From Coriolopsis trogii (lineage: Eukaryota; Basidiomycota; Agaricomycetes; Polyporales; Polyporaceae), in contig JAHYIO010000001.1 of assembly GCA_020543525.1 (NCBI GenBank), positions 3,410,001 to 3,474,000 of the forward strand: a stretch of DNA of 64,000 nt, written 5' to 3'. Positions 1 to 64,000 of the stretch are shown here, piece after piece. Below the pieces are notes generated by a model. That model did no database searches. It was not told the DNA's origin and was given only the letters and a program-made list of their open reading frames with translations. Position 1 is the first letter of the stretch; every line of letters starts with the position of its first letter. Made by a program: the position numbers and the translations under genes.

Positions 1-2460
1 GTCAGCAGGCGAGGGTGGCGAGAATATTGTGCTTAGGCAGAACATGTAAGAATGTCGACACTGTGCGGTGAGCAGGCGAGGGTGGTGAGAACACTGTGCT
101 TAGGCAGAATATGCAACAATGTCGACACTGTGCGGTGAGCAGGCGACGGTGGTGAGAACACTGTGCTTAGGCAGAATATGCAAGAATGTCGACACTGTGC
201 GGTGAGCAGGCGACGGTGGTGAGAACACTGTGCTTAGGCAGAATATGCAAGAATGTCGACACTGTGCGGTGAGCAGGCGAGGGTGGTGAGAACACTGTGC
301 TTAGGCAGAATATGCAAGAATATCAACTCTGTGCAGTGACCAAGCAAGGGTGGCAAGAATATCAACACTGTGCGGTAAGCAGGCGAGGGTGGTGAGAACA
401 CTGTGCTTAGGCGGAATATGCAAGAATATCCACTCTGTGCGGTGACCAAGCAAGGGTGGCGAGAACATTGTGCTTAGGCGGAATATGCAAGAATATCCAC
501 TCTGTGCGGTGACCAAGCAAGGGTGGCGAGAACATTGTGCTTAGGCGGAATATGCAAGAATATCCACTCTGTGCGGTGAGCAGGCGAGGGTGGCGAGAAT
601 ATTGTGCTTAGGCGGAATATGCAAGAATATCCACTCTGTGCGGTGACCAAGCAAGGGTGGCGAGAACATTGTGCTTAGGCGGAATATGCAAGAATATCCA
701 CTCTGTGCGGTGAGCAGGCGACGGTGGTGAGAACACTGTGCTTAGGCAGAATATGCAAGAATATCAACTCTGTGCGGTGACCAAGCAAGGGTGGCAAGAA
801 TATCAACACTGTGCGGTAAGCAGGCGAGGGTGGTGAGAACACTGTGCTTAGGCGGAATATGCAAGAATATCCACTCTGTGCGGTGAGCAGGCAAGAGTGG
901 CGAGAATATTGTGCTTAGGCGGAATATGCAAGAATATCAACTCTGTGTGGTCAGCAGGCGAGGGTGGCGAGAATATTGTGCTTAGGCGGAATATGCAAGA
1001 ATATCAACTCTGTGGGGTGACCAAGCAAGGGTGGCAAGAATATTGTGCTTAGGCGGAATATCAACTCTGTGGGGTGACCAAGCAAGGGTGGCAAGAATAT
1101 TGTGCTTAGGCGGAATATGCAAGAATATCAACTCTGTGGGGTGACCAAGCAAGGGTGGCAAGAATATCAACACTGTGCGGTAAGCAGGCGAGGGTGGTGA
1201 GAACACTGTGCTTAGGCGGAATATGCAAGAATATCCACTCTGTGCGGTGACCAAGCAAGGGTGGCGAGAACATTGTGCTTAGGCGGAATATGCAAGAATA
1301 TCCACTCTGTGCGGTGAGCAGGCGAGGGTGGCGAGAATATTGTGCTTAGGCGGAATATGCAAGAATATCCACTCTGTGCGGTGACCAAGCAAGGGTGGCG
1401 AGAACATTGTGCTTAGGCGGAATATGCAAGAATATCAACTCTGTGTGGTCAGCAGGCAAGGGTGGCAAGAATATTGTGCTTAGGCAGAATATGCAAGAAT
1501 ATCCACTCTGTGCGGTGAGCAGGCGACGGTGGTGAGAACACTGTGCTTAGGCAGAATATGCAAGAATGTCGACACTGTGCGGTGAGCAGGCGAGGGTGGT
1601 GAGAACACTGTGCTTAGGCAGAATATGCAAGAATATCAACTCTGTGCAGTGACCAAGCAAGGGTGGCAAGAATATCAACACTGTGCGGTAAGCAGGCGAG
1701 GGTGGTGAGAACACTGTGCTTAGGCGGAATATGCAAGAATATCCACTCTGTGCGGTGAGCAGGCGAGAGTGGCGAGAATATTGTGCTTAGGCGGAATATG
1801 CAAGAATATCAACTCTGTGTGGTCAGCAGGCGAGGGTGGCGAGAATATTGTGCTTAGGCAGAACATGTAAGAATGTCGACACTGTGCGGTGAGCAGGCGA
1901 GGGTGGTGAGAACACTGTGCTTAGGCAGAATATGCAACAATGTCGACACTGTGCGGTGAGCAGGCGACGGTGGTGAGAACACTGTGCTTAGGCAGAATAT
2001 GCAAGAATGTCGACACTGTGCGGTGAGCAGGCGACGGTGGTGAGAACACTGTGCTTAGGCAGAATATGCAAGAATGTCGACACTGTGCGGTGAGCAGGCG
2101 ACGGTGGTGAGAACACTGTGCTTAGGCAGAATATGCAAGAATGTCGACACTGTGCGGTGAGCAGGCGAGGGTGGTGAGAACACTGTGCTTAGGCAGAATA
2201 TGCAAGAATATCAACTCTGTGCAGTGACCAAGCAAGGGTGGCAAGAATATCAACACTGTGCGGTAAGCAGGCGAGGGTGGTGAGAACACTGTGCTTAGGC
2301 GGAATATGCAAGAATATCCACTCTGTGCGGTGACCAAGCAAGGGTGGCGAGAACATTGTGCTTAAGCAGAACATGCAAGAATATCAACTCTGTGGGGTGA
2401 CCAGGCGAGAGTGACAAGAATGTCAACACTATGCAGTGACCAAGCAAGTATATCAGGCTG
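1..2460 (+). repeat. Left ~67-bp tandem repeat array
   Basis: About 2.4 kb is built of a unit close to 67 bp that contains the core gtgcttaggcggaatatgc, then an aagaatatc step, a ctctgtgcggtgagc block and a gggtggcgagaa block. Some units lack about 22 bp, so 67-bp and ~45-bp periods mix. Variants (gtcgacactg versus atcaactctg, gcgacggtgg versus gcgagggtgg) recur in the same order: the block starting at base 1 is repeated from about 1822 with one extra unit, so there is higher-order structure. The array is cut by the window start. The last, diverged units fade out around 2400-2460. The reverse complement of the same unit forms the array at 41.6-43.5 kb. No coding function is likely, because 67 is not a multiple of three and the open frames across it exist only because the unit happens to lack stops. 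Confidence 0.95.
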
Positions 2461-2645
2461 TAGCTATTGCCACCATCGTAACTTTTGCAGGCAGCGTCTG
2501 TACACAACTCTGTACATGGTGGTGAGAAACACAAATTGCTTTGACATTGGTATGTGCCGCAGGGCAAAGCTAGCAGCCACAACTTAGCCCGTACCTGCAC
2601 TGCATGTGGCTTGGGCGTCTATCGCCGGACCGGCATTACAAAGCC

Positions 2646-2702
2646 GGAGCCGCCTCAGGATGCTCCCAAGCCGCGGCTTGCAGACCGAGCCGGGCCTTGC
2701 AA
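2646..2702 (+). repeat. GC-rich dispersed repeat, copy 1
   Basis: A ~57-bp GC-rich segment (ggagccgcctcagg, then aagccgcggctt, then gagccgggcc) lies just inside the left tandem array. A clearly related copy is present in the opposite orientation at 37681-37733. The central aagccgcggctt is itself a 12-bp palindrome. I do not recognise the element. It could be part of a SINE or MITE, or an internal inverted repeat of the larger unit. Confidence 0.6.
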
Positions 2703-2986
2703 GTCACTAACATTGACGACCTAGTACGTCGCGGCATACTACCGGATGTCAGCAAGCGACCCAAGACAACCCGCTCCCAAACCGTGCTCCCGAACGCAAT
2801 CTCTGACGAGCGAGAGAAGTCGCTCATCGGCCTTAGCATGGCGTTTCACTGCAACAGTCGGGCCATCCGCCCCGCACCGATCCGCGATAGATAGGGCATC
2901 AAGTCTGCCACGTATACTACACATCGAAGAATGTTCATAGGAAAGCAGCTACGTTTCGAGATCTCCCTACAAACCTCAAACATATC

Positions 2987-5900
2987 TCAAGCCTCCCATG
3001 GTGACTGCTGGAAATTGAGCCACAGCCCTGTAGGAGGCGGAGAGAGTGAGATTGACAACGTTGACAACACAGTGATACACAACCATATTACTGACTCTTG
3101 TACATCCGGATGCAGACTGAAGTCGTAGGGTTTCGTGCGAGCCTCCAGGTCTTCTTTCTGTATCGGCCTGAGGCTATTGTACCAGGCGGGGTTGTAAGCG
3201 TTCACCGGGAGTCCTACGACGGCCCGAGTGGCGGACTGATCAGTGGATAGGTAACGGAGGCGTGGTGCCGAACCGCGTTTACTACCCGCGCCGGCCCTCT
3301 TGCGCCATCTTCGATGTAAAGCATCAAGAGCATGGAGGAACCTCGTAACATCAGGGTGCCGCCAAGGTTTCTGCAGGACGCGATAGCGAGTGAAAGGGGC
3401 GTCGACGTCTTCCTCATCTGAACTCATGCCATCAACTCCAAGCTTCTTGATGATCCAACGATGCTTCTTCGTCAAACGGTAGTGGCTAGCGATTCTGTAC
3501 CGACGTTGAAATAACTGGTGATCGTTGATGTCTTCAGTTACAAAGCACCGCGAGAGTCATGACTCACCGAGTACTTCCTCTGATATCGACTGTGAAACTT
3601 GCTCATGTCTTCGTTGCTGCGAGCGGTCGCCTTACCCTTCCCCTTCGCAGAGCGGATAGCATTCGCCCCATGATCCGGCGCGAACCAAACGGAATTGGGG
3701 TTGCGATCATCAGACGTTCTCGGACGTGCCCTCGTAGAACTCGAAGCTTCGCCATCGTCCGCAGGGTCCTCAGAGTCAGACGCTGTTCGTTCCACACCGT
3801 ACCGCTCGTAGTGACGCTGAAGGGTGCGAAAATGGGCTTTGAACATCTTGGCGATTTGCTTGCGATCTTTGCACGTATGTTGAGCAATCTGGAGGAAATC
3901 AGAGACGAAGACATTCGTCGCCGATTTGTTCCACGGGGAAGCGGCCATGCCATGTATGTCGATGCGGAATCGCTTTGCAGTACAACACTCGCCTTCTTCG
4001 CGGTCGAATCCACGCACTTCAGCAGGGGTTGCGATACATCGTCTGGGGAACGGAGAAGTCTTGTCACCCCTCCGCAAGAGACGCAGAGCGTGTGCCTGTA
4101 CGTCTGACTGAAAGAACATAATCAGGGGACGTAAGTTTATAATACGGAGTAACTCACCGCAAGTTTGTTGCGTTGAAGAGATCTCGGTCGCGCGGGCTCA
4201 GTGAGCTTCTCGTGTTCCTCGACATCACCATCGTATTCTTCCCCGCCATCGGCGCTGCCGCCGTCGCTGCCGTCGTGCTCGTCATCGACTTGACGACGAC
4301 GACGCTGCTTATTGTGGGACGTTCCTGAGCTGGTCCGATTGTTCGAGTTCGGTGGATTGTTCTGGGTGAGACGACGGATCTCTGTCGATAATCCATCGAC
4401 GGCAACCGCCAAGCGAGATACATCTCCCTTGCTGGCTGGCTAATGTACAAAGTTAGCTAGCGATCGTAAGACAGCATGAGTTGTGCGTACAAGTCGCTGC
4501 GCGGATGGATGTGTGCTACCGACCGGAGAGGAACTCGAGTTGTTCGACCTGTGAGGAGGAGGAGGAGGAGAAGGAGGAGGAGGAGGAGGAGAAGGAGGAG
4601 GAGGACGAGGAGGGAGACCATTCGGTGAATGAGAAACATTCAGAGGAGCCGTTGTCGGAGGACGAGGGGGACCGCTGTTTGGCGCACGCGAAGGGCCACT
4701 GTTCGGCGGACGAGAGGGACCACTGTTCGGCGGACGAGAGAGACCACTGTTTGGCGGACGAGAGGGACCACTGTTCGGCGGACGAGAGAGACCACTGTTT
4801 GGCGGACGAGAGGGACCACTGTTCGGCGGACGAGAGGGACCACTGTTCAGTACACGAGGGGGACCAGCGCTATTCAGAGGAGGGGCGTTTGTCTGTCGAG
4901 GCGGGGCGGTGTATGGTGTATGGGGAGTGGCCTTGTTAGGTGAACGTGCGGATGTACTCGGCGTGACCGGATGCATAGGGAGCTCCGGTGGTGTTGAACG
5001 TCGTGATGTAGGCTCATAGTTAGATAATGGAGAATCAGATGGGTCAATAGGAGGGAGTGACTTCTTCCTTGCTGGCGAACGGCGCGGAGTTCCGTCTTGC
5101 GTAGGAGCAGCAGGAGAGGGACGCTGAGCGCTGTGCTGATGCGCCGAAGGAGAGCGCAGCGCATCAGACTCCTCATCTGAGTCAGGAGGCTCCCTCTTGA
5201 CAACAACACTGGCTTGGCGTGGAGTAACCGTACCACGACTAGAATCGTCGGAAACATCTGCTTTCTTCCGCTTGACGGCACGCCTAACAGACTCGTGCCT
5301 AGTAGGACTAGAAGGTTCCGGCTTAACGACAGGATCCGAAGGTACATGGCGTTCGCGCGCGTTTGGTCGCGGGCTTGCGGACGATACGGCCGGTGGAATG
5401 TTCCGTGTCGGCCGAGAGTGCGGTGAATGTGCTTGAGACCGTGTTTGCCCTTTTGCTCGCGGTGTCGAGGGCTTACCGGCCTTGATGCGTACTAGCTTGA
5501 AATTGATAGTGGCGATCGGCTCGACGGGTCCAGATTCATACGTCGACGATTGTCTGAGTGGCTTGATCGACGATCCTGCAGCGGCGGAGGGGACATTGGA
5601 GGCTGAGCTCACATACAAATCATCTATATCCATCACGTCCCTGTCGTGCTGGAGATGGCCGCTACTATGCTGAGGAGACTCCTGGTCATTCGATTGAGAT
5701 TGGGGCGCTGTAGTCCCATGACGCGCGCCATCCTTGCCTTTTCCGCCATCACAACCGTTTGACTGACCAGCAGACTTGATAAGTGTCAGACACATCATGA
5801 TGCAGGCTGTGGAAGGGAACTCACATCGCTACTACCCGGAGGAGCCGCCTGCGTCATCGGGTCTGTGCCCTGGTGCGCCAGATTTTGCGGACTGTCCTTC

Positions 5901-8900
5901 CCTGACCTCGGAGTGGGGTCTACAGGCGTAGAAGTAGACGGCACGGGTATGAACTTGGCAAGGGGTATGGTATTGGCAGGAGCGGTGGGTGACTGAGCAA
6001 GTTCCCCACCCGGGAAGACAGATTGTAGGGTCGACTTGGCGGAACTGAGCCAAGATCCACCTAGCTGACGAAGGGTACCGATGCCCATCACAGCAGTCTG
6101 GCGTGGAGTCGTAGACTGTGCAGACCCGGATACCGTGTGATTACTTGAAGAGCGCATGTCTACATGATTGGCTTCCTTGGAGATCTCCGTCGTGGATGTC
6201 GTGGTGTCACCGTTCAGTGAGGCATCTTTCCCTAACGGCATCTGATGATCACCGGGATTGTTGTTCGCAGGTGTACTGAGGATCTTGTGCATCTGTGTGC
6301 CTGTCAGAATCAATCCCGCGCCTACGGGGAACGCGCACTCACATCAGTCGCACCGTCTCCTGATACGTTGTCCAAAGCTGTCGCATCTTTGCCTTGCTTC
6401 TTCTGCATGGCCTCAGGCGATAGAGACGGTGGGTGGATGGCTGATGCGTTTGCATGTATAGCCCTTGGCGTCGGCGATCGCGATCCATGCTGCTCAGCAG
6501 GAGTCATTCGCAACCCCTCTGCGTGGACGTTCACTTGGCTGGTGCCTCTCGGTGTGGACGATCGAGAATCAGAAAGCACGACGTCCATCTCAACTTCATC
6601 GCACTCGACCTCTGAGGGAACATCGCCATGTTCCTCGGGATCCTGATGATAAGATATGAGAACGACCTTGGAACAAGCATGTCTCATCATCCTACCTCAG
6701 CTTCGTCCGGAGGACGTGGCGTCCCGTCATCTTCGTCTTCGGATGCTAGCTCGAGCTCCGAGTCTTGTTCCATGAAACCATCACTGCTGCCGTCTTCAAA
6801 TGGGATGCGCCGGGCGTCCTTCGTACCTGCTCTGGCATCCCTCTCCGAGTTCGGCACACTGCTGTCACTATCATGACCTCGTTCCGACGGGTCAACTGCG
6901 TCAGTCGGATGGTCCATCGCATTGGAGAGGTCATGAACCATGTTCGTCTGAACGCTGTCCTGGATGGGTAGAGTGGCATTAGGGGAGATTTTGTTGGCAC
7001 CCTCTCGAGGCCCTCGGACGAAGACATTATCTTGAGATTGAACCATCAGCAGTTAACAAGACGCCAAATAGCGAGACAGCTCACTCGTATCAGCGGTGGA
7101 AGGTGTATTGCAGCTCGATGCATCCACAGCACCGCGAGGCTCGGACTTTGGAAAGGAATTGCAGTTCCGAGTCGCATCAGGGACGGCGCTCATGGGCTCG
7201 TCGACGGGACTGCCTGGATGAGACGCTCCATTGATAGGGGCGTCGTGGCGCTGCTGTGGGTGGGGGCTGGAGATGAACTCGTGGGCGGGACTGCCTGGCT
7301 GGGACGGTTCGCCAACAGAGACATCGTTGAGCTGCCGTGCGTGAGGGCCGGTCATAGACGCGTCGGCGGGACTGCCTGGCTGGGACGGTTCGCCGATAGA
7401 GACATCGTTGGGCTGCCGTGCGTGAGGGCCGGACATGGACGCGTCGGCAGGACTGCCTGGCCGAGACGCTGCGTGAGGGCCGGACATGGACGCGTCGGCA
7501 GGACTGCCTGGCTGGGATGGTTCGCCGACAGAGACATCGTTGGGCTGCCGTGTGTGAGGGCCGGTCATAGACGCGTCGGCGGGACTGCCTGGCCGAGACG
7601 CTGCGTGAGGGCCGGACATGGACGCGTCGGCAGGACTGCCTGGCTGGGATGGTTCGCCGACAGAGACATCGTTGGGCTGCCGTGCGTGAGGGCCGGTCAT
7701 AGACGCGTCGGCGGGACTGCCTGGCCGAGACGCTGCGTGAGGGCCGGACATGGACGCGTTGGCAGGACTGTCTGGCTGGGACGGTTCGCCGACCGGGGTG
7801 TCGTTGGGCTGCTGTGCGCGAGGGCCTGACATGGACGTGTCGGTGGGACTGCCTGGCTGGGACGGTTCATCGACGGAGACATCGTTGGGCTGCTGTGCGT
7901 GAGGGCCGGTAATAGACTCGTTGGTAGCATGGCCTGGCTGGGATAGTCCATGGACAGAGGCAACGTTGAGCTGTTGTGAGTGAGGACGCTGGGGGTCGCC
8001 GAAAGAGAGAGCTGGAGGCGCAGCCCGAGAAGGCCCAAGCGAGGTGTGCTGGGCCTCGCGGCTCATCGTGAATGTGAACTCCTTGTATGGGAATCCGTCG
8101 TCCTCGGCCCCGATCTCCTCGTCTTCGTCGTCCTTCGCCCCGATCTCCTCGTCTTCGTCGTCCTCGGCCCCGATCTCCTCGTCTTCGTCGTCCTCGGCCC
8201 CGATCTCCTCGTCTTCGTCGTCCTCGGCCCCGATCTCCTCGTCCTCGTCGTCCTTGGCCCCGATCTCCTCGTCCTCGTCGTCGATGCCCATCTCCTCGTC
8301 TTCATACACCACAGCCTCGCCTTCGTAACCCGTCTCCTCACCTTCGTAACCCGTCTCCTCACCTTCGTAATTCGTCCCCTCGCCTTCATCGTCCATACGG
8401 ACGTCATTAGCCGGTCTCGTCTCCTTGCAACCCATGCCGTGATCGTTTATCAGCTGTTGAACCTTCTCGTTGACATGACCGCTCTTGGCTAACTCCATGA
8501 GTTCATGCAGGAATTCGTCCTTTGAAGGACCAGCAAAACACCTCTTCTTGTTCACTCCTGCGAACTGATCGCGCTCCTCCATGGCTTTCGTACGCGCCCG
8601 CATGCGAAGACGATCTCTATACGTCATGTAAGATTGTCGGGATGGACCTTCCGGTGGTTCATCCTCCACATCGGACATGTCCCCTGTCTCTTCGTTGTCT
8701 GGGGTGAAACGTTACTGAGAAGAACGATGATGGATGGACAAAGCGGTACGTACGGTCGTTGTGCCCTTGATCTACTGTAGACGTGTTCTCTGCCTCACTG
8801 TCCTCTTCATCTCTCGCATTGCGTTTCTTCCTTGAACCTTGACAAAGCATCAGACACTACTGTTCGATAGCGGCTGTAAACACTAACCTGTACGCGCGGG

Positions 8901-8969
8901 ACCCTGGGCTGCGTAGCCGCTTGACGCGCGCCCTTCTTGAGTGTTGACACGCGTAGCGGATCCTGGCAT
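2987..8969 (-). CDS. Large acidic repeat-rich fungal protein (family with C-terminal GVDGMSSDEE motif)
   Basis: This multi-exon minus-strand gene starts at the ATG at 8969 (MPGSATRVNTQEGR). At least ten exons are joined by in-phase introns of about 40-60 nt: a donor after ARTG near 8885, then junctions near 8700, 7050, 6690, 6310, 5800, 4440, 4140 and 3530. The N-terminal two thirds are disordered and acidic, Ser/Pro-rich, and carry three tandem-repeat tracts: a D/E-rich decapeptide, a SQPGSPADASMSGPHA-like repeat, and an SGPSRPPN repeat followed by polyproline. The conserved part is C-terminal: a helical block around FVSDFLQIAQHTCKDRKQIA, then KKLGVDGMSSDEED and VVGLPVNAYNPAWY. From memory these motifs mark a large agaricomycete protein family of unknown function that is common in transposon-rich regions. 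The last exon is open to 2987, but the true stop may lie in a further exon, so the 3' end is uncertain. No catalytic motif is visible. Confidence 0.7.
4674..4866 (-). repeat. Coding 24-bp minisatellite (SGPSRPPN repeat)
   Basis: Roughly eight copies of a 24-bp unit (cgagagggaccactgttcgg on the plus strand) encode SGPSRPPN-type repeats in the long protein of 3-9 kb. They sit next to a GAG/AAG-rich tract at 4553-4618 that encodes polyproline on the minus strand. The unit length is a multiple of three, so copy-number change keeps the frame. Confidence 0.85.
7279..7930 (-). repeat. Coding minisatellite (SQPGSPADASMSGPHA type)
   Basis: Tandem blocks alternate between longer and shorter forms, both in frame, and encode variants of PSQPGSPADASMSGPHA and of ARQPNDVSVGE in the long minus-strand protein. 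Copies in the middle (about 7360-7760) are almost identical, which suggests recent expansion or homogenisation. Confidence 0.85.
8098..8292 (-). repeat. Coding 30-bp minisatellite (EDDEDEEIGA repeat)
   Basis: Six or seven copies of a 30-bp unit (cccgatctcctcgtcttcgt on the plus strand) encode an extremely acidic decapeptide repeat close to the N-terminus of the long protein. An in-frame EGEETGYEGEE-type repeat continues the acidic stretch to about 8390. Confidence 0.9.
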
Positions 8970-11444
8970 TATTTCAGCTTGTTCTGTGCGTCGACAGTTA
9001 GCTGAGAAAGCACATATATGTATTGTTGCGAGGCTCACCATGTACTGAGTGCTCGTCACCGGAGCGATCTTGACTGTCTATTGATAGCCCGAGGGTCAAT
9101 AAGCCATGGATACATGCAAAGTTCAGGCTTCTTCCGTACCCAGAGAGGGCTCATTCATCGTTAAGAACTGTTCGTCGAGATGTGTTTTTGCTCGCTGTTG
9201 TTAACGCGACGGTTGGGTCGAGGATATGTCAGAGGGATGGAAGAAAGCGAGTCGGATCCGCGGTTTGCACGACCATTGTGCCACTCATCAGCATGAGGCG
9301 AAAGCAGACAAAGGAACTGTGACATGTTGGAGGACGGCGGCGCTAACGATTGTGCACGCATGTTGGTTGGTGCAGGTGTATATCGCAGCAAATGAGGAGT
9401 TGGATCCCGACACCGATGAGAGAGCACAGTGACAAGGTTGTCGACCGACGCCGATGCAGTTTTCACACCCCTGGTCGCTTAGCGCACGTCATCGCATGTA
9501 AATTCCTCCTCCCGATTAACTCGGAAATGTAGAACGGGCGTTCCGGACAACTTTGCTCTGAATTGTCGGTTCAATCAAGACTCGGCTCAAATCCATGAAT
9601 GCCGGTCTTGAAACCATCGATATGTGCTTCGATCGCTGCTCACAAGGTCCAACAGTCTCTACAACCAGAACCGAATCCGTCTAGGCCAACTTACACAGTC
9701 ACAGTCACGACTGACAAGACACATGATTTTCCTGCATCACGATAAAGTATACCAGCCTTCTCCCAGGCGAGCCCATGCCTTGCCAGGTGATATGATAATA
9801 ACAAACATACAGGGGTACAATCAACATGGTATCCTTCCTGGTATCGCATTCACCGGTAGTCGCTCATAGAAGCAGGCTTCATGAGCGTACGCTGAGCCTT
9901 CGTCATTTGGGTCGTTTCTTGGGGTCCGTAGATGAGTCAACAAGGATCTTTTCGGAAGTTCGGTGTTCTCAGGCTCAGTACCCCGCCAGGCACCGGTGAC
10001 ATGCGAGGAGAGAAGTCCAGTGTTGATGTCCAGAGACGACGAGCGACGAACCTCTTCGATCCATCATCATTGCATGGGACTTTGAATCTAGCATCCTACC
10101 CCGACTTCCGGTAACTTTGTCTCCCTAGGCCGCAGACTTGCGCCTCTTGGAGTCGTACGCGGCCTGCAGTCTTCGAATGAGGCGGCGCCGCACTATTGGC
10201 TGTTGATTCATATGTAGGTCGCGACAGGATGTAGATCCAACGATGAGTGAAGTGCCCTGAGGGTTGTCGTAGAACACGGTTTGTCCCAGAGAAGCCTGCC
10301 AACGGGGAGAAAGGACAGTATGGGTATGTGCGCAAGCCAGAAGAAAAGCCGAAGCGTGTCAGGAAGAAATGCGAACGGAGAGCTCGAGCTCGTCGCCGGA
10401 TCATGGACGCTGCGACTGCACGACAGAATGCCGGTGAAGAGAAGATGGAGGACGAGGAGGAATGGCAGATTCGAGAAGGCACGAACCTGTTTCCTCATGG
10501 GCAAAGCGGAAAGCTGACGAAGAGGAATGCCCCAATAAGAGATCACGGCCAAGGCGAGTTTGTTGCCCTACTATTGCAGTCAACCTCTACTCATGCTACG
10601 CACGACGATTAAATAGGAGCGACCGATACTAGGCGTTTTCACACACTATAAGCGGTCTGGACCATGACCTCGGCGTGCTTGACACCACTGTCCGTTGATA
10701 GGGCCGGTCTTCTTGAGTCCTTCGATTGCCAACGATAACATGTGCGAGCATCATCGGATTTGCCATGGCCATCGCATCCGTGTCCATCCCAGGCGTGCCG
10801 TTTGTGGGTATCATCTTCATGTTGGGGTCGAAGGGGTCGCCGTTCGTGATGCTGTCATTATGCACTTCCTACGATAGGGTGAGATCGCCGGGCATAGTTG
10901 TCGGGGAGATTGTGGCGCGTTGCTGCTTTGGACGGAGGGGAAGGAGTTGTGCATTGCCGCCAGATGTGCAAAGGTGGTTATTCAACGATCTACGGAGGTG
11001 GAATCAGCGCGAAGTTATCGAATGATAGACGGGGGGCTAATGACTTATTGAGGCTGAACATCTCTTGGGATTCCTCCAGCAGGTAGTTGGTAATTGCCGC
11101 AGGCGACTCCGATTTGGCCATAGTACCAGAGAATGAGCTTGCATGAGAACGACGCCTTCCTGGGCACTTAGGGGAGACAGATAGGCGAACAGACCCAGAG
11201 CTGAGAGGAGAGCAGGTGCATAGTGTCGGGGCAATGGACCAGAATATCCAGTAGTGTGTCAAGCAGGGGTGATATCTCAGATTTTAGGAGACAGCCGAGA
11301 TATTCGAGTCTCCGACTCGGCACCAACAAACTAAACAGAGATAGAAAGACACCGAAGAGTGAGCGATCCAAGATAGCAATCCCAGGTAGTGCTCATACGA
11401 AACGTCAAGCCACAATTACGCCAGACAGACCAAAACTCGGAAGA
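8970..11444. other. Gene-free stretch
   Basis: I see no supportable gene here. Short open frames exist on both strands, for example a Lys/Arg/Glu-rich frame at 10247-10612 and its overlapping minus frame, but they lack a convincing ATG, have no recognisable motifs and cannot be joined by good splice sites. The sequence from 8970 to about 9150 is the probable promoter and 5' leader of the long protein gene to the left. Confidence 0.5.
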
Positions 11445-12158
11445 TTATGCACTTGAATCCACGAAACGGGCCCATCGTGCAATGATGGGACGTATGACGT
11501 CCGTCCACTCCTTCACACCGCGTGTTCCTCCCACATGACAAAACCTGAAGATCTCTTTGTGCGTCTTCCTACCTGGGAACGAGCGGCAGATAGGGTACGA
11601 GTGTGTTGTTGGAACAAGAACACAACAAGCCCGAAGAGACAACACTTACAATCACGACACTTCACTCTCACATTTTCGGCTATGTCGGCTAGCTCAATGT
11701 GGACGAGTTGTTCGAGCTTATGGCAAGCTTTGCCTGGGGGCCCGATATCGAGGTCCTTGAGAGCGACGCCACGAACGACATACGCACTTGGGGACGGCCA
11801 GAACCCCAAGAGAACGGGGCGCGATCTCGGGCAGGATCGCGGCCATTCCTCGAGTCGACGCTGTATATTGTTCGTGCGGCCCACTTTTATGTCCACATAG
11901 CCGCGTGGAGCTTTGTCTGAAACGTATTAGAAGCAGCACACACAACACACACCATATACGCACTCTGTACCATATAGGCGTATAAGTACCCTTCTTCGTC
12001 AGAAAGAGAGATCTTCTTCTTCATTTCCTCCTCCAAACGTTCACGCGTGTTCTTCAGCAGGGTGCACGGAATGTATCCTAGGGAGTTCAGCACCAACGGA
12101 GAGGAAGCGCTGAGTTACGCTTACTCTTGTTCACGGTCATGCTTCTGGTTCGCGCCAT
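11445..12158 (-). CDS. DUF1766 / T5orf172 (GIY-YIG-like) domain protein
   Basis: Four exons reconstruct a compact protein of about 190 residues. The ATG is at 12158 (MARTRSMTVNK), and a ~47-nt intron, a ~46-nt intron and a ~77-nt intron splice in phase, ending at the stop at 11445. The motif order matches the DUF1766/T5orf172 family: EEGYLYAYMVQ, then DIKVGRTNNIQRRLEEW, GFWPSPS, CHKLEQLVHIELADIA, a CRDC pair followed by KTHKEIFRF, and EWTDVIRPIIARW. This domain belongs to the GIY-YIG nuclease superfamily, with GYLYAY and IKVGRT in place of the GIY and YIG strands. In fungi such proteins are mostly uncharacterised, and fission yeast Mug113 is a named relative. Nuclease activity is not shown. 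The gene is complete with no frameshift, lies among other minus-strand cargo genes, and is only 58 bp from the next gene's stop. Confidence 0.75.
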
Positions 12159-12216
12159 TGTTTCTGGGAGTTGAGAAAGGCTGATAGAAATGAGATAATC
12201 AGGTAGGAAATGCTCG

Positions 12217-12622
12217 CTAGAGAGGAGAGAGACCGCCCCAGTCGGTTGACCGATAGAGTTGGAGAGGAAGCCGACGCTGCTGAAGCTCCCGGCGAATTGC
12301 GCGACACATGAGAGCGAGAACCTCGAGAAGGCTGACTGACAGTGCGGTAGCGGCACATGCCAGAAGTACTAGTGCCGCAGTGCACAAGAACCTGAGGAAC
12401 ACCCATGTCCGGGACGGACCGGACACGGTGTGTGCTGCAGCGCCGCCGTAGGTGCAGTTAAGCACTTCCAGTAGTACCGAGGCCCACAGTAATTCAATCT
12501 ATAAGACACTACCTGTTCATGGGTTAGAATACGATGGATCGTTAGAAGCAATCATAACTCACCGTACACCTAAGGGGCCTCCTGGCCGCGCTCCCTGGGT
12601 CAGTATGGCTAGGGTGCCCCAT
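12217..12622 (-). CDS. Small two-helix membrane protein
   Basis: The ATG at 12622 opens a short first exon (MGHPSHTDPGSAARRPL). A ~70-nt intron (donor gtgagt, acceptor ttatag) joins it in phase to a second exon ending at 12217, giving roughly 110 residues. The second exon begins with a hydrophobic stretch (IELLWASVLLEVL), has a small glycine/alanine-rich loop, and then a clear membrane helix (FLRFLCTAALVLLACAATAL), followed by a basic tail (RAIRRELQQRR). No family is recognised. It lies directly upstream of the DUF1766 gene on the same strand, which makes it part of a row of minus-strand genes. The gene model rests on phase and hydrophobicity alone. Confidence 0.5.
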
Positions 12623-13473
12623 TGTTGACCTACGCGCAGAAACGTATCGCAAAAAATAAATAATGTCTCCCCCAATGCTCCCATCAGCCACTGCCTGTCT
12701 TAAGCTTCCACCTCATGTTGCATGAGTGTCTCGTATCGAGAAGACGAACAAGCGCCAGGCCGGAGCTGCACTTGGACACAGCCACACATGAGATCCTGTT
12801 CCCACACCGCCCAGACTGGGCCGTGAGATGCCATTGCCATACACGTTCGTTCCTAAAAGGGCAGCCTGACTCGAGCGTCCACATCTTCATATGGCAAGTT
12901 GTGCCCGTATCCGTGGAGGTCCGCGGCTCCCCAGCATGTCTTCCGTCTAACAGAGGCAATTCTTAGAATATCATATGCATCAATTCAAAGAAAGGACGTA
13001 CTCGGACAGGTGTAGAGATCATCGACCTGTTGGATATCGAGGCTTCACTGAGAATATTCCATAGGGTAGATGGGCACAAGCGCGTGCGGCATTGCTCCTG
13101 AGAGCGACACGCTCCTGCCTGCATCTTTGTCGGCCATGCCGAGAGGAAAGCCGGTACTGACGAGTCGCGGAAAGTTCACGCGGCCGTCAGTATCGCTGTA
13201 CTTCGGCCTTCGTCTCTCTGATGACTGACATGCGCTGCTCGAGGACCCGACGTGCGCACACGGGGTTTGCCTTGGCTCTTGCGCATGAATCGTCCTGCTC
13301 GTCCGCGAGAATGAGCCCGTAGATCCCGCTTGAGAGAACGGAATATAGAAGAAGAATCCAATTTTGTGGGGGGCGGGGGTTCTAGGAGGAGCCGTCTCCT
13401 CGACGCTGTCATCTCCTCAATGCTGTCGTCTCCTCGATGCTCACGCCATCAAGGATGTGCTTGACCTCTCTCA
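12623..13473. other. Gene-free stretch
   Basis: Open frames of up to 91 codons occur (12684-12959 and 13176-13412, minus strand), but neither shows a recognisable motif or a convincing exon partner. One of them could be an upstream exon or a short unknown gene. Confidence 0.4.
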
Positions 13474-15324
13474 CTAGGGTGGTAGTGGAAGAGTGGTCAG
13501 AGTTGCGGATGAGTTGTCGATGTAGTGTCTGTCGGCGTAGTTGCCCTCGAAGTAGGCGGCCTGACGGGAGTAGTCCTTAGTCCCTACAGATGGCGGTCGA
13601 TGATGGGGCGATCTTAGGAGCGATTGGAAGCTCGACCAAGCTATCCATGTGACGGACATGGATTTCTTGCACTCGGAGGGGACGGAGATGAGACCACTCG
13701 ATGACGTCTCGGAGGGGTACTCCGCGCCGGAGGCATCCTTGTAAACGGTGTTCGTGAGGCGGTTGGAGACAACAATGGCATGCCGCTGGCATTCTGCGTT
13801 CAAGAAGGGGTTGTCAGAACGAGAATACAGGTGACGGCGCGCAACGCATGCAGCGCCAAGGAAAATGTGTTTGAAAACAGCTGGAAACGTACGCCGAGGG
13901 CACATCATATAGCCCGTGTCGCTTCGCACATACTGGCTGCGACAACAACCGCTCGCAAAGGTCAGCGGTTTGGGTACGGTGCATAGCATAGCCAACGGAT
14001 TACACAAAAGTCTGGTAACTTAACATGCTAGAACGTGGAGCTCACGAAGGTACTGTCTACACCACCCTCAGTCAAACGATGGCCTCTGCCGACAAGAACA
14101 TTGTTATGAGTTTTGTGACCGCTGCGCTAGAAGAATGACTCACCAAAAGCATCGAAGGCGTCCTGGAATCCTTCTTCCTGCGGCTCCTGTACGCAGAGAA
14201 GGTCTCCTTGGTGACCCAGCTGGGATCGCCGTTGCGTTGGAAGTGGAGACGACGCGATCGATCCGATGGCTGCCTATCCCCGGCACGAACCGAAACCCAA
14301 AGCCCATGGGCGTTAAGTACCCATGATTTGGTGCGAGAGGTCCGCTCATCGATGTGAAGGTAGAGTTCATCCACAGATGTGCGAAGAGACGGAGGTGGAT
14401 GGCATACAGTGTACCGGCCAGACGTTCGATACCATACCGTCTGGCCCTTTCCGCGCCTGAAATCTTTGCTGTCTCGATACTGGTCCCAATCAGTAGCATC
14501 GCCATATGTGATACCCTGTACGTCGTCCTCGTCCTCGGATACAGAGACATCTGCCGTCTCAGGAGAGACGCGGATTTCGTCAGGAGAACTCGCTGAGGCA
14601 GCGCCCCACCCGGTACTCGAGGAAGAGTCGACAGGATCTTGTGGATCAGTGTCATCTGTCTCCGACACCGCAGCGCCATTATGAGGCACATCGTTCGATG
14701 GACCCTCGAGCGTGACGTCTTCGGGATCAGCAAGACGCACGACCTCCTGCCGAGAGTTGATGATGTCTGACGGGGCCGTTGCTTGTCCAAGGTCATCACA
14801 GGACGAAGGCGGTTGGATGGTCGGAGAAGCGCTCGAGAGTTTTTTGCGACAAGCCATTGCTTTGCGAGAAAATCGGATGAATGGAAGGGGAGCTGGAGAA
14901 CCAGTGGTATTGTCGGAATGGCGAGGCAGAGTAGTACGAGAGTCGAGCAAATCGTGACTAGTCCCTGCGATGGCAGACGTGCCAAGTGAGGGACATGCCG
15001 ATGTGTTGTCGATGAGATTCAACGAAGAGGAGGGAACTTCTACACCCTAGCCGTCAGGCTATGCGTTCCAGCCTAATCGAACCACTCACCAATATCATCG
15101 ATCCGGAGGTTTACCACCGAGTCGTGGTGTCCGGAGGAGATTGTCGTGGCGGTTACAACAGCAGGCTCACGAACTGCTTGTAGACGAATTAGTTGTGTAT
15201 CAATACAGAGCTGTCAGTACTCACCGAGATCGTTATCGGAAACTGGTCCGCCGTCTTGTTGTGAATCCAAGGCGAGTGGCTCGTAACCAAAACTCGATCT
15301 GCGAAGCGACATTGATAACAGCAT
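13474..15324 (-). CDS. Fungal protein of unknown function (C-terminal YFEGNY family)
   Basis: The ATG at 15324 (MLLSMSLRRSSFGYEPLALD) opens a five- or six-exon gene. Exons splice in phase through introns near 15190-15235 and 15048-15092 into a ~316-codon exon that is Ser/Asp/Glu-rich, ends in a more ordered block (SWVLNAHGLWVSVRAGDRQP) and stops at a donor near 14148. A short linking exon near 13890-13930 is followed by the last exon (about 13790-13474), with HAIVVSNRLTNTVYKDASG, GLISVPSECKKSMSVTWI and DYSRQAAYFEGNYADRHYID before the stop. From memory, the C-terminal motifs belong to a large basidiomycete family of unknown function that occurs in many copies per genome. The gene lies 456 bp downstream of the transposase stop on the same strand. 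No enzymatic motif is seen. Confidence 0.6.
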
Positions 15325-15779
15325 CCTAGCGACATCGCACGTCCACTTTCTCACCTCTCGGAGGCAGGCTTGGTATGTTCAAATCGCCTTCGATTTGTGT
15401 AAACTGTCTGCGGTATTGCGGGGAGGGCGAGGGGCCGATAAGAGGATGAGGAACGACATCGAGAGGGTATTTGGCGCCAATTCCTCACCGTCCACGTCTC
15501 CGGGTCACATGCAACTGTACCGGCGGCTGACAAGAGTCCTACACGAAGCACGAGAGTTCCTCGCCGACGAATGGTGGTCATGTGGATATCCTGTACAGTT
15601 GGAAGGGAGAAACGTATACGTGAGGTTTCAAGGCTCAATCCGCAAGTTTGACGTACTTAAGGTCTCAGATTGTAAAAGGTCTTTGCGAACCACGTGCAGC
15701 GACAGCTAGGCAGGGCCTCGCAACAATGGATCCTAGTGAAACAATACAGCAAACAATACATGGTGGCGAGATGAGCTCT

Positions 15780-18700
15780 TCACAAGTCACCCAAATCTAT
15801 GACATCTCCAGGATCCTCCCAATCACCATCACCCCTTCCAGCTTCGGTGGGCCTCGTGTGCAAGTCGCTATCCGCCCTTGCGACAAGGCGGACGCTCTGC
15901 GCAACAACGATGTGAATACTGTATAGCGGCGGTATGAGGTTGCATTGCGTACCTTGTCCAAAGATAGCGCATGAACACAGGGCCGCGATATACGGGCCAT
16001 CACCACAGGGGTCCGAGCAAAGTGCGCTACGACGTCATCGAGGCTAAGAACAACCGCGGGAAGGTAGGAATCGTAGTAGAGCTCGCTGCCGACGTATGCG
16101 TATTTTCGGTACGGGTCATGACGAGCATCTGTTGGAGAGAGCTGTTCGAGAGGTGCAACATACAGGTACGTCGACTCCGTGAGATGCCCATGGGCGTCGC
16201 GGGTGGCAAAGGAGAAGATTCGCTGGATGCGACCTGCTCTGTTGAAAGAGGACCAGCGGTAGATGACATTGCTATCCTTCGGCGAGTCAGTTGCGCTTAG
16301 AAAGGACACTCCGCCGCACACCACACGACGTTGTTGAGACGCGCTGTTTGTGAGTTGCTGACTGCCGGGGACGCGCCGAATCTCGCGTGCGTCGATATAC
16401 AGCTCTGTTCCGCTCTTGCTGTTCAGATGTTGAATCAGAGCCCGAAAGCATTCATCGTCCAAAAGCAGTTTCCGCGGCGCGTTCTGCTTGCTCTTGAGCC
16501 ATGAGCCAGCATCCAGGAGTGTAGACTCGCGCAGTCTCGTTCCTCGGCGATCCTCGGCCGCTGCCTCTTCGAACGCCGATACGAGTTCCCCTACTTCGTT
16601 TCGAATGTCGGTACGTTCCAGGAGGATCCGTAAGTTGCTTGCCCGGCAAGTATTCTTCATGTACGTGGATTCCAAGTCGCCTGATGGAACGATGAATATG
16701 AGCCAGACATGCACGTATATATAGGATACAACTCACCGAATTTCATGTTTGTGTTCTCACTCTGCAAGCGGAAATTCATTCGCTCCGAGAAGAAGGTCCG
16801 GATGGAATGCAGAGGTCCGAAGTGGCGGAGGAAGTAGGGAATATGGAGGGAGTTATGTTGATTTGGCCTGATGTTGATGTGGTAGAGTTCCTTTGCCTTC
16901 GTCAGATACCGCATCGCAACCTTCTCGTATAATTGGATCGCAGACTCGGTCATTTCAAGCAATCCGCCAATGACAACCTCCGTAACGAGGTCCATGTAGT
17001 TATCAAGCTTTTCACGATGTTCTTGAGATTGATCGTACCAGAGCTGGATGAGGATGATCGGGAGGTTTACGACATAGAAGATGTGCCACTGGTCAGCGCT
17101 TAGCTTGCCCCGCGACTTCGTACCGACATTAGCCGGAACGGGGTTGACCCAAGAAGGCAGTTCGGTCAGCGGGAGGCGTTCATGAATATGCTTCAAAGTC
17201 TTCTTGCCCAACATCACAGGAGCATCGACGAGCTTCATCGTGCTATGATCTGTCTCCACTATTGCCTGTCATAGATTCAGCCTAAGCCTGTGATGCAATT
17301 CTGTCAATACGCAATACATACTTTGACGCTGGAGGCTTGACTCGCCGCAGCGGGGATATTTGATCGCTAACAACAGGACGTGAGTACTCGTACTACTCTG
17401 ACTGTGGGAGTTGAAGACTCACAATAGCTACAAGAGCATTGATAATGTCTTTCTTGTTACCCGAGACAGCGACACCATACTTTTGTGATAGCTGCACGAA
17501 AACACCAACGTTGAATTTGGAATCCAAGGTCGACGCCGAGTTTCCGGACAAGAACGCGCGGTCCGCAGCCTCGACGTCGTTCCGCTGTGCCTTCTTCTGC
17601 GACTGCTGTTCAGGTTGACCTGACGTATGCGAAACCGGGATGGAAGACCGTGAGTGATTGCCTCCGGACGGGATGGACTCGGATGACTCCGGAACGCGAG
17701 GGTCCTGCTGCAAGCCGTTGTTGATTCTCTGTGAGAAGCACAACTGTGAGTATGGGTGTGCTATTCGGAACGGAGAGCTCACTGACATATTCGATAAGCT
17801 TGCTAATCATGTGCGGCTTTGAGGTCTTCTTATAGTGTACATCCAGGAGGGTACACAGGTGCTTGAGAACGGCACGTGTACACGAGGCGCTCAACTGTTC
17901 AGCGGTTCCGTTGTAGACGAGCTCAAGTCCCCTGGCGACCTCTTCTTCGGAGAGCACCGGTTCGGTCTCACCATCAGCATCCTCAGCTGCAACGCTTAAG
18001 CCCCAGATGACACGACAGTGATGTTTGAGCAGCCCGAGATAGTGCATATGCATGGAGTCAATGACGGTGTAGCGGATCGGGTCCCAGTACGGCAGGTCGA
18101 GAAGCACGGACCAGCGGGTGCTGTTCCGCTTGAACGCCTCCTCGCGTCCCTTGACCGTTGGTTGGTCCTTCCAAGCTTGTGCGTCCGCTCGATACTCAGC
18201 GCAACTACGATGCCTCCAATGATCCATGTCGAGATCGTTGATGTCATTCTTCTTGAGTTTGCAGACGCTGCAGAAGTACTTCGCGCCGGCACCGCCGAAC
18301 CCAGCGGTCTGTCTCGCCGCGGGGAGGTCACATACTATAGGGACTAGTGCACAACGGACTAAACGGCCTTGTGGATACTGCGCCGTTTGTGCATAGAACA
18401 CTCCATGGGCCCAGAACTCGAGTAGCTCATCGACAAGAGGGCGAAGGAAATGGTTGATTTGATCTATTGAGGGCTTCCCGGGACCCGGTATGACCCCCAC
18501 CAAGAACATGTTCTCAGGGCGATAGCGTAGATGGGGCGGAAGGTTGAGGCAATACATGTAGATGGCCGTGACAGAAACCGTCTGCTTTGCCGTCTTGTTC
18601 TGGAACGGGTTGAATCCGTCGACGGAGAGCCCAAAGATCAAACGTGCCTCCCCTGGCGGTGCATCAACGAATCTAGTGCCATTGTCCATGAACAATTCAC

Positions 18701-20179
18701 GGAATACCGGGGCGTCCCAGAGGTCCGCCATGCACTCCTTGCTAGCACCTGCGGCTCGCTTGAGCATGTTGTCCATAATCGCTTCCATGCCTGGACGTGC
18801 GAGCAAACGCGCCAGCCATTGCTTCATCTCCTGGTAGAGAAAGACGCGAAGTGGAAAGGAGAATGTCCGACCCCGGATGGTTCGTGAACGCCACAGATTC
18901 GTCCGGCACGCCCTGCTCAAATGCGTGACTTTGTGTTCACAAATTTGAGGGTAGGGTTTCGGGTAGATGGCATAGCAGACAGGGCAACAGATGTAAGGGC
19001 GTGTGACTGGGTCGAGGTCAAATCGTCCAAGAATGGTGCGGATGTCGACTGGAAGTGACTCGATGAAGTCGCGCTGCTCGCCGTCACGAGATCTGCCTTT
19101 CGTAACTCTGACGAGGACTCGAAGTGCGATAAGGAGGATGCGTGTAGCCCTGCGGGGGACCCGATATATGAGATGGAGCAATAACGCTGTGAGGTGGTGC
19201 ACAACTAAGACCGGATCGAGGACGAGATGCGGATGGAGGAAGTAGCGGCCTGTAACCACATGCGGTGAGTCATCGAAGTCAACTATAGAGCACAACGCCT
19301 TACCAGTATCCACGAATGAAGAACCAGTGCGCTCGCAAAAGCTCGCAAGATGCCGCTGTCTCATCCACTCTCGCTCCTTGTGTATCTGCATCCGCGCCCA
19401 TTCTTGACGTAAGCGCTCGAGCAACGAGGAGCGCCTGTCGCGTGATCTTGAACCAGAGGCTGATTCGGAAGGGAAGGAAAGTGCGGCGACAGTAGTGTAC
19501 ATGGCATGAAGCCATTGTTCCTGGTCAAGAAACTCTGAATTGCCCAAATACTTTGCTTCCAGAGCATGAGGCCCAGTGTTAGGTTCGAGGACGTCGTCGA
19601 TCTCGACACCTTGAAAGACCTCGACTTCACCAGGACTACTGAGAAACGATAGCGAGCCGCTGAAACTGTACGTGCGAATACCAGTGTGTGTGCATGACTC
19701 TAGAAACGTGAGATCGTCGTTATCGTCCCCTCTCTCGACATCAGCATGTGTCTCGAAGGTATGGAGGTCGGTAGAAGCTGAGTTGGAGCCACTAGGTTTG
19801 GGAGGGTGAGGTCGCGATTCTGCCGATTTAGAGTTGTGATCATGGGGTAGGGCAGTGAGGTGGTCCACAGATGAGGTGATGCTTTCGCGGATATCAGGGC
19901 GATACGGGCTTGGTCGAAGGGGATCGATAGATCCTGACATTGGCCTCTTCGACTGTGGCCGACGGGAGGACGATGCGGTTTCACGAGACGGAATCTCGTG
20001 GTCCAATTCGTGACCTCTGCCGGCAATAGCTCGCTCCAACTCTGCGTTTTGTGCACGTCGTCGTGTGCTCCGATCGGTATCTGTGTACTGTTGAGAAGCT
20101 TTGCTAAGATCAGAGAAAATTTGTTTACCGTTCCGCTTGGACCTGCTCAACAAAGGTGAGTTCGCTTCCTCCTCCAATT
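15780..20179 (-). CDS. Tnp2-family (CACTA/En-Spm-like) transposase
   Basis: A long exon (20179-17811) carries a Ser/Arg-rich N-terminus, then a Cys-rich block (CCPVCYAIYP ... CEHKVTHLSRACRT), then the transposase core: IFGLSVDGFNPFQNK, LNLPPHLRYRPENMFLVGVI, PLVDELLEFWAHGVF, IVCDLPAARQTAGFGG, a CSVCKLKK zinc pair, and DSMHMHYLGLLKHHC. These match the Tnp2/Transposase_21 family of fungal CACTA-like elements. The conserved Asp residues (VDGF, CDLPA, DSMH) are candidates for the catalytic acidic site. Downstream exons (17757-17407, about 17267-16735, 16660-15951, 15900-15780) keep phase and carry GKLSADQWHIFYVVNLP, NQHNSLHIPYFLRHFGP and RKYAYVGSELYYDSYLPAV, ending in an acidic tail. I see no internal stop, so it may be active. 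The exon at 20179 opens without an ATG, and the nearest in-frame ATG would remove about 80 residues, so an upstream exon is likely (see 20237-20961). Confidence 0.8.
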
Positions 20180-20236
20180 CTGCGAACGCCGAGGCTGATC
20201 AGATTTATCAGTGTACCTACGTTAGAGTGAGATGAA

Positions 20237-20961
20237 TTACGCAGACGTACCTTGTCGATCCCTATGAGCAGATCCGCCAATAAGAGAGAAACGTACATGT
20301 AGAGTGGAAAGGTCTTGAACTCCCGCCTCTCCCAGGAAACAACTGGCGGGGAGAGCTGAGTGACGGTACGAATCGAAATATACAAGAGGCAGGATGCGAG
20401 AAGAGTGGGGAATTAATCGACGACGTTCAAGTGCCCATAGGATGTCAATGACCCGCCATCTGGAGTTCACGGCTGGGACAAATGGTTCAAAAGGTAATCG
20501 TTCTGGAGATGACTTTCGGAGACTCACCGATCGGTATGGAACGCTTCCCTAATCCCAGAATAAAGATAGTCATATCGACGTCTCCACGCCGTTGGCATGC
20601 ACTGCGTATATTGACAGGCAATTTGGACCGCAGAGATGGGTGGCAGACTAGGATAGGACGTGAGAGGTGTTTCAGATTGAGCGAGTATATACTACTATAA
20701 TCACTCACATATTGCAAAGACGTAGACAAGAATCATGTCCATGAAGCATATCGCAGTGAGGATCGCAGAGCGCCACGCTGCATCCTGCTGTTCATTTCGA
20801 GCGAGTATCGGCGATGTTCCAGTTAATAACGCGATAGCGAGTATGACCCAGAGGAGCACGAGCGACTGGAGTATAACAGCGTAGTGGGCATTGAGTTTGG
20901 CCGCGGACCGTCGCCGCCACCTCCGAAGTGGTCTCTGTCGCGTCAGCCGCCATCGCTCCAT
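20237..20961 (-). CDS. Transmembrane-protein exons, possibly the 5' end of the transposase gene
   Basis: The ATG at 20961 starts a basic segment (MERWRLTRQRPLRRWRRR) followed by two membrane helices (VILQSLVLLWVILAIALLTG and AILTAICFMDMILVYVFAI). Two more exons follow in phase (introns near 20648-20706 and about 20510-20530), with SKLPVNIRSACQRRGDVDM and WRVIDILWALERRRLIPHSS. Read on its own, the frame stops at 20237. A good donor (gtacgt, 20245-20250) and an acceptor (cag, 20180-20182) would instead join it, in phase, to the ATG-less first exon of the transposase, replacing the stop. Both readings are possible: a separate ~230-residue membrane protein, or the N-terminus of a membrane-anchored transposase. 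No known family is recognised. Confidence 0.5.
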
Positions 20962-21304
20962 GAGTGTATTGAGAGAGAACAGGTTCTGGAGGGCGGACGT
21001 AGCTACTAAGCTAGACGGTGAGAATGATGGAGAGGAGAGACAAGATGACCGCTATTGGCACGTGCTTCTCGTCCCTTGGCACTCGGGTTAAGGTTGTAGC
21101 TCCGTTTCAGAGTTCAGGATGCAGGGTTGCATGGTTGGTCTCTCTGAACTGCGAGTTGTTCTTTCACTCAGAGCACCTCAAAGCCATGTGTGACACTGCA
21201 AACGACTGAAGTTCTCGGTAGCCGATGTACAACGATGCAAAGTAGTAGAACCATACTGCCGTGCTACCATGGCAAAACTCCGCCGTGCGACGTCTTCCGT
21301 GCGA

Positions 21305-22910
21305 TCAACCCAATAATGCCTCGGCGGACTGCCTGGCAGCCTGCACCGTCTCAAGGCGCGCTCTCAACTCCTCCGCAGTCATCCGAAGGACGGGGAGGAC
21401 GAAAGGGAACAAGTGGCGCCTAGAAGGATCGCCGGCGCCGAAGTTTTTCATCACGGACTCGAGGACCTTCTGCATGTCGTAAAGTCTATCCACAACAGTG
21501 AGGACGACGGAGTGCCCCAAGGTCAAACGCCCAACCTCCCGACATATAGGGTTCCCGGATGCCGCCTTGGCGCAGAGTGAGCGGGCGTGAGCGAGGTGCA
21601 CCTCGGCACGATGGAAGGCGGAAAGCAGCTGTGCCGTGGCGTACATCGCACTTGCCAGCTCCCTTTGGATGTGTCCGATGGAGTTTGTCATGGCGTTCGC
21701 AGAGAGCGCGATGACGTCGTCGATAGCCAACACAAGCAGGCCGTCGACATACCATCCAGCGAAGTCGTAATACGACATCAAAACCAACGAGCCTACTATC
21801 GTCTCGTCAATGTGCACAACGCTGGAGATGGGTCAGAACGTGATCACAAAATATATCAGACTGCACTCACCGAGACAAGCCCAACTCGATATGAACCAAG
21901 AGCTGGTACAACGCGTTCGAAGCGACGCGCGAAGTGCGCATGATGTCCTCGAACTCCACAGCATGAGCCTTCTCGATGAGACTGGTGTTGTCGAACGGCA
22001 GGATAGCGTCGGTGTAAGTAACATCGGCGTCTTTGAGGTAGCAAGCTGCGCGTGCGAAGGAGGATATAGTCATGATCGAGGCGTTGGAGGGGGCCGCGTC
22101 CAGTATCACCTCGAAAGCCACTCGTTGATCAACCGACAATGAGAAGACGGTGGGGTTGGTATCTCCGCGAGGACTCCCTGCGGCGAAGGGGCACACAAAG
22201 ATGCTGAAGGGAACAAATGGAAGTATGCACGCGGCAGCGATAGCGACGTCTCTCATGGAGCCGATGGACTCCTGGACATGGGGGTGTTTGTTGTCAATGG
22301 GAAGGTTGCGAATGTACAGGCGGAGCTTGATGCTGTGGACCAGGAGGGAGCACAAAGGGAACGCAAACATCGCGATGATGATCAGACAGGTAACCCGATG
22401 AAGCATCTTGTGATGGTGGACACGGTATGCTGCAGAATGGTCAGAGGTTATCAATCGCGCGCAAAGTAAGGGACGTACTTCTGGTATGATCGCGGTACTT
22501 GGTGAAGAGTGGGAGGCGTAATGAGCTCGGGCGGCAAGTGTTAAATATTGGCGCTTACAACGTCCGCGTCCACGAGCCATACAACACGATGCTGCCACAA
22601 GCGCTTTCCGCGCATGTTCAACTTCTAGTGAAATACCGTCATCTCCTTCTACCGATCTTGAGGTCGACTCACTGCCGAATCGCTGGATACCTACAAGCAA
22701 AGCCGACCCCGTTGTCGAGTACGCCGGAACGCCTGAATTCGAATCGCCCACGCCCAGCCCTAGTCTTCGGTGGTGGTCGTAACAGTATGTGCGTCTTTGA
22801 GAAGGAAGAACCTCACAGCCCTCTGCTTCGATGATGCTTGGGCAGAGACACTCCGACGGCGATTCATCGTCTGTAGTAGAGGACCAGCGGGTGTGTATCG
22901 AGCTCCGCAT
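21305..22910 (-). CDS. Membrane protein of unknown function
   Basis: A 347-codon exon beginning with the ATG at 22910 joins through one ~48-nt intron (donor gtgagt, acceptor ctccag, in phase) to an exon that ends at 21305, giving about 515 residues. The N-terminal ~150 residues are polar. They are followed by a membrane helix (VTCLIIIAMFAFPLCSLLV), a second helix (AIAAACILPFVPFSIFVCPF), a polar middle, and a C-terminal half of amphipathic helices (LASAMYATAQLLSAFHRAEV ... AEELRARLETVQAARQSAE). It resembles no enzyme I know. It is the first minus-strand gene left of the divergent centre, 344 bp upstream of the transmembrane exons that precede the transposase. Confidence 0.55.
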
Positions 22911-25075
22911 GGGAGTGCAGTCGACGTCTAGATGCAGTGAGAATTGCAGGAAGACCGTGATTGTAGAGGTAGAATGCTTGCGTCCGGATCTAAAGCCAAA
23001 ACATCAGCGACATCGCAGTCCCTTGTCGCACTCACTCTTAATTGATAATTTGCGCAGCCGATGGATTCTTACCTCCTTCCTCTACGAATTCCTCCACGGC
23101 GACGGGGAGCGGACTTTCAGGAAGGAAATATATATGCAACCTGCTTATTGGTATAAGTATCGGTTCGCGATCAGCCTTGGTAGGCTACCCGAAGTACATA
23201 TCGGGTTTACTCCTCTGGGAAAGCTCTCCAGTTTGCCAGCTGTCCCTCCCAGCAACTTTTCGCCGGTCATGCAACGCAGACGGCATAACGCCATCAAGCG
23301 CCAAGGAATAGAAGTTACGCTCCTTCAGGTGGAGATGAGCTTCAGCCCGTACGTCCGCCAACAAGACCGCGTACCACCGCGTACCCGTTGCGCCGCTGCA
23401 TTCCCATCACCTTCTAGGCCTGCAAGCGAAAGGGCATCCTGGGCGGGAGGACATGTTCGTCTTGAGCTAAAGTAGACACGTATTCTTAGAACGGCTCGAA
23501 CATGTTCTCAGAGTATGTGAGCGTACCTTGGGAGAAGGTCTACCCGCTTCCCGCGAACGTCTCGATGCGCTCACTTTCTCACCGAGGCCTACGATGTCAA
23601 GCAGAGTGATCTCATCCTCGTCCATACGGTTGAGGGCGGGCGTAGCATTCCCTTCGCCCAGCTCATCAAGGCGCACAGTGCGACGTCATCGGACGACCAG
23701 ACCTCGAGAGGAGGCGGAGATCGCCAAGACGCACGAGGCCGACGACGTTTACACCAAGGAGGATACCGTCCGTCGAAACCATCGCTGACAGAGAGGAAGG
23801 GGAACGCGAAGAAGCTTCCCATTGGAAGTTCCGGAAACACCGCGTACGTCCAACCCCGACGAACCAAGGACCGATGGACGACCTGTTCGAGGACTTGCTG
23901 TCCTGGGTCGTCCAGGAGTACGAACGCGACTTTCGGGAGCGAAAAGCTGGAGGTGCCAAGGGACTTGCGCAGACCGGCGCGCTTCAACCCACTCCTTCCG
24001 TCGCCGACCTTAGTGTTGCTCACGGGGTGGCACAGACGAAGGGCAGGCCTCGGGGCCGGCGCAAACCACCGATTGAGAAACAACTAGAGCTTGCGGCCAA
24101 TGTGCTTACCCATAACGCTGTCCGAGCTCTTGGTGGACGACATCGACGGCCCGGACTGGCGGACGGACGACAAGATGGGCGATCGTATTCCGGTCGTGTG
24201 GAAGATGAAGGACAAGTTCGCAGGTCGAGTAACCTGCGGCCGGGGATGTCCTCTCGACACTTAGGGGGCTGGTGAGAACATGTGCGAGGGAGTGTATGCA
24301 TGAAGCGGTATGGTGTGTTGGAAAGCAGATTGGCAGTCTCCGGAAGGTTGTCGTCTATTGAGACGGGACGAGAGGGACATCGAGCAAACAGGAGGCAAGG
24401 CGGCCTGAGGTATGAAATCGGAGAGTTCGACTGCTGGCGCTGTAGGGGCTATGTATTTGTCAGCGGAGCGCCAACTCTCAAGTCGGCGCTCAGAGCTTCA
24501 GAGCCGGACCAGGCAGCTGGTCCGCCACTGCTTTCGTTCACCTATCTTTTGGTAGAGCGCGTTGCCATGTCATTGACGAATACTTGTCACTCATTCCCCA
24601 CAGGTGTACGAAGATCCATTGAAAGAAGGCCATTGGTAGCGGCGCTCAGATCGTTGAGGTTTAGTTGGACCTCCTCTATAGCGCAGCTCCTGTATGCGAA
24701 TGTGGTGATAGTCCCTCATGTGAGTACTTGACTTCTTTCCTGCGATCGCCACATGTCGTTCTATTGCTCAATTTCCTGCATCATTCACAGACCAGCGACT
24801 TCATCTAAGACGAGCTGGTCGAACATCGGGTCCGAAGAGGGCGGTGAGAAGCTCGGTCGTGAGCGACGTAGGCCTCTGTTCTACGAGGCAACGTGCCTGC
24901 CACACGTGCAGTGGCAAGATGGCTGCCTCGCCGAACTGCAGTGATGAAAGGACAAAGGTGTTAGCCGCTCACGCGGGAACGGCACACTCCCTTTCCCGCT
25001 CTTCCTTTCCTTCCCCCTCGACCTCTATCAGCATCCGAATAGTCCTCGCCACTCGACACCTCCGCATTGCTCAAT
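22911..25075. other. Divergent intergenic centre with decayed coding sequence
   Basis: This 2.2-kb stretch separates the leftward genes from the rightward genes and would hold both promoters. Apart from the frameshifted coding remnant at 23545-24245 I see no gene. Short frames on both strands (for example 22831-23475 and 24282-24731, plus strand) have no recognisable motifs. Confidence 0.4.
23545..24245 (+). pseudogene. Frameshifted remnant of an unknown gene
   Basis: Protein-like sequence appears in successive plus-strand frames without splice sites between them: HFLTEAYDVKQSDLILVHTV and IPFAQLIKAHS around 23575-23680, EIAKTHEADDVYTKEDTV around 23720-23770, then GPMDDLFEDLLSWVVQEYER and GRRKPPIEKQLELAANVLTH around 23870-24120, and SELLVDDIDGPDW in yet another frame near 24120-24160. 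The amino-acid composition is coding-like, but frame changes and stops interrupt it. I do not recognise the family. It could instead be a real gene with introns I have missed. Confidence 0.35.
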
Positions 25076-25690
25076 ATGCCCTCTGTGCGTGCGCGACTCG
25101 ACTGTGCGAAGGTGAGTGTCGAGCAGGACACAAGTAACTATCTCCCGGGTCGTTGTTGTTGACTTCTCTTTGTTCTAGCCCGTCGTCAAAAACATCAAAG
25201 CGATCGCCTATAACCGCGGACATCGCAAAGGAACTAGAGCAAATGTCCCCACCGCTATCCATCCTACTCGAGACTGCCTGGTGGTGCCACGCTTTCCGGC
25301 TGTGGAAGCCATTCTTGGCCCGGGCCCCGACCTCCACGAAACCTGGGTGACCTGCGCGGAGCCCGATGGATCCCGGTACCGCTTTCTGATAGCTGCGAGG
25401 TACCGCGAGGACTGGGAGGTCAACAGTGCTTTACGCTCCGTGCTGCCGGAGGTCGCCTGGAAGGGTGATCTGCTGGTGATGCGGGGAGGTACCATGCTCT
25501 CTGTCGTGAATATGGGCAATGCGGTATACCGCGAGCGAGCGGAGCGGGCCGTGCGCAAGTAAGGCTCATACCGTTCAATGTGTTACCCCTCCTCACGCGA
25601 TACAAATGCAGGTTCCTCGTCGAGACTGCACCCCTCGTCACTCACGCCATTCAGAATAACGTACCGCTCATGATTCCCGCCTCTCTTTGA
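25076..25690 (+). CDS. Small conserved fungal protein of unknown function
   Basis: Three exons (25076-25111, 25179-25558, 25612-25690) splice in phase with good GT..AG sites into a protein of 164 residues. It starts MPSVRARLDCAK and contains a basic segment (AIAYNRGHRKGTRA), a compact core (PRFPAVEAILGPGPDLHETW, FLIAARYREDWEVNSALRSV, WKGDLLVMRGG) and a C-terminal helix (RERAERAVRKFLVETAPLV). No membrane helix, signal peptide or catalytic motif is visible. The clean intron phases and conserved-looking aromatic residues argue that it is a working gene. It is the first plus-strand gene right of the divergent centre. Confidence 0.65.
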
Positions 25691-26089
25691 GATCTTTGCC
25701 ATGTCTTCACGCCTCCGTCATCTGCCTCTGCCAGTATTCCGTCTATAGATTTGTAATCTTCGAGATATGGAGTGTGTATTATTCTGCTCGCCTCGGTGCA
25801 GCAGGCGCTTGAAGTAGAATGTGGATAGTAAGAAAATCAATATAATCAATAATATGCGACTTGTCATTGATGCCGCTCCCCCGACTCGTCCGGATGACTC
25901 TCGTCTCTCTTGTCCCTCTCGTCCTCTTCAACCAGACGAATCGCGTCTCCAACGCACACCGAGACGCTAGCATCAGCCATGTGTCTCTGTGCACAAAGGA
26001 TCCATTGGGCCAGCTCGTGGCTTCTTGGGATTTTTGGGTGGCGTCGAGGATAGCACGACGTACTCCTCAACTGTGACCTCGCTTGCACA

Positions 26090-28776
26090 ATGCCCAGCAT
26101 CGCTCAGGTCATGGAGGACATTCCTTGTGTATTACCTGCTATGCCAACAGAGGTGAGTGTTGACGTATGCTGTTTGCAGCTGTTCGATCAATTCTGATAC
26201 CTTCGCTACAGTTGCGGCTGGCCTCGGTCGACACATTGACAAATGAAGACGTCGGAACGTCTATTGACGGAGAAACTGCCATAAGTGAGTCCCAAACATT
26301 GCCTACGGTGATGGTGATCTCACCACCGCCATGCCCCATGCCACCATAGTACGAGGCTCAGGATGTCGCCACGGAGAACAAGTCATCGATCCTGATTCAC
26401 ACCGTTGCTTGCTCTGTGGACTTCTTGCCTCAGATCGCAAGATTGAATCTCTTAGGAGGGAACTGGATTGTGCTAGCGAAAGAGTGGCTGGGGTGGAAAG
26501 TGAACTAGCGGCCGAGAAGAGCGCACATCAAGACTCGTCCAAGGAGCTCTCTTGCGCAAAGGACCAGATAGTACGTGTGCAACCGCCCCATAGGATGTGG
26601 AGTTTAGTGACTCGTGAGTCTATCAGACAGGTCTGCAGGACTCGATCGAGTACTACGAACGTCAACTAGAACAACTATCCGAATCTCGTGAACAGCTCAT
26701 CGTAGACCATCAAATCAGGATTCGGGCCCTTCGGCACGAGTTGGCAATCTCGAACTCTGAGAAGGTAGGGACGTTGATTACTTGCGATTTGTCTGAGAGG
26801 TCTGATTAACTTGACAGGACAAAGCCGAGGACGCGTACAAGGATGTTATGCTGGAGATAGATCGATTACGTATGGATCTTGAACATGAAACCCAGCAGAG
26901 AGAAGTGATCGCACAAACTATGCAAGGCAAAATCAGTCATCTTGAGAAGGAATTGGTATGGGCCGCCGTAGATCTTCATGCGTTCGTGCCAGTAATTAGT
27001 CCTCTATAGGATGAATTATCGGCGGAAAGAGAAGCCCTCCGAGAACGCTGCTCCCTCCTTGATTCCCATCTCGCTACGGCGAACGAGCAATGGGAGCGAG
27101 CGACAGTGGACACGAACAACCTCGACTACAAGTACGAGGAGGCGAAGGCCAAATGGGCACACGAAATCCAGGAAAGGAACGGTATGTGGCACTCACGTTA
27201 TTCAGGCTTCTCCCTCTGTCGTACTTACCGAGTCCGTTTCTACCAGCTGACATCGCAGCCTTGACCAAATTGATACATCAGTACCGGCAAACGAACGGGC
27301 GATCGTCCCCTGTCGGTCAACGCGTAGCTCCGAGAAGCCGCTTTCGCGACTCGTCTGGAGAGGACGCCAGTCTTTGCTTTGACGGGGAGATTTGCCGTTT
27401 GGATCGCAGAATTCTCTGGGGCAGGGGCGTCGTTGATGATGCGTTGCGGTCGGAGGCCGACCCAACGATGCTCAGTCGGGCTCCTTCCGGCATCACATCC
27501 GAACTTGAGAGTGTGGTCTCCGACCATGAAGTTTGCATGTCACTTGAGGGTGATACGCTTCTGGACGCCCAGCCATTTCCGTCTTTTGACCCGAACGAAG
27601 TCTACGAGGACGTCTATGCCACATCCACTCTACTTGATCGCCTCTCGGACAAGAATCTTTCCTCCGTTCACGATGTCAATACCTTCCTCGCTAATAGGAC
27701 AGCATATCCGACGGGCGACATGAGCGAGGTTCATTGCTGGAGGCCACTTCCCATCACTGCGTGTTCTTCTTGCCTTCCGCCCACCCTCAACCTCTCCGGC
27801 GATGGTCTATCGCTCCCCCGTGCCGACACGAGGGTTTCCACCTTCCCCTCCTCGGATTTGGACGACTTTCGCAGCTCGCATAACAGCTGTAAACAGTCGT
27901 ACCCGGATGGCGTCACGGGTATGGAGCCCGATCCGCTACCCATGAGGGTGTCGCTCGGCAGTTCTACCTCCACAACCTACACGCGTAGCAACATTACACG
28001 AATCACTTACTATGTCGACATCGGATATTACGGTTCTGCACTGGTCGCATTACTTCTGCCTGAACGTCCGACCGCTACCCTTCTCCACTTCTCCACAGCC
28101 AAGTTAGACCTTCTGTTTGCAGCTGTCTCGTCCGCGCTACAGGGGCTCACCGACGTGTTCACCGACAATCGACCTTCGATTGCCCGCTTCAGGCCCCGGC
28201 TCCGGGATCGGCAGATTCCACGTAATACACCGGACTTCGCTTGGCCACAGTTCGTTGTCGATGTATGCACAGTTGGGGCTGTCTGCGTTTCTTCGGTTCA
28301 GGCAGCACGCAGACCGGCTCATGTCGCCATGCTTGTCGTGTATCTGGCGATCTTCCTCGGGATAGCTGGCTTCCGTCAGACGCTATTGTGGCGTTCGCTC
28401 ATCACGGTGTGTACAGAGACTACTTTTGCCAGTCAAGACGTCTGATTGATTGTGCGTAGGTATTCCGTGGTAGAACAATTCACACGGCACGGAGAACTAT
28501 GAGCCAGCTTTTACGGTTCGCCGCGAGCGTCTGTACTTCCTGTGTCATAGGTCTCCTGTCGCTTTGGACCTTCTGGGGCATGATATCCGCGGTACGTTCG
28601 GACCCTTGTATATGCTCGGGTGAGGTTTGGAGATGGGCGAACGACATTCGGCCGGCCAGAATGGGTACGTGGTTGTGATGGATCTGTTTGTTCAGCGCTC
28701 CGCAGCCTGTGTGGACTTGGAGGGATGCAAGTACATGCGTCACTCTCCCGACATCTTGAGGGACCATCATCTGTAG
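26090..28776 (+). CDS. Coiled-coil protein with C-terminal membrane helices
   Basis: The ATG at 26090 (MPSIAQVMEDIPCVLPAMP) begins a gene of about nine exons. Exon 3 carries a CxxC-type pair (HRCLLCGLLASDRK) and then a long coiled coil spread over four exons (SLRRELDCASERVAGVESEL, YYERQLEQLSESREQL, DKAEDAYKDVMLEIDRLRMD, DELSAEREALRERCSLLD). The large exon from 27247 to about 28409 has a disordered Ser-rich middle and then hydrophobic segments (YYGSALVALLLPERP, VAMLVVYLAIFLGIAG). The next exon adds a helix (FAASVCTSCVIGLLSLWTFW), and a last short exon, starting near 28697, ends at the stop at 28776. The predicted length is about 750-800 residues. No family is recognised. The design, a cytoplasmic coiled coil plus membrane anchor, suggests a scaffolding or tethering role, which is inference only. 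Confidence 0.6.
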
Positions 28777-28997
28777 ACATCACTAGTTTTGCGCCGCGTA
28801 CACATTCCTCATTGCAATGTACTTCGTTCTCTCTGGCTCGCTTACATAAAGGACGCTACGGTCCACCGGAATCTGAAGACGGGTGAGAACGAACCTCGTG
28901 CCCTCGGCACCTTTGTGCCATCGCGCGCGCCCCTCGTGTCTTTTCAGACCGTACTTGAGACGGCGAGCATGTTTCTGCAGTTGTCATCGTCTCACAT

Positions 28998-30601
28998 ATG
29001 TCTCGAGAGTATGCTGAACTCGCCCGCCTTGGAGCAGGCCACGCGGGAGCAATCACGGCTCTTGCGATCAGTCCAATGGCAACGTACCTCGCGACATCTG
29101 CGGCCGACTGCCATGTCCGCATCTGGGATATTGCTAGCCGCAAGATGCTCTACGACTATGTGGGGAGTACTCCTGCCGTTTCCCTTGCTTGGATCCCTGC
29201 TCAAGAGGAGCACTTATTGTGTGGGATGCTGGATGGCTATGTGGTCTCCCTCTCTTTTGACACGGTGAGCTCGCCATATCAGATCATCTCCCGAAGCAAT
29301 CGATTGATTATTTGCAGCGGACGGTGAAGGCTAGGGGACTAGTTGTCCACTCATCTGCGGTCGAGTGTATCTGCGTCTTTGGTATCCGTGTGGCTTCTGG
29401 GGCACAGCGAGAGGTACGCATCTGGGATTGGCAGGCTGAGGGTACGTCCTGTTCCGCGAGAACTCACAAGCCCTCGACTCCTTGTCAATGTGATTCCCAA
29501 CCAGGCCCATGGCTACTCCATCAAGAAATACCTGAACCTCCCTCTTCGAGCTCTGATGAGATAATTGTATCTGGCCTCCATTGGCTACACTCAGGACCGA
29601 GTCTCAGACTTGTTGTGAGCTATGTCGATCACGGAGTCCGGTGAGTGCAAAACTAGAACCTGCATATTACTTGGTGGTGCAATCGCTTTTTCATTTACAG
29701 GGTCTTCGATGCCAGTACTTGGAAATGTGACGGAGAATCTATCAACGACAAACCAATGTAAGTGCTGTCAGGCTTCGCCGTATTTGCGCAAATTGATCTT
29801 GTCACAAAGCGCGCGCGCACATATCTCTGGAGATGGCAAGAACATAGTGGTGTCGAACCCCCTTCTGGGCTTCCACATATATTCTCTCATGAACGGAACA
29901 CTGCTTCGCGCATTTGGGCACGAGTCTGGTGAAGGGCGCTCTATAGCAGTCAGATTCATTGATTCTGGAAAGGCTATTGTTACCGGGAGTACCCAAGGAC
30001 GAGTCAACATATGGGACATCAAAACCGGTCGAAAACTACAGACTCTGGTCCATCCCGGTGAGGCTATACTGGTTCCTAGCTACGTTTCGTCCTCATCACA
30101 CCGCCATCAGAGCACAGTGCTATACTCTCTATCGATGTTCGTCGCAGGCTCATTTGCTCGAGCCGTCTCATGCTGATCTGTTGCAAGGCACACTACGATA
30201 GCCAGTACGGACAATCTCTGATCGCAACGGGAGCGTGCGACGAGCCACACTCCACGGCCTACTTATGGATCAAGAGGGAACTGAGTAAGTCGACTCGGAT
30301 GTGCTGGTATAACATTGTGTTGACGCAAGCTCGTGATTCCCATCCGATCAGACATAACCGGCAACGCGCGTCCACTGCAGAGTGCCTGGGGAGTACGAGA
30401 CGCCTCTTTGCAGAGACGCATGGCCCTCTGACACTCACAACAGCTTCCTTCTGTCATCGTGGCGTTGGCAGCGATCGCGGCGGTCTTTGCGATGCTTCAC
30501 TATTCACCACTAAATGCCGTAAGTGTTCGTTAGTGCTGAATATGTGGTATTGACTTCATTTTGTTCAGGATTCCATGGACATCTCCCTCAGAGGGCGCTG
30601 A
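28998..30601 (+). CDS. WD40-repeat protein with C-terminal membrane helix (copy 1)
   Basis: The ATG at 28998 (MSREYAELARLGAGHAGAIT) opens a typical WD40 blade: ALAISPMATYLATSAADCHV, RIWDIASRKM. Further blades follow across introns: VRIWDWQAE near 29430, LRLVVSYVDHGVRVFDAST near 29620-29715, and GRSIAVRFIDSGKAIVTGST then VNIWDIKTGRKLQTLVHP near 29935-30055. Later exons read QYGQSLIATGACDEPHSTA and then a strongly hydrophobic segment (LPSVIVALAAIAAVFAMLHY) near 30450, a likely single C-terminal membrane anchor, before a short exon with the stop at 30601. The join between about 30058 and 30190 is not resolved. WD40 propellers act as protein-binding platforms. Their fusion to a C-terminal anchor is also seen in the gene at 32246-34134, so the two are probably diverged paralogues. 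Confidence 0.7.
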
Positions 30602-30936
30602 GACGTAACATTGAACAACACCAGTAGTCGGTCATGTGCTTAGGCTAAGCTTGAACGAGCGGGCTGTTGACGATGCCATAAGCCGTAGTGATAACATACA
30701 TGCTTGTACTTACGCACATGTGCCAGTATTCTGTCTTCGGTTTTACGGTATGATTCCTCTGACTGATGGTTCCCTGCCAGTATGCTCCGCCCGAGCGTTG
30801 GAGGCGATGGACCTTGGCCCTAAGCCTGGTGATGTTTGGCGCCCGGCCCACGCCACTCCAGTGCTCTAGCACTGACCAGCATGCCCTTGCCCTCTTCCAC
30901 CGTCGACTACCTCCTCCCGTTATATCTCCTCGAATA

Positions 30937-32032
30937 ATGACCTCGCTGTGGATTCTGATCAGTATGATTGGACTCGGTATTCTGTTACGCATATGGTGGA
31001 CGTATCCTCCCAATCGACCGCCTCTGTATGACGCGCACAACCTACGCCACCGGGAGCTGCCATCGGATTACGCCTTCTCTGCAAGCACTGCTGTACGAGC
31101 TCTGGAAACGACCCGATTGCAATACACTGCACCCGGGCACAGAGACAACACACATCCTGTGGAGCCACTTGTCTTCAGGGTCTTCGAGCGATCTGGCGGG
31201 AACTCCGAACAGCGGTGAGCCCTCCTGAGCAACAACATGAAAGTTCGTTACTGAGCAGATTCGCTTAGAAGCGGCTCACTGCCACCGGATCGAAAAGTTC
31301 ACTCCTCGTCTACGCTTCGCTCTACACCTTCCCACCCACTGAGTCCTCGTAGCATCGAGACTACACCTATTGCCAACTTAGGGATATCTCCGAGCAAGCA
31401 GCGATCTGTGCGTTTCACTTCGCCGCCCCAAGGCTCGGTATCAAGTGCTATAAACCACACCGATTCAACCGGCTCTGCGGGACCTTCTCGGGCCACGTCC
31501 GATCCCGTGGCAACTCCACCTCCAGTTCGTTAGCTATTCATGAGTACTTGATCATCTACTCACAGATAGGCTGCATTCAGCTGTCTGATCCCGTCTATAT
31601 TCGACGCTTTCGGCACTTTCGCGGGAGCGGCGTTCATGAAGACAGCGACCAGTATGTTGATGGCACAGCGTGGTTTCAGTCCAAGTCAGAGTCTACCATC
31701 CCACAACCCCCGGACATCACGAGATCGCCGCGCCTTCGATACGGGGACCTGTTTTATCATATCTCTCCGATCGCGCGTCAGTTATGGTTGCGGGTGGTGG
31801 ACGAACGGGGAACAGCTTCATGGCGGGAGGTAGACCTCGGATACAAGCGTGAAGATAGCAGGCGTTTGGTTTTGACGGAATCCTGGAAGCTCCCTTCATG
31901 GGTCAGCGATGCAACTTACAACACCAAGTTCAAAAGTCATCGTGCGTTCCTCGCCCCTTTGCTATCACTTAGCGTGCTAAACCGGTTTTCAATGCAGTTC
32001 ACTCGGCGCAGTTCGCTTCTTCGTCGGCTTGA
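30937..32032 (+). CDS. Membrane-anchored protein of unknown function
   Basis: The ATG at 30937 is followed at once by a membrane helix (MTSLWILISMIGLGILLRIW), consistent with a signal anchor. Exon 1 continues to a donor near 31214. A 54-nt intron leads in phase to a Ser/Pro-rich second exon that would stop at 31531-31533. If the weak donor gttcgt at 31526 is used, a third exon from about 31566 continues with an ordered, aromatic-rich domain (YGDLFYHISPIARQLWLRVV, SWREVDLGYKREDSRRLVL, ESWKLPSWVSDATY) and ends near 32032 after a further intron. I favour the longer model because the third exon has no ATG of its own, but two separate genes cannot be excluded. The protein is unrelated to any family I know. 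It lies between two WD40-membrane genes on the same strand. Confidence 0.45.
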
Positions 32033-32245
32033 GCATGTACAATTACTTGTTACACCATACTATGTATCGTTTGATCTCTCTTTGAAACTATCATTCTGGT
32101 TACAGGTGCGCATTCGAAGAACATTATAATGCGGCAGCTCTCGAGGCGCTTGTGCCCGGAAGCATCTCGGCCCGTTGCGTGAACATGCGCCCAGGGTGCG
32201 CTGGTCCTGCGCCACTGCAACGACATTCACCCTTCTACTTTGATC

Positions 32246-34134
32246 ATGTCTCCCTACACGGTGGCACATCGTCTCTCGGGACACGTCAGATCTATCAATA
32301 CCATCGCCTTCACTCCTAATGGCCGTTACTTGGCTACTGGTGCAGACGACGGTATTATCTTTGTCTTCGACGCCGAGACAGGCCAAGAATATCGCAAAAT
32401 CGATGGACTGGTTCCAGTCACAGCCCTCTTGTGGTCGGACACCACGGACGAGTTGTACGTGGGCTTCGGAAACGGGAAAGTCATCCTCACGGGCATACTC
32501 GCGGTGCGTCCTCATTTCCATTACCAAAATTCCCTGCAGCTCTAGGACTGACATGGAACCCAACAGCCCGTTCCGTCTGCTCACGATTTGTCTACGTACG
32601 GACAGGGAATCGTTGAAAGCATTGCGCATGACCGGTATATTGGTCGCTTGGCTGTCTGCGTACAATCCCAAGTAGAGGTATATGCACTGGTTGAACCCTG
32701 TAAGTCATTGCACCGGCGAGTCCCATCATTTCGTCCCACTGATGAGTTCACAGTACTTTACAGAACTAGAATTTTACCCCACCCCTGCCCTCTGAAGACT
32801 GTTGAAGAGGTATACCATCCACCGGTGGGGAATCGGGGCTCCTCGGGACTCCCGAATTCTCGTCGAGCCAGTACTCCTGTCGTTGTCGCAGATGACTCGG
32901 ACGTCAGTGACGATGCCGAACCATTCCGTCCACGGACGGCTCGCTTTATGAGCAAAGGACGCCAACTTCTCATCTCATACCTTGAGCACGGGGTTTAGTG
33001 TGTTGCATATATACATTCGGCCGTATGCTACAATCGGATCTGATCTGTGCTCGTCTCGCAGTATCTGGGACTTCGACATGGAAAATTACAGCTGCATAGT
33101 CAGAACTCGCACGTAAGCTCTCTCTCATGGCCTCGTCTGGGAACGACTCTGACTGAGCACTTCGACTTAGTGGATCTTGTGCAGTGTCTGCAGATGAGAC
33201 CACCATCGCCATATCTAACCTCTATGACGGATTCGATCTCTACCGTGTAGGTGATGGGTCGCACATACGTACTCATCGTTTGAATACCAGTATCAACGTA
33301 CCCCTGCCGGCGCTATTCATCGAAAGGGACTCCCGTCTTTTGATGGGTAGCTCTTGCGGTCTTGTGTCAATCGATGACTTGCTCACTGGAAAAAAGGTGC
33401 AAGAGCTGAATCATGACGGTGCGCTTGCGTCATCCATTATTGCTCGGCTGTAATGTCCCCTCTGACTATAAATGCGCAGGAGAGATTGTGCAAGCGATTG
33501 TGCGCGAACAGTTTCTTCCTATGGCGTTCAATCTGATAGTTTTCCAGGCATCCTGCACGATGGAAGATGGCAGCCATTTGATAGCGACCGGATGTTCTAA
33601 GAGAGGTCCAGATACTGTTGTAAGAATTTGGCGAACATCGGCTAGTAGCAAGACGAGTATAGTCGGCGCGCAAGCCGAAGAAGCCCCCTCCGAGTTGAGC
33701 GTCACACCCCTTGCACACGACCAAGAGCCGGTCATGGAATCAGCGGTGGCTAGCAGGCTGGACGGCACTGTCAAGTTCTACGCAACGGAACTTCGTGCGC
33801 TGATCTGTTCTCTCTCTCGTCGCGAATGCACTCCATGCTGACTACCTGCTCAGTAATCACCCTTGGCCTTGTTTCGATTTTGACGCTGCTCGCACGGACG
33901 CTCGGCGCGCAATTGGACTTATGGTACTTATGGTCTGTCTTCAACCAGCAATCGGCTCTCGCAGTAAGTTCCAAGCCTTTTACTGGATCCTCTGACTTGA
34001 GTTCTTGTCAGGCTAGCTACTCTCACCGGTTTTCACCACTCGCCGTATGCACAGCGACAATGAAAGCGACTTGGTTGAGAGCTCGGACCCTTGCCACCCG
34101 ATTTGCCGAGTGTGTGTTCCACCATTGCTCCTAG
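32246..34134 (+). CDS. WD40-repeat protein with C-terminal membrane helix (copy 2)
   Basis: The ATG at 32246 (MSPYTVAHRLSGHVRSINTI) opens a textbook WD40 blade: AFTPNGRYLATGADDGIIFV, FDAETGQEY, ALLWSDTTDELYVGFGNGKV. Exons then splice in phase (donors near 32502, 32700, 32998, 33112, 33420) through AHDRYIGRLAVCVQSQVEVY, a disordered acidic insert (VVVADDSDVSDDAEPF), RQLLISYLEHGVYIWDFDME, CAVSADETTIAISNLYDGFD, LLMGSSCGLVSIDDLLTGKK, and GSHLIATGCSKRGPDTVVRI. The terminal exons carry a membrane helix (SVITLGLVSILTLLARTLG) near 33845-33905 and a short basic tail to the stop at 34134. The exon join just before the helix (around 33840) is not certain. The layout matches the WD40 gene at 28998 despite low visible identity, so an old tandem duplication is likely. 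Confidence 0.7.
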
Positions 34135-34639
34135 TACTAGACCGTTCTGACTGTCCTGGGTAGGCTCATTCAGCAGATGGGCGTCCTAGAGTGGTGAAGA
34201 GGCGGAATGGGGACTACCAAGTCGGTTGTATGTAGGATACTTGACTCGAACAGGACGGTTGGCTTCATGTCACGAAGCCTGAAAGAGCGAGCAACTTCCG
34301 CAGCGGATGCCTGGTCAGGATAGGTAGTGAGATACCACCGGCAGGGTGTCCGGATGTGTACTCAGGGAAAGTAACGCCTTGTATATGCCAGAGCTGCGCA
34401 TGCAGTATCAGCGTACCGATGATGACTTTGAAGATAGGAGTACTACCACAATATTGGCTTAGACACCAGTACACGCGAGGATAACCCGTAACTGAGCGCG
34501 CGCTTCAATATTGATAATCGTCTCCTCTGCTCGGCCGTGTGCATGTCCTCTCCTCTCCTCTCCTCTCCCCTCTATCCTCTTCTCGTCGTCGTCTTCCCCG
34601 TCCGGCCTCCGAACTCGACGTCCTCTGCGTGCCGTCATA
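34135..34639. other. Intergenic, pyrimidine-rich
   Basis: No gene is seen here. A tctcc/ctcct tract at about 34547-34575 resembles the pyrimidine-rich leaders common upstream of fungal genes. It directly precedes the Chs7-like pseudogene, as if the host promoter had been carried along. Confidence 0.4.
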
Positions 34640-35587
34640 ATGACCGGCTTTGGGGATTTTGCCCCTCTTTACCACCCCGTTTTTGTACCCCGGCGTAACC
34701 TCTCCTAACGCTCGACGCTTACCCTGACTCTCTCTGCAACATCATAATGCGTCTGTCCTCGTTGGCGACTCAGCAAACTCCACCTTTGCCTCCGTAGGCG
34801 CCAACACAGAATGTGACATTCCCCGCGTAGGCAATGCTACTTTGCTCGCCAACATCGCCAACACGATCGCTTGCCCCCTCAGCATCCTCTTCCTCGTCTT
34901 CCTGATCATCTTCACAAGTCGCAAAAGAGCTACAATTGGTCAGTCAGCTGATTATATCAGCCCCGTTCAATCTAGCTTTTCGCATATATTCTCTCCCAAA
35001 GTCTCCTCATGTTCTCATCTTAATCCTCAGGTGGCATCTAATTCCGCCTCTTCATTCTCTACCCCATCACCTTACCTCTACAACTCATCGCCATCGGCTC
35101 ATTCTCAAGCAAGGCTCAACAGCCCTCACGCCATCACCGCCATACACGCATACACGAAGGCTTTGTAGCCGCTGCCCATCCCTCTCGGCAACGACATCGT
35201 CAGCACACGGGTATTTGAAGACGGCCCTGTTAGCTCCTTGCTCGTACGTCCCCTTGTCCGCCCCAGCCACCCTCTCCCTCATCCTTCTCCCCTAGCCCTT
35301 CGATGTCTTTGCTGCCGGATTTATCGCTGCCATCGCCCTTGATGCTGGCTCTACTTCACATCCTCATTCGGCCTGTCAGGTCCCCGGGCGGACCTTCATA
35401 GTATTCCTCTTCGTCTTGACCAGGGTATGACCCGGCGCGTGAATCGTCTCTCCTCTGACCTTCCTTTTTCCACGCCTGTCTCACAGCCCTTCGTCCTCCA
35501 GCGCCGTGTGCTTGGTGATCATGAGACGCAAGTTACTGGTCAACGAAGCTGTCAGACAATCCGTTAGGCTTGGAGAACATGCATAGG
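34640..35587 (+). pseudogene. Decayed Chs7-like (chitin synthase export chaperone family) gene
   Basis: The ATG at 34640 gives MTGFGDFAPLYHPVFVPR. An intron (donor gtaacc) then leads to STFASVGANTECDIPRVGN and a membrane helix (ACPLSILFLVFLIIFTSRKR). After the next intron the expected second helix appears (FRLFILYPITLPLQLIAIGS), but the frame then shifts to KQGSTALT, shifts again to TAIHAY, then to GFVAA, and then to DIVSTRVFEDGPVSSLL. Further on, WLYFTSSFGLSGPRADLHSI is out of frame with its neighbours. The order of these pieces follows a multi-helix protein that I place in the Chs7-like family from memory. Several frameshifts and stops mean it cannot be expressed whole. Similarity may extend to about 35790. 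It looks like a captured and degraded copy of a host gene. The family name is less certain than the pseudogene status. Confidence 0.65.
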
Positions 35588-36059
35588 TACGTATCGTTGT
35601 AGCTTCTGCTATATTACATGACAATGATGAATTTATTAGGGAAGATACTCTTGCGAATGTGCGACATATGATTTACATCGTCCTCGAGATACTCATCGAA
35701 GTAACCTCGACGTGGTACTTCCGGCTGGGACGTGCTACTCCTCCGGCTTCCCTCGTAACGTATCAGCAACGCTGAAGGAATCGGTGCGTGAGTCGGCGCA
35801 GACCAGGGCAGGCATCGTGCATGGCTTTGGGTCAGATCAGTCAGTCGGGTCACAGAGGGTCATCCTGATATCAGTTGACTATTGTCGGTCTGTTCTCACG
35901 AAGGCTCAATGTCATTGATCCTCGTTCTCTCACTTTGCGAATGCAGTTGCTTAGGGAGTTATGGATTGTCGAAGCCAAGGTGCGCGGCATGCATGCCCTT
36001 AGCCTACTGGCTTCCCTACCGACCATCCACTTCGAGGCAGTAAGGGACTCATCAATTTC

Positions 36060-36139
36060 GCGGATGCCATGTTGACGTCGTGGATGCCATGTCGATATTG
36101 TGGATGCCATGTTGATTTCGTGGAGGCCGTGTCGCATAC
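36060..36139. repeat. Four 20-bp tandem repeats
   Basis: Four consecutive 20-bp units of the form gtggatgccatgttgatttc occur, with a few substitutions each and the last one most diverged. They lie about 140 bp upstream of the ATG of the gene at 36281 and could be part of its 5' region. Confidence 0.75.
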
Positions 36140-36280
36140 CCCGTTCTTACTGGCGTCTTGCACCGGGCCTTGCAACGGGAATCCGTTCGGCTATTCCCGT
36201 CGTCCAAAGTGTCTTCGGCTTCGCCCGGTGGCACTCTTGACTGTGACTGTGTACACCTCTGTATCAGCTTTCATCCTCCA

Positions 36281-37557
36281 ATGGCTCCAGGACTAGGAGT
36301 CGGGTTCGCTATAACGTTGATTGAGTCGTTCACCCAGGCAAACACAGATATCTCAGCTTCTTTGGACATGCAGATTGAAAGGTTCGGACAAAGTGGCGCG
36401 ACCCCTTTCCTCCATGCTCACCCCATGCTTCACAGTCTATGCGAGAAATATTCGTTACCTAGAGACCTGGGAAAATGGGTTGTTACTCTGTCTTCACGGT
36501 CGAGTTGCGACCTCGACATCCTCAATGAGGTCATGAAGGGCGAAATCCTTTGTGTTCATTGCATGTTGTGCGAGCTCTACCCAGCGAGTGGGGAGCTAGC
36601 ACCCCAGTTGGAGTCGACGGTCAAAGGACTTAACCAGAGCTTCAAGAGCAGTATTGATAAGTGGTACGAGGTCAGTTGGTCCAAGCCGTCTACCTCAACG
36701 CCCGTGTGATCCTCACATTGGTCTAGTTCAAGATGCTGTTCGATGGCTACGTCCTCTTCACCGAGAAAGGGGAGCGGGAGGTTTTGGAGAAAGTTTACCC
36801 GGAGTATGAGCGGACCTCAATTTGGCTCACTGAACGTGTCAAGGGCGTTGTTACGGAACATGCCCGTCGTGAGGGTTGTTTTGACTTCTTGTTCACCGAG
36901 GTTCGATATCCAATGTGAATCCGCGGCAAAAATACTGACTAGTTTGCCAAGGAGGGGCAGATTAAATTCAACCTCGAGCTCGAGTATCGCAGGAATTGGT
37001 TGGCCAACATGTGTTGCAGACAGCTTGCCGAGCTTGTCGACGAATTACGCCAGCTCCAGAGTCGACGTCAGCAAATCAGACGGGACACCGCTTCCTTATG
37101 GGACTCTGACTTCAATTCCTGGTTTAGCATGGCAGCCGAACGTCTTTCTACTCACGACTTTTGTTCAGCGCTAGCGCGCTACACGTTGTTGATGCAAGAA
37201 CTCGACGCTCAGACGCAGCGGCAGAACGAGTTGGTTGTTCGACTGAAAGTGAGTCGCATGTACGATCTGGCAGTTTGATACTCAATCTAGGCTCAGGCAC
37301 TTATGGGCAATGCAAAGGCCCAGTCGACGAGTATTAACGTGGGGGGGAAGCAAGGGATTCCTCTTCAGGATCTTCGCAATGCGGGTCAACAATTCGACCG
37401 TATGATGAATGACTGTTCCCTGCTTGCCGAGGTACGTCTCTGCGGTTGATGATCTTAGCACAAGCTCTCATCAATATGGCAGGACTGTCGATTGTTGGAG
37501 GAGGCGCTGATCGGGCACATTGACACATTGAAGAGAGCACGCGAGTCCGTCCAGTAA
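36281..37557 (+). CDS. Predominantly helical protein of unknown function
   Basis: The ATG at 36281 (MAPGLGVGFAITLIESFTQ) opens a first exon of 130 codons. At least four further exons follow in phase (from about 36726, 36942, 37290 and 37484), ending at the stop at 37555-37557, for about 370 residues. Visible segments include HAHPMLHSLCEKYSLPRDLG, LDILNEVMKGEILCVHCMLC, LFDGYVLFTEKGEREVLEKV, RQLAELVDELRQLQSRRQQ and LMQELDAQTQRQNELVVRL. The protein is rich in amphipathic helices with heptad-like Leu spacing in its C-terminal half and has no membrane helix. An upstream exon (35875-36039, LLRELWIVEAKVRGMHALSL) may belong to the same gene, which would move the start. No family is recognised. It is the last intact plus-strand gene before the zone of captured gene fragments. 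Confidence 0.55.
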
Positions 37558-37680
37558 GACTGTGTGCTGTGGTCGGGCCAACAGAGTATGTAGCACATCC
37601 ATGTTTCATTTAGCTTCGTTACACGCAATGTTGTACGGAGCTCAGGAGATATCAACACGTTCAGGCACACACAGTGAGTT

Positions 37681-37733
37681 GCAGGGCCCGGCTCAGCCTG
37701 TAAGCCGCGGCTTGGGGGTTCTGAGGCGGCTCC
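37681..37733 (-). repeat. GC-rich dispersed repeat, copy 2 (inverted)
   Basis: Its reverse complement aligns along its whole length with 2646-2702, sharing ggagccgcctcag, aagccgcggctt and gagccgggcc with a few substitutions and a short gap. Confidence 0.6.
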
Positions 37734-37890
37734 AGTTGGCAATCCTCTGAGCCGAACCTTGCATAGGGTATGGCACGGCTCGGGTATGGGTATTTCAAAG
37801 AGGACCCGACCCGTATACCCTTGGGTGTTCGTACGGGTAGACGGACGGGTGGATGGAGCAGTGTCATAGGCGCTCTGAAAATAAAAACTC

Positions 37891-37954
37891 ATCCACTTCG
37901 GGACTCGAACAGCAAACCAACAAGATCCCAATACTCCGACTAAGCCAAATAGAC
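37891..37954 (-). other. tRNA-like segment with A- and B-box motifs
   Basis: On the minus strand there is a good RNA polymerase III A box (tggcttagtcgg, 37936-37947) and a B box (gttcgagtccc, 37900-37910), and flanking 7-nt segments can pair as an acceptor stem with several G-U pairs. It is only 64 nt long and the anticodon and T stems do not pair well, so it is not a working tRNA. A decayed tRNA or the head of a tRNA-derived SINE is possible. Confidence 0.35.
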
Positions 37955-38095
37955 TTCCTTACGAATAGTGCCATGGACAATATGGTGAGTGACGACCCTT
38001 CTGCCCTGTCTCACGTGCATCTTCATCTCCGCTATCTCGCTCGCTCGCCCTCTGTCTCTATCTGTGTCTCTCTTGTACCCCCCTGCTCTGTCGCG

Positions 38096-38160
38096 CGCGC
38101 GCTGTCTCTTTCTCTTTCTCTTGCGCTCTCTCTCCCTCTTGCGCTCTCTCTCTCTTTCAC
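38096..38160. repeat. CT-rich low-complexity tract
   Basis: Runs of ctctctttctctttctctt with gcgctctctctc interruptions give a polypyrimidine tract on the plus strand. No function is inferred. Confidence 0.8.
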
Positions 38161-38400
38161 GCACTCTGGCGCTCTGGCTGCATACCACCAAGGCTACAAT
38201 CACAACGACCCGCGACTCGGACGACGAACTCCAGATGAACGCAAAGGCGCGCCCACTGACGAGGTTGCGTCCTTGCGACGATCACTGAGAGGGTGGCGAC
38301 AAGACGTTGGCCAGGAGGTCTCGAGACACTCAGAACTGAATGTTTTGCAGGTACACAGATTGCCTTCCATCCGCGAGCTGTCTGAAGCGACTCTGCCAGC

Positions 38401-39081
38401 AGATTCGGTTTCCACAATGCGTCCGCAATCGACAGCTTCCCAGCCAAGGAGGATTTTTCGCTGGAATCCATCCTCGACGAGGACGACCTTCTCCAGGAGT
38501 GCAAAGCACAGAACACACGTCTTATCGACTACTTCTCTCGCGTCAATGTCTTACAGCGGCTCCTGGGTTACGTGACAGGGCAGATCGAGGGCGGCGAGAG
38601 GGGCAGCTTCAAGTGAGTGTCTGCTCATGACCGTAGCGAGCGTGTCGGCTCAGTCGCTCGATCCCTGGAGGTATCCATATGTCGCCACGGAGGTCTTGTG
38701 CAGCGAGATATTCTCAATAGTCGACACCTGCGTCAACCACAAGGACCAATTACTTGTGCCTTTCTGGGAGACCGTCCTTGACAAGTCCCCAGAGGAGATG
38801 GGGAGCCAGGTCATGATGGCGACGCACTTCGCAAAAGTGAACGTTGCATTCTTGAGCAAGAAGTCCGCGGAGGTGAATACATCCCATTTACCCCTTCCCC
38901 ATCCCCTCCCGTCTCCCGTGGCGTGAGTTCTGAGTGGGCTGCTCAGATGTTGGCGTACGTCCAAGCGCAGCCTGACATCGTCGAGCGGATTTTGGCCCAC
39001 ATAGAGTCGCCGCGGTTTGCGGCCCTCCTCGTCCTCATCATCCAGCTGGACGAGCACCCGGCAGGCGCTGGCGTTCTTGAA
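38401..39081 (+). pseudogene. Truncated SAPS-domain (Sit4-associated protein) gene fragment
   Basis: Three consecutive exons with correct splice sites (38401-38612, 38671-38872, 38947-39081) encode RFGFHNASAIDS, LDEDDLLQECKAQNTRLIDY, RLLGYVTGQIEGG, YPYVATEVLCSEIFSIVDTC, LLVPFWETVLDKSPEEM, HIESPRFAALLVLIIQLDEH and PAGAGVLE. These are hallmark motifs of the N-terminal SAPS domain of Sit4/PP6-associated proteins, which are normally over 800 residues. Here only about 180 residues remain. The usual start (MFW before RFGFHN) is missing, with a stop directly upstream in that frame. The next exon, expected to begin with WLSEE, is reduced to a tgattgatgaggagg-like remnant at about 39144 in which the Trp codon reads as a stop. 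The surviving exons have no frameshift, so capture was probably fairly recent. Confidence 0.8.
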
Positions 39082-39837
39082 GTAAGTTCTCCTTCATGCG
39101 TTGTATGCGCGCTCGTGGATCACTCTTACCCCAAGGCGTGCAGTGATTGATGAGGAGGTGAGTGAGGACGGCGTGGCGAGGGGAGCAGAGAGACGGGTAT
39201 AGAGAGGTGATGAAGAGGGCGAGGGCTTTAAGGGCAGTGAGAACAGCGAAGGCCTCGACGGCAGCGAGGGCAGCGAGAACAGCGAGAGCAATATCCGCGA
39301 ACATGGCAAGAGCAATCCCTCGGTACACTTGCCAGCTTCGCAGTCCTCACTCGTGTTCTGCTTGCCCTCCTGGTGGTCCCTCGGACTGTCCTGACCGTCC
39401 TCTTTGCCATCCTCGTCCTCACCATTCTCTCTGTCTACACCTGTCCCTGCCCTCATTCGTCACGCATCTCCTCGTGTCTTGACAGTTTCTTTGTTGAGGG
39501 CAAACGAGGAGGGCGGCGAAAGTCATGGCTTCGAGGATGAGGACAAGGATGAGGACGCATCAGTGGAAGCTGTACTTCTCGCTGTCTCTATTTGTATCTA
39601 TACTTGCAAATATCCTGGTCGTACGGGTCTCATTCCCGCAAATCCGAGAACCAAATACTACTCCCGGAAACTGCGTGTTGGAATGACAAATGAATCTACT
39701 GTTGTATCTGTGCCGATATCTGTCGAGTTTGCTGGTGAACAGGCCACCCATTTTGAGCTAATACATGAGCTTGCCGATGGATACATTTGCTGTAGGTTGA
39801 CCCGACACATCGGCACTTACTTGATCACTACAAAGGA

Positions 39838-39990
39838 TCAATATTCCTAGGACTCCTGCTTGGTCACCACAGAGAAGTGAAATTCTTGCCACCTGCCCTT
39901 GGTTACTGCACAGCTTTGATGTTTTGCAAGTTGTGCCTGAGGATAATGGTCTTGTGACCCTCCCTTAGTTGATGTGCAGGGTGGATCTGC
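39838..39990 (-). repeat. Diverged copies of the 67-bp repeat
   Basis: About two degenerate units in the same orientation as the right array, recognisable by ggtcaccacagag, attcttgccacc, ggttactgcacag and tgcctgaggataatg. They show that the right array once began here and is now split by the sequence at about 40.0-41.63 kb. Confidence 0.7.
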
Positions 39991-40876
39991 TTGCCACATC
40001 AGGGAAAACCCCAGATCTCCCGAACACCCAGCTTAGCTCGAGAGACGCGAGAGACACAGCCATGGCTCGAGAGCGTTCGCGAGGCCTCCTAGACGGTAGC
40101 GCCCAGGTCCATCAACAAAGGTGGGATCATAGCGTTGCGGAGTAAAGCAAAATGGCTTATATGTGTTTTCAGTTGCACAGTATCAGTCTTCCGACCACAT
40201 TTGTATGTTTATGGGTCATGTTTCTGTGCGTGGTCGACTCAGAGTATCGCGCAAGTAGCGCGGCGCTTGCCCTAAACTCGGCAAGCAAGCCTATCTCAGT
40301 CTGTACCACGTCTCCCGCTCCTCCTCCGGATCCGTCATAAGTACTGCAGTCAAAATTGGCTCTACTCGCTCTGTTCGAAACACCCTCCAACATCGCGCTC
40401 ATGTATCAAGACAGGTCCGTCTCGCCTCTTACCTCTCGCCTCTCGCCGCTTGCCTCTCCGCCCGCCCTTGGTTTAAACCGTCTCCCTACTCAAGAATCCA
40501 TATCGGAGCCCCTCCATTTTCCAGGCGCAGCATCGTCCCTCCTGTGTGCCTTGCCCTGTCAGCCTGCGAACCCAGGCTACGTGTCCTCTCACAGCACATG
40601 GGCACAACAGCACCGAAGACTTCGTCAGTTCTCTGTCTGCTTGTTCCCGTCTAGACTCTATATCAGGACCGTCTCATCTGCCTTTCTGTCTTCCTCTTTG
40701 TCTTTCCGACGACCTTGGACGACGCTGACCCCAAGTCTGACGGCCATCAGCACTCTCCTTAGTCCCCCACTGACACCCCCCAGCCAGAGGACGATTCATA
40801 CCATGCCCATGCACATGTATCCCTTCCCTCCTATCTTGCCCAGCCCTCTTGAACCAAGCCTCGAACGGTCAACAAC

Positions 40877-40921
40877 GCCTGCATGAACTGCCCGAAGGCA
40901 TGCAAGAAGTGCGATGACGCC
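40877..40921 (+). pseudogene. Possible zinc-cluster transcription-factor fragment
   Basis: The 15 codons read ACMNCPKACKKCDDA. This resembles the start of a zinc-binding cluster in a group of basidiomycete transcription factors, in which CMNC and ACKKCD are followed by ARPC. Here the reading stops right after DDA, so at most a fragment remains. The Pro/Ser-rich sequence upstream (ending SPLEPSLERSTTP, in a different frame) could be part of the same decayed exon. The match is short and may be chance. Confidence 0.35.
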
Positions 40922-41135
40922 TGAGTGTACACCCTTCACGCGATGAGAGGCTATCTGCTTGACCCGCTACTCAACATCAATCGTAACAATCTGTATTCAA
41001 GTGCTTTTCGATATCTCCTCTTGTTGCCCTGCTGCTGTCGTCATGCGACTACGGTGACTGACAGTCGCTTGCCTGTTGGCTATCCGTCTCACTCTTGCCC
41101 TGGCTCTCTCTTCACTCTTTGTTCTTCGCTGTCGT

Positions 41136-41239
41136 GTCTCTGGTCTGTGCTCTCGTCTCTGGTCTGTGCTCTCGTCTCTGGTCTGTGCTCTCGTCTCTGG
41201 TCTGTGCTCTCGTCTCTGGTCTGTGCTCTCGTCTCTCTG
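41136..41239. repeat. 19-bp tandem repeat, five copies
   Basis: Five near-perfect copies of tctctggtctgtgctctcg are followed by a diverged copy. No function is visible. Confidence 0.9.
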
Positions 41240-41634
41240 CTCACGTCTCTCAATCTTTGCCTCTTCGCTCTCAGCTTTCATTTTGCTCTCGCCCTTGCCT
41301 TTCTTGTCGTCTACGTCTTGCCTGAGTCGTTGTAGTTCTCACCCCATCCACTGTAGTACAATGGTGTGCGATGTTATGTATAGTATATAAGGTGGAATAT
41401 ATATGATTTTATGTGCTATATCATGTGTAAGCTCGAGAGGAAAAGGTGTGCTACTGCAACTAGAGAGTGCCTCTGCCGGCGTATGGCATACTCGCGAGTG
41501 CTTGCGAGTTCTCGCGAGCCGCTCAGTAGGGCTCTCGAGCGCTATGGAAAGGGGGACTATACTCCCGGTATATCCGTGCTCTCGAGACGTCCGAGTACTC
41601 GCGAGTCTGGCAGATTTTTCCTGATGCACCTTAG

Positions 41635-43485
41635 CTTAGTTACCACATAGGGTTGATATTCTTATAAGTTCTGCCTGAGCACAAGTGTTCTTGCCACCCT
41701 CAAATGGTCACTACAGAGAGTCGATATTCTCCCCACCCTTGGTTACCGCACAGAGTTGATATTCTTGCCACCCTTGCATGCTTACCGCACAGTGTTGATA
41801 TTCTTGCATATTCTGCCTAAGCACAATGTTCTCCCCATCCTCCTCTGGACACTACACAGTGTCAACATTCTTGCATGTTCCACCTAAGCACAATGTTCTC
41901 GCCACCCTCACCTGCTCACCGCACAGGGTTAATATTCTTGCCACCCTTGCTTTGGCTACCGCACAGTGTCAACATTATTGTCTGTTCCACCTAAGCACAA
42001 TATTCTTGCCACCCTTGCATGCTCACCGCACAGTGTTGATATTCTTGCATGTTCTGCCTAAGCACAATATTCTCGCCACCCTCGCCTGGTCACCCCACAG
42101 AGTTGATATTCTTGCATATTCCGCCTCAGCACAATATTCTTGCCACCCTCGCCTGCTCACCACACAGTGTCGACATTCTTGCATATTCCGCCTAAGCACA
42201 ATATTCTCGCCACCCTCGCCTGGTCACCCCACAGAGTTGATATTCTTGCATATTCCGCCTCAGCACAATATTCTTGCCACCCTCTCCTGCTCACCGCACA
42301 GTGTCGACATTCTTGCATGTTCTGCCTAAGCACAGTGTTCTCGCCACCCTCGCCTGGTCACCCCACAGAGTTGATATTCTTGCATATTCCGCCTAAGCAC
42401 AATATTCTTGCCACCCTCACCTGCTCACCGCACAGTGTTGATATTCTTGCCACCCTCACCTGGTCACCCCACAGAGTTGATATTCTTGCATATTCCGCCT
42501 AAGCACAATATTCTTGCCACCCTCACCTGCTCACCGCACAGTGTTGATATTCTTGCCACCCTCGCCTGGTCACCCCACAGAGTTGATATTCTTGCATATT
42601 GCGCCTCAGCACAATATTCTTGCCACCCTCACCTGCTCACCGCACAGTGTTGATATTCTTGCCACCCTCGCCTGGTCACCCCACAGAGTTGATATTCTTG
42701 CATATTGCGCCTCAGCACAATATTCTTGCCACCCTCGCCTGCTCACCGCACAGTGTCGACATTCTTGCATGTTCTGCCTAAGCACAGTGTTCTCGCTACC
42801 CTCGCCTGCTCACCGCACAGTGTCGACATTCTTGCATATTCCGCCTAAGCACAATATTCTTGCCACCCTTGCTTGGTCACCCCACAGAGTTGATATTCTT
42901 GCATATTCCGCCTAAGCACAATATTGTCGCCACCCTCGCCTGCTCACCGCACAGTGTCGACATTCTTGCATATTCCGCCTAAGCACAATATTCTCGCCAC
43001 CCTCGCCTGGTCACCCCACAGAGTTGATATTCTTGCATATTCCGCCTAAGCACAATATTGTCGCCACCCTCGCCTGCTCACCGCACAGTGTCGACATTCT
43101 TGCATGTTCTGCCTAAGCACAGTGTTCTCGCCACCCTCGCCTGGTCACCCCACAGAGTTGATATTCTTGCATATTCCGCCTAAGCACAATATTCTTGCCA
43201 CCCTCGCCTGCTCACCGCACAGTGTTGATATTCTTGCCACCCTCGCCTAGTCACCCCACAGTGTCGACATTCTTGCATGTTCTGCCTAAGCACAGTGTTC
43301 TGGCCACCCTCGCCTGCTCACCCCACAGAGTTGATATTCTTGCATATTCCGCCTAAGCACAATATTCTTGCCACCCTTGCTTGGTCCCTGCATAGTGTTG
43401 ATATTCTTGCATGTTCTGCCTAAGCACAATGTTCTTGCCACCCTAGCCTGGTCACTGCACAGAGTTAATATTCTTTATAGTTCTA
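41635..43485 (-). repeat. Right ~67-bp tandem repeat array (inverted relative to left)
   Basis: About 1.85 kb of the reverse complement of the left-array unit: attcttgccaccctcgcc, tgctcaccgcacagtg, then atattcttgcatattccgcc and taagcacaat. It has the same mixture of full ~67-bp units and shorter ones lacking the gcatattccgcctaagcac part. Units at both edges are more diverged (ctacagagagtcgatattct at 41.71 kb; ttatagttctatctgagtat at 43.47 kb). Array orientation, unit and length variation make it the mirror image of the array at 1-2460. Confidence 0.95.
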
Positions 43486-44401
43486 TCTGAGTATGATATT
43501 TCTCCCAGTCTTGCTCAATTATTGCCCCACGTTCTTCACAATATTAATACACTTCACATTTGGCTGTCCATAGTTAAGTTTGTTTGCTCTCAGTAAGTTG
43601 CTTAGTTTTGGTATTGAGTATCTGTAAGGTGCAATAAGTAGTTGCAGGTAGACATAAGTAGGCTCTAGTTATTGTCACTTATATAGTAGAAGTATCTAGT
43701 GGTAGCCATAGTAGTAGCAGTAGTAGTAGTGGTAGCGGTTTAGTAGTAGAACTAGTAGCAATTATTGTGAACTTCATTTTGATCATACACTATTTATATT
43801 CTGAATGTGAACACAATATGTTTTACATATTACCAAAATATCTCTTATTACCATTCTGTAGAATGCATTTCAAATGTATTGTAATTTTGACCCATATATA
43901 ACATTTGCCCCCATTTGTAACATATGGGGTTTATATACTTAATATTACCACCCTGTGACACAGATGAGACTACTGTGTGGCATAAACTCCCACTTCTATC
44001 TATATTGTAAACATATTACTTGTTTTACCTGAATTTGTTCACTATGAGACTCTATCTCATATTGGAAGCACATAGTAATCACATCTCAAATATCTCCGGC
44101 ATGTGGTGCACAGACCTATAGAAAACCCATAACAAATGTAACAATGAGCTACATAGGTGAGTTTCTTGGATTGTTACATATTGATTATAGAGGGATCATA
44201 TTTGAAATATGACCAGCATGTAACGCAATGGGACATGCTGGCCTCATTCGGCCAATTACTAAGATGTGATCAAAATGTGACATCGCGTTACATGGGTCCA
44301 TGCCCCCGGTGCCGATGATGGGCGAAAACGCGTCCAAAAGATTGTATAGTCTCCTGTCAACCATTGCACAAAGCTCGCCGGATTGATGGACAAACGGTTC
44401 A
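43486..44401. other. AT-rich stretch next to the right array
   Basis: From about 43.49 to 44.21 kb base composition is much more AT-rich than anywhere else in the window, with a gta/tag-rich tract at 43690-43765 and no gene. Near 44.21 kb composition returns to normal at a hairpin-forming segment. It may be the terminal non-coding part of the accessory unit. Confidence 0.5.
44213..44294. repeat. Inverted-repeat (hairpin) segment
   Basis: ccagcatgt (44213-44221) pairs with acatgctgg (44233-44241), and catgtaacgc (44217-44226) pairs with gcgttacatg (44285-44294). Together with the composition change here, this is a candidate terminal structure of a DNA transposon. Confidence 0.5.
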
Positions 44402-44406
44402 CCGTG
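44402..44406. repeat. Target-site duplication, left
   Basis: ccgtg directly abuts the LTR that starts at 44407 and matches the five bases after the other LTR. Confidence 0.9.
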
Positions 44407-44973
44407 TGATGAACTCTGAACCTGGAAGGCTTGGAGCGACCTGTAAGTCACACAAAGAGAGATCTTCAGTTAGTGAGCGAACGACTATATTGCATAGTCC
44501 AGTACCTGTAAGTCACACAAAGAGAGACTACAAGTACTAGTAAGTAAAGTGTAGTAGAGCATAAGTAATGAGTGGGACTTACTCTTCAGTCAGTGAGCGA
44601 ACGACTGAAGAGCAGAGGGGCAAACAGACTGCCTTATATACTGGAGAGAAGAGTGCATGAGTAAGCGAATGAAGCAGTCACATGTTAACCATAGAGCGAT
44701 GAGTAAGAGTCCGTACTCGGCGTATGAGTAAGAGCCGAGAGTATTCTGAGTAAGACATAAGGTCTAGAATGTTCCGGTGCATTGTAGAACGCACAGGAAG
44801 ACAAGGGAACCATATGGTCATAGGAATGTACAGTAGTTTCGTAGAGAAAACCATATATGGTAAGTAGAAACACAGCCTATAGTAAGCGCTATCTAAACAT
44901 AGGTAAACATGACCATACAAAGGTTGTGTGCACAACTCCGGACCGGTAGAGCCGTAAATCCAGAATGTCAACA
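44407..44973 (-). repeat. 3' LTR of the copia element
   Basis: 567 bp, from tgatgaactctg to gaatgtcaaca on the plus strand. It differs from the other LTR only at 44471. Internal tgagcgaacgact motifs recur within it. Confidence 0.95.
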
Positions 44974-44982
44974 CTCCCACTC
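44974..44982 (-). promoter_or_regulatory. Polypurine tract (plus-strand primer site)
   Basis: On the element strand gagtgggag lies directly before the 3' LTR, the position of the polypurine tract that primes second-strand DNA synthesis. Confidence 0.7.
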
Positions 44983-44984
44983 GT

Positions 44985-47900
44985 TCAAGATGCAACGGAC
45001 ACAAGACCTATCTCCTCAACGAATTTGGCCTGATTGGAGTAAGGCACGTTCTTCGTGAGGGGGTCGGCCAATTGGTCCTCAGAAGCGACATAGTAGATCT
45101 CGACAGATCCCATCTCGACCTGTTCACGAATGAAGTGATAACGGATCTCTATGTGCTTGGTACGACGGTCAATGACTGGATTGACAGACAAAAAGATCGA
45201 GCCTTGGTTGTCGAGACACAAAGGCGTCGGATCAGTCACGTCATCTCCGAGTTCATCGCCGAAGGTCCTCAGCCATGCCAACTGACGACAAGTGTCGGAG
45301 GCCGCTTTATATTCCGCCTCGGTCGAGGAGAGCGAAATGGTAGGCTGACGCCTCGATGCCCACGATACAGCACCACCTGCCATCAAGAAGACAAAGCCAG
45401 AGGTTGAGTGCCGATCATCACGGTCTTCCGCCCAGTCCGAATCTGAGTACGAAATCAGACCGTCATTAGACGCTCCCTTGTAGCGCAGCCGGTACGCCTT
45501 TGTTCCCTGAAGGTAACGCAGGACATACTTGGCATAGTTCATGTGCGCTTCAGAGGGATTGGCATTGTACTTGGATAACCGTGTGACAGCGAAAGCAATA
45601 TCAGGGCGCGTCCCGAGCATGGCGTACAAAAGACTGCCAATAAGACTCTGGTAGCGTTGCCTGAATGAATCGGAAGCGGGCTGATCGGTTTTCACCAAAA
45701 CAGCACCAGCAGGGAGAGGAGTACGCGACGGTTTACAGTCAGCCATCTGGAAACGCTCAAGGACAGACTGGATATACTCTTCCTGGTCGATGTCGAGTGT
45801 TCGAGTGGAACGATCTCGAGTGATGCGAAGACCAAGGAAGCGCTTGACTGGTCCCAAGTCCGTCATCTTGTACTGCTTAGAGAGAGAGCGCTTGACGTGC
45901 TTGATGTGACTAGACTGATCGCCAATGAGAAGTAGATCGTCGACATAGAGTACGACAATCGTTACGTGTTCCCCCCCTTGTCGCCGATATACGTAGATCC
46001 CGGCATCAGAATAAGTCCGTTGGAATCCCAAGTCAAGAAGCGACTGATGAATCTTCGCATTCCATTGACGCGACGCCTGTTTAAGACCATAGATAGCCTT
46101 TTTGAGCAGACAGACGTGGTCTTCCTTCCCAGGAACGACCCAGCCTTCAGGCTGTTCCATGTAGATCTCCTCTTCGAGATCGCCATTCAGAAACGCGGTC
46201 TTGACATCCATAGATTCGATGTCCCAGTCCTCAAGCGCAGCATGCGCAAGAAGATACCGGATAGACTCGAACCGCGCAACCGGAGAGAACGTCTCGTGAT
46301 AGTCCTCACCCCATACTTGAGTAAAACCGCGAGCAACAAGACGAGCTTTATACCGCCCATCATGTTTAATGTCATAAACCCAGCGGTTTGAGACGACGTG
46401 TCGACCTTTAGGACGAGAAACAAGTACCCAGGTCCTGTTCTCGATGAGCGAGTCATACTCCGACTTCTCAGCTTCGCGCCACTTAGGAGCATCAGGCGAT
46501 CGCATGGCCTCCTTGTGGGATTGAGGAATACCAGCTTTCGACTGAGCAGCAGCGAGAAAAGCGAGGAAAGTCTCTGCCTCCCACTGATCTCCATCCGGAT
46601 CTGTCCGAGCGTCAACATGAACCGGGTTCTCGTCACCATAGATGTTGTCCTGAATCCTACTCGGGTGGGGAATGCCTGCTTTGTCACGACGAGGACGGTC
46701 ACGAGCAATGCTAGGCTGATTATCTCCCACTGGTCTGTTACGACCACGACGGTGAGGAGGATGAGGAGCAGGAACAGGCGGTGGTGTTGGAGGACGATCA
46801 GGGGCATTAGCCGGAGCAGGTGCTTCAGGCGCATCATCGTCTACAGAGTGATCAAGCGGTGGTGGGACATCAAGCGGAATGGGAAGGGGAATGTCCAGGA
46901 TGTCGTTGGGATCGACCGAGTCAGAGTCGTCGTTCGAGGACTCATCCGACTGGTCATTCACAAACGGATTATCACTGGGGGCGACAGGTTGATTGCCAGG
47001 AAGTTTTTGTGCAGGGAAAGACTCTTCATCGAATGTCACATCGCGGGACACGACGATAGAGCGGGTGGCCGGATTCCAAAAACGATACCCCTTGGAACCC
47101 TGCTCATACCCCACGAAGATCATCTCGACTGCCTTCTTGTCGAGCTTCCCTTCGCGCTTCGCCTTCTGCACATGCACAAAGGCTTTGCACCCAAACACGC
47201 GGAAGTAGGAAACGTCCGGTATGGTGCCGTCCCACAACGTGATAGGGCATTGCCATTTGTGTCGTCGCATAGGTTGACGATTGTAGATATGAACGGCTGC
47301 ATCGATGGCAAGTTGCCAGAAACCGTGACTAAGTCCAGCCTGATGTAACATACACAAAGCCTTCTCGGTGATGGTACGGTTCCAGCGTTCAGCACGTCCA
47401 TTCTGTTGAGGTGAACCCGCAACTGTCTTCTGGTGCTCGATGCCATGCGAACGAAGAAGCTCGCTGAACTCGCTAGACGTGTATTCCCCCCCTCGATCAG
47501 AGCGGACTTTCTTGATCTTTTTACCGGTCTGAGTCTCAGCCCATGCCTTATAGTCGAGGAATGCTTTGATAGCATCCGACTTGTGCTTAAGGTAATAGGA
47601 GCGAGCAAGACCAGAGTAATCGTCAATGAAACCGGCAAAATACTTCCATCCTCCAATAGCCTGAGTACGCATCGGTCCATCGAGATCTGTATGGATGAGC
47701 TCGAGAACTTCAGTCGCACGCTTCTCAGAAGGTGGGAAGGGGGTGCGAGTGGATTTGCCAAAGGTGCATCCATCACATGGCTCTTCATCCGCAGGATCAA
47801 CGGCATCAACTCCCTTGGTGTTCTTAGGAAGATGACGCAGCACGTCCTTGCCCGCATGACCAAAGCGACGATGCCAGGTCTTGAAGCGACGGACATTGAG

Positions 47901-49640
47901 GTGGACACGCTGACCATTACGGAGTTCGAGGAGCGTCCAGTACGTGTTGCTATTCGGGTTGTACCTCGCTTCAAGGATCTTTCGACCCATGATACGAATC
48001 GTCGAACCATGTTTGACAGCACCATCAGGTAGCTTGTCAAAGATACACATGCGACCTTCGCCTTGGAACAAGGAATAACCATTGCGCTCGATGGAGCCCG
48101 TCGAGAAAAGACAACCTTCCACATGCGGGATGTAGTAGACGTTGTTGAAGGTGACAGGGACCTTCTGATTATCGATGTAAGTGAACCCTTCAACCGTTCC
48201 CGATCCAAGCGCATGGATAACACTACTTTCCCCTGACGCAGCCGTTCCGAAAGGAACAGTGGTCTCGAAAGGCTGGTAGGTGGAGAAGTCAGACATGTCG
48301 CCGGTGATATGTTGAGAGGCTCCTGAGTCCATAAGCCACATGGTCCACTTCGAGCTGTCCGAGGCCATAGCCTCATCATAGAAAGAAGCAGCGATGTTCG
48401 AGGGACCCGAAAGTACGTTTACAGCAGATACAGACTCAGAGACGACATGTGCATGGCTATGAGAAGTAGTGTCCTTGTTCTTCCCCTTGTCCTTGTCCTT
48501 ATCCCTCTCCTTCTCCTTCTTCTTGCCCTTGGGACGCTTGTCTGGGTGCTTCTTGTAGCAGTTGGACTCGTGGTGAGAACTACCGCCACAGAAGGAGCAA
48601 GGACCCTTAGGCTTCGGCTTGGTCTGGGAGACCTTGTTGGCGGACTGTCCGTTCTTGCGCAATGACTCCTCGGCCAAGGTCTTCGACTGGATGTCGTCGA
48701 GGGTGATCTTGTCGATGTCCGTAATAGCCATTAGCGCAGAAACCATGGACTGGTAGGACTCGGGGACCTTCGACAGCAACAGGAGAGCCTGCATGGTTTC
48801 GCTGAGCTTGACGCCGTTGCTATCGATGTCGCGAAGGCGGTTGATGATCTTCATCATCTGGTCCTGGAGAGGCTTCGAATCGTTCATGCGAGGCTCTGCA
48901 ACGAGCGACTCGAACATGCCCCAGACGTGAGCACTGTTGGGCGTGCCAAACTTCGTCTTGATGGCGGCCCAGGTCTCAGCGGCTGTCATGGTACGAGGAG
49001 CAGCACCACCTTGACCCAGAACCTTCGCATCGAGGACGTAGTGGAAGTTCGGTGAGACCCGCATATACATCATGCCGCGAGCCTGCCCATTGAGCTTCTG
49101 CCATGCCTCTATGGCGACTAGTTCCGCCGCAGTGGCGGTGGTACCGGCAGGAGAGGGCTCAGTCTTGGTGCCTTCGACAATCTCCCAACAGCCCATGAAG
49201 ATGAAGTACCCCTTGAGCTTTGCAGCCCAGTCATTGTACTGGTTCGCCGAAGAAAGGATAGGGATCGAGTCGATCTTGACGTCTCCCATGATTGAAAGCA
49301 GGTACTGAGAAGAGTGGAGATAATCCTCGTCGTCGAAGTCTAGAGTGAAGGATATAGGCGCAATAGATGGAAGCGCAGTGACGAGAGGAGGAGGAAGAGT
49401 TTCGATTGGAGAGAGATGCGGAGATGCGACGAGAGGGGTGTCGTATGGGGTGTTAGAGGCGAGAGGAAGCGCTACGACAAGTGGTGTGTCGTAGGGTGTA
49501 TCGGATGCGACTGGAAGAGCTGTGTTGACTCCAGCAAGAAACTCCTCGTCTGCTTGGTAGGGAGAGATAGGTTGCCAAGCGAACGATGTGGGATCTTCCG
49601 GTAAAGCAACGTTGTTGTACCGATGAGGACAGGGGCTCAC
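44985..49640 (-). CDS. Copia-type Gag-Pol polyprotein
   Basis: One frame of 1551 codons. The N-terminus has imperfect repeats of LASNTPYDTPLV (residues 40-75). The Gag region (about 117-345) ends in a CX2CX4HX4C zinc knuckle at 348-361 and a Lys/Asp-rich linker. The protease active site is DSG at 438-440. The integrase has its zinc site (H590, H595, C622, C625) and a D652, D715, E751 triad with exactly 35 residues between the last two, in IHTDLDG, VRSDRGGEYT and PQQNGRAERWNR. A Pro-rich linker (about 890-1000) leads to the RVT_2 reverse transcriptase (DVKTAFLNGDLEEEIYMEQP; catalytic YVDD at 1232-1235) and RNase H (SDSDWAED, SLSSTEAEYKAA). The integrase-before-RT order defines Ty1/copia. There is no frameshift between Gag and Pol, so the Gag to Pol ratio must be set another way. 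The frame is fully intact. Confidence 0.97.
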   Translation of the reverse strand: MSPCPHRYNNVALPEDPTSFAWQPISPYQADEEFLAGVNTALPVASDTPYDTPLVVALPLASNTPYDTPLVASPHLSPIETLPPPLVTALPSIAPISFTLDFDDEDYLHSSQYLLSIMGDVKIDSIPILSSANQYNDWAAKLKGYFIFMGCWEIVEGTKTEPSPAGTTATAAELVAIEAWQKLNGQARGMMYMRVSPNFHYVLDAKVLGQGGAAPRTMTAAETWAAIKTKFGTPNSAHVWGMFESLVAEPRMNDSKPLQDQMMKIINRLRDIDSNGVKLSETMQALLLLSKVPESYQSMVSALMAITDIDKITLDDIQSKTLAEESLRKNGQSANKVSQTKPKPKGPCSFCGGSSHHESNCYKKHPDKRPKGKKKEKERDKDKDKGKNKDTTSHSHAHVVSESVSAVNVLSGPSNIAASFYDEAMASDSSKWTMWLMDSGASQHITGDMSDFSTYQPFETTVPFGTAASGESSVIHALGSGTVEGFTYIDNQKVPVTFNNVYYIPHVEGCLFSTGSIERNGYSLFQGEGRMCIFDKLPDGAVKHGSTIRIMGRKILEARYNPNSNTYWTLLELRNGQRVHLNVRRFKTWHRRFGHAGKDVLRHLPKNTKGVDAVDPADEEPCDGCTFGKSTRTPFPPSEKRATEVLELIHTDLDGPMRTQAIGGWKYFAGFIDDYSGLARSYYLKHKSDAIKAFLDYKAWAETQTGKKIKKVRSDRGGEYTSSEFSELLRSHGIEHQKTVAGSPQQNGRAERWNRTITEKALCMLHQAGLSHGFWQLAIDAAVHIYNRQPMRRHKWQCPITLWDGTIPDVSYFRVFGCKAFVHVQKAKREGKLDKKAVEMIFVGYEQGSKGYRFWNPATRSIVVSRDVTFDEESFPAQKLPGNQPVAPSDNPFVNDQSDESSNDDSDSVDPNDILDIPLPIPLDVPPPLDHSVDDDAPEAPAPANAPDRPPTPPPVPAPHPPHRRGRNRPVGDNQPSIARDRPRRDKAGIPHPSRIQDNIYGDENPVHVDARTDPDGDQWEAETFLAFLAAAQSKAGIPQSHKEAMRSPDAPKWREAEKSEYDSLIENRTWVLVSRPKGRHVVSNRWVYDIKHDGRYKARLVARGFTQVWGEDYHETFSPVARFESIRYLLAHAALEDWDIESMDVKTAFLNGDLEEEIYMEQPEGWVVPGKEDHVCLLKKAIYGLKQASRQWNAKIHQSLLDLGFQRTYSDAGIYVYRRQGGEHVTIVVLYVDDLLLIGDQSSHIKHVKRSLSKQYKMTDLGPVKRFLGLRITRDRSTRTLDIDQEEYIQSVLERFQMADCKPSRTPLPAGAVLVKTDQPASDSFRQRYQSLIGSLLYAMLGTRPDIAFAVTRLSKYNANPSEAHMNYAKYVLRYLQGTKAYRLRYKGASNDGLISYSDSDWAEDRDDRHSTSGFVFLMAGGAVSWASRRQPTISLSSTEAEYKAASDTCRQLAWLRTFGDELGDDVTDPTPLCLDNQGSIFLSVNPVIDRRTKHIEIRYHFIREQVEMGSVEIYYVASEDQLADPLTKNVPYSNQAKFVEEIGLVSVAS

Positions 49641-50325
49641 GGCACAATTGTACCAACCGTCACTTTGAAGGTGGGCGTCAACTTGTTCGTCAGAGTCCCA
49701 AACGTGCGGAAGATCCTCGCAGGATTCCTCGTTGCCTGAGCTGTCAGAGGATGCTTCTGTCGAAGTATCAACGATGTCCTCGACTTCAGACTCAGAGGAA
49801 TGAGGAGATGCTGGAAGAGTCGGCTCCAGAACGGTGGTTCAAAGTATACGCGATGATTGACGTGCCACGTGCGAGGAAGGTGGACAGGGGCACCTTTTGA
49901 GGTGAACCAGAGAGCCAGTAAGCCGAAATTACCGACAATCCGGGTAGAAGTCGCCAACTGTGCCCAAGAAACGCTATAGTAACTACCGAGGCAAAAAGGT
50001 ATCGTAAGGAGGGTCCGAACGGTTGTCCTCCGGTCCAAAGGTGCTAACCACCCCGGGTACAACAGCTGGCGGGCGCAAGTGCGTGGCCTGGCTGAGGGAT
50101 GCCTGAATCACCCAGGTGCCTCGAGAGCACAACAGGTGTTACAACGATAGTAGACTAGAGACTGACTACGAAGCGCTCAGGGCTGCGTCACGAGCGCAGA
50201 AATGTCCCCCTGGCAGCAGTGTCGGCGGGCACAGTCAAGAGAGTAGGAAAGTGGGATGCACGGGCAGAGAGTCGACGTACTAAGAGTTGCGCGCAGAGGT
50301 GTCGACAGAGAAGAAACCGATTAGA
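49641..50325 (-). other. Leader of the copia element
   Basis: Untranslated sequence lies between the primer-binding site and the Gag ATG and would hold the packaging signal. Frames on either strand look accidental. Confidence 0.7.
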
Positions 50326-50342
50326 GCGCAGGGCTCATAACC
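50326..50342 (-). promoter_or_regulatory. Primer-binding site for a half-tRNA (initiator Met)
   Basis: The plus strand reads gcgcagggctcataacc directly next to the 5' LTR. This equals the D-to-anticodon part of fungal initiator tRNA-Met (anticodon CAU inside gggctcataacc), so the element strand is complementary to it. Drosophila copia is known to prime with the 5' half of initiator tRNA-Met cut in the anticodon loop, and this site fits that mechanism rather than the usual tRNA 3' end. Confidence 0.85.
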
Positions 50343-50909
50343 TGATGAACTCTGAACCTGGAAGGCTTGGAGCGACCTGTAAGTCACACAAAGAGAGATC
50401 TTCAGTCAGTGAGCGAACGACTATATTGCATAGTCCAGTACCTGTAAGTCACACAAAGAGAGACTACAAGTACTAGTAAGTAAAGTGTAGTAGAGCATAA
50501 GTAATGAGTGGGACTTACTCTTCAGTCAGTGAGCGAACGACTGAAGAGCAGAGGGGCAAACAGACTGCCTTATATACTGGAGAGAAGAGTGCATGAGTAA
50601 GCGAATGAAGCAGTCACATGTTAACCATAGAGCGATGAGTAAGAGTCCGTACTCGGCGTATGAGTAAGAGCCGAGAGTATTCTGAGTAAGACATAAGGTC
50701 TAGAATGTTCCGGTGCATTGTAGAACGCACAGGAAGACAAGGGAACCATATGGTCATAGGAATGTACAGTAGTTTCGTAGAGAAAACCATATATGGTAAG
50801 TAGAAACACAGCCTATAGTAAGCGCTATCTAAACATAGGTAAACATGACCATACAAAGGTTGTGTGCACAACTCCGGACCGGTAGAGCCGTAAATCCAGA
50901 ATGTCAACA
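50343..50909 (-). repeat. 5' LTR of the copia element (promoter)
   Basis: 567 bp, one mismatch to the other LTR (50407). On the element strand it would contain the transcription start. A tatatac motif at 50571-50577 (plus strand, ccttatatactgg) is a candidate TATA element, but its position is not proof. Confidence 0.95.
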
Positions 50910-50914
50910 CCGTG
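50910..50914. repeat. Target-site duplication, right
   Basis: ccgtg follows the LTR end and matches 44402-44406. Confidence 0.9.
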
Positions 50915-51497
50915 AACCTCGACTTTCGACAGGCTCCTGCCCATCCGTCTTTCGGGTTGACGTCGAGGCCAGAATCCTGCAGCTCCTGGGAGTCCCTGCC
51001 GTACTTGTGGCCCTCCGGACTGATCGGCGCTCGCACTCGGCTATCTCGCCAACCACTATGTATGTGCACCGAACCCGCTATAACATATCTGGCCGCCTGC
51101 TGATGTTTGGCTTGAAGGAGGCTAATACAAAACTACATGGACTGAATCTGACCATGGCACACATGAATCTTGAAGCTTGACGACTTGTCGCCTGACGAGA
51201 CGTCAAAGTTCAAGGTATGTGTATGAGTGTGTGTACCACTACCTCGCCATCTAACCAGTCCTCAATTCAATGTCAAGGTTGATGTATGTAACCAAGGCTG
51301 TTCACCATACAAAGCAATGCTGCGCGTTGAGGCTCTCGGAAGCTCAGGGTGCGACTTTGCCTCGGAATCCGGCCTGCCATGCTTCCGCACTTGGGTGGTA
51401 CGTTTCTCGTAATACCAGACGAGATAGGTCAAAACAGCGCAGACGATACGCTCATACGAGACACGATCCTCAGGTCTAACTCAGACGGGCTAAAACA
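50915..51497. other. Flank of the copia insertion and upstream region of the oxidase gene
   Basis: No gene is recognised. Removing the retroelement joins this to 44295-44406. Open frames cross the rejoined site on the minus strand, but none has a motif I know. Confidence 0.4.
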
Positions 51498-53660
51498 ATG
51501 CTCCGAATCACTCCTTCGCACCTCCTCCTTTCTTTGCTCTGGGCCCACCAGCTGAGCCTCCCGCTCGCCCACGCGAACCGGACAGCAGCTTCCGAGCCCT
51601 ACTCCCACTGTCGGTGCACGTACGGAGAAGCATGCTGGCCCAGCCCCGCCGACTTTGCCCAGCTCGCCGCGCAGGTCTCCCAGCCGCTCGTGCACCCCGT
51701 CCCGCCCGCCTCTCCGTGCTACGCGTCCCCGGACTCGAGCGAATGCGCCGACGTCAGGCAGGGCTGGCTGGACGGGTTCTGGCGCGCGGACCAACCGGGG
51801 GCGATGCAGCAGCCGAACTTTGAGGCGTTCACGTTCGCGAACGACACCATCGAGGTGTGCTACCTCGACACGACGCTCGGTGTGCCGTGTGGGCAGGGGA
51901 GCGTGCCTGTCGTTGGGGTCGACGCGCGGTCGGTTGGGGATGTGCAGGCGGCGGTCAGGTTCGCTGCGGAGCATAACTTGAGGTTCGTCGTGAGGAACAC
52001 CGGGTGAGAGCTGTTCTGTCGTTGACTGGTGACTCGGCGTGCTGACTGTTGTCTCCCGCTTGAACGTCACAGTCACGACTTCTTGGGCCGCAGCGACGGT
52101 CGGGGATCGTTCGTGGTCTGGACTCACCACCTGAAAAACATCACTGTCCATTCGACGTTCACTCCCGAGGGAGGGCAGGAGAGTTACGAATATGGTGCGT
52201 GTCTCTCACCAATCGCTAACTGTGTATAGCTTCTAACAACGTTCGGGCTTATGAAGCGATCACACTCGGAGCTGGAGAGCAGTGGCAAGATGCACACGAA
52301 GCCGCGAACGCTTCCTCCCGCATCCTCGTCGGAGGTGTCGGCTCAGTAGGCGCAGCTGGAGGCTGGCTACTGGGAGGGGGACACAGTCAGCTTTCCCCTA
52401 CGTACGGTCTGGGTGCGCTTCCCTCTCGCGATCTCTCCAAATTCCCCGGTACTGTACTCATATAAATGTGCACCTATCTAGGTGTCGACAATGTGATTGA
52501 ATTCCATGTGGTGATTTCCAACGGGACCTACCTCACCGCCAACGCGCACCAGAACCCGGATCTCTTCTGGGCCCTGCGCGGGGGCGGAGGAGGCACATTC
52601 GGGGTCGTCACCTCCCTCACGTACCGCACGCATCCCGCCGTTCCCGTCATCGAGGTTAACTTTGCGTCGTTCGTCAACGCCACGCGCCCCAACGCGGCTC
52701 TCTCGCAGGCGTTCACCGAGCTCGTGCGCATCACTCCGCACCTGACCGACCTCGGCTGGGGAGGATACACACAGATCCTCCCGACCGCAGACCCCGCTCC
52801 CGGGCTCGCCTACACCTTCTTCTACATCATCCCGAACGCCACCTGGGCGGAGGCGAACGCGACGATCGACCCGTACCTGACCTTCGTCAAGGAGGTCGCG
52901 GCGAACTCGACCAGGAGCGGCGACCCGGCAGACGAGCTGTTGGTGCAGAAGGCGGTCACGACGCCCTATCCTTCCTGGTTCGCGTGGTACACGGCGCTGA
53001 CCAGCAGGGGCCCGCAGGAGGTGGGGAGGAAGGAGGAGATCGGCTCGTGGCTCATCCCGCGGGACGTCGTCGATGCCGCTCCTGAGAACGTGGCGCAGAC
53101 GATCTTGGGATATCTGCCCGAGAGCCCCTACCCGGGGAGCACCTGGTAGTGCGTCACCTCATCCCCATCCTCGATATTGGCAGGCAGCGTACTGACTCTA
53201 CATTGTTTGTACTTAGCCTTGTCGCCGGGGGTGCAGTGTCGAAGGCGGACCCGGAGAGCACCGGCCTCCACCCTGCCTGGCGGAAGGCGAGCGTGCACAG
53301 CGTGGTGGGCACCACTTGGCCGGAGGGCACGTCGGCAGAGACGATCGAAGCTCAACGCGTCGGCCTCCGGGCGATGACGGCCTCACTGCGCGCGCTGGCG
53401 CCGGATGCTGGCGCGTACTTCAATGAGGTGCGTGCACGGTTTGCTGACTGTCTACGTACATTGTTGACCAATCGGACGGACGGTTGTTCTTGGTACGGCA
53501 GGCCGCACTGTTCGAGCCCGATCCGGCTGCGTCTTTCTTTGGATCGCACTACGACAGGTTGAGGGCGATCAAGAAGGTCTACGATCCCATCGACCTCTTC
53601 GTGGTCACTGAGGGCGTTGGTTCGTCGGAATGGGACAAGGAGTTGAAGTGCCGTGTGTAA
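51498..53660 (+). CDS. Secreted FAD-linked oxidase (berberine-bridge type)
   Basis: Six exons (51498-52003, 52073-52194, 52230-52412, 52482-53145, 53217-53427, 53502-53660) give about 615 residues. A signal peptide is evident (LLLSLLWAHQLSLPLAHA). The FAD-binding PCMH domain shows VPVVGVDARSVGDVQAAVRF and FVVRNTGHDFLGRSDG; the His in NTGHD is the expected 8-alpha-histidyl flavin attachment. The second motif reads GGWLLGGGHSQLSPTYGLGVD and lacks the Cys that would make a second covalent bond, so a mono-covalent enzyme is predicted. The substrate side follows (YPSWFAWYTALTSRG). The C-terminal BBE domain (FNEAALFEPDPAASFFGSHY, RAIKKVYDPIDLFVV) is complete. Such enzymes oxidise carbohydrates, alcohols or aromatic metabolites and release hydrogen peroxide. 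The substrate cannot be read from the sequence. The join of exons 4 and 5 is the least certain. Confidence 0.9.
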
Positions 53661-54103
53661 GGTCAGATCGCCGAGGCGCGGGGCCTTCTGCCATGACACT
53701 TGGGAGTGAAATACTGCCTTGTTATGGGTCAAGATCGAGTGGACTGTGGTACTATGATGGGTCTTTGTTATTAGCTCACGATGCAATACAAGGGCGCAAG
53801 CCTGGGTCGCTGTGGGACTCTCAACACACCGCGGTAGGACGCTTCTGGAGGTTTTCTCGCTTGCGATCTGGCTCCGAGCTAGTCAATCATTCACCTACAG
53901 AAAGGCCATACTGCACGCTCAGCAGCGAAGTATCGGCCTCTCCCACATCAAGTACATACCTACTCCCCTATGCGGCTCCATGGATCCACGCGTCCGGTAT
54001 GCCACAACATTCGAGCACAATAACAATATTTAGCAATGCGAATGCGACAAATCATTACAACATGCTGCAATGCCGGTAGGTACAGCAATGGCGGACTGGG
54101 AGC
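53661..54103. other. Short intergenic region between convergent genes
   Basis: 3' flanks of the oxidase (+) and the mannosidase (-). No gene is seen. Confidence 0.5.
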
Positions 54104-56774
54104 TCAGAAGTTGGCGCGTCGCGCCGTTTGGATGATGGGCAGCGGGTGTGCCTAGAGGTAAATGTCAGCGCGTCTCCTTAATCGGTTGTGCATGCAGGAT
54201 GGCGTACTTCAGTGTTGAAGACATATTCTGCAGTGGGAAATGTGTCAGCTATGGAGGGTAAGGCCTAACAAAAACAAGCAAATGGAACGCACTCGTGAGT
54301 GGCAGGACAGAATCATCCTCGAACAGCAAATATAGATACTTCAGTGTCTCGCTCTGTTATATCAGATACGTCAGCTCGCCCAGTTCAGTAACCTGAGACC
54401 GCAGGCCACGCACCATAAGGAACGTCTCCATCTTGTCCTCGAGCTCAACCGGGACGCTGTCGACGTTGACGATCGCTGCGTACCCGCCCGTGTCGACCTT
54501 ACAGTGCGCTTCGATGGCTTGGAAGATCTTCCACCCGTATCGACGGTACTTCTCATCTCCCGTCAAGCGGTACGCGAGGAACAGCGACTCGACCGTCTCC
54601 GGTCGGAGGATGTATCGCGCGTCATACGGTGCGGGCGCGCCGGGTCTGCAACACAGTAGGTAGTGAGTTGAGAGTTCGGATAATTGTGTGCGATCGGGGT
54701 AGTGAAGACTACGTACTGCGCACCCTTGATATACCAGTCCTGAGGGACACCCGAGCCGCTGACCTTGTCACTAGGGATCCGGAAGTAAACAATCTCAGGC
54801 GCGAGGCCCGTCGCGGTGTCGTGTGTCCGCATACACGTCTCTATCAGTTCCACGCCGGTTTGCCAGTCTCGCCTGCCTTGAGGAGTGAGCTCACTGGGCC
54901 GGGGAGGGATGGAGACGGGGTTTGAAACCGCGCCACTGGTAACTGCCCCGAGCATGAGGGAGCCCCCGAAGAAGCAGACGAGGTGGTCCTGCTTTGGGGT
55001 GAGACGCCACGAGCTGATGGAATGGAAAGGTCCGTCAGATAGATGAAACACTGGTCAGAGTAAACCACCATACATTTGTCCCGCCTTGTTGCGCTCAGGT
55101 ATGAGTTCAGACGTGTATGTCATCTTTGAGAATTGGCTCTGTTTGATTAGGTGTGCATGAATGCCATCCATAGCGCCATTATACATCTACCCCAGCCGTG
55201 TTAGTTCGACAATGATACATGACCGCGCACTGAAGATGGAAGTACTTCTCGGTATACAGGTTCTGTCATATTCTGTCCACTAATGAGATCACTTCGTCGT
55301 GAACAATGGGGGAGGAGAACATACAGTCTGCAAGTATTGCTTCCTGGCAAACCGGTCAGCGTTGTCGTTGTCACGATTCATTGTAGAATTGTCAAACTCA
55401 CAGAAGGTATTCATAGTACGAGTCTCCTCGCGAGCCGAGACGGATGGCAGAAAGTGCGAAGCGGCCATCATCCGGGCTAAAGGGGTGCTCGTTCAACACA
55501 CTGGCTAGGATGCGATGACATAGACTAACTTCATGAAGATGGATGCAAGTCCTGTCGTAAGACCAGCAGCTTTGATTTGCTTCATCACCTAGAACGCATG
55601 TCAATTTCTCCTTCGGGGCGCATATATCCAATGGTAGAGTTCATAATACTACATACCGTTTCTACTACATCCCAATACGTCTCGTTCTCCGTCAAGTAGC
55701 TGAGATACCTGAACTCGAGTTGGAGAGTGGAGATTTCCGCAGTGCTGACGAGACCTTTGTTGTCAGTATCCCGTACGCCTTCGCGCTTAGCCAAGTTGAC
55801 CATGGAGGTGGGAAACTGAGCCGGAGTGTCGAATGCGGGCACAATGCGATCCGCAAGGTCTTTGGCCTTGTCTAGGTACATGGGGTCTTGTGTGAACATG
55901 TATGCAGAGAGAAGACCACCGAGTACACGAATCGTAGTCTGCACGCGCGAAGTAATATGAGCCCACGTGTACCCGACACCAATGACGCACTGAGGACTAA
56001 CCTCGAACGTGTTGAAGTTCGCATCGCGGTCGAAAGACATCTTCGTGGCGACCCAGTCCCTTGCACGCTGATACTCCTCTTGCAGACCCATGATGAGCAT
56101 GGTGTCAATGGAGTCCACAACGGTGTAGCCAATCCCGCCCGCTTGAGTGAGGTTCGTGCCCTTCCGGCTCACCGGGTGGTATTCATCGTCACCCATAGCG
56201 TCGCGTTCTAATCCGGTATGAGCTTCCCGGTCCCCCCAAACGTCACAAGCATGTCTCACCATACGCAAGCCATGCGTGCTACCTCAGACATAAGTTTGGA
56301 CAGCATATACACAAGTCGGAAAGCTCACCTTAAATGCATCAACAATCGCTGCCTTCTTTGCCTCATCCGCAACAAAGCCCGTGGCGGTCGGGGGAACATA
56401 GGGCACATTGGTGTCATAGCCCAGGAATTCGTATAGAGGGTCCGTTACAAGTGCAGGGTTCTTCGAGGCACATATGTTCAACTCCTTGCTCCCGTGACCA
56501 GCTCCAGAGTAAGACGCACCTTGAACACAAGGACTGTGAGGGCAGAGAGGAGGAAGAGCACTAAGAGGGTGGACGCCGGTGGTGACGTGCTCCGCTCTCG
56601 AGCTTGAGCATGCTGTTGGCCATGTTATGTCAATTGTCCTCAGCGTCTCACGCTACGCTGTACAACTCAGTTGCATGTAGTACATACGTTGGCCTGTTTC
56701 TGCTTGCCCTCTCCATCGGCTTTGCCACTAGGTGCGCTCGGGCTGTTGCGTTTCCGAAGTCCGTTCTCCGCCAT
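54104..56774 (-). CDS. MNS1: Class I alpha-1,2-mannosidase (GH47)
   Basis: The ATG at 56774 starts a cytoplasmic tail (MAENGLRKRNSPS). The second exon encodes a signal anchor (STLLVLFLLSALTVLVFK), so this is a type II membrane protein of the ER or early Golgi. About fourteen exons splice in phase. GH47 hallmarks run through the whole length: HAWLAYERDAMGDDEYHPVS, GGIGYTVVDSIDTMLIMGL, FNTFETTIRVLGGLLSAY, RLGSRGDSYYEYLLKQYLQT, KMTYTSELIPERNKAGQ, DHLVCFFGGSLMLGA, YILRPETVESLFLAYRLTGD, ETLKYLYLLFEDDSVLPLTK and, at the end, VFNTEAHPLPII. The acidic residues in DDEY, the Glu of RPET and the Thr of NTEAHP (calcium ligand) are all present. The enzyme trims mannose from Asn-linked glycans in the secretory pathway. 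It appears intact. The symbol follows the yeast orthologue and is a family-level assignment. Confidence 0.92.
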
Positions 56775-57195
56775 GGTGGGCCGGTCAGTAGACGCCTGAA
56801 ATGCGTGTCTCTATTGTAGCGCGTGCCAGCCGCCGCAGAGGAAAGAATGAGATATGTTTCTAGCAGAGACAGGTAGCAAGGCAGACAGAGGCAGAGAAGA
56901 GGTGGGAGCAGGGTCTGCTCATGGAGCTGTTATTATTACTTGGAAGCACAGCGTCCGAGATGCTATTCTTGCTGGCTCGCACATCACGTGATCTTCGATG
57001 GCTATTTTGGCTTATTCGATAGCAGTCTTGCTGCGCACCCCTTGCCGACCATTGCAGACGACGGCAATCGCATTCTGTGTTATCTTGTATCGTAAGCGCA
57101 GCTGATATGTGTAGGCACCCGCAAAAGCGTCAAGATAGTGGTATATTTGAAGCATACAGTATCGCATGCAAAAAACAAGCCAGGATCCCTCCCCC
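56775..57195. other. Promoter region of the mannosidase gene and 3' flank of the dioxygenase gene
   Basis: No gene is seen. Both neighbours are on the minus strand. Confidence 0.5.
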
Positions 57196-58676
57196 TTAAG
57201 CCCACTTCCTCACATCCTCGGGGGTCGGACCAGCAGGATCGTCCGAAGCAGCGAGGTTGCACTGGTGGAAAGCACGAACTTGATCCTGAGTGAACGCTCC
57301 GACGACCGTGTGCAGAACTCCCCGGTTGTGGAAGAGAACGAGGTCTTTCTCTCGCCTGTGCAGGTCATCGTCTATCAGATATCTCTCAAACCCTAATGAA
57401 TGCTGAACAAACTTACCAATCGTGGGGGTAGACCAACTACCATAGTGACGTCATCGTTCAGCTCGTGTGACTACTGAATGAAGACACATGTACTTACGTC
57501 TGGCGCGATGGCAGGCCGCTGCATCTTGTAAAGGAGCTCTCTCACCTCCTTCAGGTCAGCCAAACGCGCTCCGTCAGGATATAGGGCACCTTCACGCTTT
57601 GCACCTTCCGGTAGGGGATCAACGAGAAGCTCAGAGACACCGCAAGGATGGACCTGGAAGTGCAGCTCGCCGGTCACAGGGTTCTTCCATAGCTTATGTG
57701 CATACAAATCAATGCTCGACTCCTGAATTACATACGTAAGAATACGCACCATCGGAAGGACCTTGATCTTGGACTCCTCCCAAGGTGGAAGTTCATCATA
57801 CGACATCTCGAGACCCTCAGACATGATGCCAAGGCCTGTGGGCAGGGCGCGTGCAGGTGCCATCCACACGTAAGGGTGAGGCGCGTACTTGACTTTCGTG
57901 CGCACAGCGAGGCTCTTCAGCTCTGGCGGGAGGATGTCGAACATGTTCTTGCCGTCCACGAACGCCGTCGTGCCGAGAGGCACCTCGAGCTCGTCACCTG
58001 TGCCATCGTCGTAGCGAACCCGCTGGTGCGGGCCATGCGGGACTTTGACGCCATACAGAGTTGTGACCTTGGGGGGAGACAGATCATAAAGCGCCGCATC
58101 GATGTGCCAACGGTAGAAGCGCGTGATGCCCTTGGCCTCGTCCTCGGGCGAGACTCGGGTCTTGTGGAAGGTGGTGTGAGAGGGATGCTTGAGCATTGCT
58201 TCGGCAAGTCCCTCATGGTTGTACACAGTACCATTGCCGATAAGCTGCACCTGGGGTACTCGAGGGATAGTCTTTAGGTCAGGATGAAGGATAGACTTCT
58301 TCTCCCCGCCGGTCTTGTTGTTACCGTGACCATAGCTCTCAGAGGTAGGGTCAAAGGCCTGGCACACGATGAGATAGGTGGTTGATATGATAGTCTCTGT
58401 GTGACTCGTACCTTAGTGAGCGCATACTGCTGTTCAGGAGTGAGGTCCACATCTCGGAAGAGAAGAGCACCATGCTAAGAGATCCTATATCTCAGTGAGC
58501 TCGTTCGCAATGCATAGTGTTACTTCAGAGACCTTGTATAGGAGATCATGGACCTCCTTGAATTCCTCCGGCGTGAGCGCACCTGGATTCACGCCCTTCA
58601 CTTCGCGACCAAAGTCCTTCAGCTTGGCGGCATCTGCGGTCGGTGGGACGGGGAGCGGGGCGATCTCGATGGCCAT
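57196..58676 (-). CDS. TauD/TfdA-like Fe(II)/2-oxoglutarate dioxygenase
   Basis: The ATG at 58676 begins MAIEIAPLPVPPTADAAKLK. Exons join in phase: the N-terminal exon to about 58532; 58476-58412 (HGALLFRDVDLTPEQQYALT); the main exon, about 58362-57497; then a 17-nt exon near 57430-57446 (LVYPHDW); and the last exon to the stop at 57196. The protein has about 395 residues. The metal-binding HxD is visible in RWHIDAALYDLSPP, and the distal His in LVLFHNRGVLHTVVGAF. The pattern GTTAFVDGKNMFDILPPELK and the C-terminal FHQCNLAASDDPAGPTPEDV are typical of the fungal branch of this family, which includes sulfonate and alpha-ketoglutarate-dependent oxygenases. The substrate is unknown. No defect is seen. 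The tiny 17-nt exon is unusual but needed to keep the motif. Confidence 0.88.
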
Positions 58677-59109
58677 GGTGCTGTATGGTGTGACAGGAGG
58701 GTTCGAGTACAAGATAAAGTGCAGGACGTGCTCGTCGTGGTCGGATGCAAAGCCTGAACGAGCCCTTGCCGCCGCCCTTATCACGCTCGGGACTTGGGCC
58801 CCACCGTCGAGAGCATGACAGACAGGCTGTATGGTATGTCCGGGGTAGATAAGATTAGATCTGCATCTGCACTGCTTCCAGTACAATCACCAGATTAGCG
58901 CCTGTTGGCAGCCTGACCCAAGTTTCAATGGGGTTAGGGGCAATCCACGTGGTTGACACGCTTCGCAAAGCGAGTCCCCCTTCCGAAACGCGTCGACGCG
59001 TCTTGAATCCGTACACACACTCCCGCCAACCCTCCTCGCGTCCTGAGTCGCATCGTCTTGGGATATTCCTCGTATACGTGTTCTTTCCCACTTGCAAGAC
59101 TCTGATCAC
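58677..59109. other. Divergent promoter region
   Basis: Shared upstream region of the dioxygenase (-) and centrin (+) genes. No gene is seen. Confidence 0.5.
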
Positions 59110-59798
59110 ATGTACTCCTCAGCAGCGGCTCAGAAGGCGAAGCGACGCGCACATTCCCGCCCAGAGCTCTCGGACGAGCAAAAGCAGGAGATCAAGGAGG
59201 CATTTGAACTCTTCGATACGGACAAGGATGGCTGCGTCGACTACCATGAACTAAAGGTGGCTATGCGGGCTCTGGGTTTCGACCTTAAGAAAGCGGAGGT
59301 GCTCAAGATCATCCGTGACCACGACAAGTCTGGGCACGGGCTTATGGACTATGAGGATTTCGTCAAGATCAGTATGTGTCCACTGTCACCTATCCATGAG
59401 TTTTTTCGTCAACCATACTTCCAATTTGCCGACATTCCTTCCTCTGTTGTTCTCCTTCCGTTGTCTAACCACTGTCGCAGTGAGTGAACGCATCCTTGCG
59501 CGTGACCCAATGGATGAGATTCGTCGAGCGTTCCAGCTATTCGACGATGACAACACAGGGAAGATCAGTCTGAGGAATCTCCGTCGGGTGGCCAAAGAGA
59601 TCGGCGACAGACTCGAAGACGACGAATTGTGAGTATTCATGGACAATGCCCCTCCTCTCCAATGCCAAACGTTTGTTGGCTCAGCTGACAATATAAATGC
59701 TCTTCTCCAGACAGGCAATGATTGACGAGTTCGATCTTGACCAAGACGGCGAGATTAACGAGCAAGAATTTATGGCGATAATGACGGACGACGCATAG
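59110..59798 (+). CDS. CDC31: Centrin (EF-hand protein, Cdc31 type)
   Basis: Three exons (59110-59371, 59481-59628, 59711-59798) give 165 residues. After a basic N-terminus ([15 protein letters not shown]) four EF-hands follow: EF1 loop [14 protein letters not shown]2 [14 protein letters not shown] (lengthened and degenerate, as in other fungal centrins), EF3 [12 protein letters not shown] with a non-acidic last position, and EF4 [12 protein letters not shown]. Linkers [25 protein letters not shown] and [16 protein letters not shown] fit centrin rather than calmodulin. Centrin acts at the spindle pole body in its duplication and also in mRNA export and nucleotide-excision repair complexes. 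EF1 and EF4 look able to bind calcium. The ATG at 59110 is used because no other ATG lies upstream in frame. The gene is intact. Confidence 0.95.
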
Positions 59799-62700
59799 GT
59801 ATGTAGTACGCCTCAAAGACTCTATGTTCCTAGTCTTAGCGCTCGGCGTTATATTTGCTAGTGTCACCCGCGCAATGGGTCTCGCGAACCCGACCGAAGC
59901 TCCATTCTCCTGCGGATCCGGCCGTTTTCCCTCGTCCTCTTCTCGATCATCTATGCCAAACTCGCTGTCGATCCTTTCTGCCCTATGCTGCTTCCGGGTT
60001 GCAATCGAGTCCGGTGACGCTGATACGCTATAATGTTACCTGTGCATGTTCCTCGTTCCATTGTGAGTTAGCCTCCGTTTTTCAAGTGTCAGCCCCAACT
60101 AAAACCCGCTGCCGTCGGCCACCTCAAGCATGTGCCGTTTCGTTCCACGAACAATCATAGATATGTACAAACATAGTCCGTGTAAGAGTATACTTCCTAT
60201 CTGGCCCCAAATACTGTGTCGGAATCACTGTGCAAGCCTCCCTTGACGCCTCAGTCCAATATAACAGCAGTCTAACATATGCGATACTATTCTCGAGTGT
60301 GTTGTCATACCATGCAGCCGCTGGTCTGTGAGTTGTAAATTTTACTTCACGGAACCAAGTATCGTGCGTGATTGTGATCGGGCCCGCGGCTGACAACTTC
60401 GCAGGTGCCTTCGAGATGGCGCTCTCGATGGCCAACACCGATGCTGGACTGAAGCCGCTGCTCTAAGCAGATGGAAGGCCCCAATGTCCGATGGAGGTGG
60501 AGAACCGTCATTGATATGACAGGTTGGTCGCAGCGAGCGTCGCGATCTTGCTCACATCCCTGAACGTCCGTCCTCCACCTTTCTGTTCTCTCACGGCGGA
60601 AACTGCGTTCCGCACATTTGCCTACGTCTGCATCGGTAGCGAGTCTGATTTCATACCGCGAAATCGACGTATGAACACAATGGGTATGTACTCTAATGCA
60701 TCTGGCTCAAGGACCTTTGACGGTGACTGCCCCAACTCCTACCGTCCGAGCTCTCACACAGCCTGGCCTAGGTCCTCACACCTGCGCATGACCGTGCAGA
60801 TCGACCGCAGCGACCGGACATCCGCCTACGAACGCACCCGAGACCCACGTCCGCCTCCGCCCGCCACAAAGGACTGAGCGCAGCGGCCCGCGATCGCGCA
60901 CGGCCGTCCCGATCACCGACGTTCAACGTTCGACGTCCGTCGGCCACGTCCCGCCCCCGCCCCCCTTGGCCACATGGCCTGGCCCAGGCTTTATGATCGC
61001 GTCCGGCTCCCTTCCAGCCGATGTTCTGCCCAGTGGGTGGGGCGCATTGATCACTGCGATGATACGGTTTGACTCTGGTGTGCAAGGTCCGGATCCGCGC
61101 CGCGGATGCTCGGCCAGAGCTGCGGCAGGCTGGAGGCTGAATGGGTGCCTGCCACGCCGATACCGAACGCCTTGTCATTCTCGCATGGTGTACTGAGACG
61201 GTCGAGGCTGGCTAGACTCGGACTGTCTTTCGCGAGCGAGGATCACGAGGGTTCTTGCGAGTGCTGTTATCGACCGCTTGTGGTGGCATGAAAATGACTC
61301 AATGTTCGCCGCCCAGCCAAGCAGGTCGATAGCTCGACTTCTTTGCTCAGGCTGGTCCGTCATTGAACAATGACAAGAGATGACCGCGGTCTGCACCAGA
61401 TGAGTAGCCGTCAGCGCATCGTGAAAGAGAACAGGGCCATGTGCATAGGGGAGAATATAAATCGCGCCAAAGGCACACAGTGGCACCGGTCCAAAACAAA
61501 GTTGGGACGCAGCGAAAGGTCCGAGGCCCGATGTCAAGGACGGACAGACCAATTATGCCGCGAACGTGAAGGGGGCAGTACTAGTGACGTTTCTGTCCAC
61601 ATGTGAAGGTTCAGTCACAAGGCGGAGCGTCTGGATATGGAGCTCCGGGTCCGAGCGATCGACGGGCCATGTCCCTCTCCCGCGGTCGTGGTCAGCCACA
61701 TGCTCTGCATCGCTGCGCGCGTCCAACAGTGTAGGTACTCCGAGTCATGCTACAGTGCCTATGATGATCCAATGGCAGATATCCAACCGCTCGATTCGTC
61801 AATACACTGCGGACACTCAGCCTGCATGGTCCGGAAATTGTGGTCCACCCAAGAGGTGGCACGCCAGTGGCCGATCGACTGGCCGAGTCGAATAACGGTC
61901 GATCGCAATCGTCCGGAGCATGGGGTGGGGCACAATGGGCAAAAACCGAAACCAAAGCACATGTATCATGCGCGTGCACGGACAGACCGAGATAATAGTA
62001 TCCCCACCCCAGCCTTGGTACATTCGTCGCAACTGACTTGGACACAAGTGGCAGTGACAGCTGGCTGATCGGGAAATTGCCAACGGTTGGCATTTGGGCG
62101 AGAAAGGCCAAAGCTAAAGGATGGAGTGTCTGACAAAAAAAACAATATCCAATATCATGAAAGGTCATGCTGCAATGACTCTATGCAGTAACAGGGCCCT
62201 GTGGAGTGCAGACAGGAATCGTAATACGGTGTGTCCGACATCGGCCTGCGCACGAGCCACGGTGTAGCTCACTTACAACGTCGGCGGGCCCGGGCCAATC
62301 CATACTGGGTGCGGTGGACAACGTGCGTCGTGCGGCTGATTGCAACGCCCAATCAGATTGCATGACCGCACGAGCCGAATAGCGTTAGACAGGCAGACGA
62401 TCTTGTCGAATGCGATAGAGGTATATGAGATTGGTAGCATGATATCGATACGATATGATACGAGACTCCGGGCTACTGAACACTGATATGGATATGAATA
62501 TGAATACAGCAGAGGGGAGGGGATAGAGAGACGTAAGCGATACAGAGTCGTCGACAGTGGATGATACAGGCAAGGTCCGGTAGATGGGAGCTGGGAGATA
62601 TGGACGGTACAAGAGACGGCTGGAGGACGGTGGGGGGCGACAGTGGTGGAATGGGGATGGGGATGAGGGGGAGGGGGGACAAGCACAGAACGAAACGAGG

Positions 62701-62923
62701 ACACTGACTGAAAATAATGATCAACGAAAAGCAAGCGACCCAGAGAGGGAAGGAGGTGGGCATATATGCACAGAAACCAAACGAAACTCGTCGCAAGTCG
62801 TTATCCGCCGAACTTAACACATACGCCCGACAGGGTGAGGACGCCGGTCCTCATCTAACCCACCGCCAAAGAAACCCTAGTAAAACAAAAGGCAGAAGAG
62901 AGAAAAGGGAGGTCGTGAAGGCT
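59799..62923. other. Gene-free stretch
   Basis: Three kilobases without a gene I can support. Frames of up to 158 codons exist on both strands (60124-60438, 60768-61178, 61692-62168, 62273-62734), but all lack motifs, splice partners or codon bias. 60.8-61.1 kb is very GC-rich. 62.4-62.7 kb has short purine and gata-like low-complexity sequence in the 3' flank of the zinc-finger gene. It may hold long non-coding transcripts or distant regulatory sequence. Confidence 0.45.
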
Positions 62924-64000
62924 TTACAGCCGGACACCCTTCGGCGCGACGTAACCCTTGTGCACGCGCATGTGCTGGCCCAAGTTGTCGTGCCGCGAGA
63001 AGGTCTTTCCGCACCCTGGGTACGGACACTCGTGCGCTAAATGAACCGAACGAATCAGCCTCAGATCGAGCCGGCAAACATCTCGATCGTCATCACTCAC
63101 GCTTCTCGTTGGTGTGAATGCTGCGAACGTGCCGCTTGAGGTGCTCCCCGCGAGCGAAGCATTTCCCGCACCCGGGCACCTTGCACATGTACCCGCGCTG
63201 TTTCATCCGATCGCGGTCAGCCAGCGGCTCCCTCCATGCATTCGACAGAAAGTGCGAGAGAGCACGTCCACGTACCTTCTGAACCGTACCCTCCGTCACG
63301 ACCTGTTGCGCAGTCGGCACCCTCCGGCCCCGGCTCTTTTTCGTCAGGTTGGGCACGGGGACCGGAGGTGCGAGCCGGCGCGAGCCAATCGACATCGACC
63401 CGGACCCGGTAGACGTCGACGGGGACATAGAGGGGGTGAAGCCGTCCTGCCTCCGGCGTGCAGCGCGCACCGACTCCCGATACTCATCGTCATCGTCTTC
63501 GTGCTCCGACTCCCCGCTGCTCGGATACTCATCCTCGTCCTCGTCCGATCCCGAGAAGCTGGACGACCGCGCCCGCTTGCGGTCCGAGTGGCTGACGGGC
63601 ACAGGGATAGGCGCGGACGCACCCGACGCAGCGTTCGCCAAGGAGGGCGAATCGCCCCCGCTCGCGCTCCCGCTGTCGACGTCAAAGTCCGTGTAGTCGG
63701 ATGGGCTGCCGTGCCCGATCGATTGGACCGGGTTGGTCATCGTGAAGCGCGGATCCAAGCTCTGACTCGGAGCGACGTCCTGGAGCTGCGCAAAGGGCGA
63801 GCTTGGCGAAATAGCGGGCGAGACCTGGGCCGGCTGCACGTACCGGGGCACGTCGTCCTCTGCGGCGTATTCCGGGTACCGCAGCTGCGATGAGGACGTG
63901 GTGAGCATGTACGGAGACATGTTAGCCACATCCTGGCCGGCGCTCGGGTGGGGCTGGTGGTCATGGTTGTAAACGTAACCGAGCTGTTGTGGCGTCGTCG
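62924..64000 (-). CDS. C2H2 zinc-finger transcription factor (5' end outside window)
   Basis: The frame is open from the window edge (YVYNHDHQPHPSAGQDV and onward) to a donor at 63100, and after a 64-nt intron a short last exon ends at 62924. The N-terminal part is Ser/Pro-rich and disordered, with a basic patch (SDRKRARSSSFSG) and an acidic run (SDEDEDEYPSSGESEHEDDD). Two adjacent C2H2 fingers lie at the C-terminus: YMCKVPGCGKCFARGEHLKR with HVRSIH, linked by TNEKP to HECPYPGCGKTFSRHDNLGQ with HMRVH. The intron splits the linker in phase. The RGEHLKRHVRSIHTNEKP and SRHDNLGQHMRVH pattern resembles fungal Msn2/4-type stress regulators, which bind short GC-rich sites. That subgroup is inferred from the finger pair only. 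The protein start lies beyond position 64000. Confidence 0.88.

Follow-up and report, generated by a model that had tools for sequence, protein, structure and literature searches.

A 47-kb gene-carrying DNA transposon, very probably of the EnSpm/CACTA type, in the basidiomycete Coriolopsis trogii

The window analysed here is a stretch of 64,000 nt from Coriolopsis trogii (GCA_020543525.1, contig JAHYIO010000001.1, 3,410,001-3,474,000, forward strand); contigs of this genome are labelled C1, C2, C3, C5, C6, C8, C34, C38 and C39, and the window lies on C1. It contains most of an element of 47,189 bp (C1:3407123-3454311, i.e., window -2877 to 44311), bounded by terminal inverted repeats (TIRs) and a 3-bp target duplication (TSD) and carrying inverted tandem arrays, a transposase gene and further genes. 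Gene models and domain assignments come from ab initio prediction and Pfam, without transcripts. There are 15 ab initio models before position 44000; of the 14 other than the transposase, 8 have good support through either a score above 25 or a Pfam domain (g0, g1, g3, g4, g6, g8, g10 and g12), and 6 are weak. In the following list, family 1 is the element with its second copy and family 2 is a distant second family in the same genome.

1-44311: element portion inside the window, recognised by shared ends, TSD CCG/CCG and a second copy on C5/C2; the left 2,878 bp lie outside (C1:3407123-3410000)
1-2440, plus strand: left subterminal 67-bp array, right part; the full array of the C1 copy spans some 4.4 kb and has 65 core sites
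2987-4621, minus strand: g0, 489-aa model, 4 exons, without Pfam match; relatives in polypores and weak relatives (33-36%) at both family-2 copies
4640-8850, minus strand: g1, 1273-aa ab initio model, low-complexity, repeat-rich; two frames without Pfam match
11513-12406, minus strand: g3, T5orf172/MUG113-domain protein (Pfam PF10544, E=1.7e-11); low model score of 6.4
13045-15324, minus strand: g4, 637-aa ab initio model; two frames scanned, no family above cut-off
15780-20736, minus strand: g5, Tnp2-type transposase, 1500-aa model, 9 exons; main open frame 17613-20198, Pfam Transposase_21 E=1.7e-17
21305-24143, minus strand: g6, ab initio model with hydrophobic segments; relatives at family-2 copies, 27-36% identity
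25870-30608, plus strand: g8, a part that looks coiled-coil by eye, then WD40 repeats (Pfam WD40 E=3.3e-16 on the C-terminal piece)
32246-34197, plus strand: g10, WD40-repeat model (Pfam WD40 E=5.8e-11; model score 27.0)
36281-39394, plus strand: g12, 775-aa ab initio model; two frames scanned without family
41717-43475, minus strand: right subterminal 67-bp array, 26 core sites (C1 copy)
43362-44311, minus strand: right TIR, 950 bp, 99.05% identical to the left TIR (outside the window); inner end overlaps the right array
44312-44314: right CCG copy of the 3-bp TSD

A preliminary description of this DNA had inferred one mobile unit with its left end outside the window, and had proposed a search leftward of position 1 for TIRs and a target duplication. 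Both are present there, and the left end lies 2,878 bp before position 1; the right end had been placed at 44300, which is near the exact end at 44311. The TIRs begin CACCGGGGGC, a sequence found at 4/4 family-1 ends and giving termini CAC..GTG, and the C1 copy is flanked by CCG/CCG. The TIR was located at four places in the genome, all of them element ends (4/4 candidates scored). Genome matches to CACNNGGGGCATNNNCCNATG were likewise element ends in 8/8 cases, with 0 for the reversed control; this search misses one more family-2 end, in which one base is changed. Genome searches scored the best candidates and skipped very common words, and "only at" is to be read as by that search.

The arrays consist of a modular 67-bp unit (39 + 28), with spacings mostly of 67 and 39. 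Allowing up to 3 mismatches, a 24-bp core taken from the unit matches the window 63 times (mean of 0 in 100 shuffles): 37 times on the plus strand at 46-2398 and 26 times on the minus strand at 41745-43410. As the arrays were also detected with TRF and form inverted repeats of up to 969 nt with 86% complementarity, the two opposite arrays of one 67-bp unit reported in the preliminary description are real. They lie in inverted orientation directly inside both TIRs of both family-1 copies, with 26 and 38 core sites in the right array (C1 copy versus second copy) and 65 and 65 in the left. By genome searches in which the best candidates were scored, array and TIR occur only at the four family-1 ends; arrays scattered without a link to the transposase, named beforehand as a refuting observation, were not found. 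No such array was seen in the two 10-kb stretches of family 2 that were read.

A second copy, with the same gene order between inverted arrays, was found in the same genome. It is split over two contig ends, on C5 and C2, and has other flanks and a TSD of TGA/TGA. Its interior is collinear with that of the C1 copy. Identity is 99.7% in a 34-kb comparison and 98.8% in the 6 kb that follow the left array on its inner side. C5 and C2 overlap by 9.4 kb at 99.57% identity, with 0-3 mismatches per kb save in about 1 kb at the C2 end, which has 12 mismatches and 20 gap columns. We join them as one copy because of this overlap, the matching TSD and an empty site on C6: an uninterrupted relative of the second-copy target (C6:1575314-1575604, 94%) carries a single TGA. 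An empty relative of the C1 target was found at C3:270632-270809 (78%); a gap of 3 bp marks its junction. A third relative has an 11-column gap there (C5:1872268-1872521, 75%), and a fourth (C8:272677-272802) ends before the junction. Empty sites had been suggested as a check, and relatives of both targets thus exist in this genome; as they lie on other contigs, they are paralogous, not allelic. Joining the flanks of the C1 insertion revealed no interrupted gene: the sole spanning model, antisense over other sequence, was dismissed as meaningless; the joined flanks of the C5/C2 site gave no spanning model.

The transposase between the arrays, described earlier as Tnp2/CACTA-like, is borne out by its Pfam match. 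It has 7 homologues with 60-70% identity, and relatives in other fungi; in the spliced model, the match to P0007 covers residues 512-1467. D527 and D624 are invariant in 7/7 aligned sequences, and FFSERMN, at spliced-model residue 1201 and also present in P0007, holds a candidate last acidic residue; these three would be the catalytic residues. C643-x2-C646, invariant in 7/7, is a C(2)C motif. Members of the CMCT clade should also have H(3-4)H between the second D and the last E; this motif was not located in the alignment, where H717 and H727 are invariant at a spacing other than 3-4. A profile of the alignment matched no solved structure at E <= 1. Judged from the sequence, the ends, the 3-bp TSDs (CCG and TGA in family 1, TCA and ATA in family 2) and the Tnp2 transposase fit EnSpm/CACTA; the earlier label of CACTA-type thus holds for the EnSpm type, whereas the ends are CAC..GTG and not canonical CACTA. 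Plavaka termini (TGT..ACA or CATCA..TGATG) are absent from the element ends read. The available portion of one study (PMC12730594) gives the TSDs of KDZ elements as 7 bp for Kyakuja and 8 bp for Dileera, and neither length matches the 3 bp found here.

Further genes had also been claimed between the arrays, and the 8 well-supported models, among them a T5orf172 gene and two WD40 genes, confirm them. The domain of g3 is presumably GIY-YIG-like. g1 and g0 may be one gene; PF26792 is assigned to some g0 relatives, but hmmscan did not recover it in P0008 or in a g0 piece. The hydrophobic segments make g6 a probable membrane protein, and no relatives of it were found in a large protein set at E <= 0.001 (7,851 candidates). 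The main frame of g8 and the start frame of g12 match the genome in the two element copies only, and both genes look specific to the 47-kb family. Any function ascribed to the cargo genes is putative.

Family 2 measures 58,459 bp, with ends CACAAGGGGC.., TSDs of TCA and ATA, and its own TIR; CACAAGG was found at 5/5 family-2 ends read, one of which, on C38, is a repeat of that on C39. As L040 stops short of the right end, comparing it directly with L041 yielded no TIR, and the TIR was recovered via whole-genome matches. Family 2 carries relatives of the transposase, g0 and g6. We infer that these three are core genes; two of the genes described as cargo thus recur in a second giant family and are probably core. 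A T5orf172 link to family 2 is weak because it spans only 33 residues (E 3.7e-4 and 8.9e-4) and the query matches the genome 29 times. The small contig C38 duplicates a family-2 end and flank of C39.

The second copy, the matching empty landing sites and the related 58-kb element together indicate that the element moves as one piece. The single mobile unit first proposed is supported by the TIRs, the TSD, the other flanks of the second copy and the empty relatives of both targets, and we consider it very probable that the element is a giant cut-and-paste DNA transposon of the EnSpm/CACTA type. Movement is read from ends, copies and empty sites; excision is not among the observations.

Other readings of the whole element were weighed. 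A segmental duplication or assembly artefact bounded by repeats by chance would account for a copy broken over two contigs and for C38 repeating a family-2 end and flank of C39, but it is hard to reconcile with exact ends, a matched 3-bp duplication for each pairing (CCG/CCG, TGA/TGA), different flanks, an empty relative with a single TGA and a second family showing the same pattern with other sequences; we regard it as extremely improbable. Somewhat more credible, yet still unlikely, is a composite in which two small non-autonomous array-bearing CACTA elements co-mobilise a piece of host DNA. WD40 genes are frequent in hosts, a role in transposons is not known for several interior genes, and the tested g8 and g12 pieces have no match beyond the two copies. 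However, genome searches found no solo TIR or array, the transposase is located inside, and relatives of g0 and g6 accompany a related transposase in family 2. Giant gene-carrying transposons of fungi are known mainly as Starships, which have a tyrosine recombinase. The size, fungal host and cargo of the element resemble these, and Starships of 42-606 kb are described for the basidiomycete Tremella fuciformis in the accessible part of PMC13066641; the Tnp2 gene would then be a passenger. Against this, no tyrosine recombinase was found in 19 distinct pieces scanned with Pfam (g2, g7, g11, g13, g14 and minor exons lying outside the scan), and the 950-bp TIRs and 3-bp TSDs are as in EnSpm; we regard a Starship-like origin as extremely improbable.

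For the EnSpm/CACTA-type transposon, the transposase would recognise the CACCGGGGGCATGG ends, while an element protein may bind the 39- and 28-bp array modules, much as TNPA binds the subterminal repeats of Spm. Many sites per end might aid the pairing of ends 47 kb apart, and cutting and reinsertion with a 3-bp stagger would transport all the genes. For the arrays alone, another reading, possible though on balance doubtful, is that they are not transposase sites but act as promoters or nucleate silencing, or that they arose through replication slippage. The unequal length of the right array between copies and the array-free stretches of family 2 would suit such origins; on the other side, inverted arrays adjoin both TIRs in both copies, like the CACTA subterminal repeats described in the available text of PMC2613891.

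The 105 differences in the compared stretch are concentrated on CpG. CpG transitions account for 78, evenly split at 39 per copy. They occupy 78/5090 CpG positions, against 27/29,156 differing positions elsewhere, an enrichment of about 17-fold (odds ratio 16.8; Fisher P = 2e-42). This density and symmetry point to recent methylation, and with CpG observed/expected at 1.01 both copies have presumably been CpG-methylated only recently. Codon changes number 23 synonymous and 48 non-synonymous, as raw counts without an expected ratio, and coding positions differ at 3.45/kb versus 2.47/kb for others; the changes between copies thus give no sign of selection on the cargo.

Comparison with known systems draws on the available portions of the papers cited. 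Kojima (2025, PMC12730594) described fungal EnSpm (CACTA) elements of the CMCT clade, which share 5'-CAC..GTG-3' ends, a 3-bp TSD and an EnSpm/Plavaka-like transposase with C(2)C; peculiar to the present element are 47 kb, 950-bp TIRs, long tandem arrays, 14 further models (8 well supported) and no TET/JBP domain in the 19 scanned pieces, the element sizes of that study being outside the comparison. Plavaka elements (PMC12730594) have a related transposase and Agaricomycotina hosts but differ in TGT..ACA with a 2-bp TSD, or CATCA..TGATG with a 2-3-bp TSD. Tgmt*, a 20.5-kb soybean CACTA (PMC2613891), is similarly large, with a 3-bp duplication, subterminal repeats and a tnp2 transposase, whereas its TIRs are 13 bp and imperfect and it is less than half as long. 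Enlarged EnSpm elements of Chondrus crispus (16-20 kb, 4-5 ORFs; via PMC6431247) also carry extra genes, but in an alga, with fewer genes and under half the size. Starships are likewise giant, fungal and cargo-bearing, but use a tyrosine recombinase in place of the DDE-type transposase, TIRs and 3-bp TSD seen here (PMC12289983, PMC12134995, PMC13066641). The element is more than twice the size of the large EnSpm/CACTA elements in the literature compared (16-20.5 kb; the soybean CACTA of PMC4219821 lies outside the comparison), and no report of fungal CACTA elements of such size was found in the openly licensed literature searched, which gives partial coverage.

More tentatively, and with somewhat less than even confidence, we suggest that polypores and their kin harbour a lineage of giant elements with TIRs and a DDE transposase, in the niche held by Starships in Pezizomycotina. 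One genome would hold two or more deeply diverged families, of 47 and 58 kb, with a common core (the transposase, g0, the membrane protein g6 and perhaps the T5orf172 protein) and the rest swapped, having arrived too recently for CpG depletion to begin; no description of such a lineage was found in the literature searched. A TIR element with a CACTA-type transposase here reaches 47 kb with at least 8 further predicted genes, and a 58-kb relative follows the same plan. The end signature makes such elements searchable in other genomes, and it can now be asked whether they carry genes from one species to another and how many basidiomycete "islands" they account for, assembly-breaking ones among them. 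How the transposase joins ends so distant, perhaps via arrays of dozens of site-like modules, becomes testable. In the present genome, a possible third family was noted near C34:73267-83006.

Alignment of the sequence outside the arrays revealed a boundary common to all four array-bearing ends, CACCGGGGGCATGGACCC, beyond which the flanks differ. The preliminary description had proposed examining sequence left of position 1 for inverted repeats and a target site duplication (TSD), and both are present: the left end of the contig C1 element lies at window position -2877, the inverted repeats span 950 bp with 99.05% identity, and CCG occurs on both flanks.

Giant elements and neighbouring retrotransposon (C1, C2 and so on are contigs)
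C1:3407123-3454311 (window -2877 to 44311): family-1 giant element, 47,189 bp, delimited by shared ends and TSD
C5:801968-860426: family-2 copy, 58,459 bp
C8:1095693 to contig end, continuing on C39:1-8047: family-2 copy; C38:1-8633 repeats the C39 part
Window 44407-50909: LTR retrotransposon, 567-bp LTRs with one differing position, 5-bp duplication CCGTG

A second family-1 copy is split between two contigs, C5 entering the element from the left and stopping within it and C2 doing likewise from the right. These contigs overlap inside the element for 9.4 kb at 99.57% identity, with 0-3 mismatches per kb except in 1 kb at the C2 end (12 mismatches and 20 gap columns). In element orientation, TGA adjoins the C5 and C2 ends on each side. 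A genome search with the 792-bp terminal sequence matched the four family-1 ends only (4 of 4 candidates scored). There are two insertions of one unit, each with a 3-bp duplication. A search of the assembly with the joined flanks gave eight matches, of which four are simply the occupied flanks. The strong empty-site relative is C6:1575314-1575604, which is uninterrupted, 94% identical over both flanks and carries a single TGA, confirming the flanks on C5 and C2 as the two sides of one insertion. Another relative of this target, C5:1872268-1872521 (75%), shows an 11-column gap where the flanks meet and is no evidence either way. Relatives of the C1 target are C3:270632-270809 (78%), which spans the junction apart from a 3-bp gap at that point, and C8:272677-272802, which ends before it.

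The two opposed 67-bp arrays are as previously described, with 63 core matches in the window (37 on the + strand, 26 on the -) where chance predicts none. Each unit comprises a 39-bp and a 28-bp module, and spacings are mostly 67 and 39. A two-unit query of the 38.8-Mb, 39-contig assembly, in which the window is C1:3410001-3474000, gave at least 97 matches (counts are lower bounds). All of them fall into four clusters, on C1 (two), C2 and C5 (one each), and do not show the genome-wide scatter that the preliminary description had regarded as contrary to a single mobile unit. The left array has 65 core sites in both copies; the right array varies in length (26 versus 38 sites).

Genes were modelled with a simple, purpose-written, transcript-free ab initio program. 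It yielded 15 models before position 44000: the transposase and eight others are well supported and six are weak. The main frame of g5 matches Pfam Transposase_21 (E = 1.7e-17) and g5 is, as judged from this domain, the transposase. Among the best 8,000 candidates scored in a large protein set, g5 has seven relatives (60-70% identity over 49-78% of it), one named from Ganoderma sinense; D527, D624, C643 and C646 are invariant in 7/7 aligned sequences, and residues 512-1467 of the spliced model align with the relative P0007. Pfam detects a T5orf172 domain in g3 and WD40 repeats in g8 and g10. Of the 17 relatives of g0, those with a named organism belong to Cerioporus, Lentinus, Trametes and Mycena; together with the g5 relatives, they point to a probable polypore host. 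For g8 (main frame) and g12 (a frame at its start), the searches matched the two family-1 copies only. Several of 29 T5orf172 matches, on C9, C20, C21 and C34, lie near contig starts or late on C20, some with equal spacing on different contigs; they are perhaps another repeat family or subtelomeres.

Relatives of the transposase, g0 and g6 (a probable membrane protein) group together at C5:822-853 kb and again at C8:1109-1134 kb, within a second giant family. To set its limits, 17 kb of the C5 element were matched against the whole genome, and these matches were combined with the ends as read and with end-signature matches. Family-2 ends start CACAAGGGGCATTTCCC, with the variant CACAAGGAGC at the left C5 end, and the flanks are TCA/TCA and ATA/ATA. 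The signature CACNNGGGGCATNNNCCNATG occurs eight times in the genome search, each time at an end of one of the two families (reversed control, 0); the altered left C5 end escapes it. The ~19 kb examined of the 58.5 kb contains a 1431-aa transposase model and a 417-aa g6-like model. The recurrence of both g0 and g6 in family 2 speaks for their serving the element. Neither the left 9 kb nor 844-854 kb showed a family-1-like array; of the right 6 kb, the last 126 bases were read. Just within the left C5 end, a ~520-bp repeat with inverted-repeat structure (L041:1077-1595 of the stretch holding that end; C5:802077-802595) has many genome-wide matches and is absent from the C8 copy. Part of the left region (L041:2613-7202) has an 88-91% identical relative at C1:3225629-3230588, where no signature end was found; this locus may be an old fragment or one from which DNA was captured. 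On C34 (positions 73267 and 83006), relatives of T5orf172 (63%) and of Tnp2 (38%, with a 681-aa open frame) are separated by ~9 kb and may represent a third family.

Fungal EnSpm elements, as described by Kojima, have CAC..GTG ends and a 3-bp TSD (PMC12730594, section 3.1.5), and those of the giant element match. Plavaka is set apart by its ends, and Kyakuja and Dileera by their TSDs. Starships use a different enzyme, a tyrosine recombinase, and Pfam showed none in the 19 distinct pieces scanned. In the portions of the literature consulted, the largest CACTA elements are 20.5 kb (PMC2613891) and 16-20 kb (PMC6431247), sizes exceeded here. Because of these features, we file the element as a putative new, giant variant of EnSpm/CACTA. 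In transposition, g5 would cut at the CACCGGGGG ends and an element-encoded protein would bind the array modules, by analogy with TNPA and Spm (PMC2613891). Termini separated by 47 kb may be brought together by the long arrays that each of them carries.

Outside the arrays and the left fifth of the element, the copies show 105 differences and 19 gap columns in 34,246 positions (element positions 10,215-44,480); the 6 kb inward from the left array's inner end are 98.8% identical with 11 gap openings. Transitions account for 99 of the 105, and 78 are CpG to TpG/CpA changes, 39 per copy, assuming CpG to be ancestral. CpG positions changed in 78/5090 cases versus 27/29,156 for others (odds ratio, 16.8; P = 2e-42). 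The simplest reading of this pattern would be cytosine methylation of both copies since their separation. The CpG observed/expected ratio is still 1.01 within the element (1.06 and 1.03 in the flanks); hence, such methylation would not have been long-lasting, and either recent arrival or recent silencing would explain that. Differences are denser at coding positions (3.45 per kb) than elsewhere (2.47 per kb). In the 12 of 13 examined models that fall within the compared stretch (g0 lies outside, g1 is partial and weak models are included), there were 23 synonymous and 48 non-synonymous changes and no new stops; these codon changes between the two copies gave no sign of selection for cargo.

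The LTR retrotransposon begins 95 bp beyond the C1 element and has a single 1617-codon stop-to-stop frame on the - strand. Five contig ends (C5, C2, C8, C38 and C39) lie within giant elements; such elements therefore break the assembly and may be under-reported in short-read genomes.
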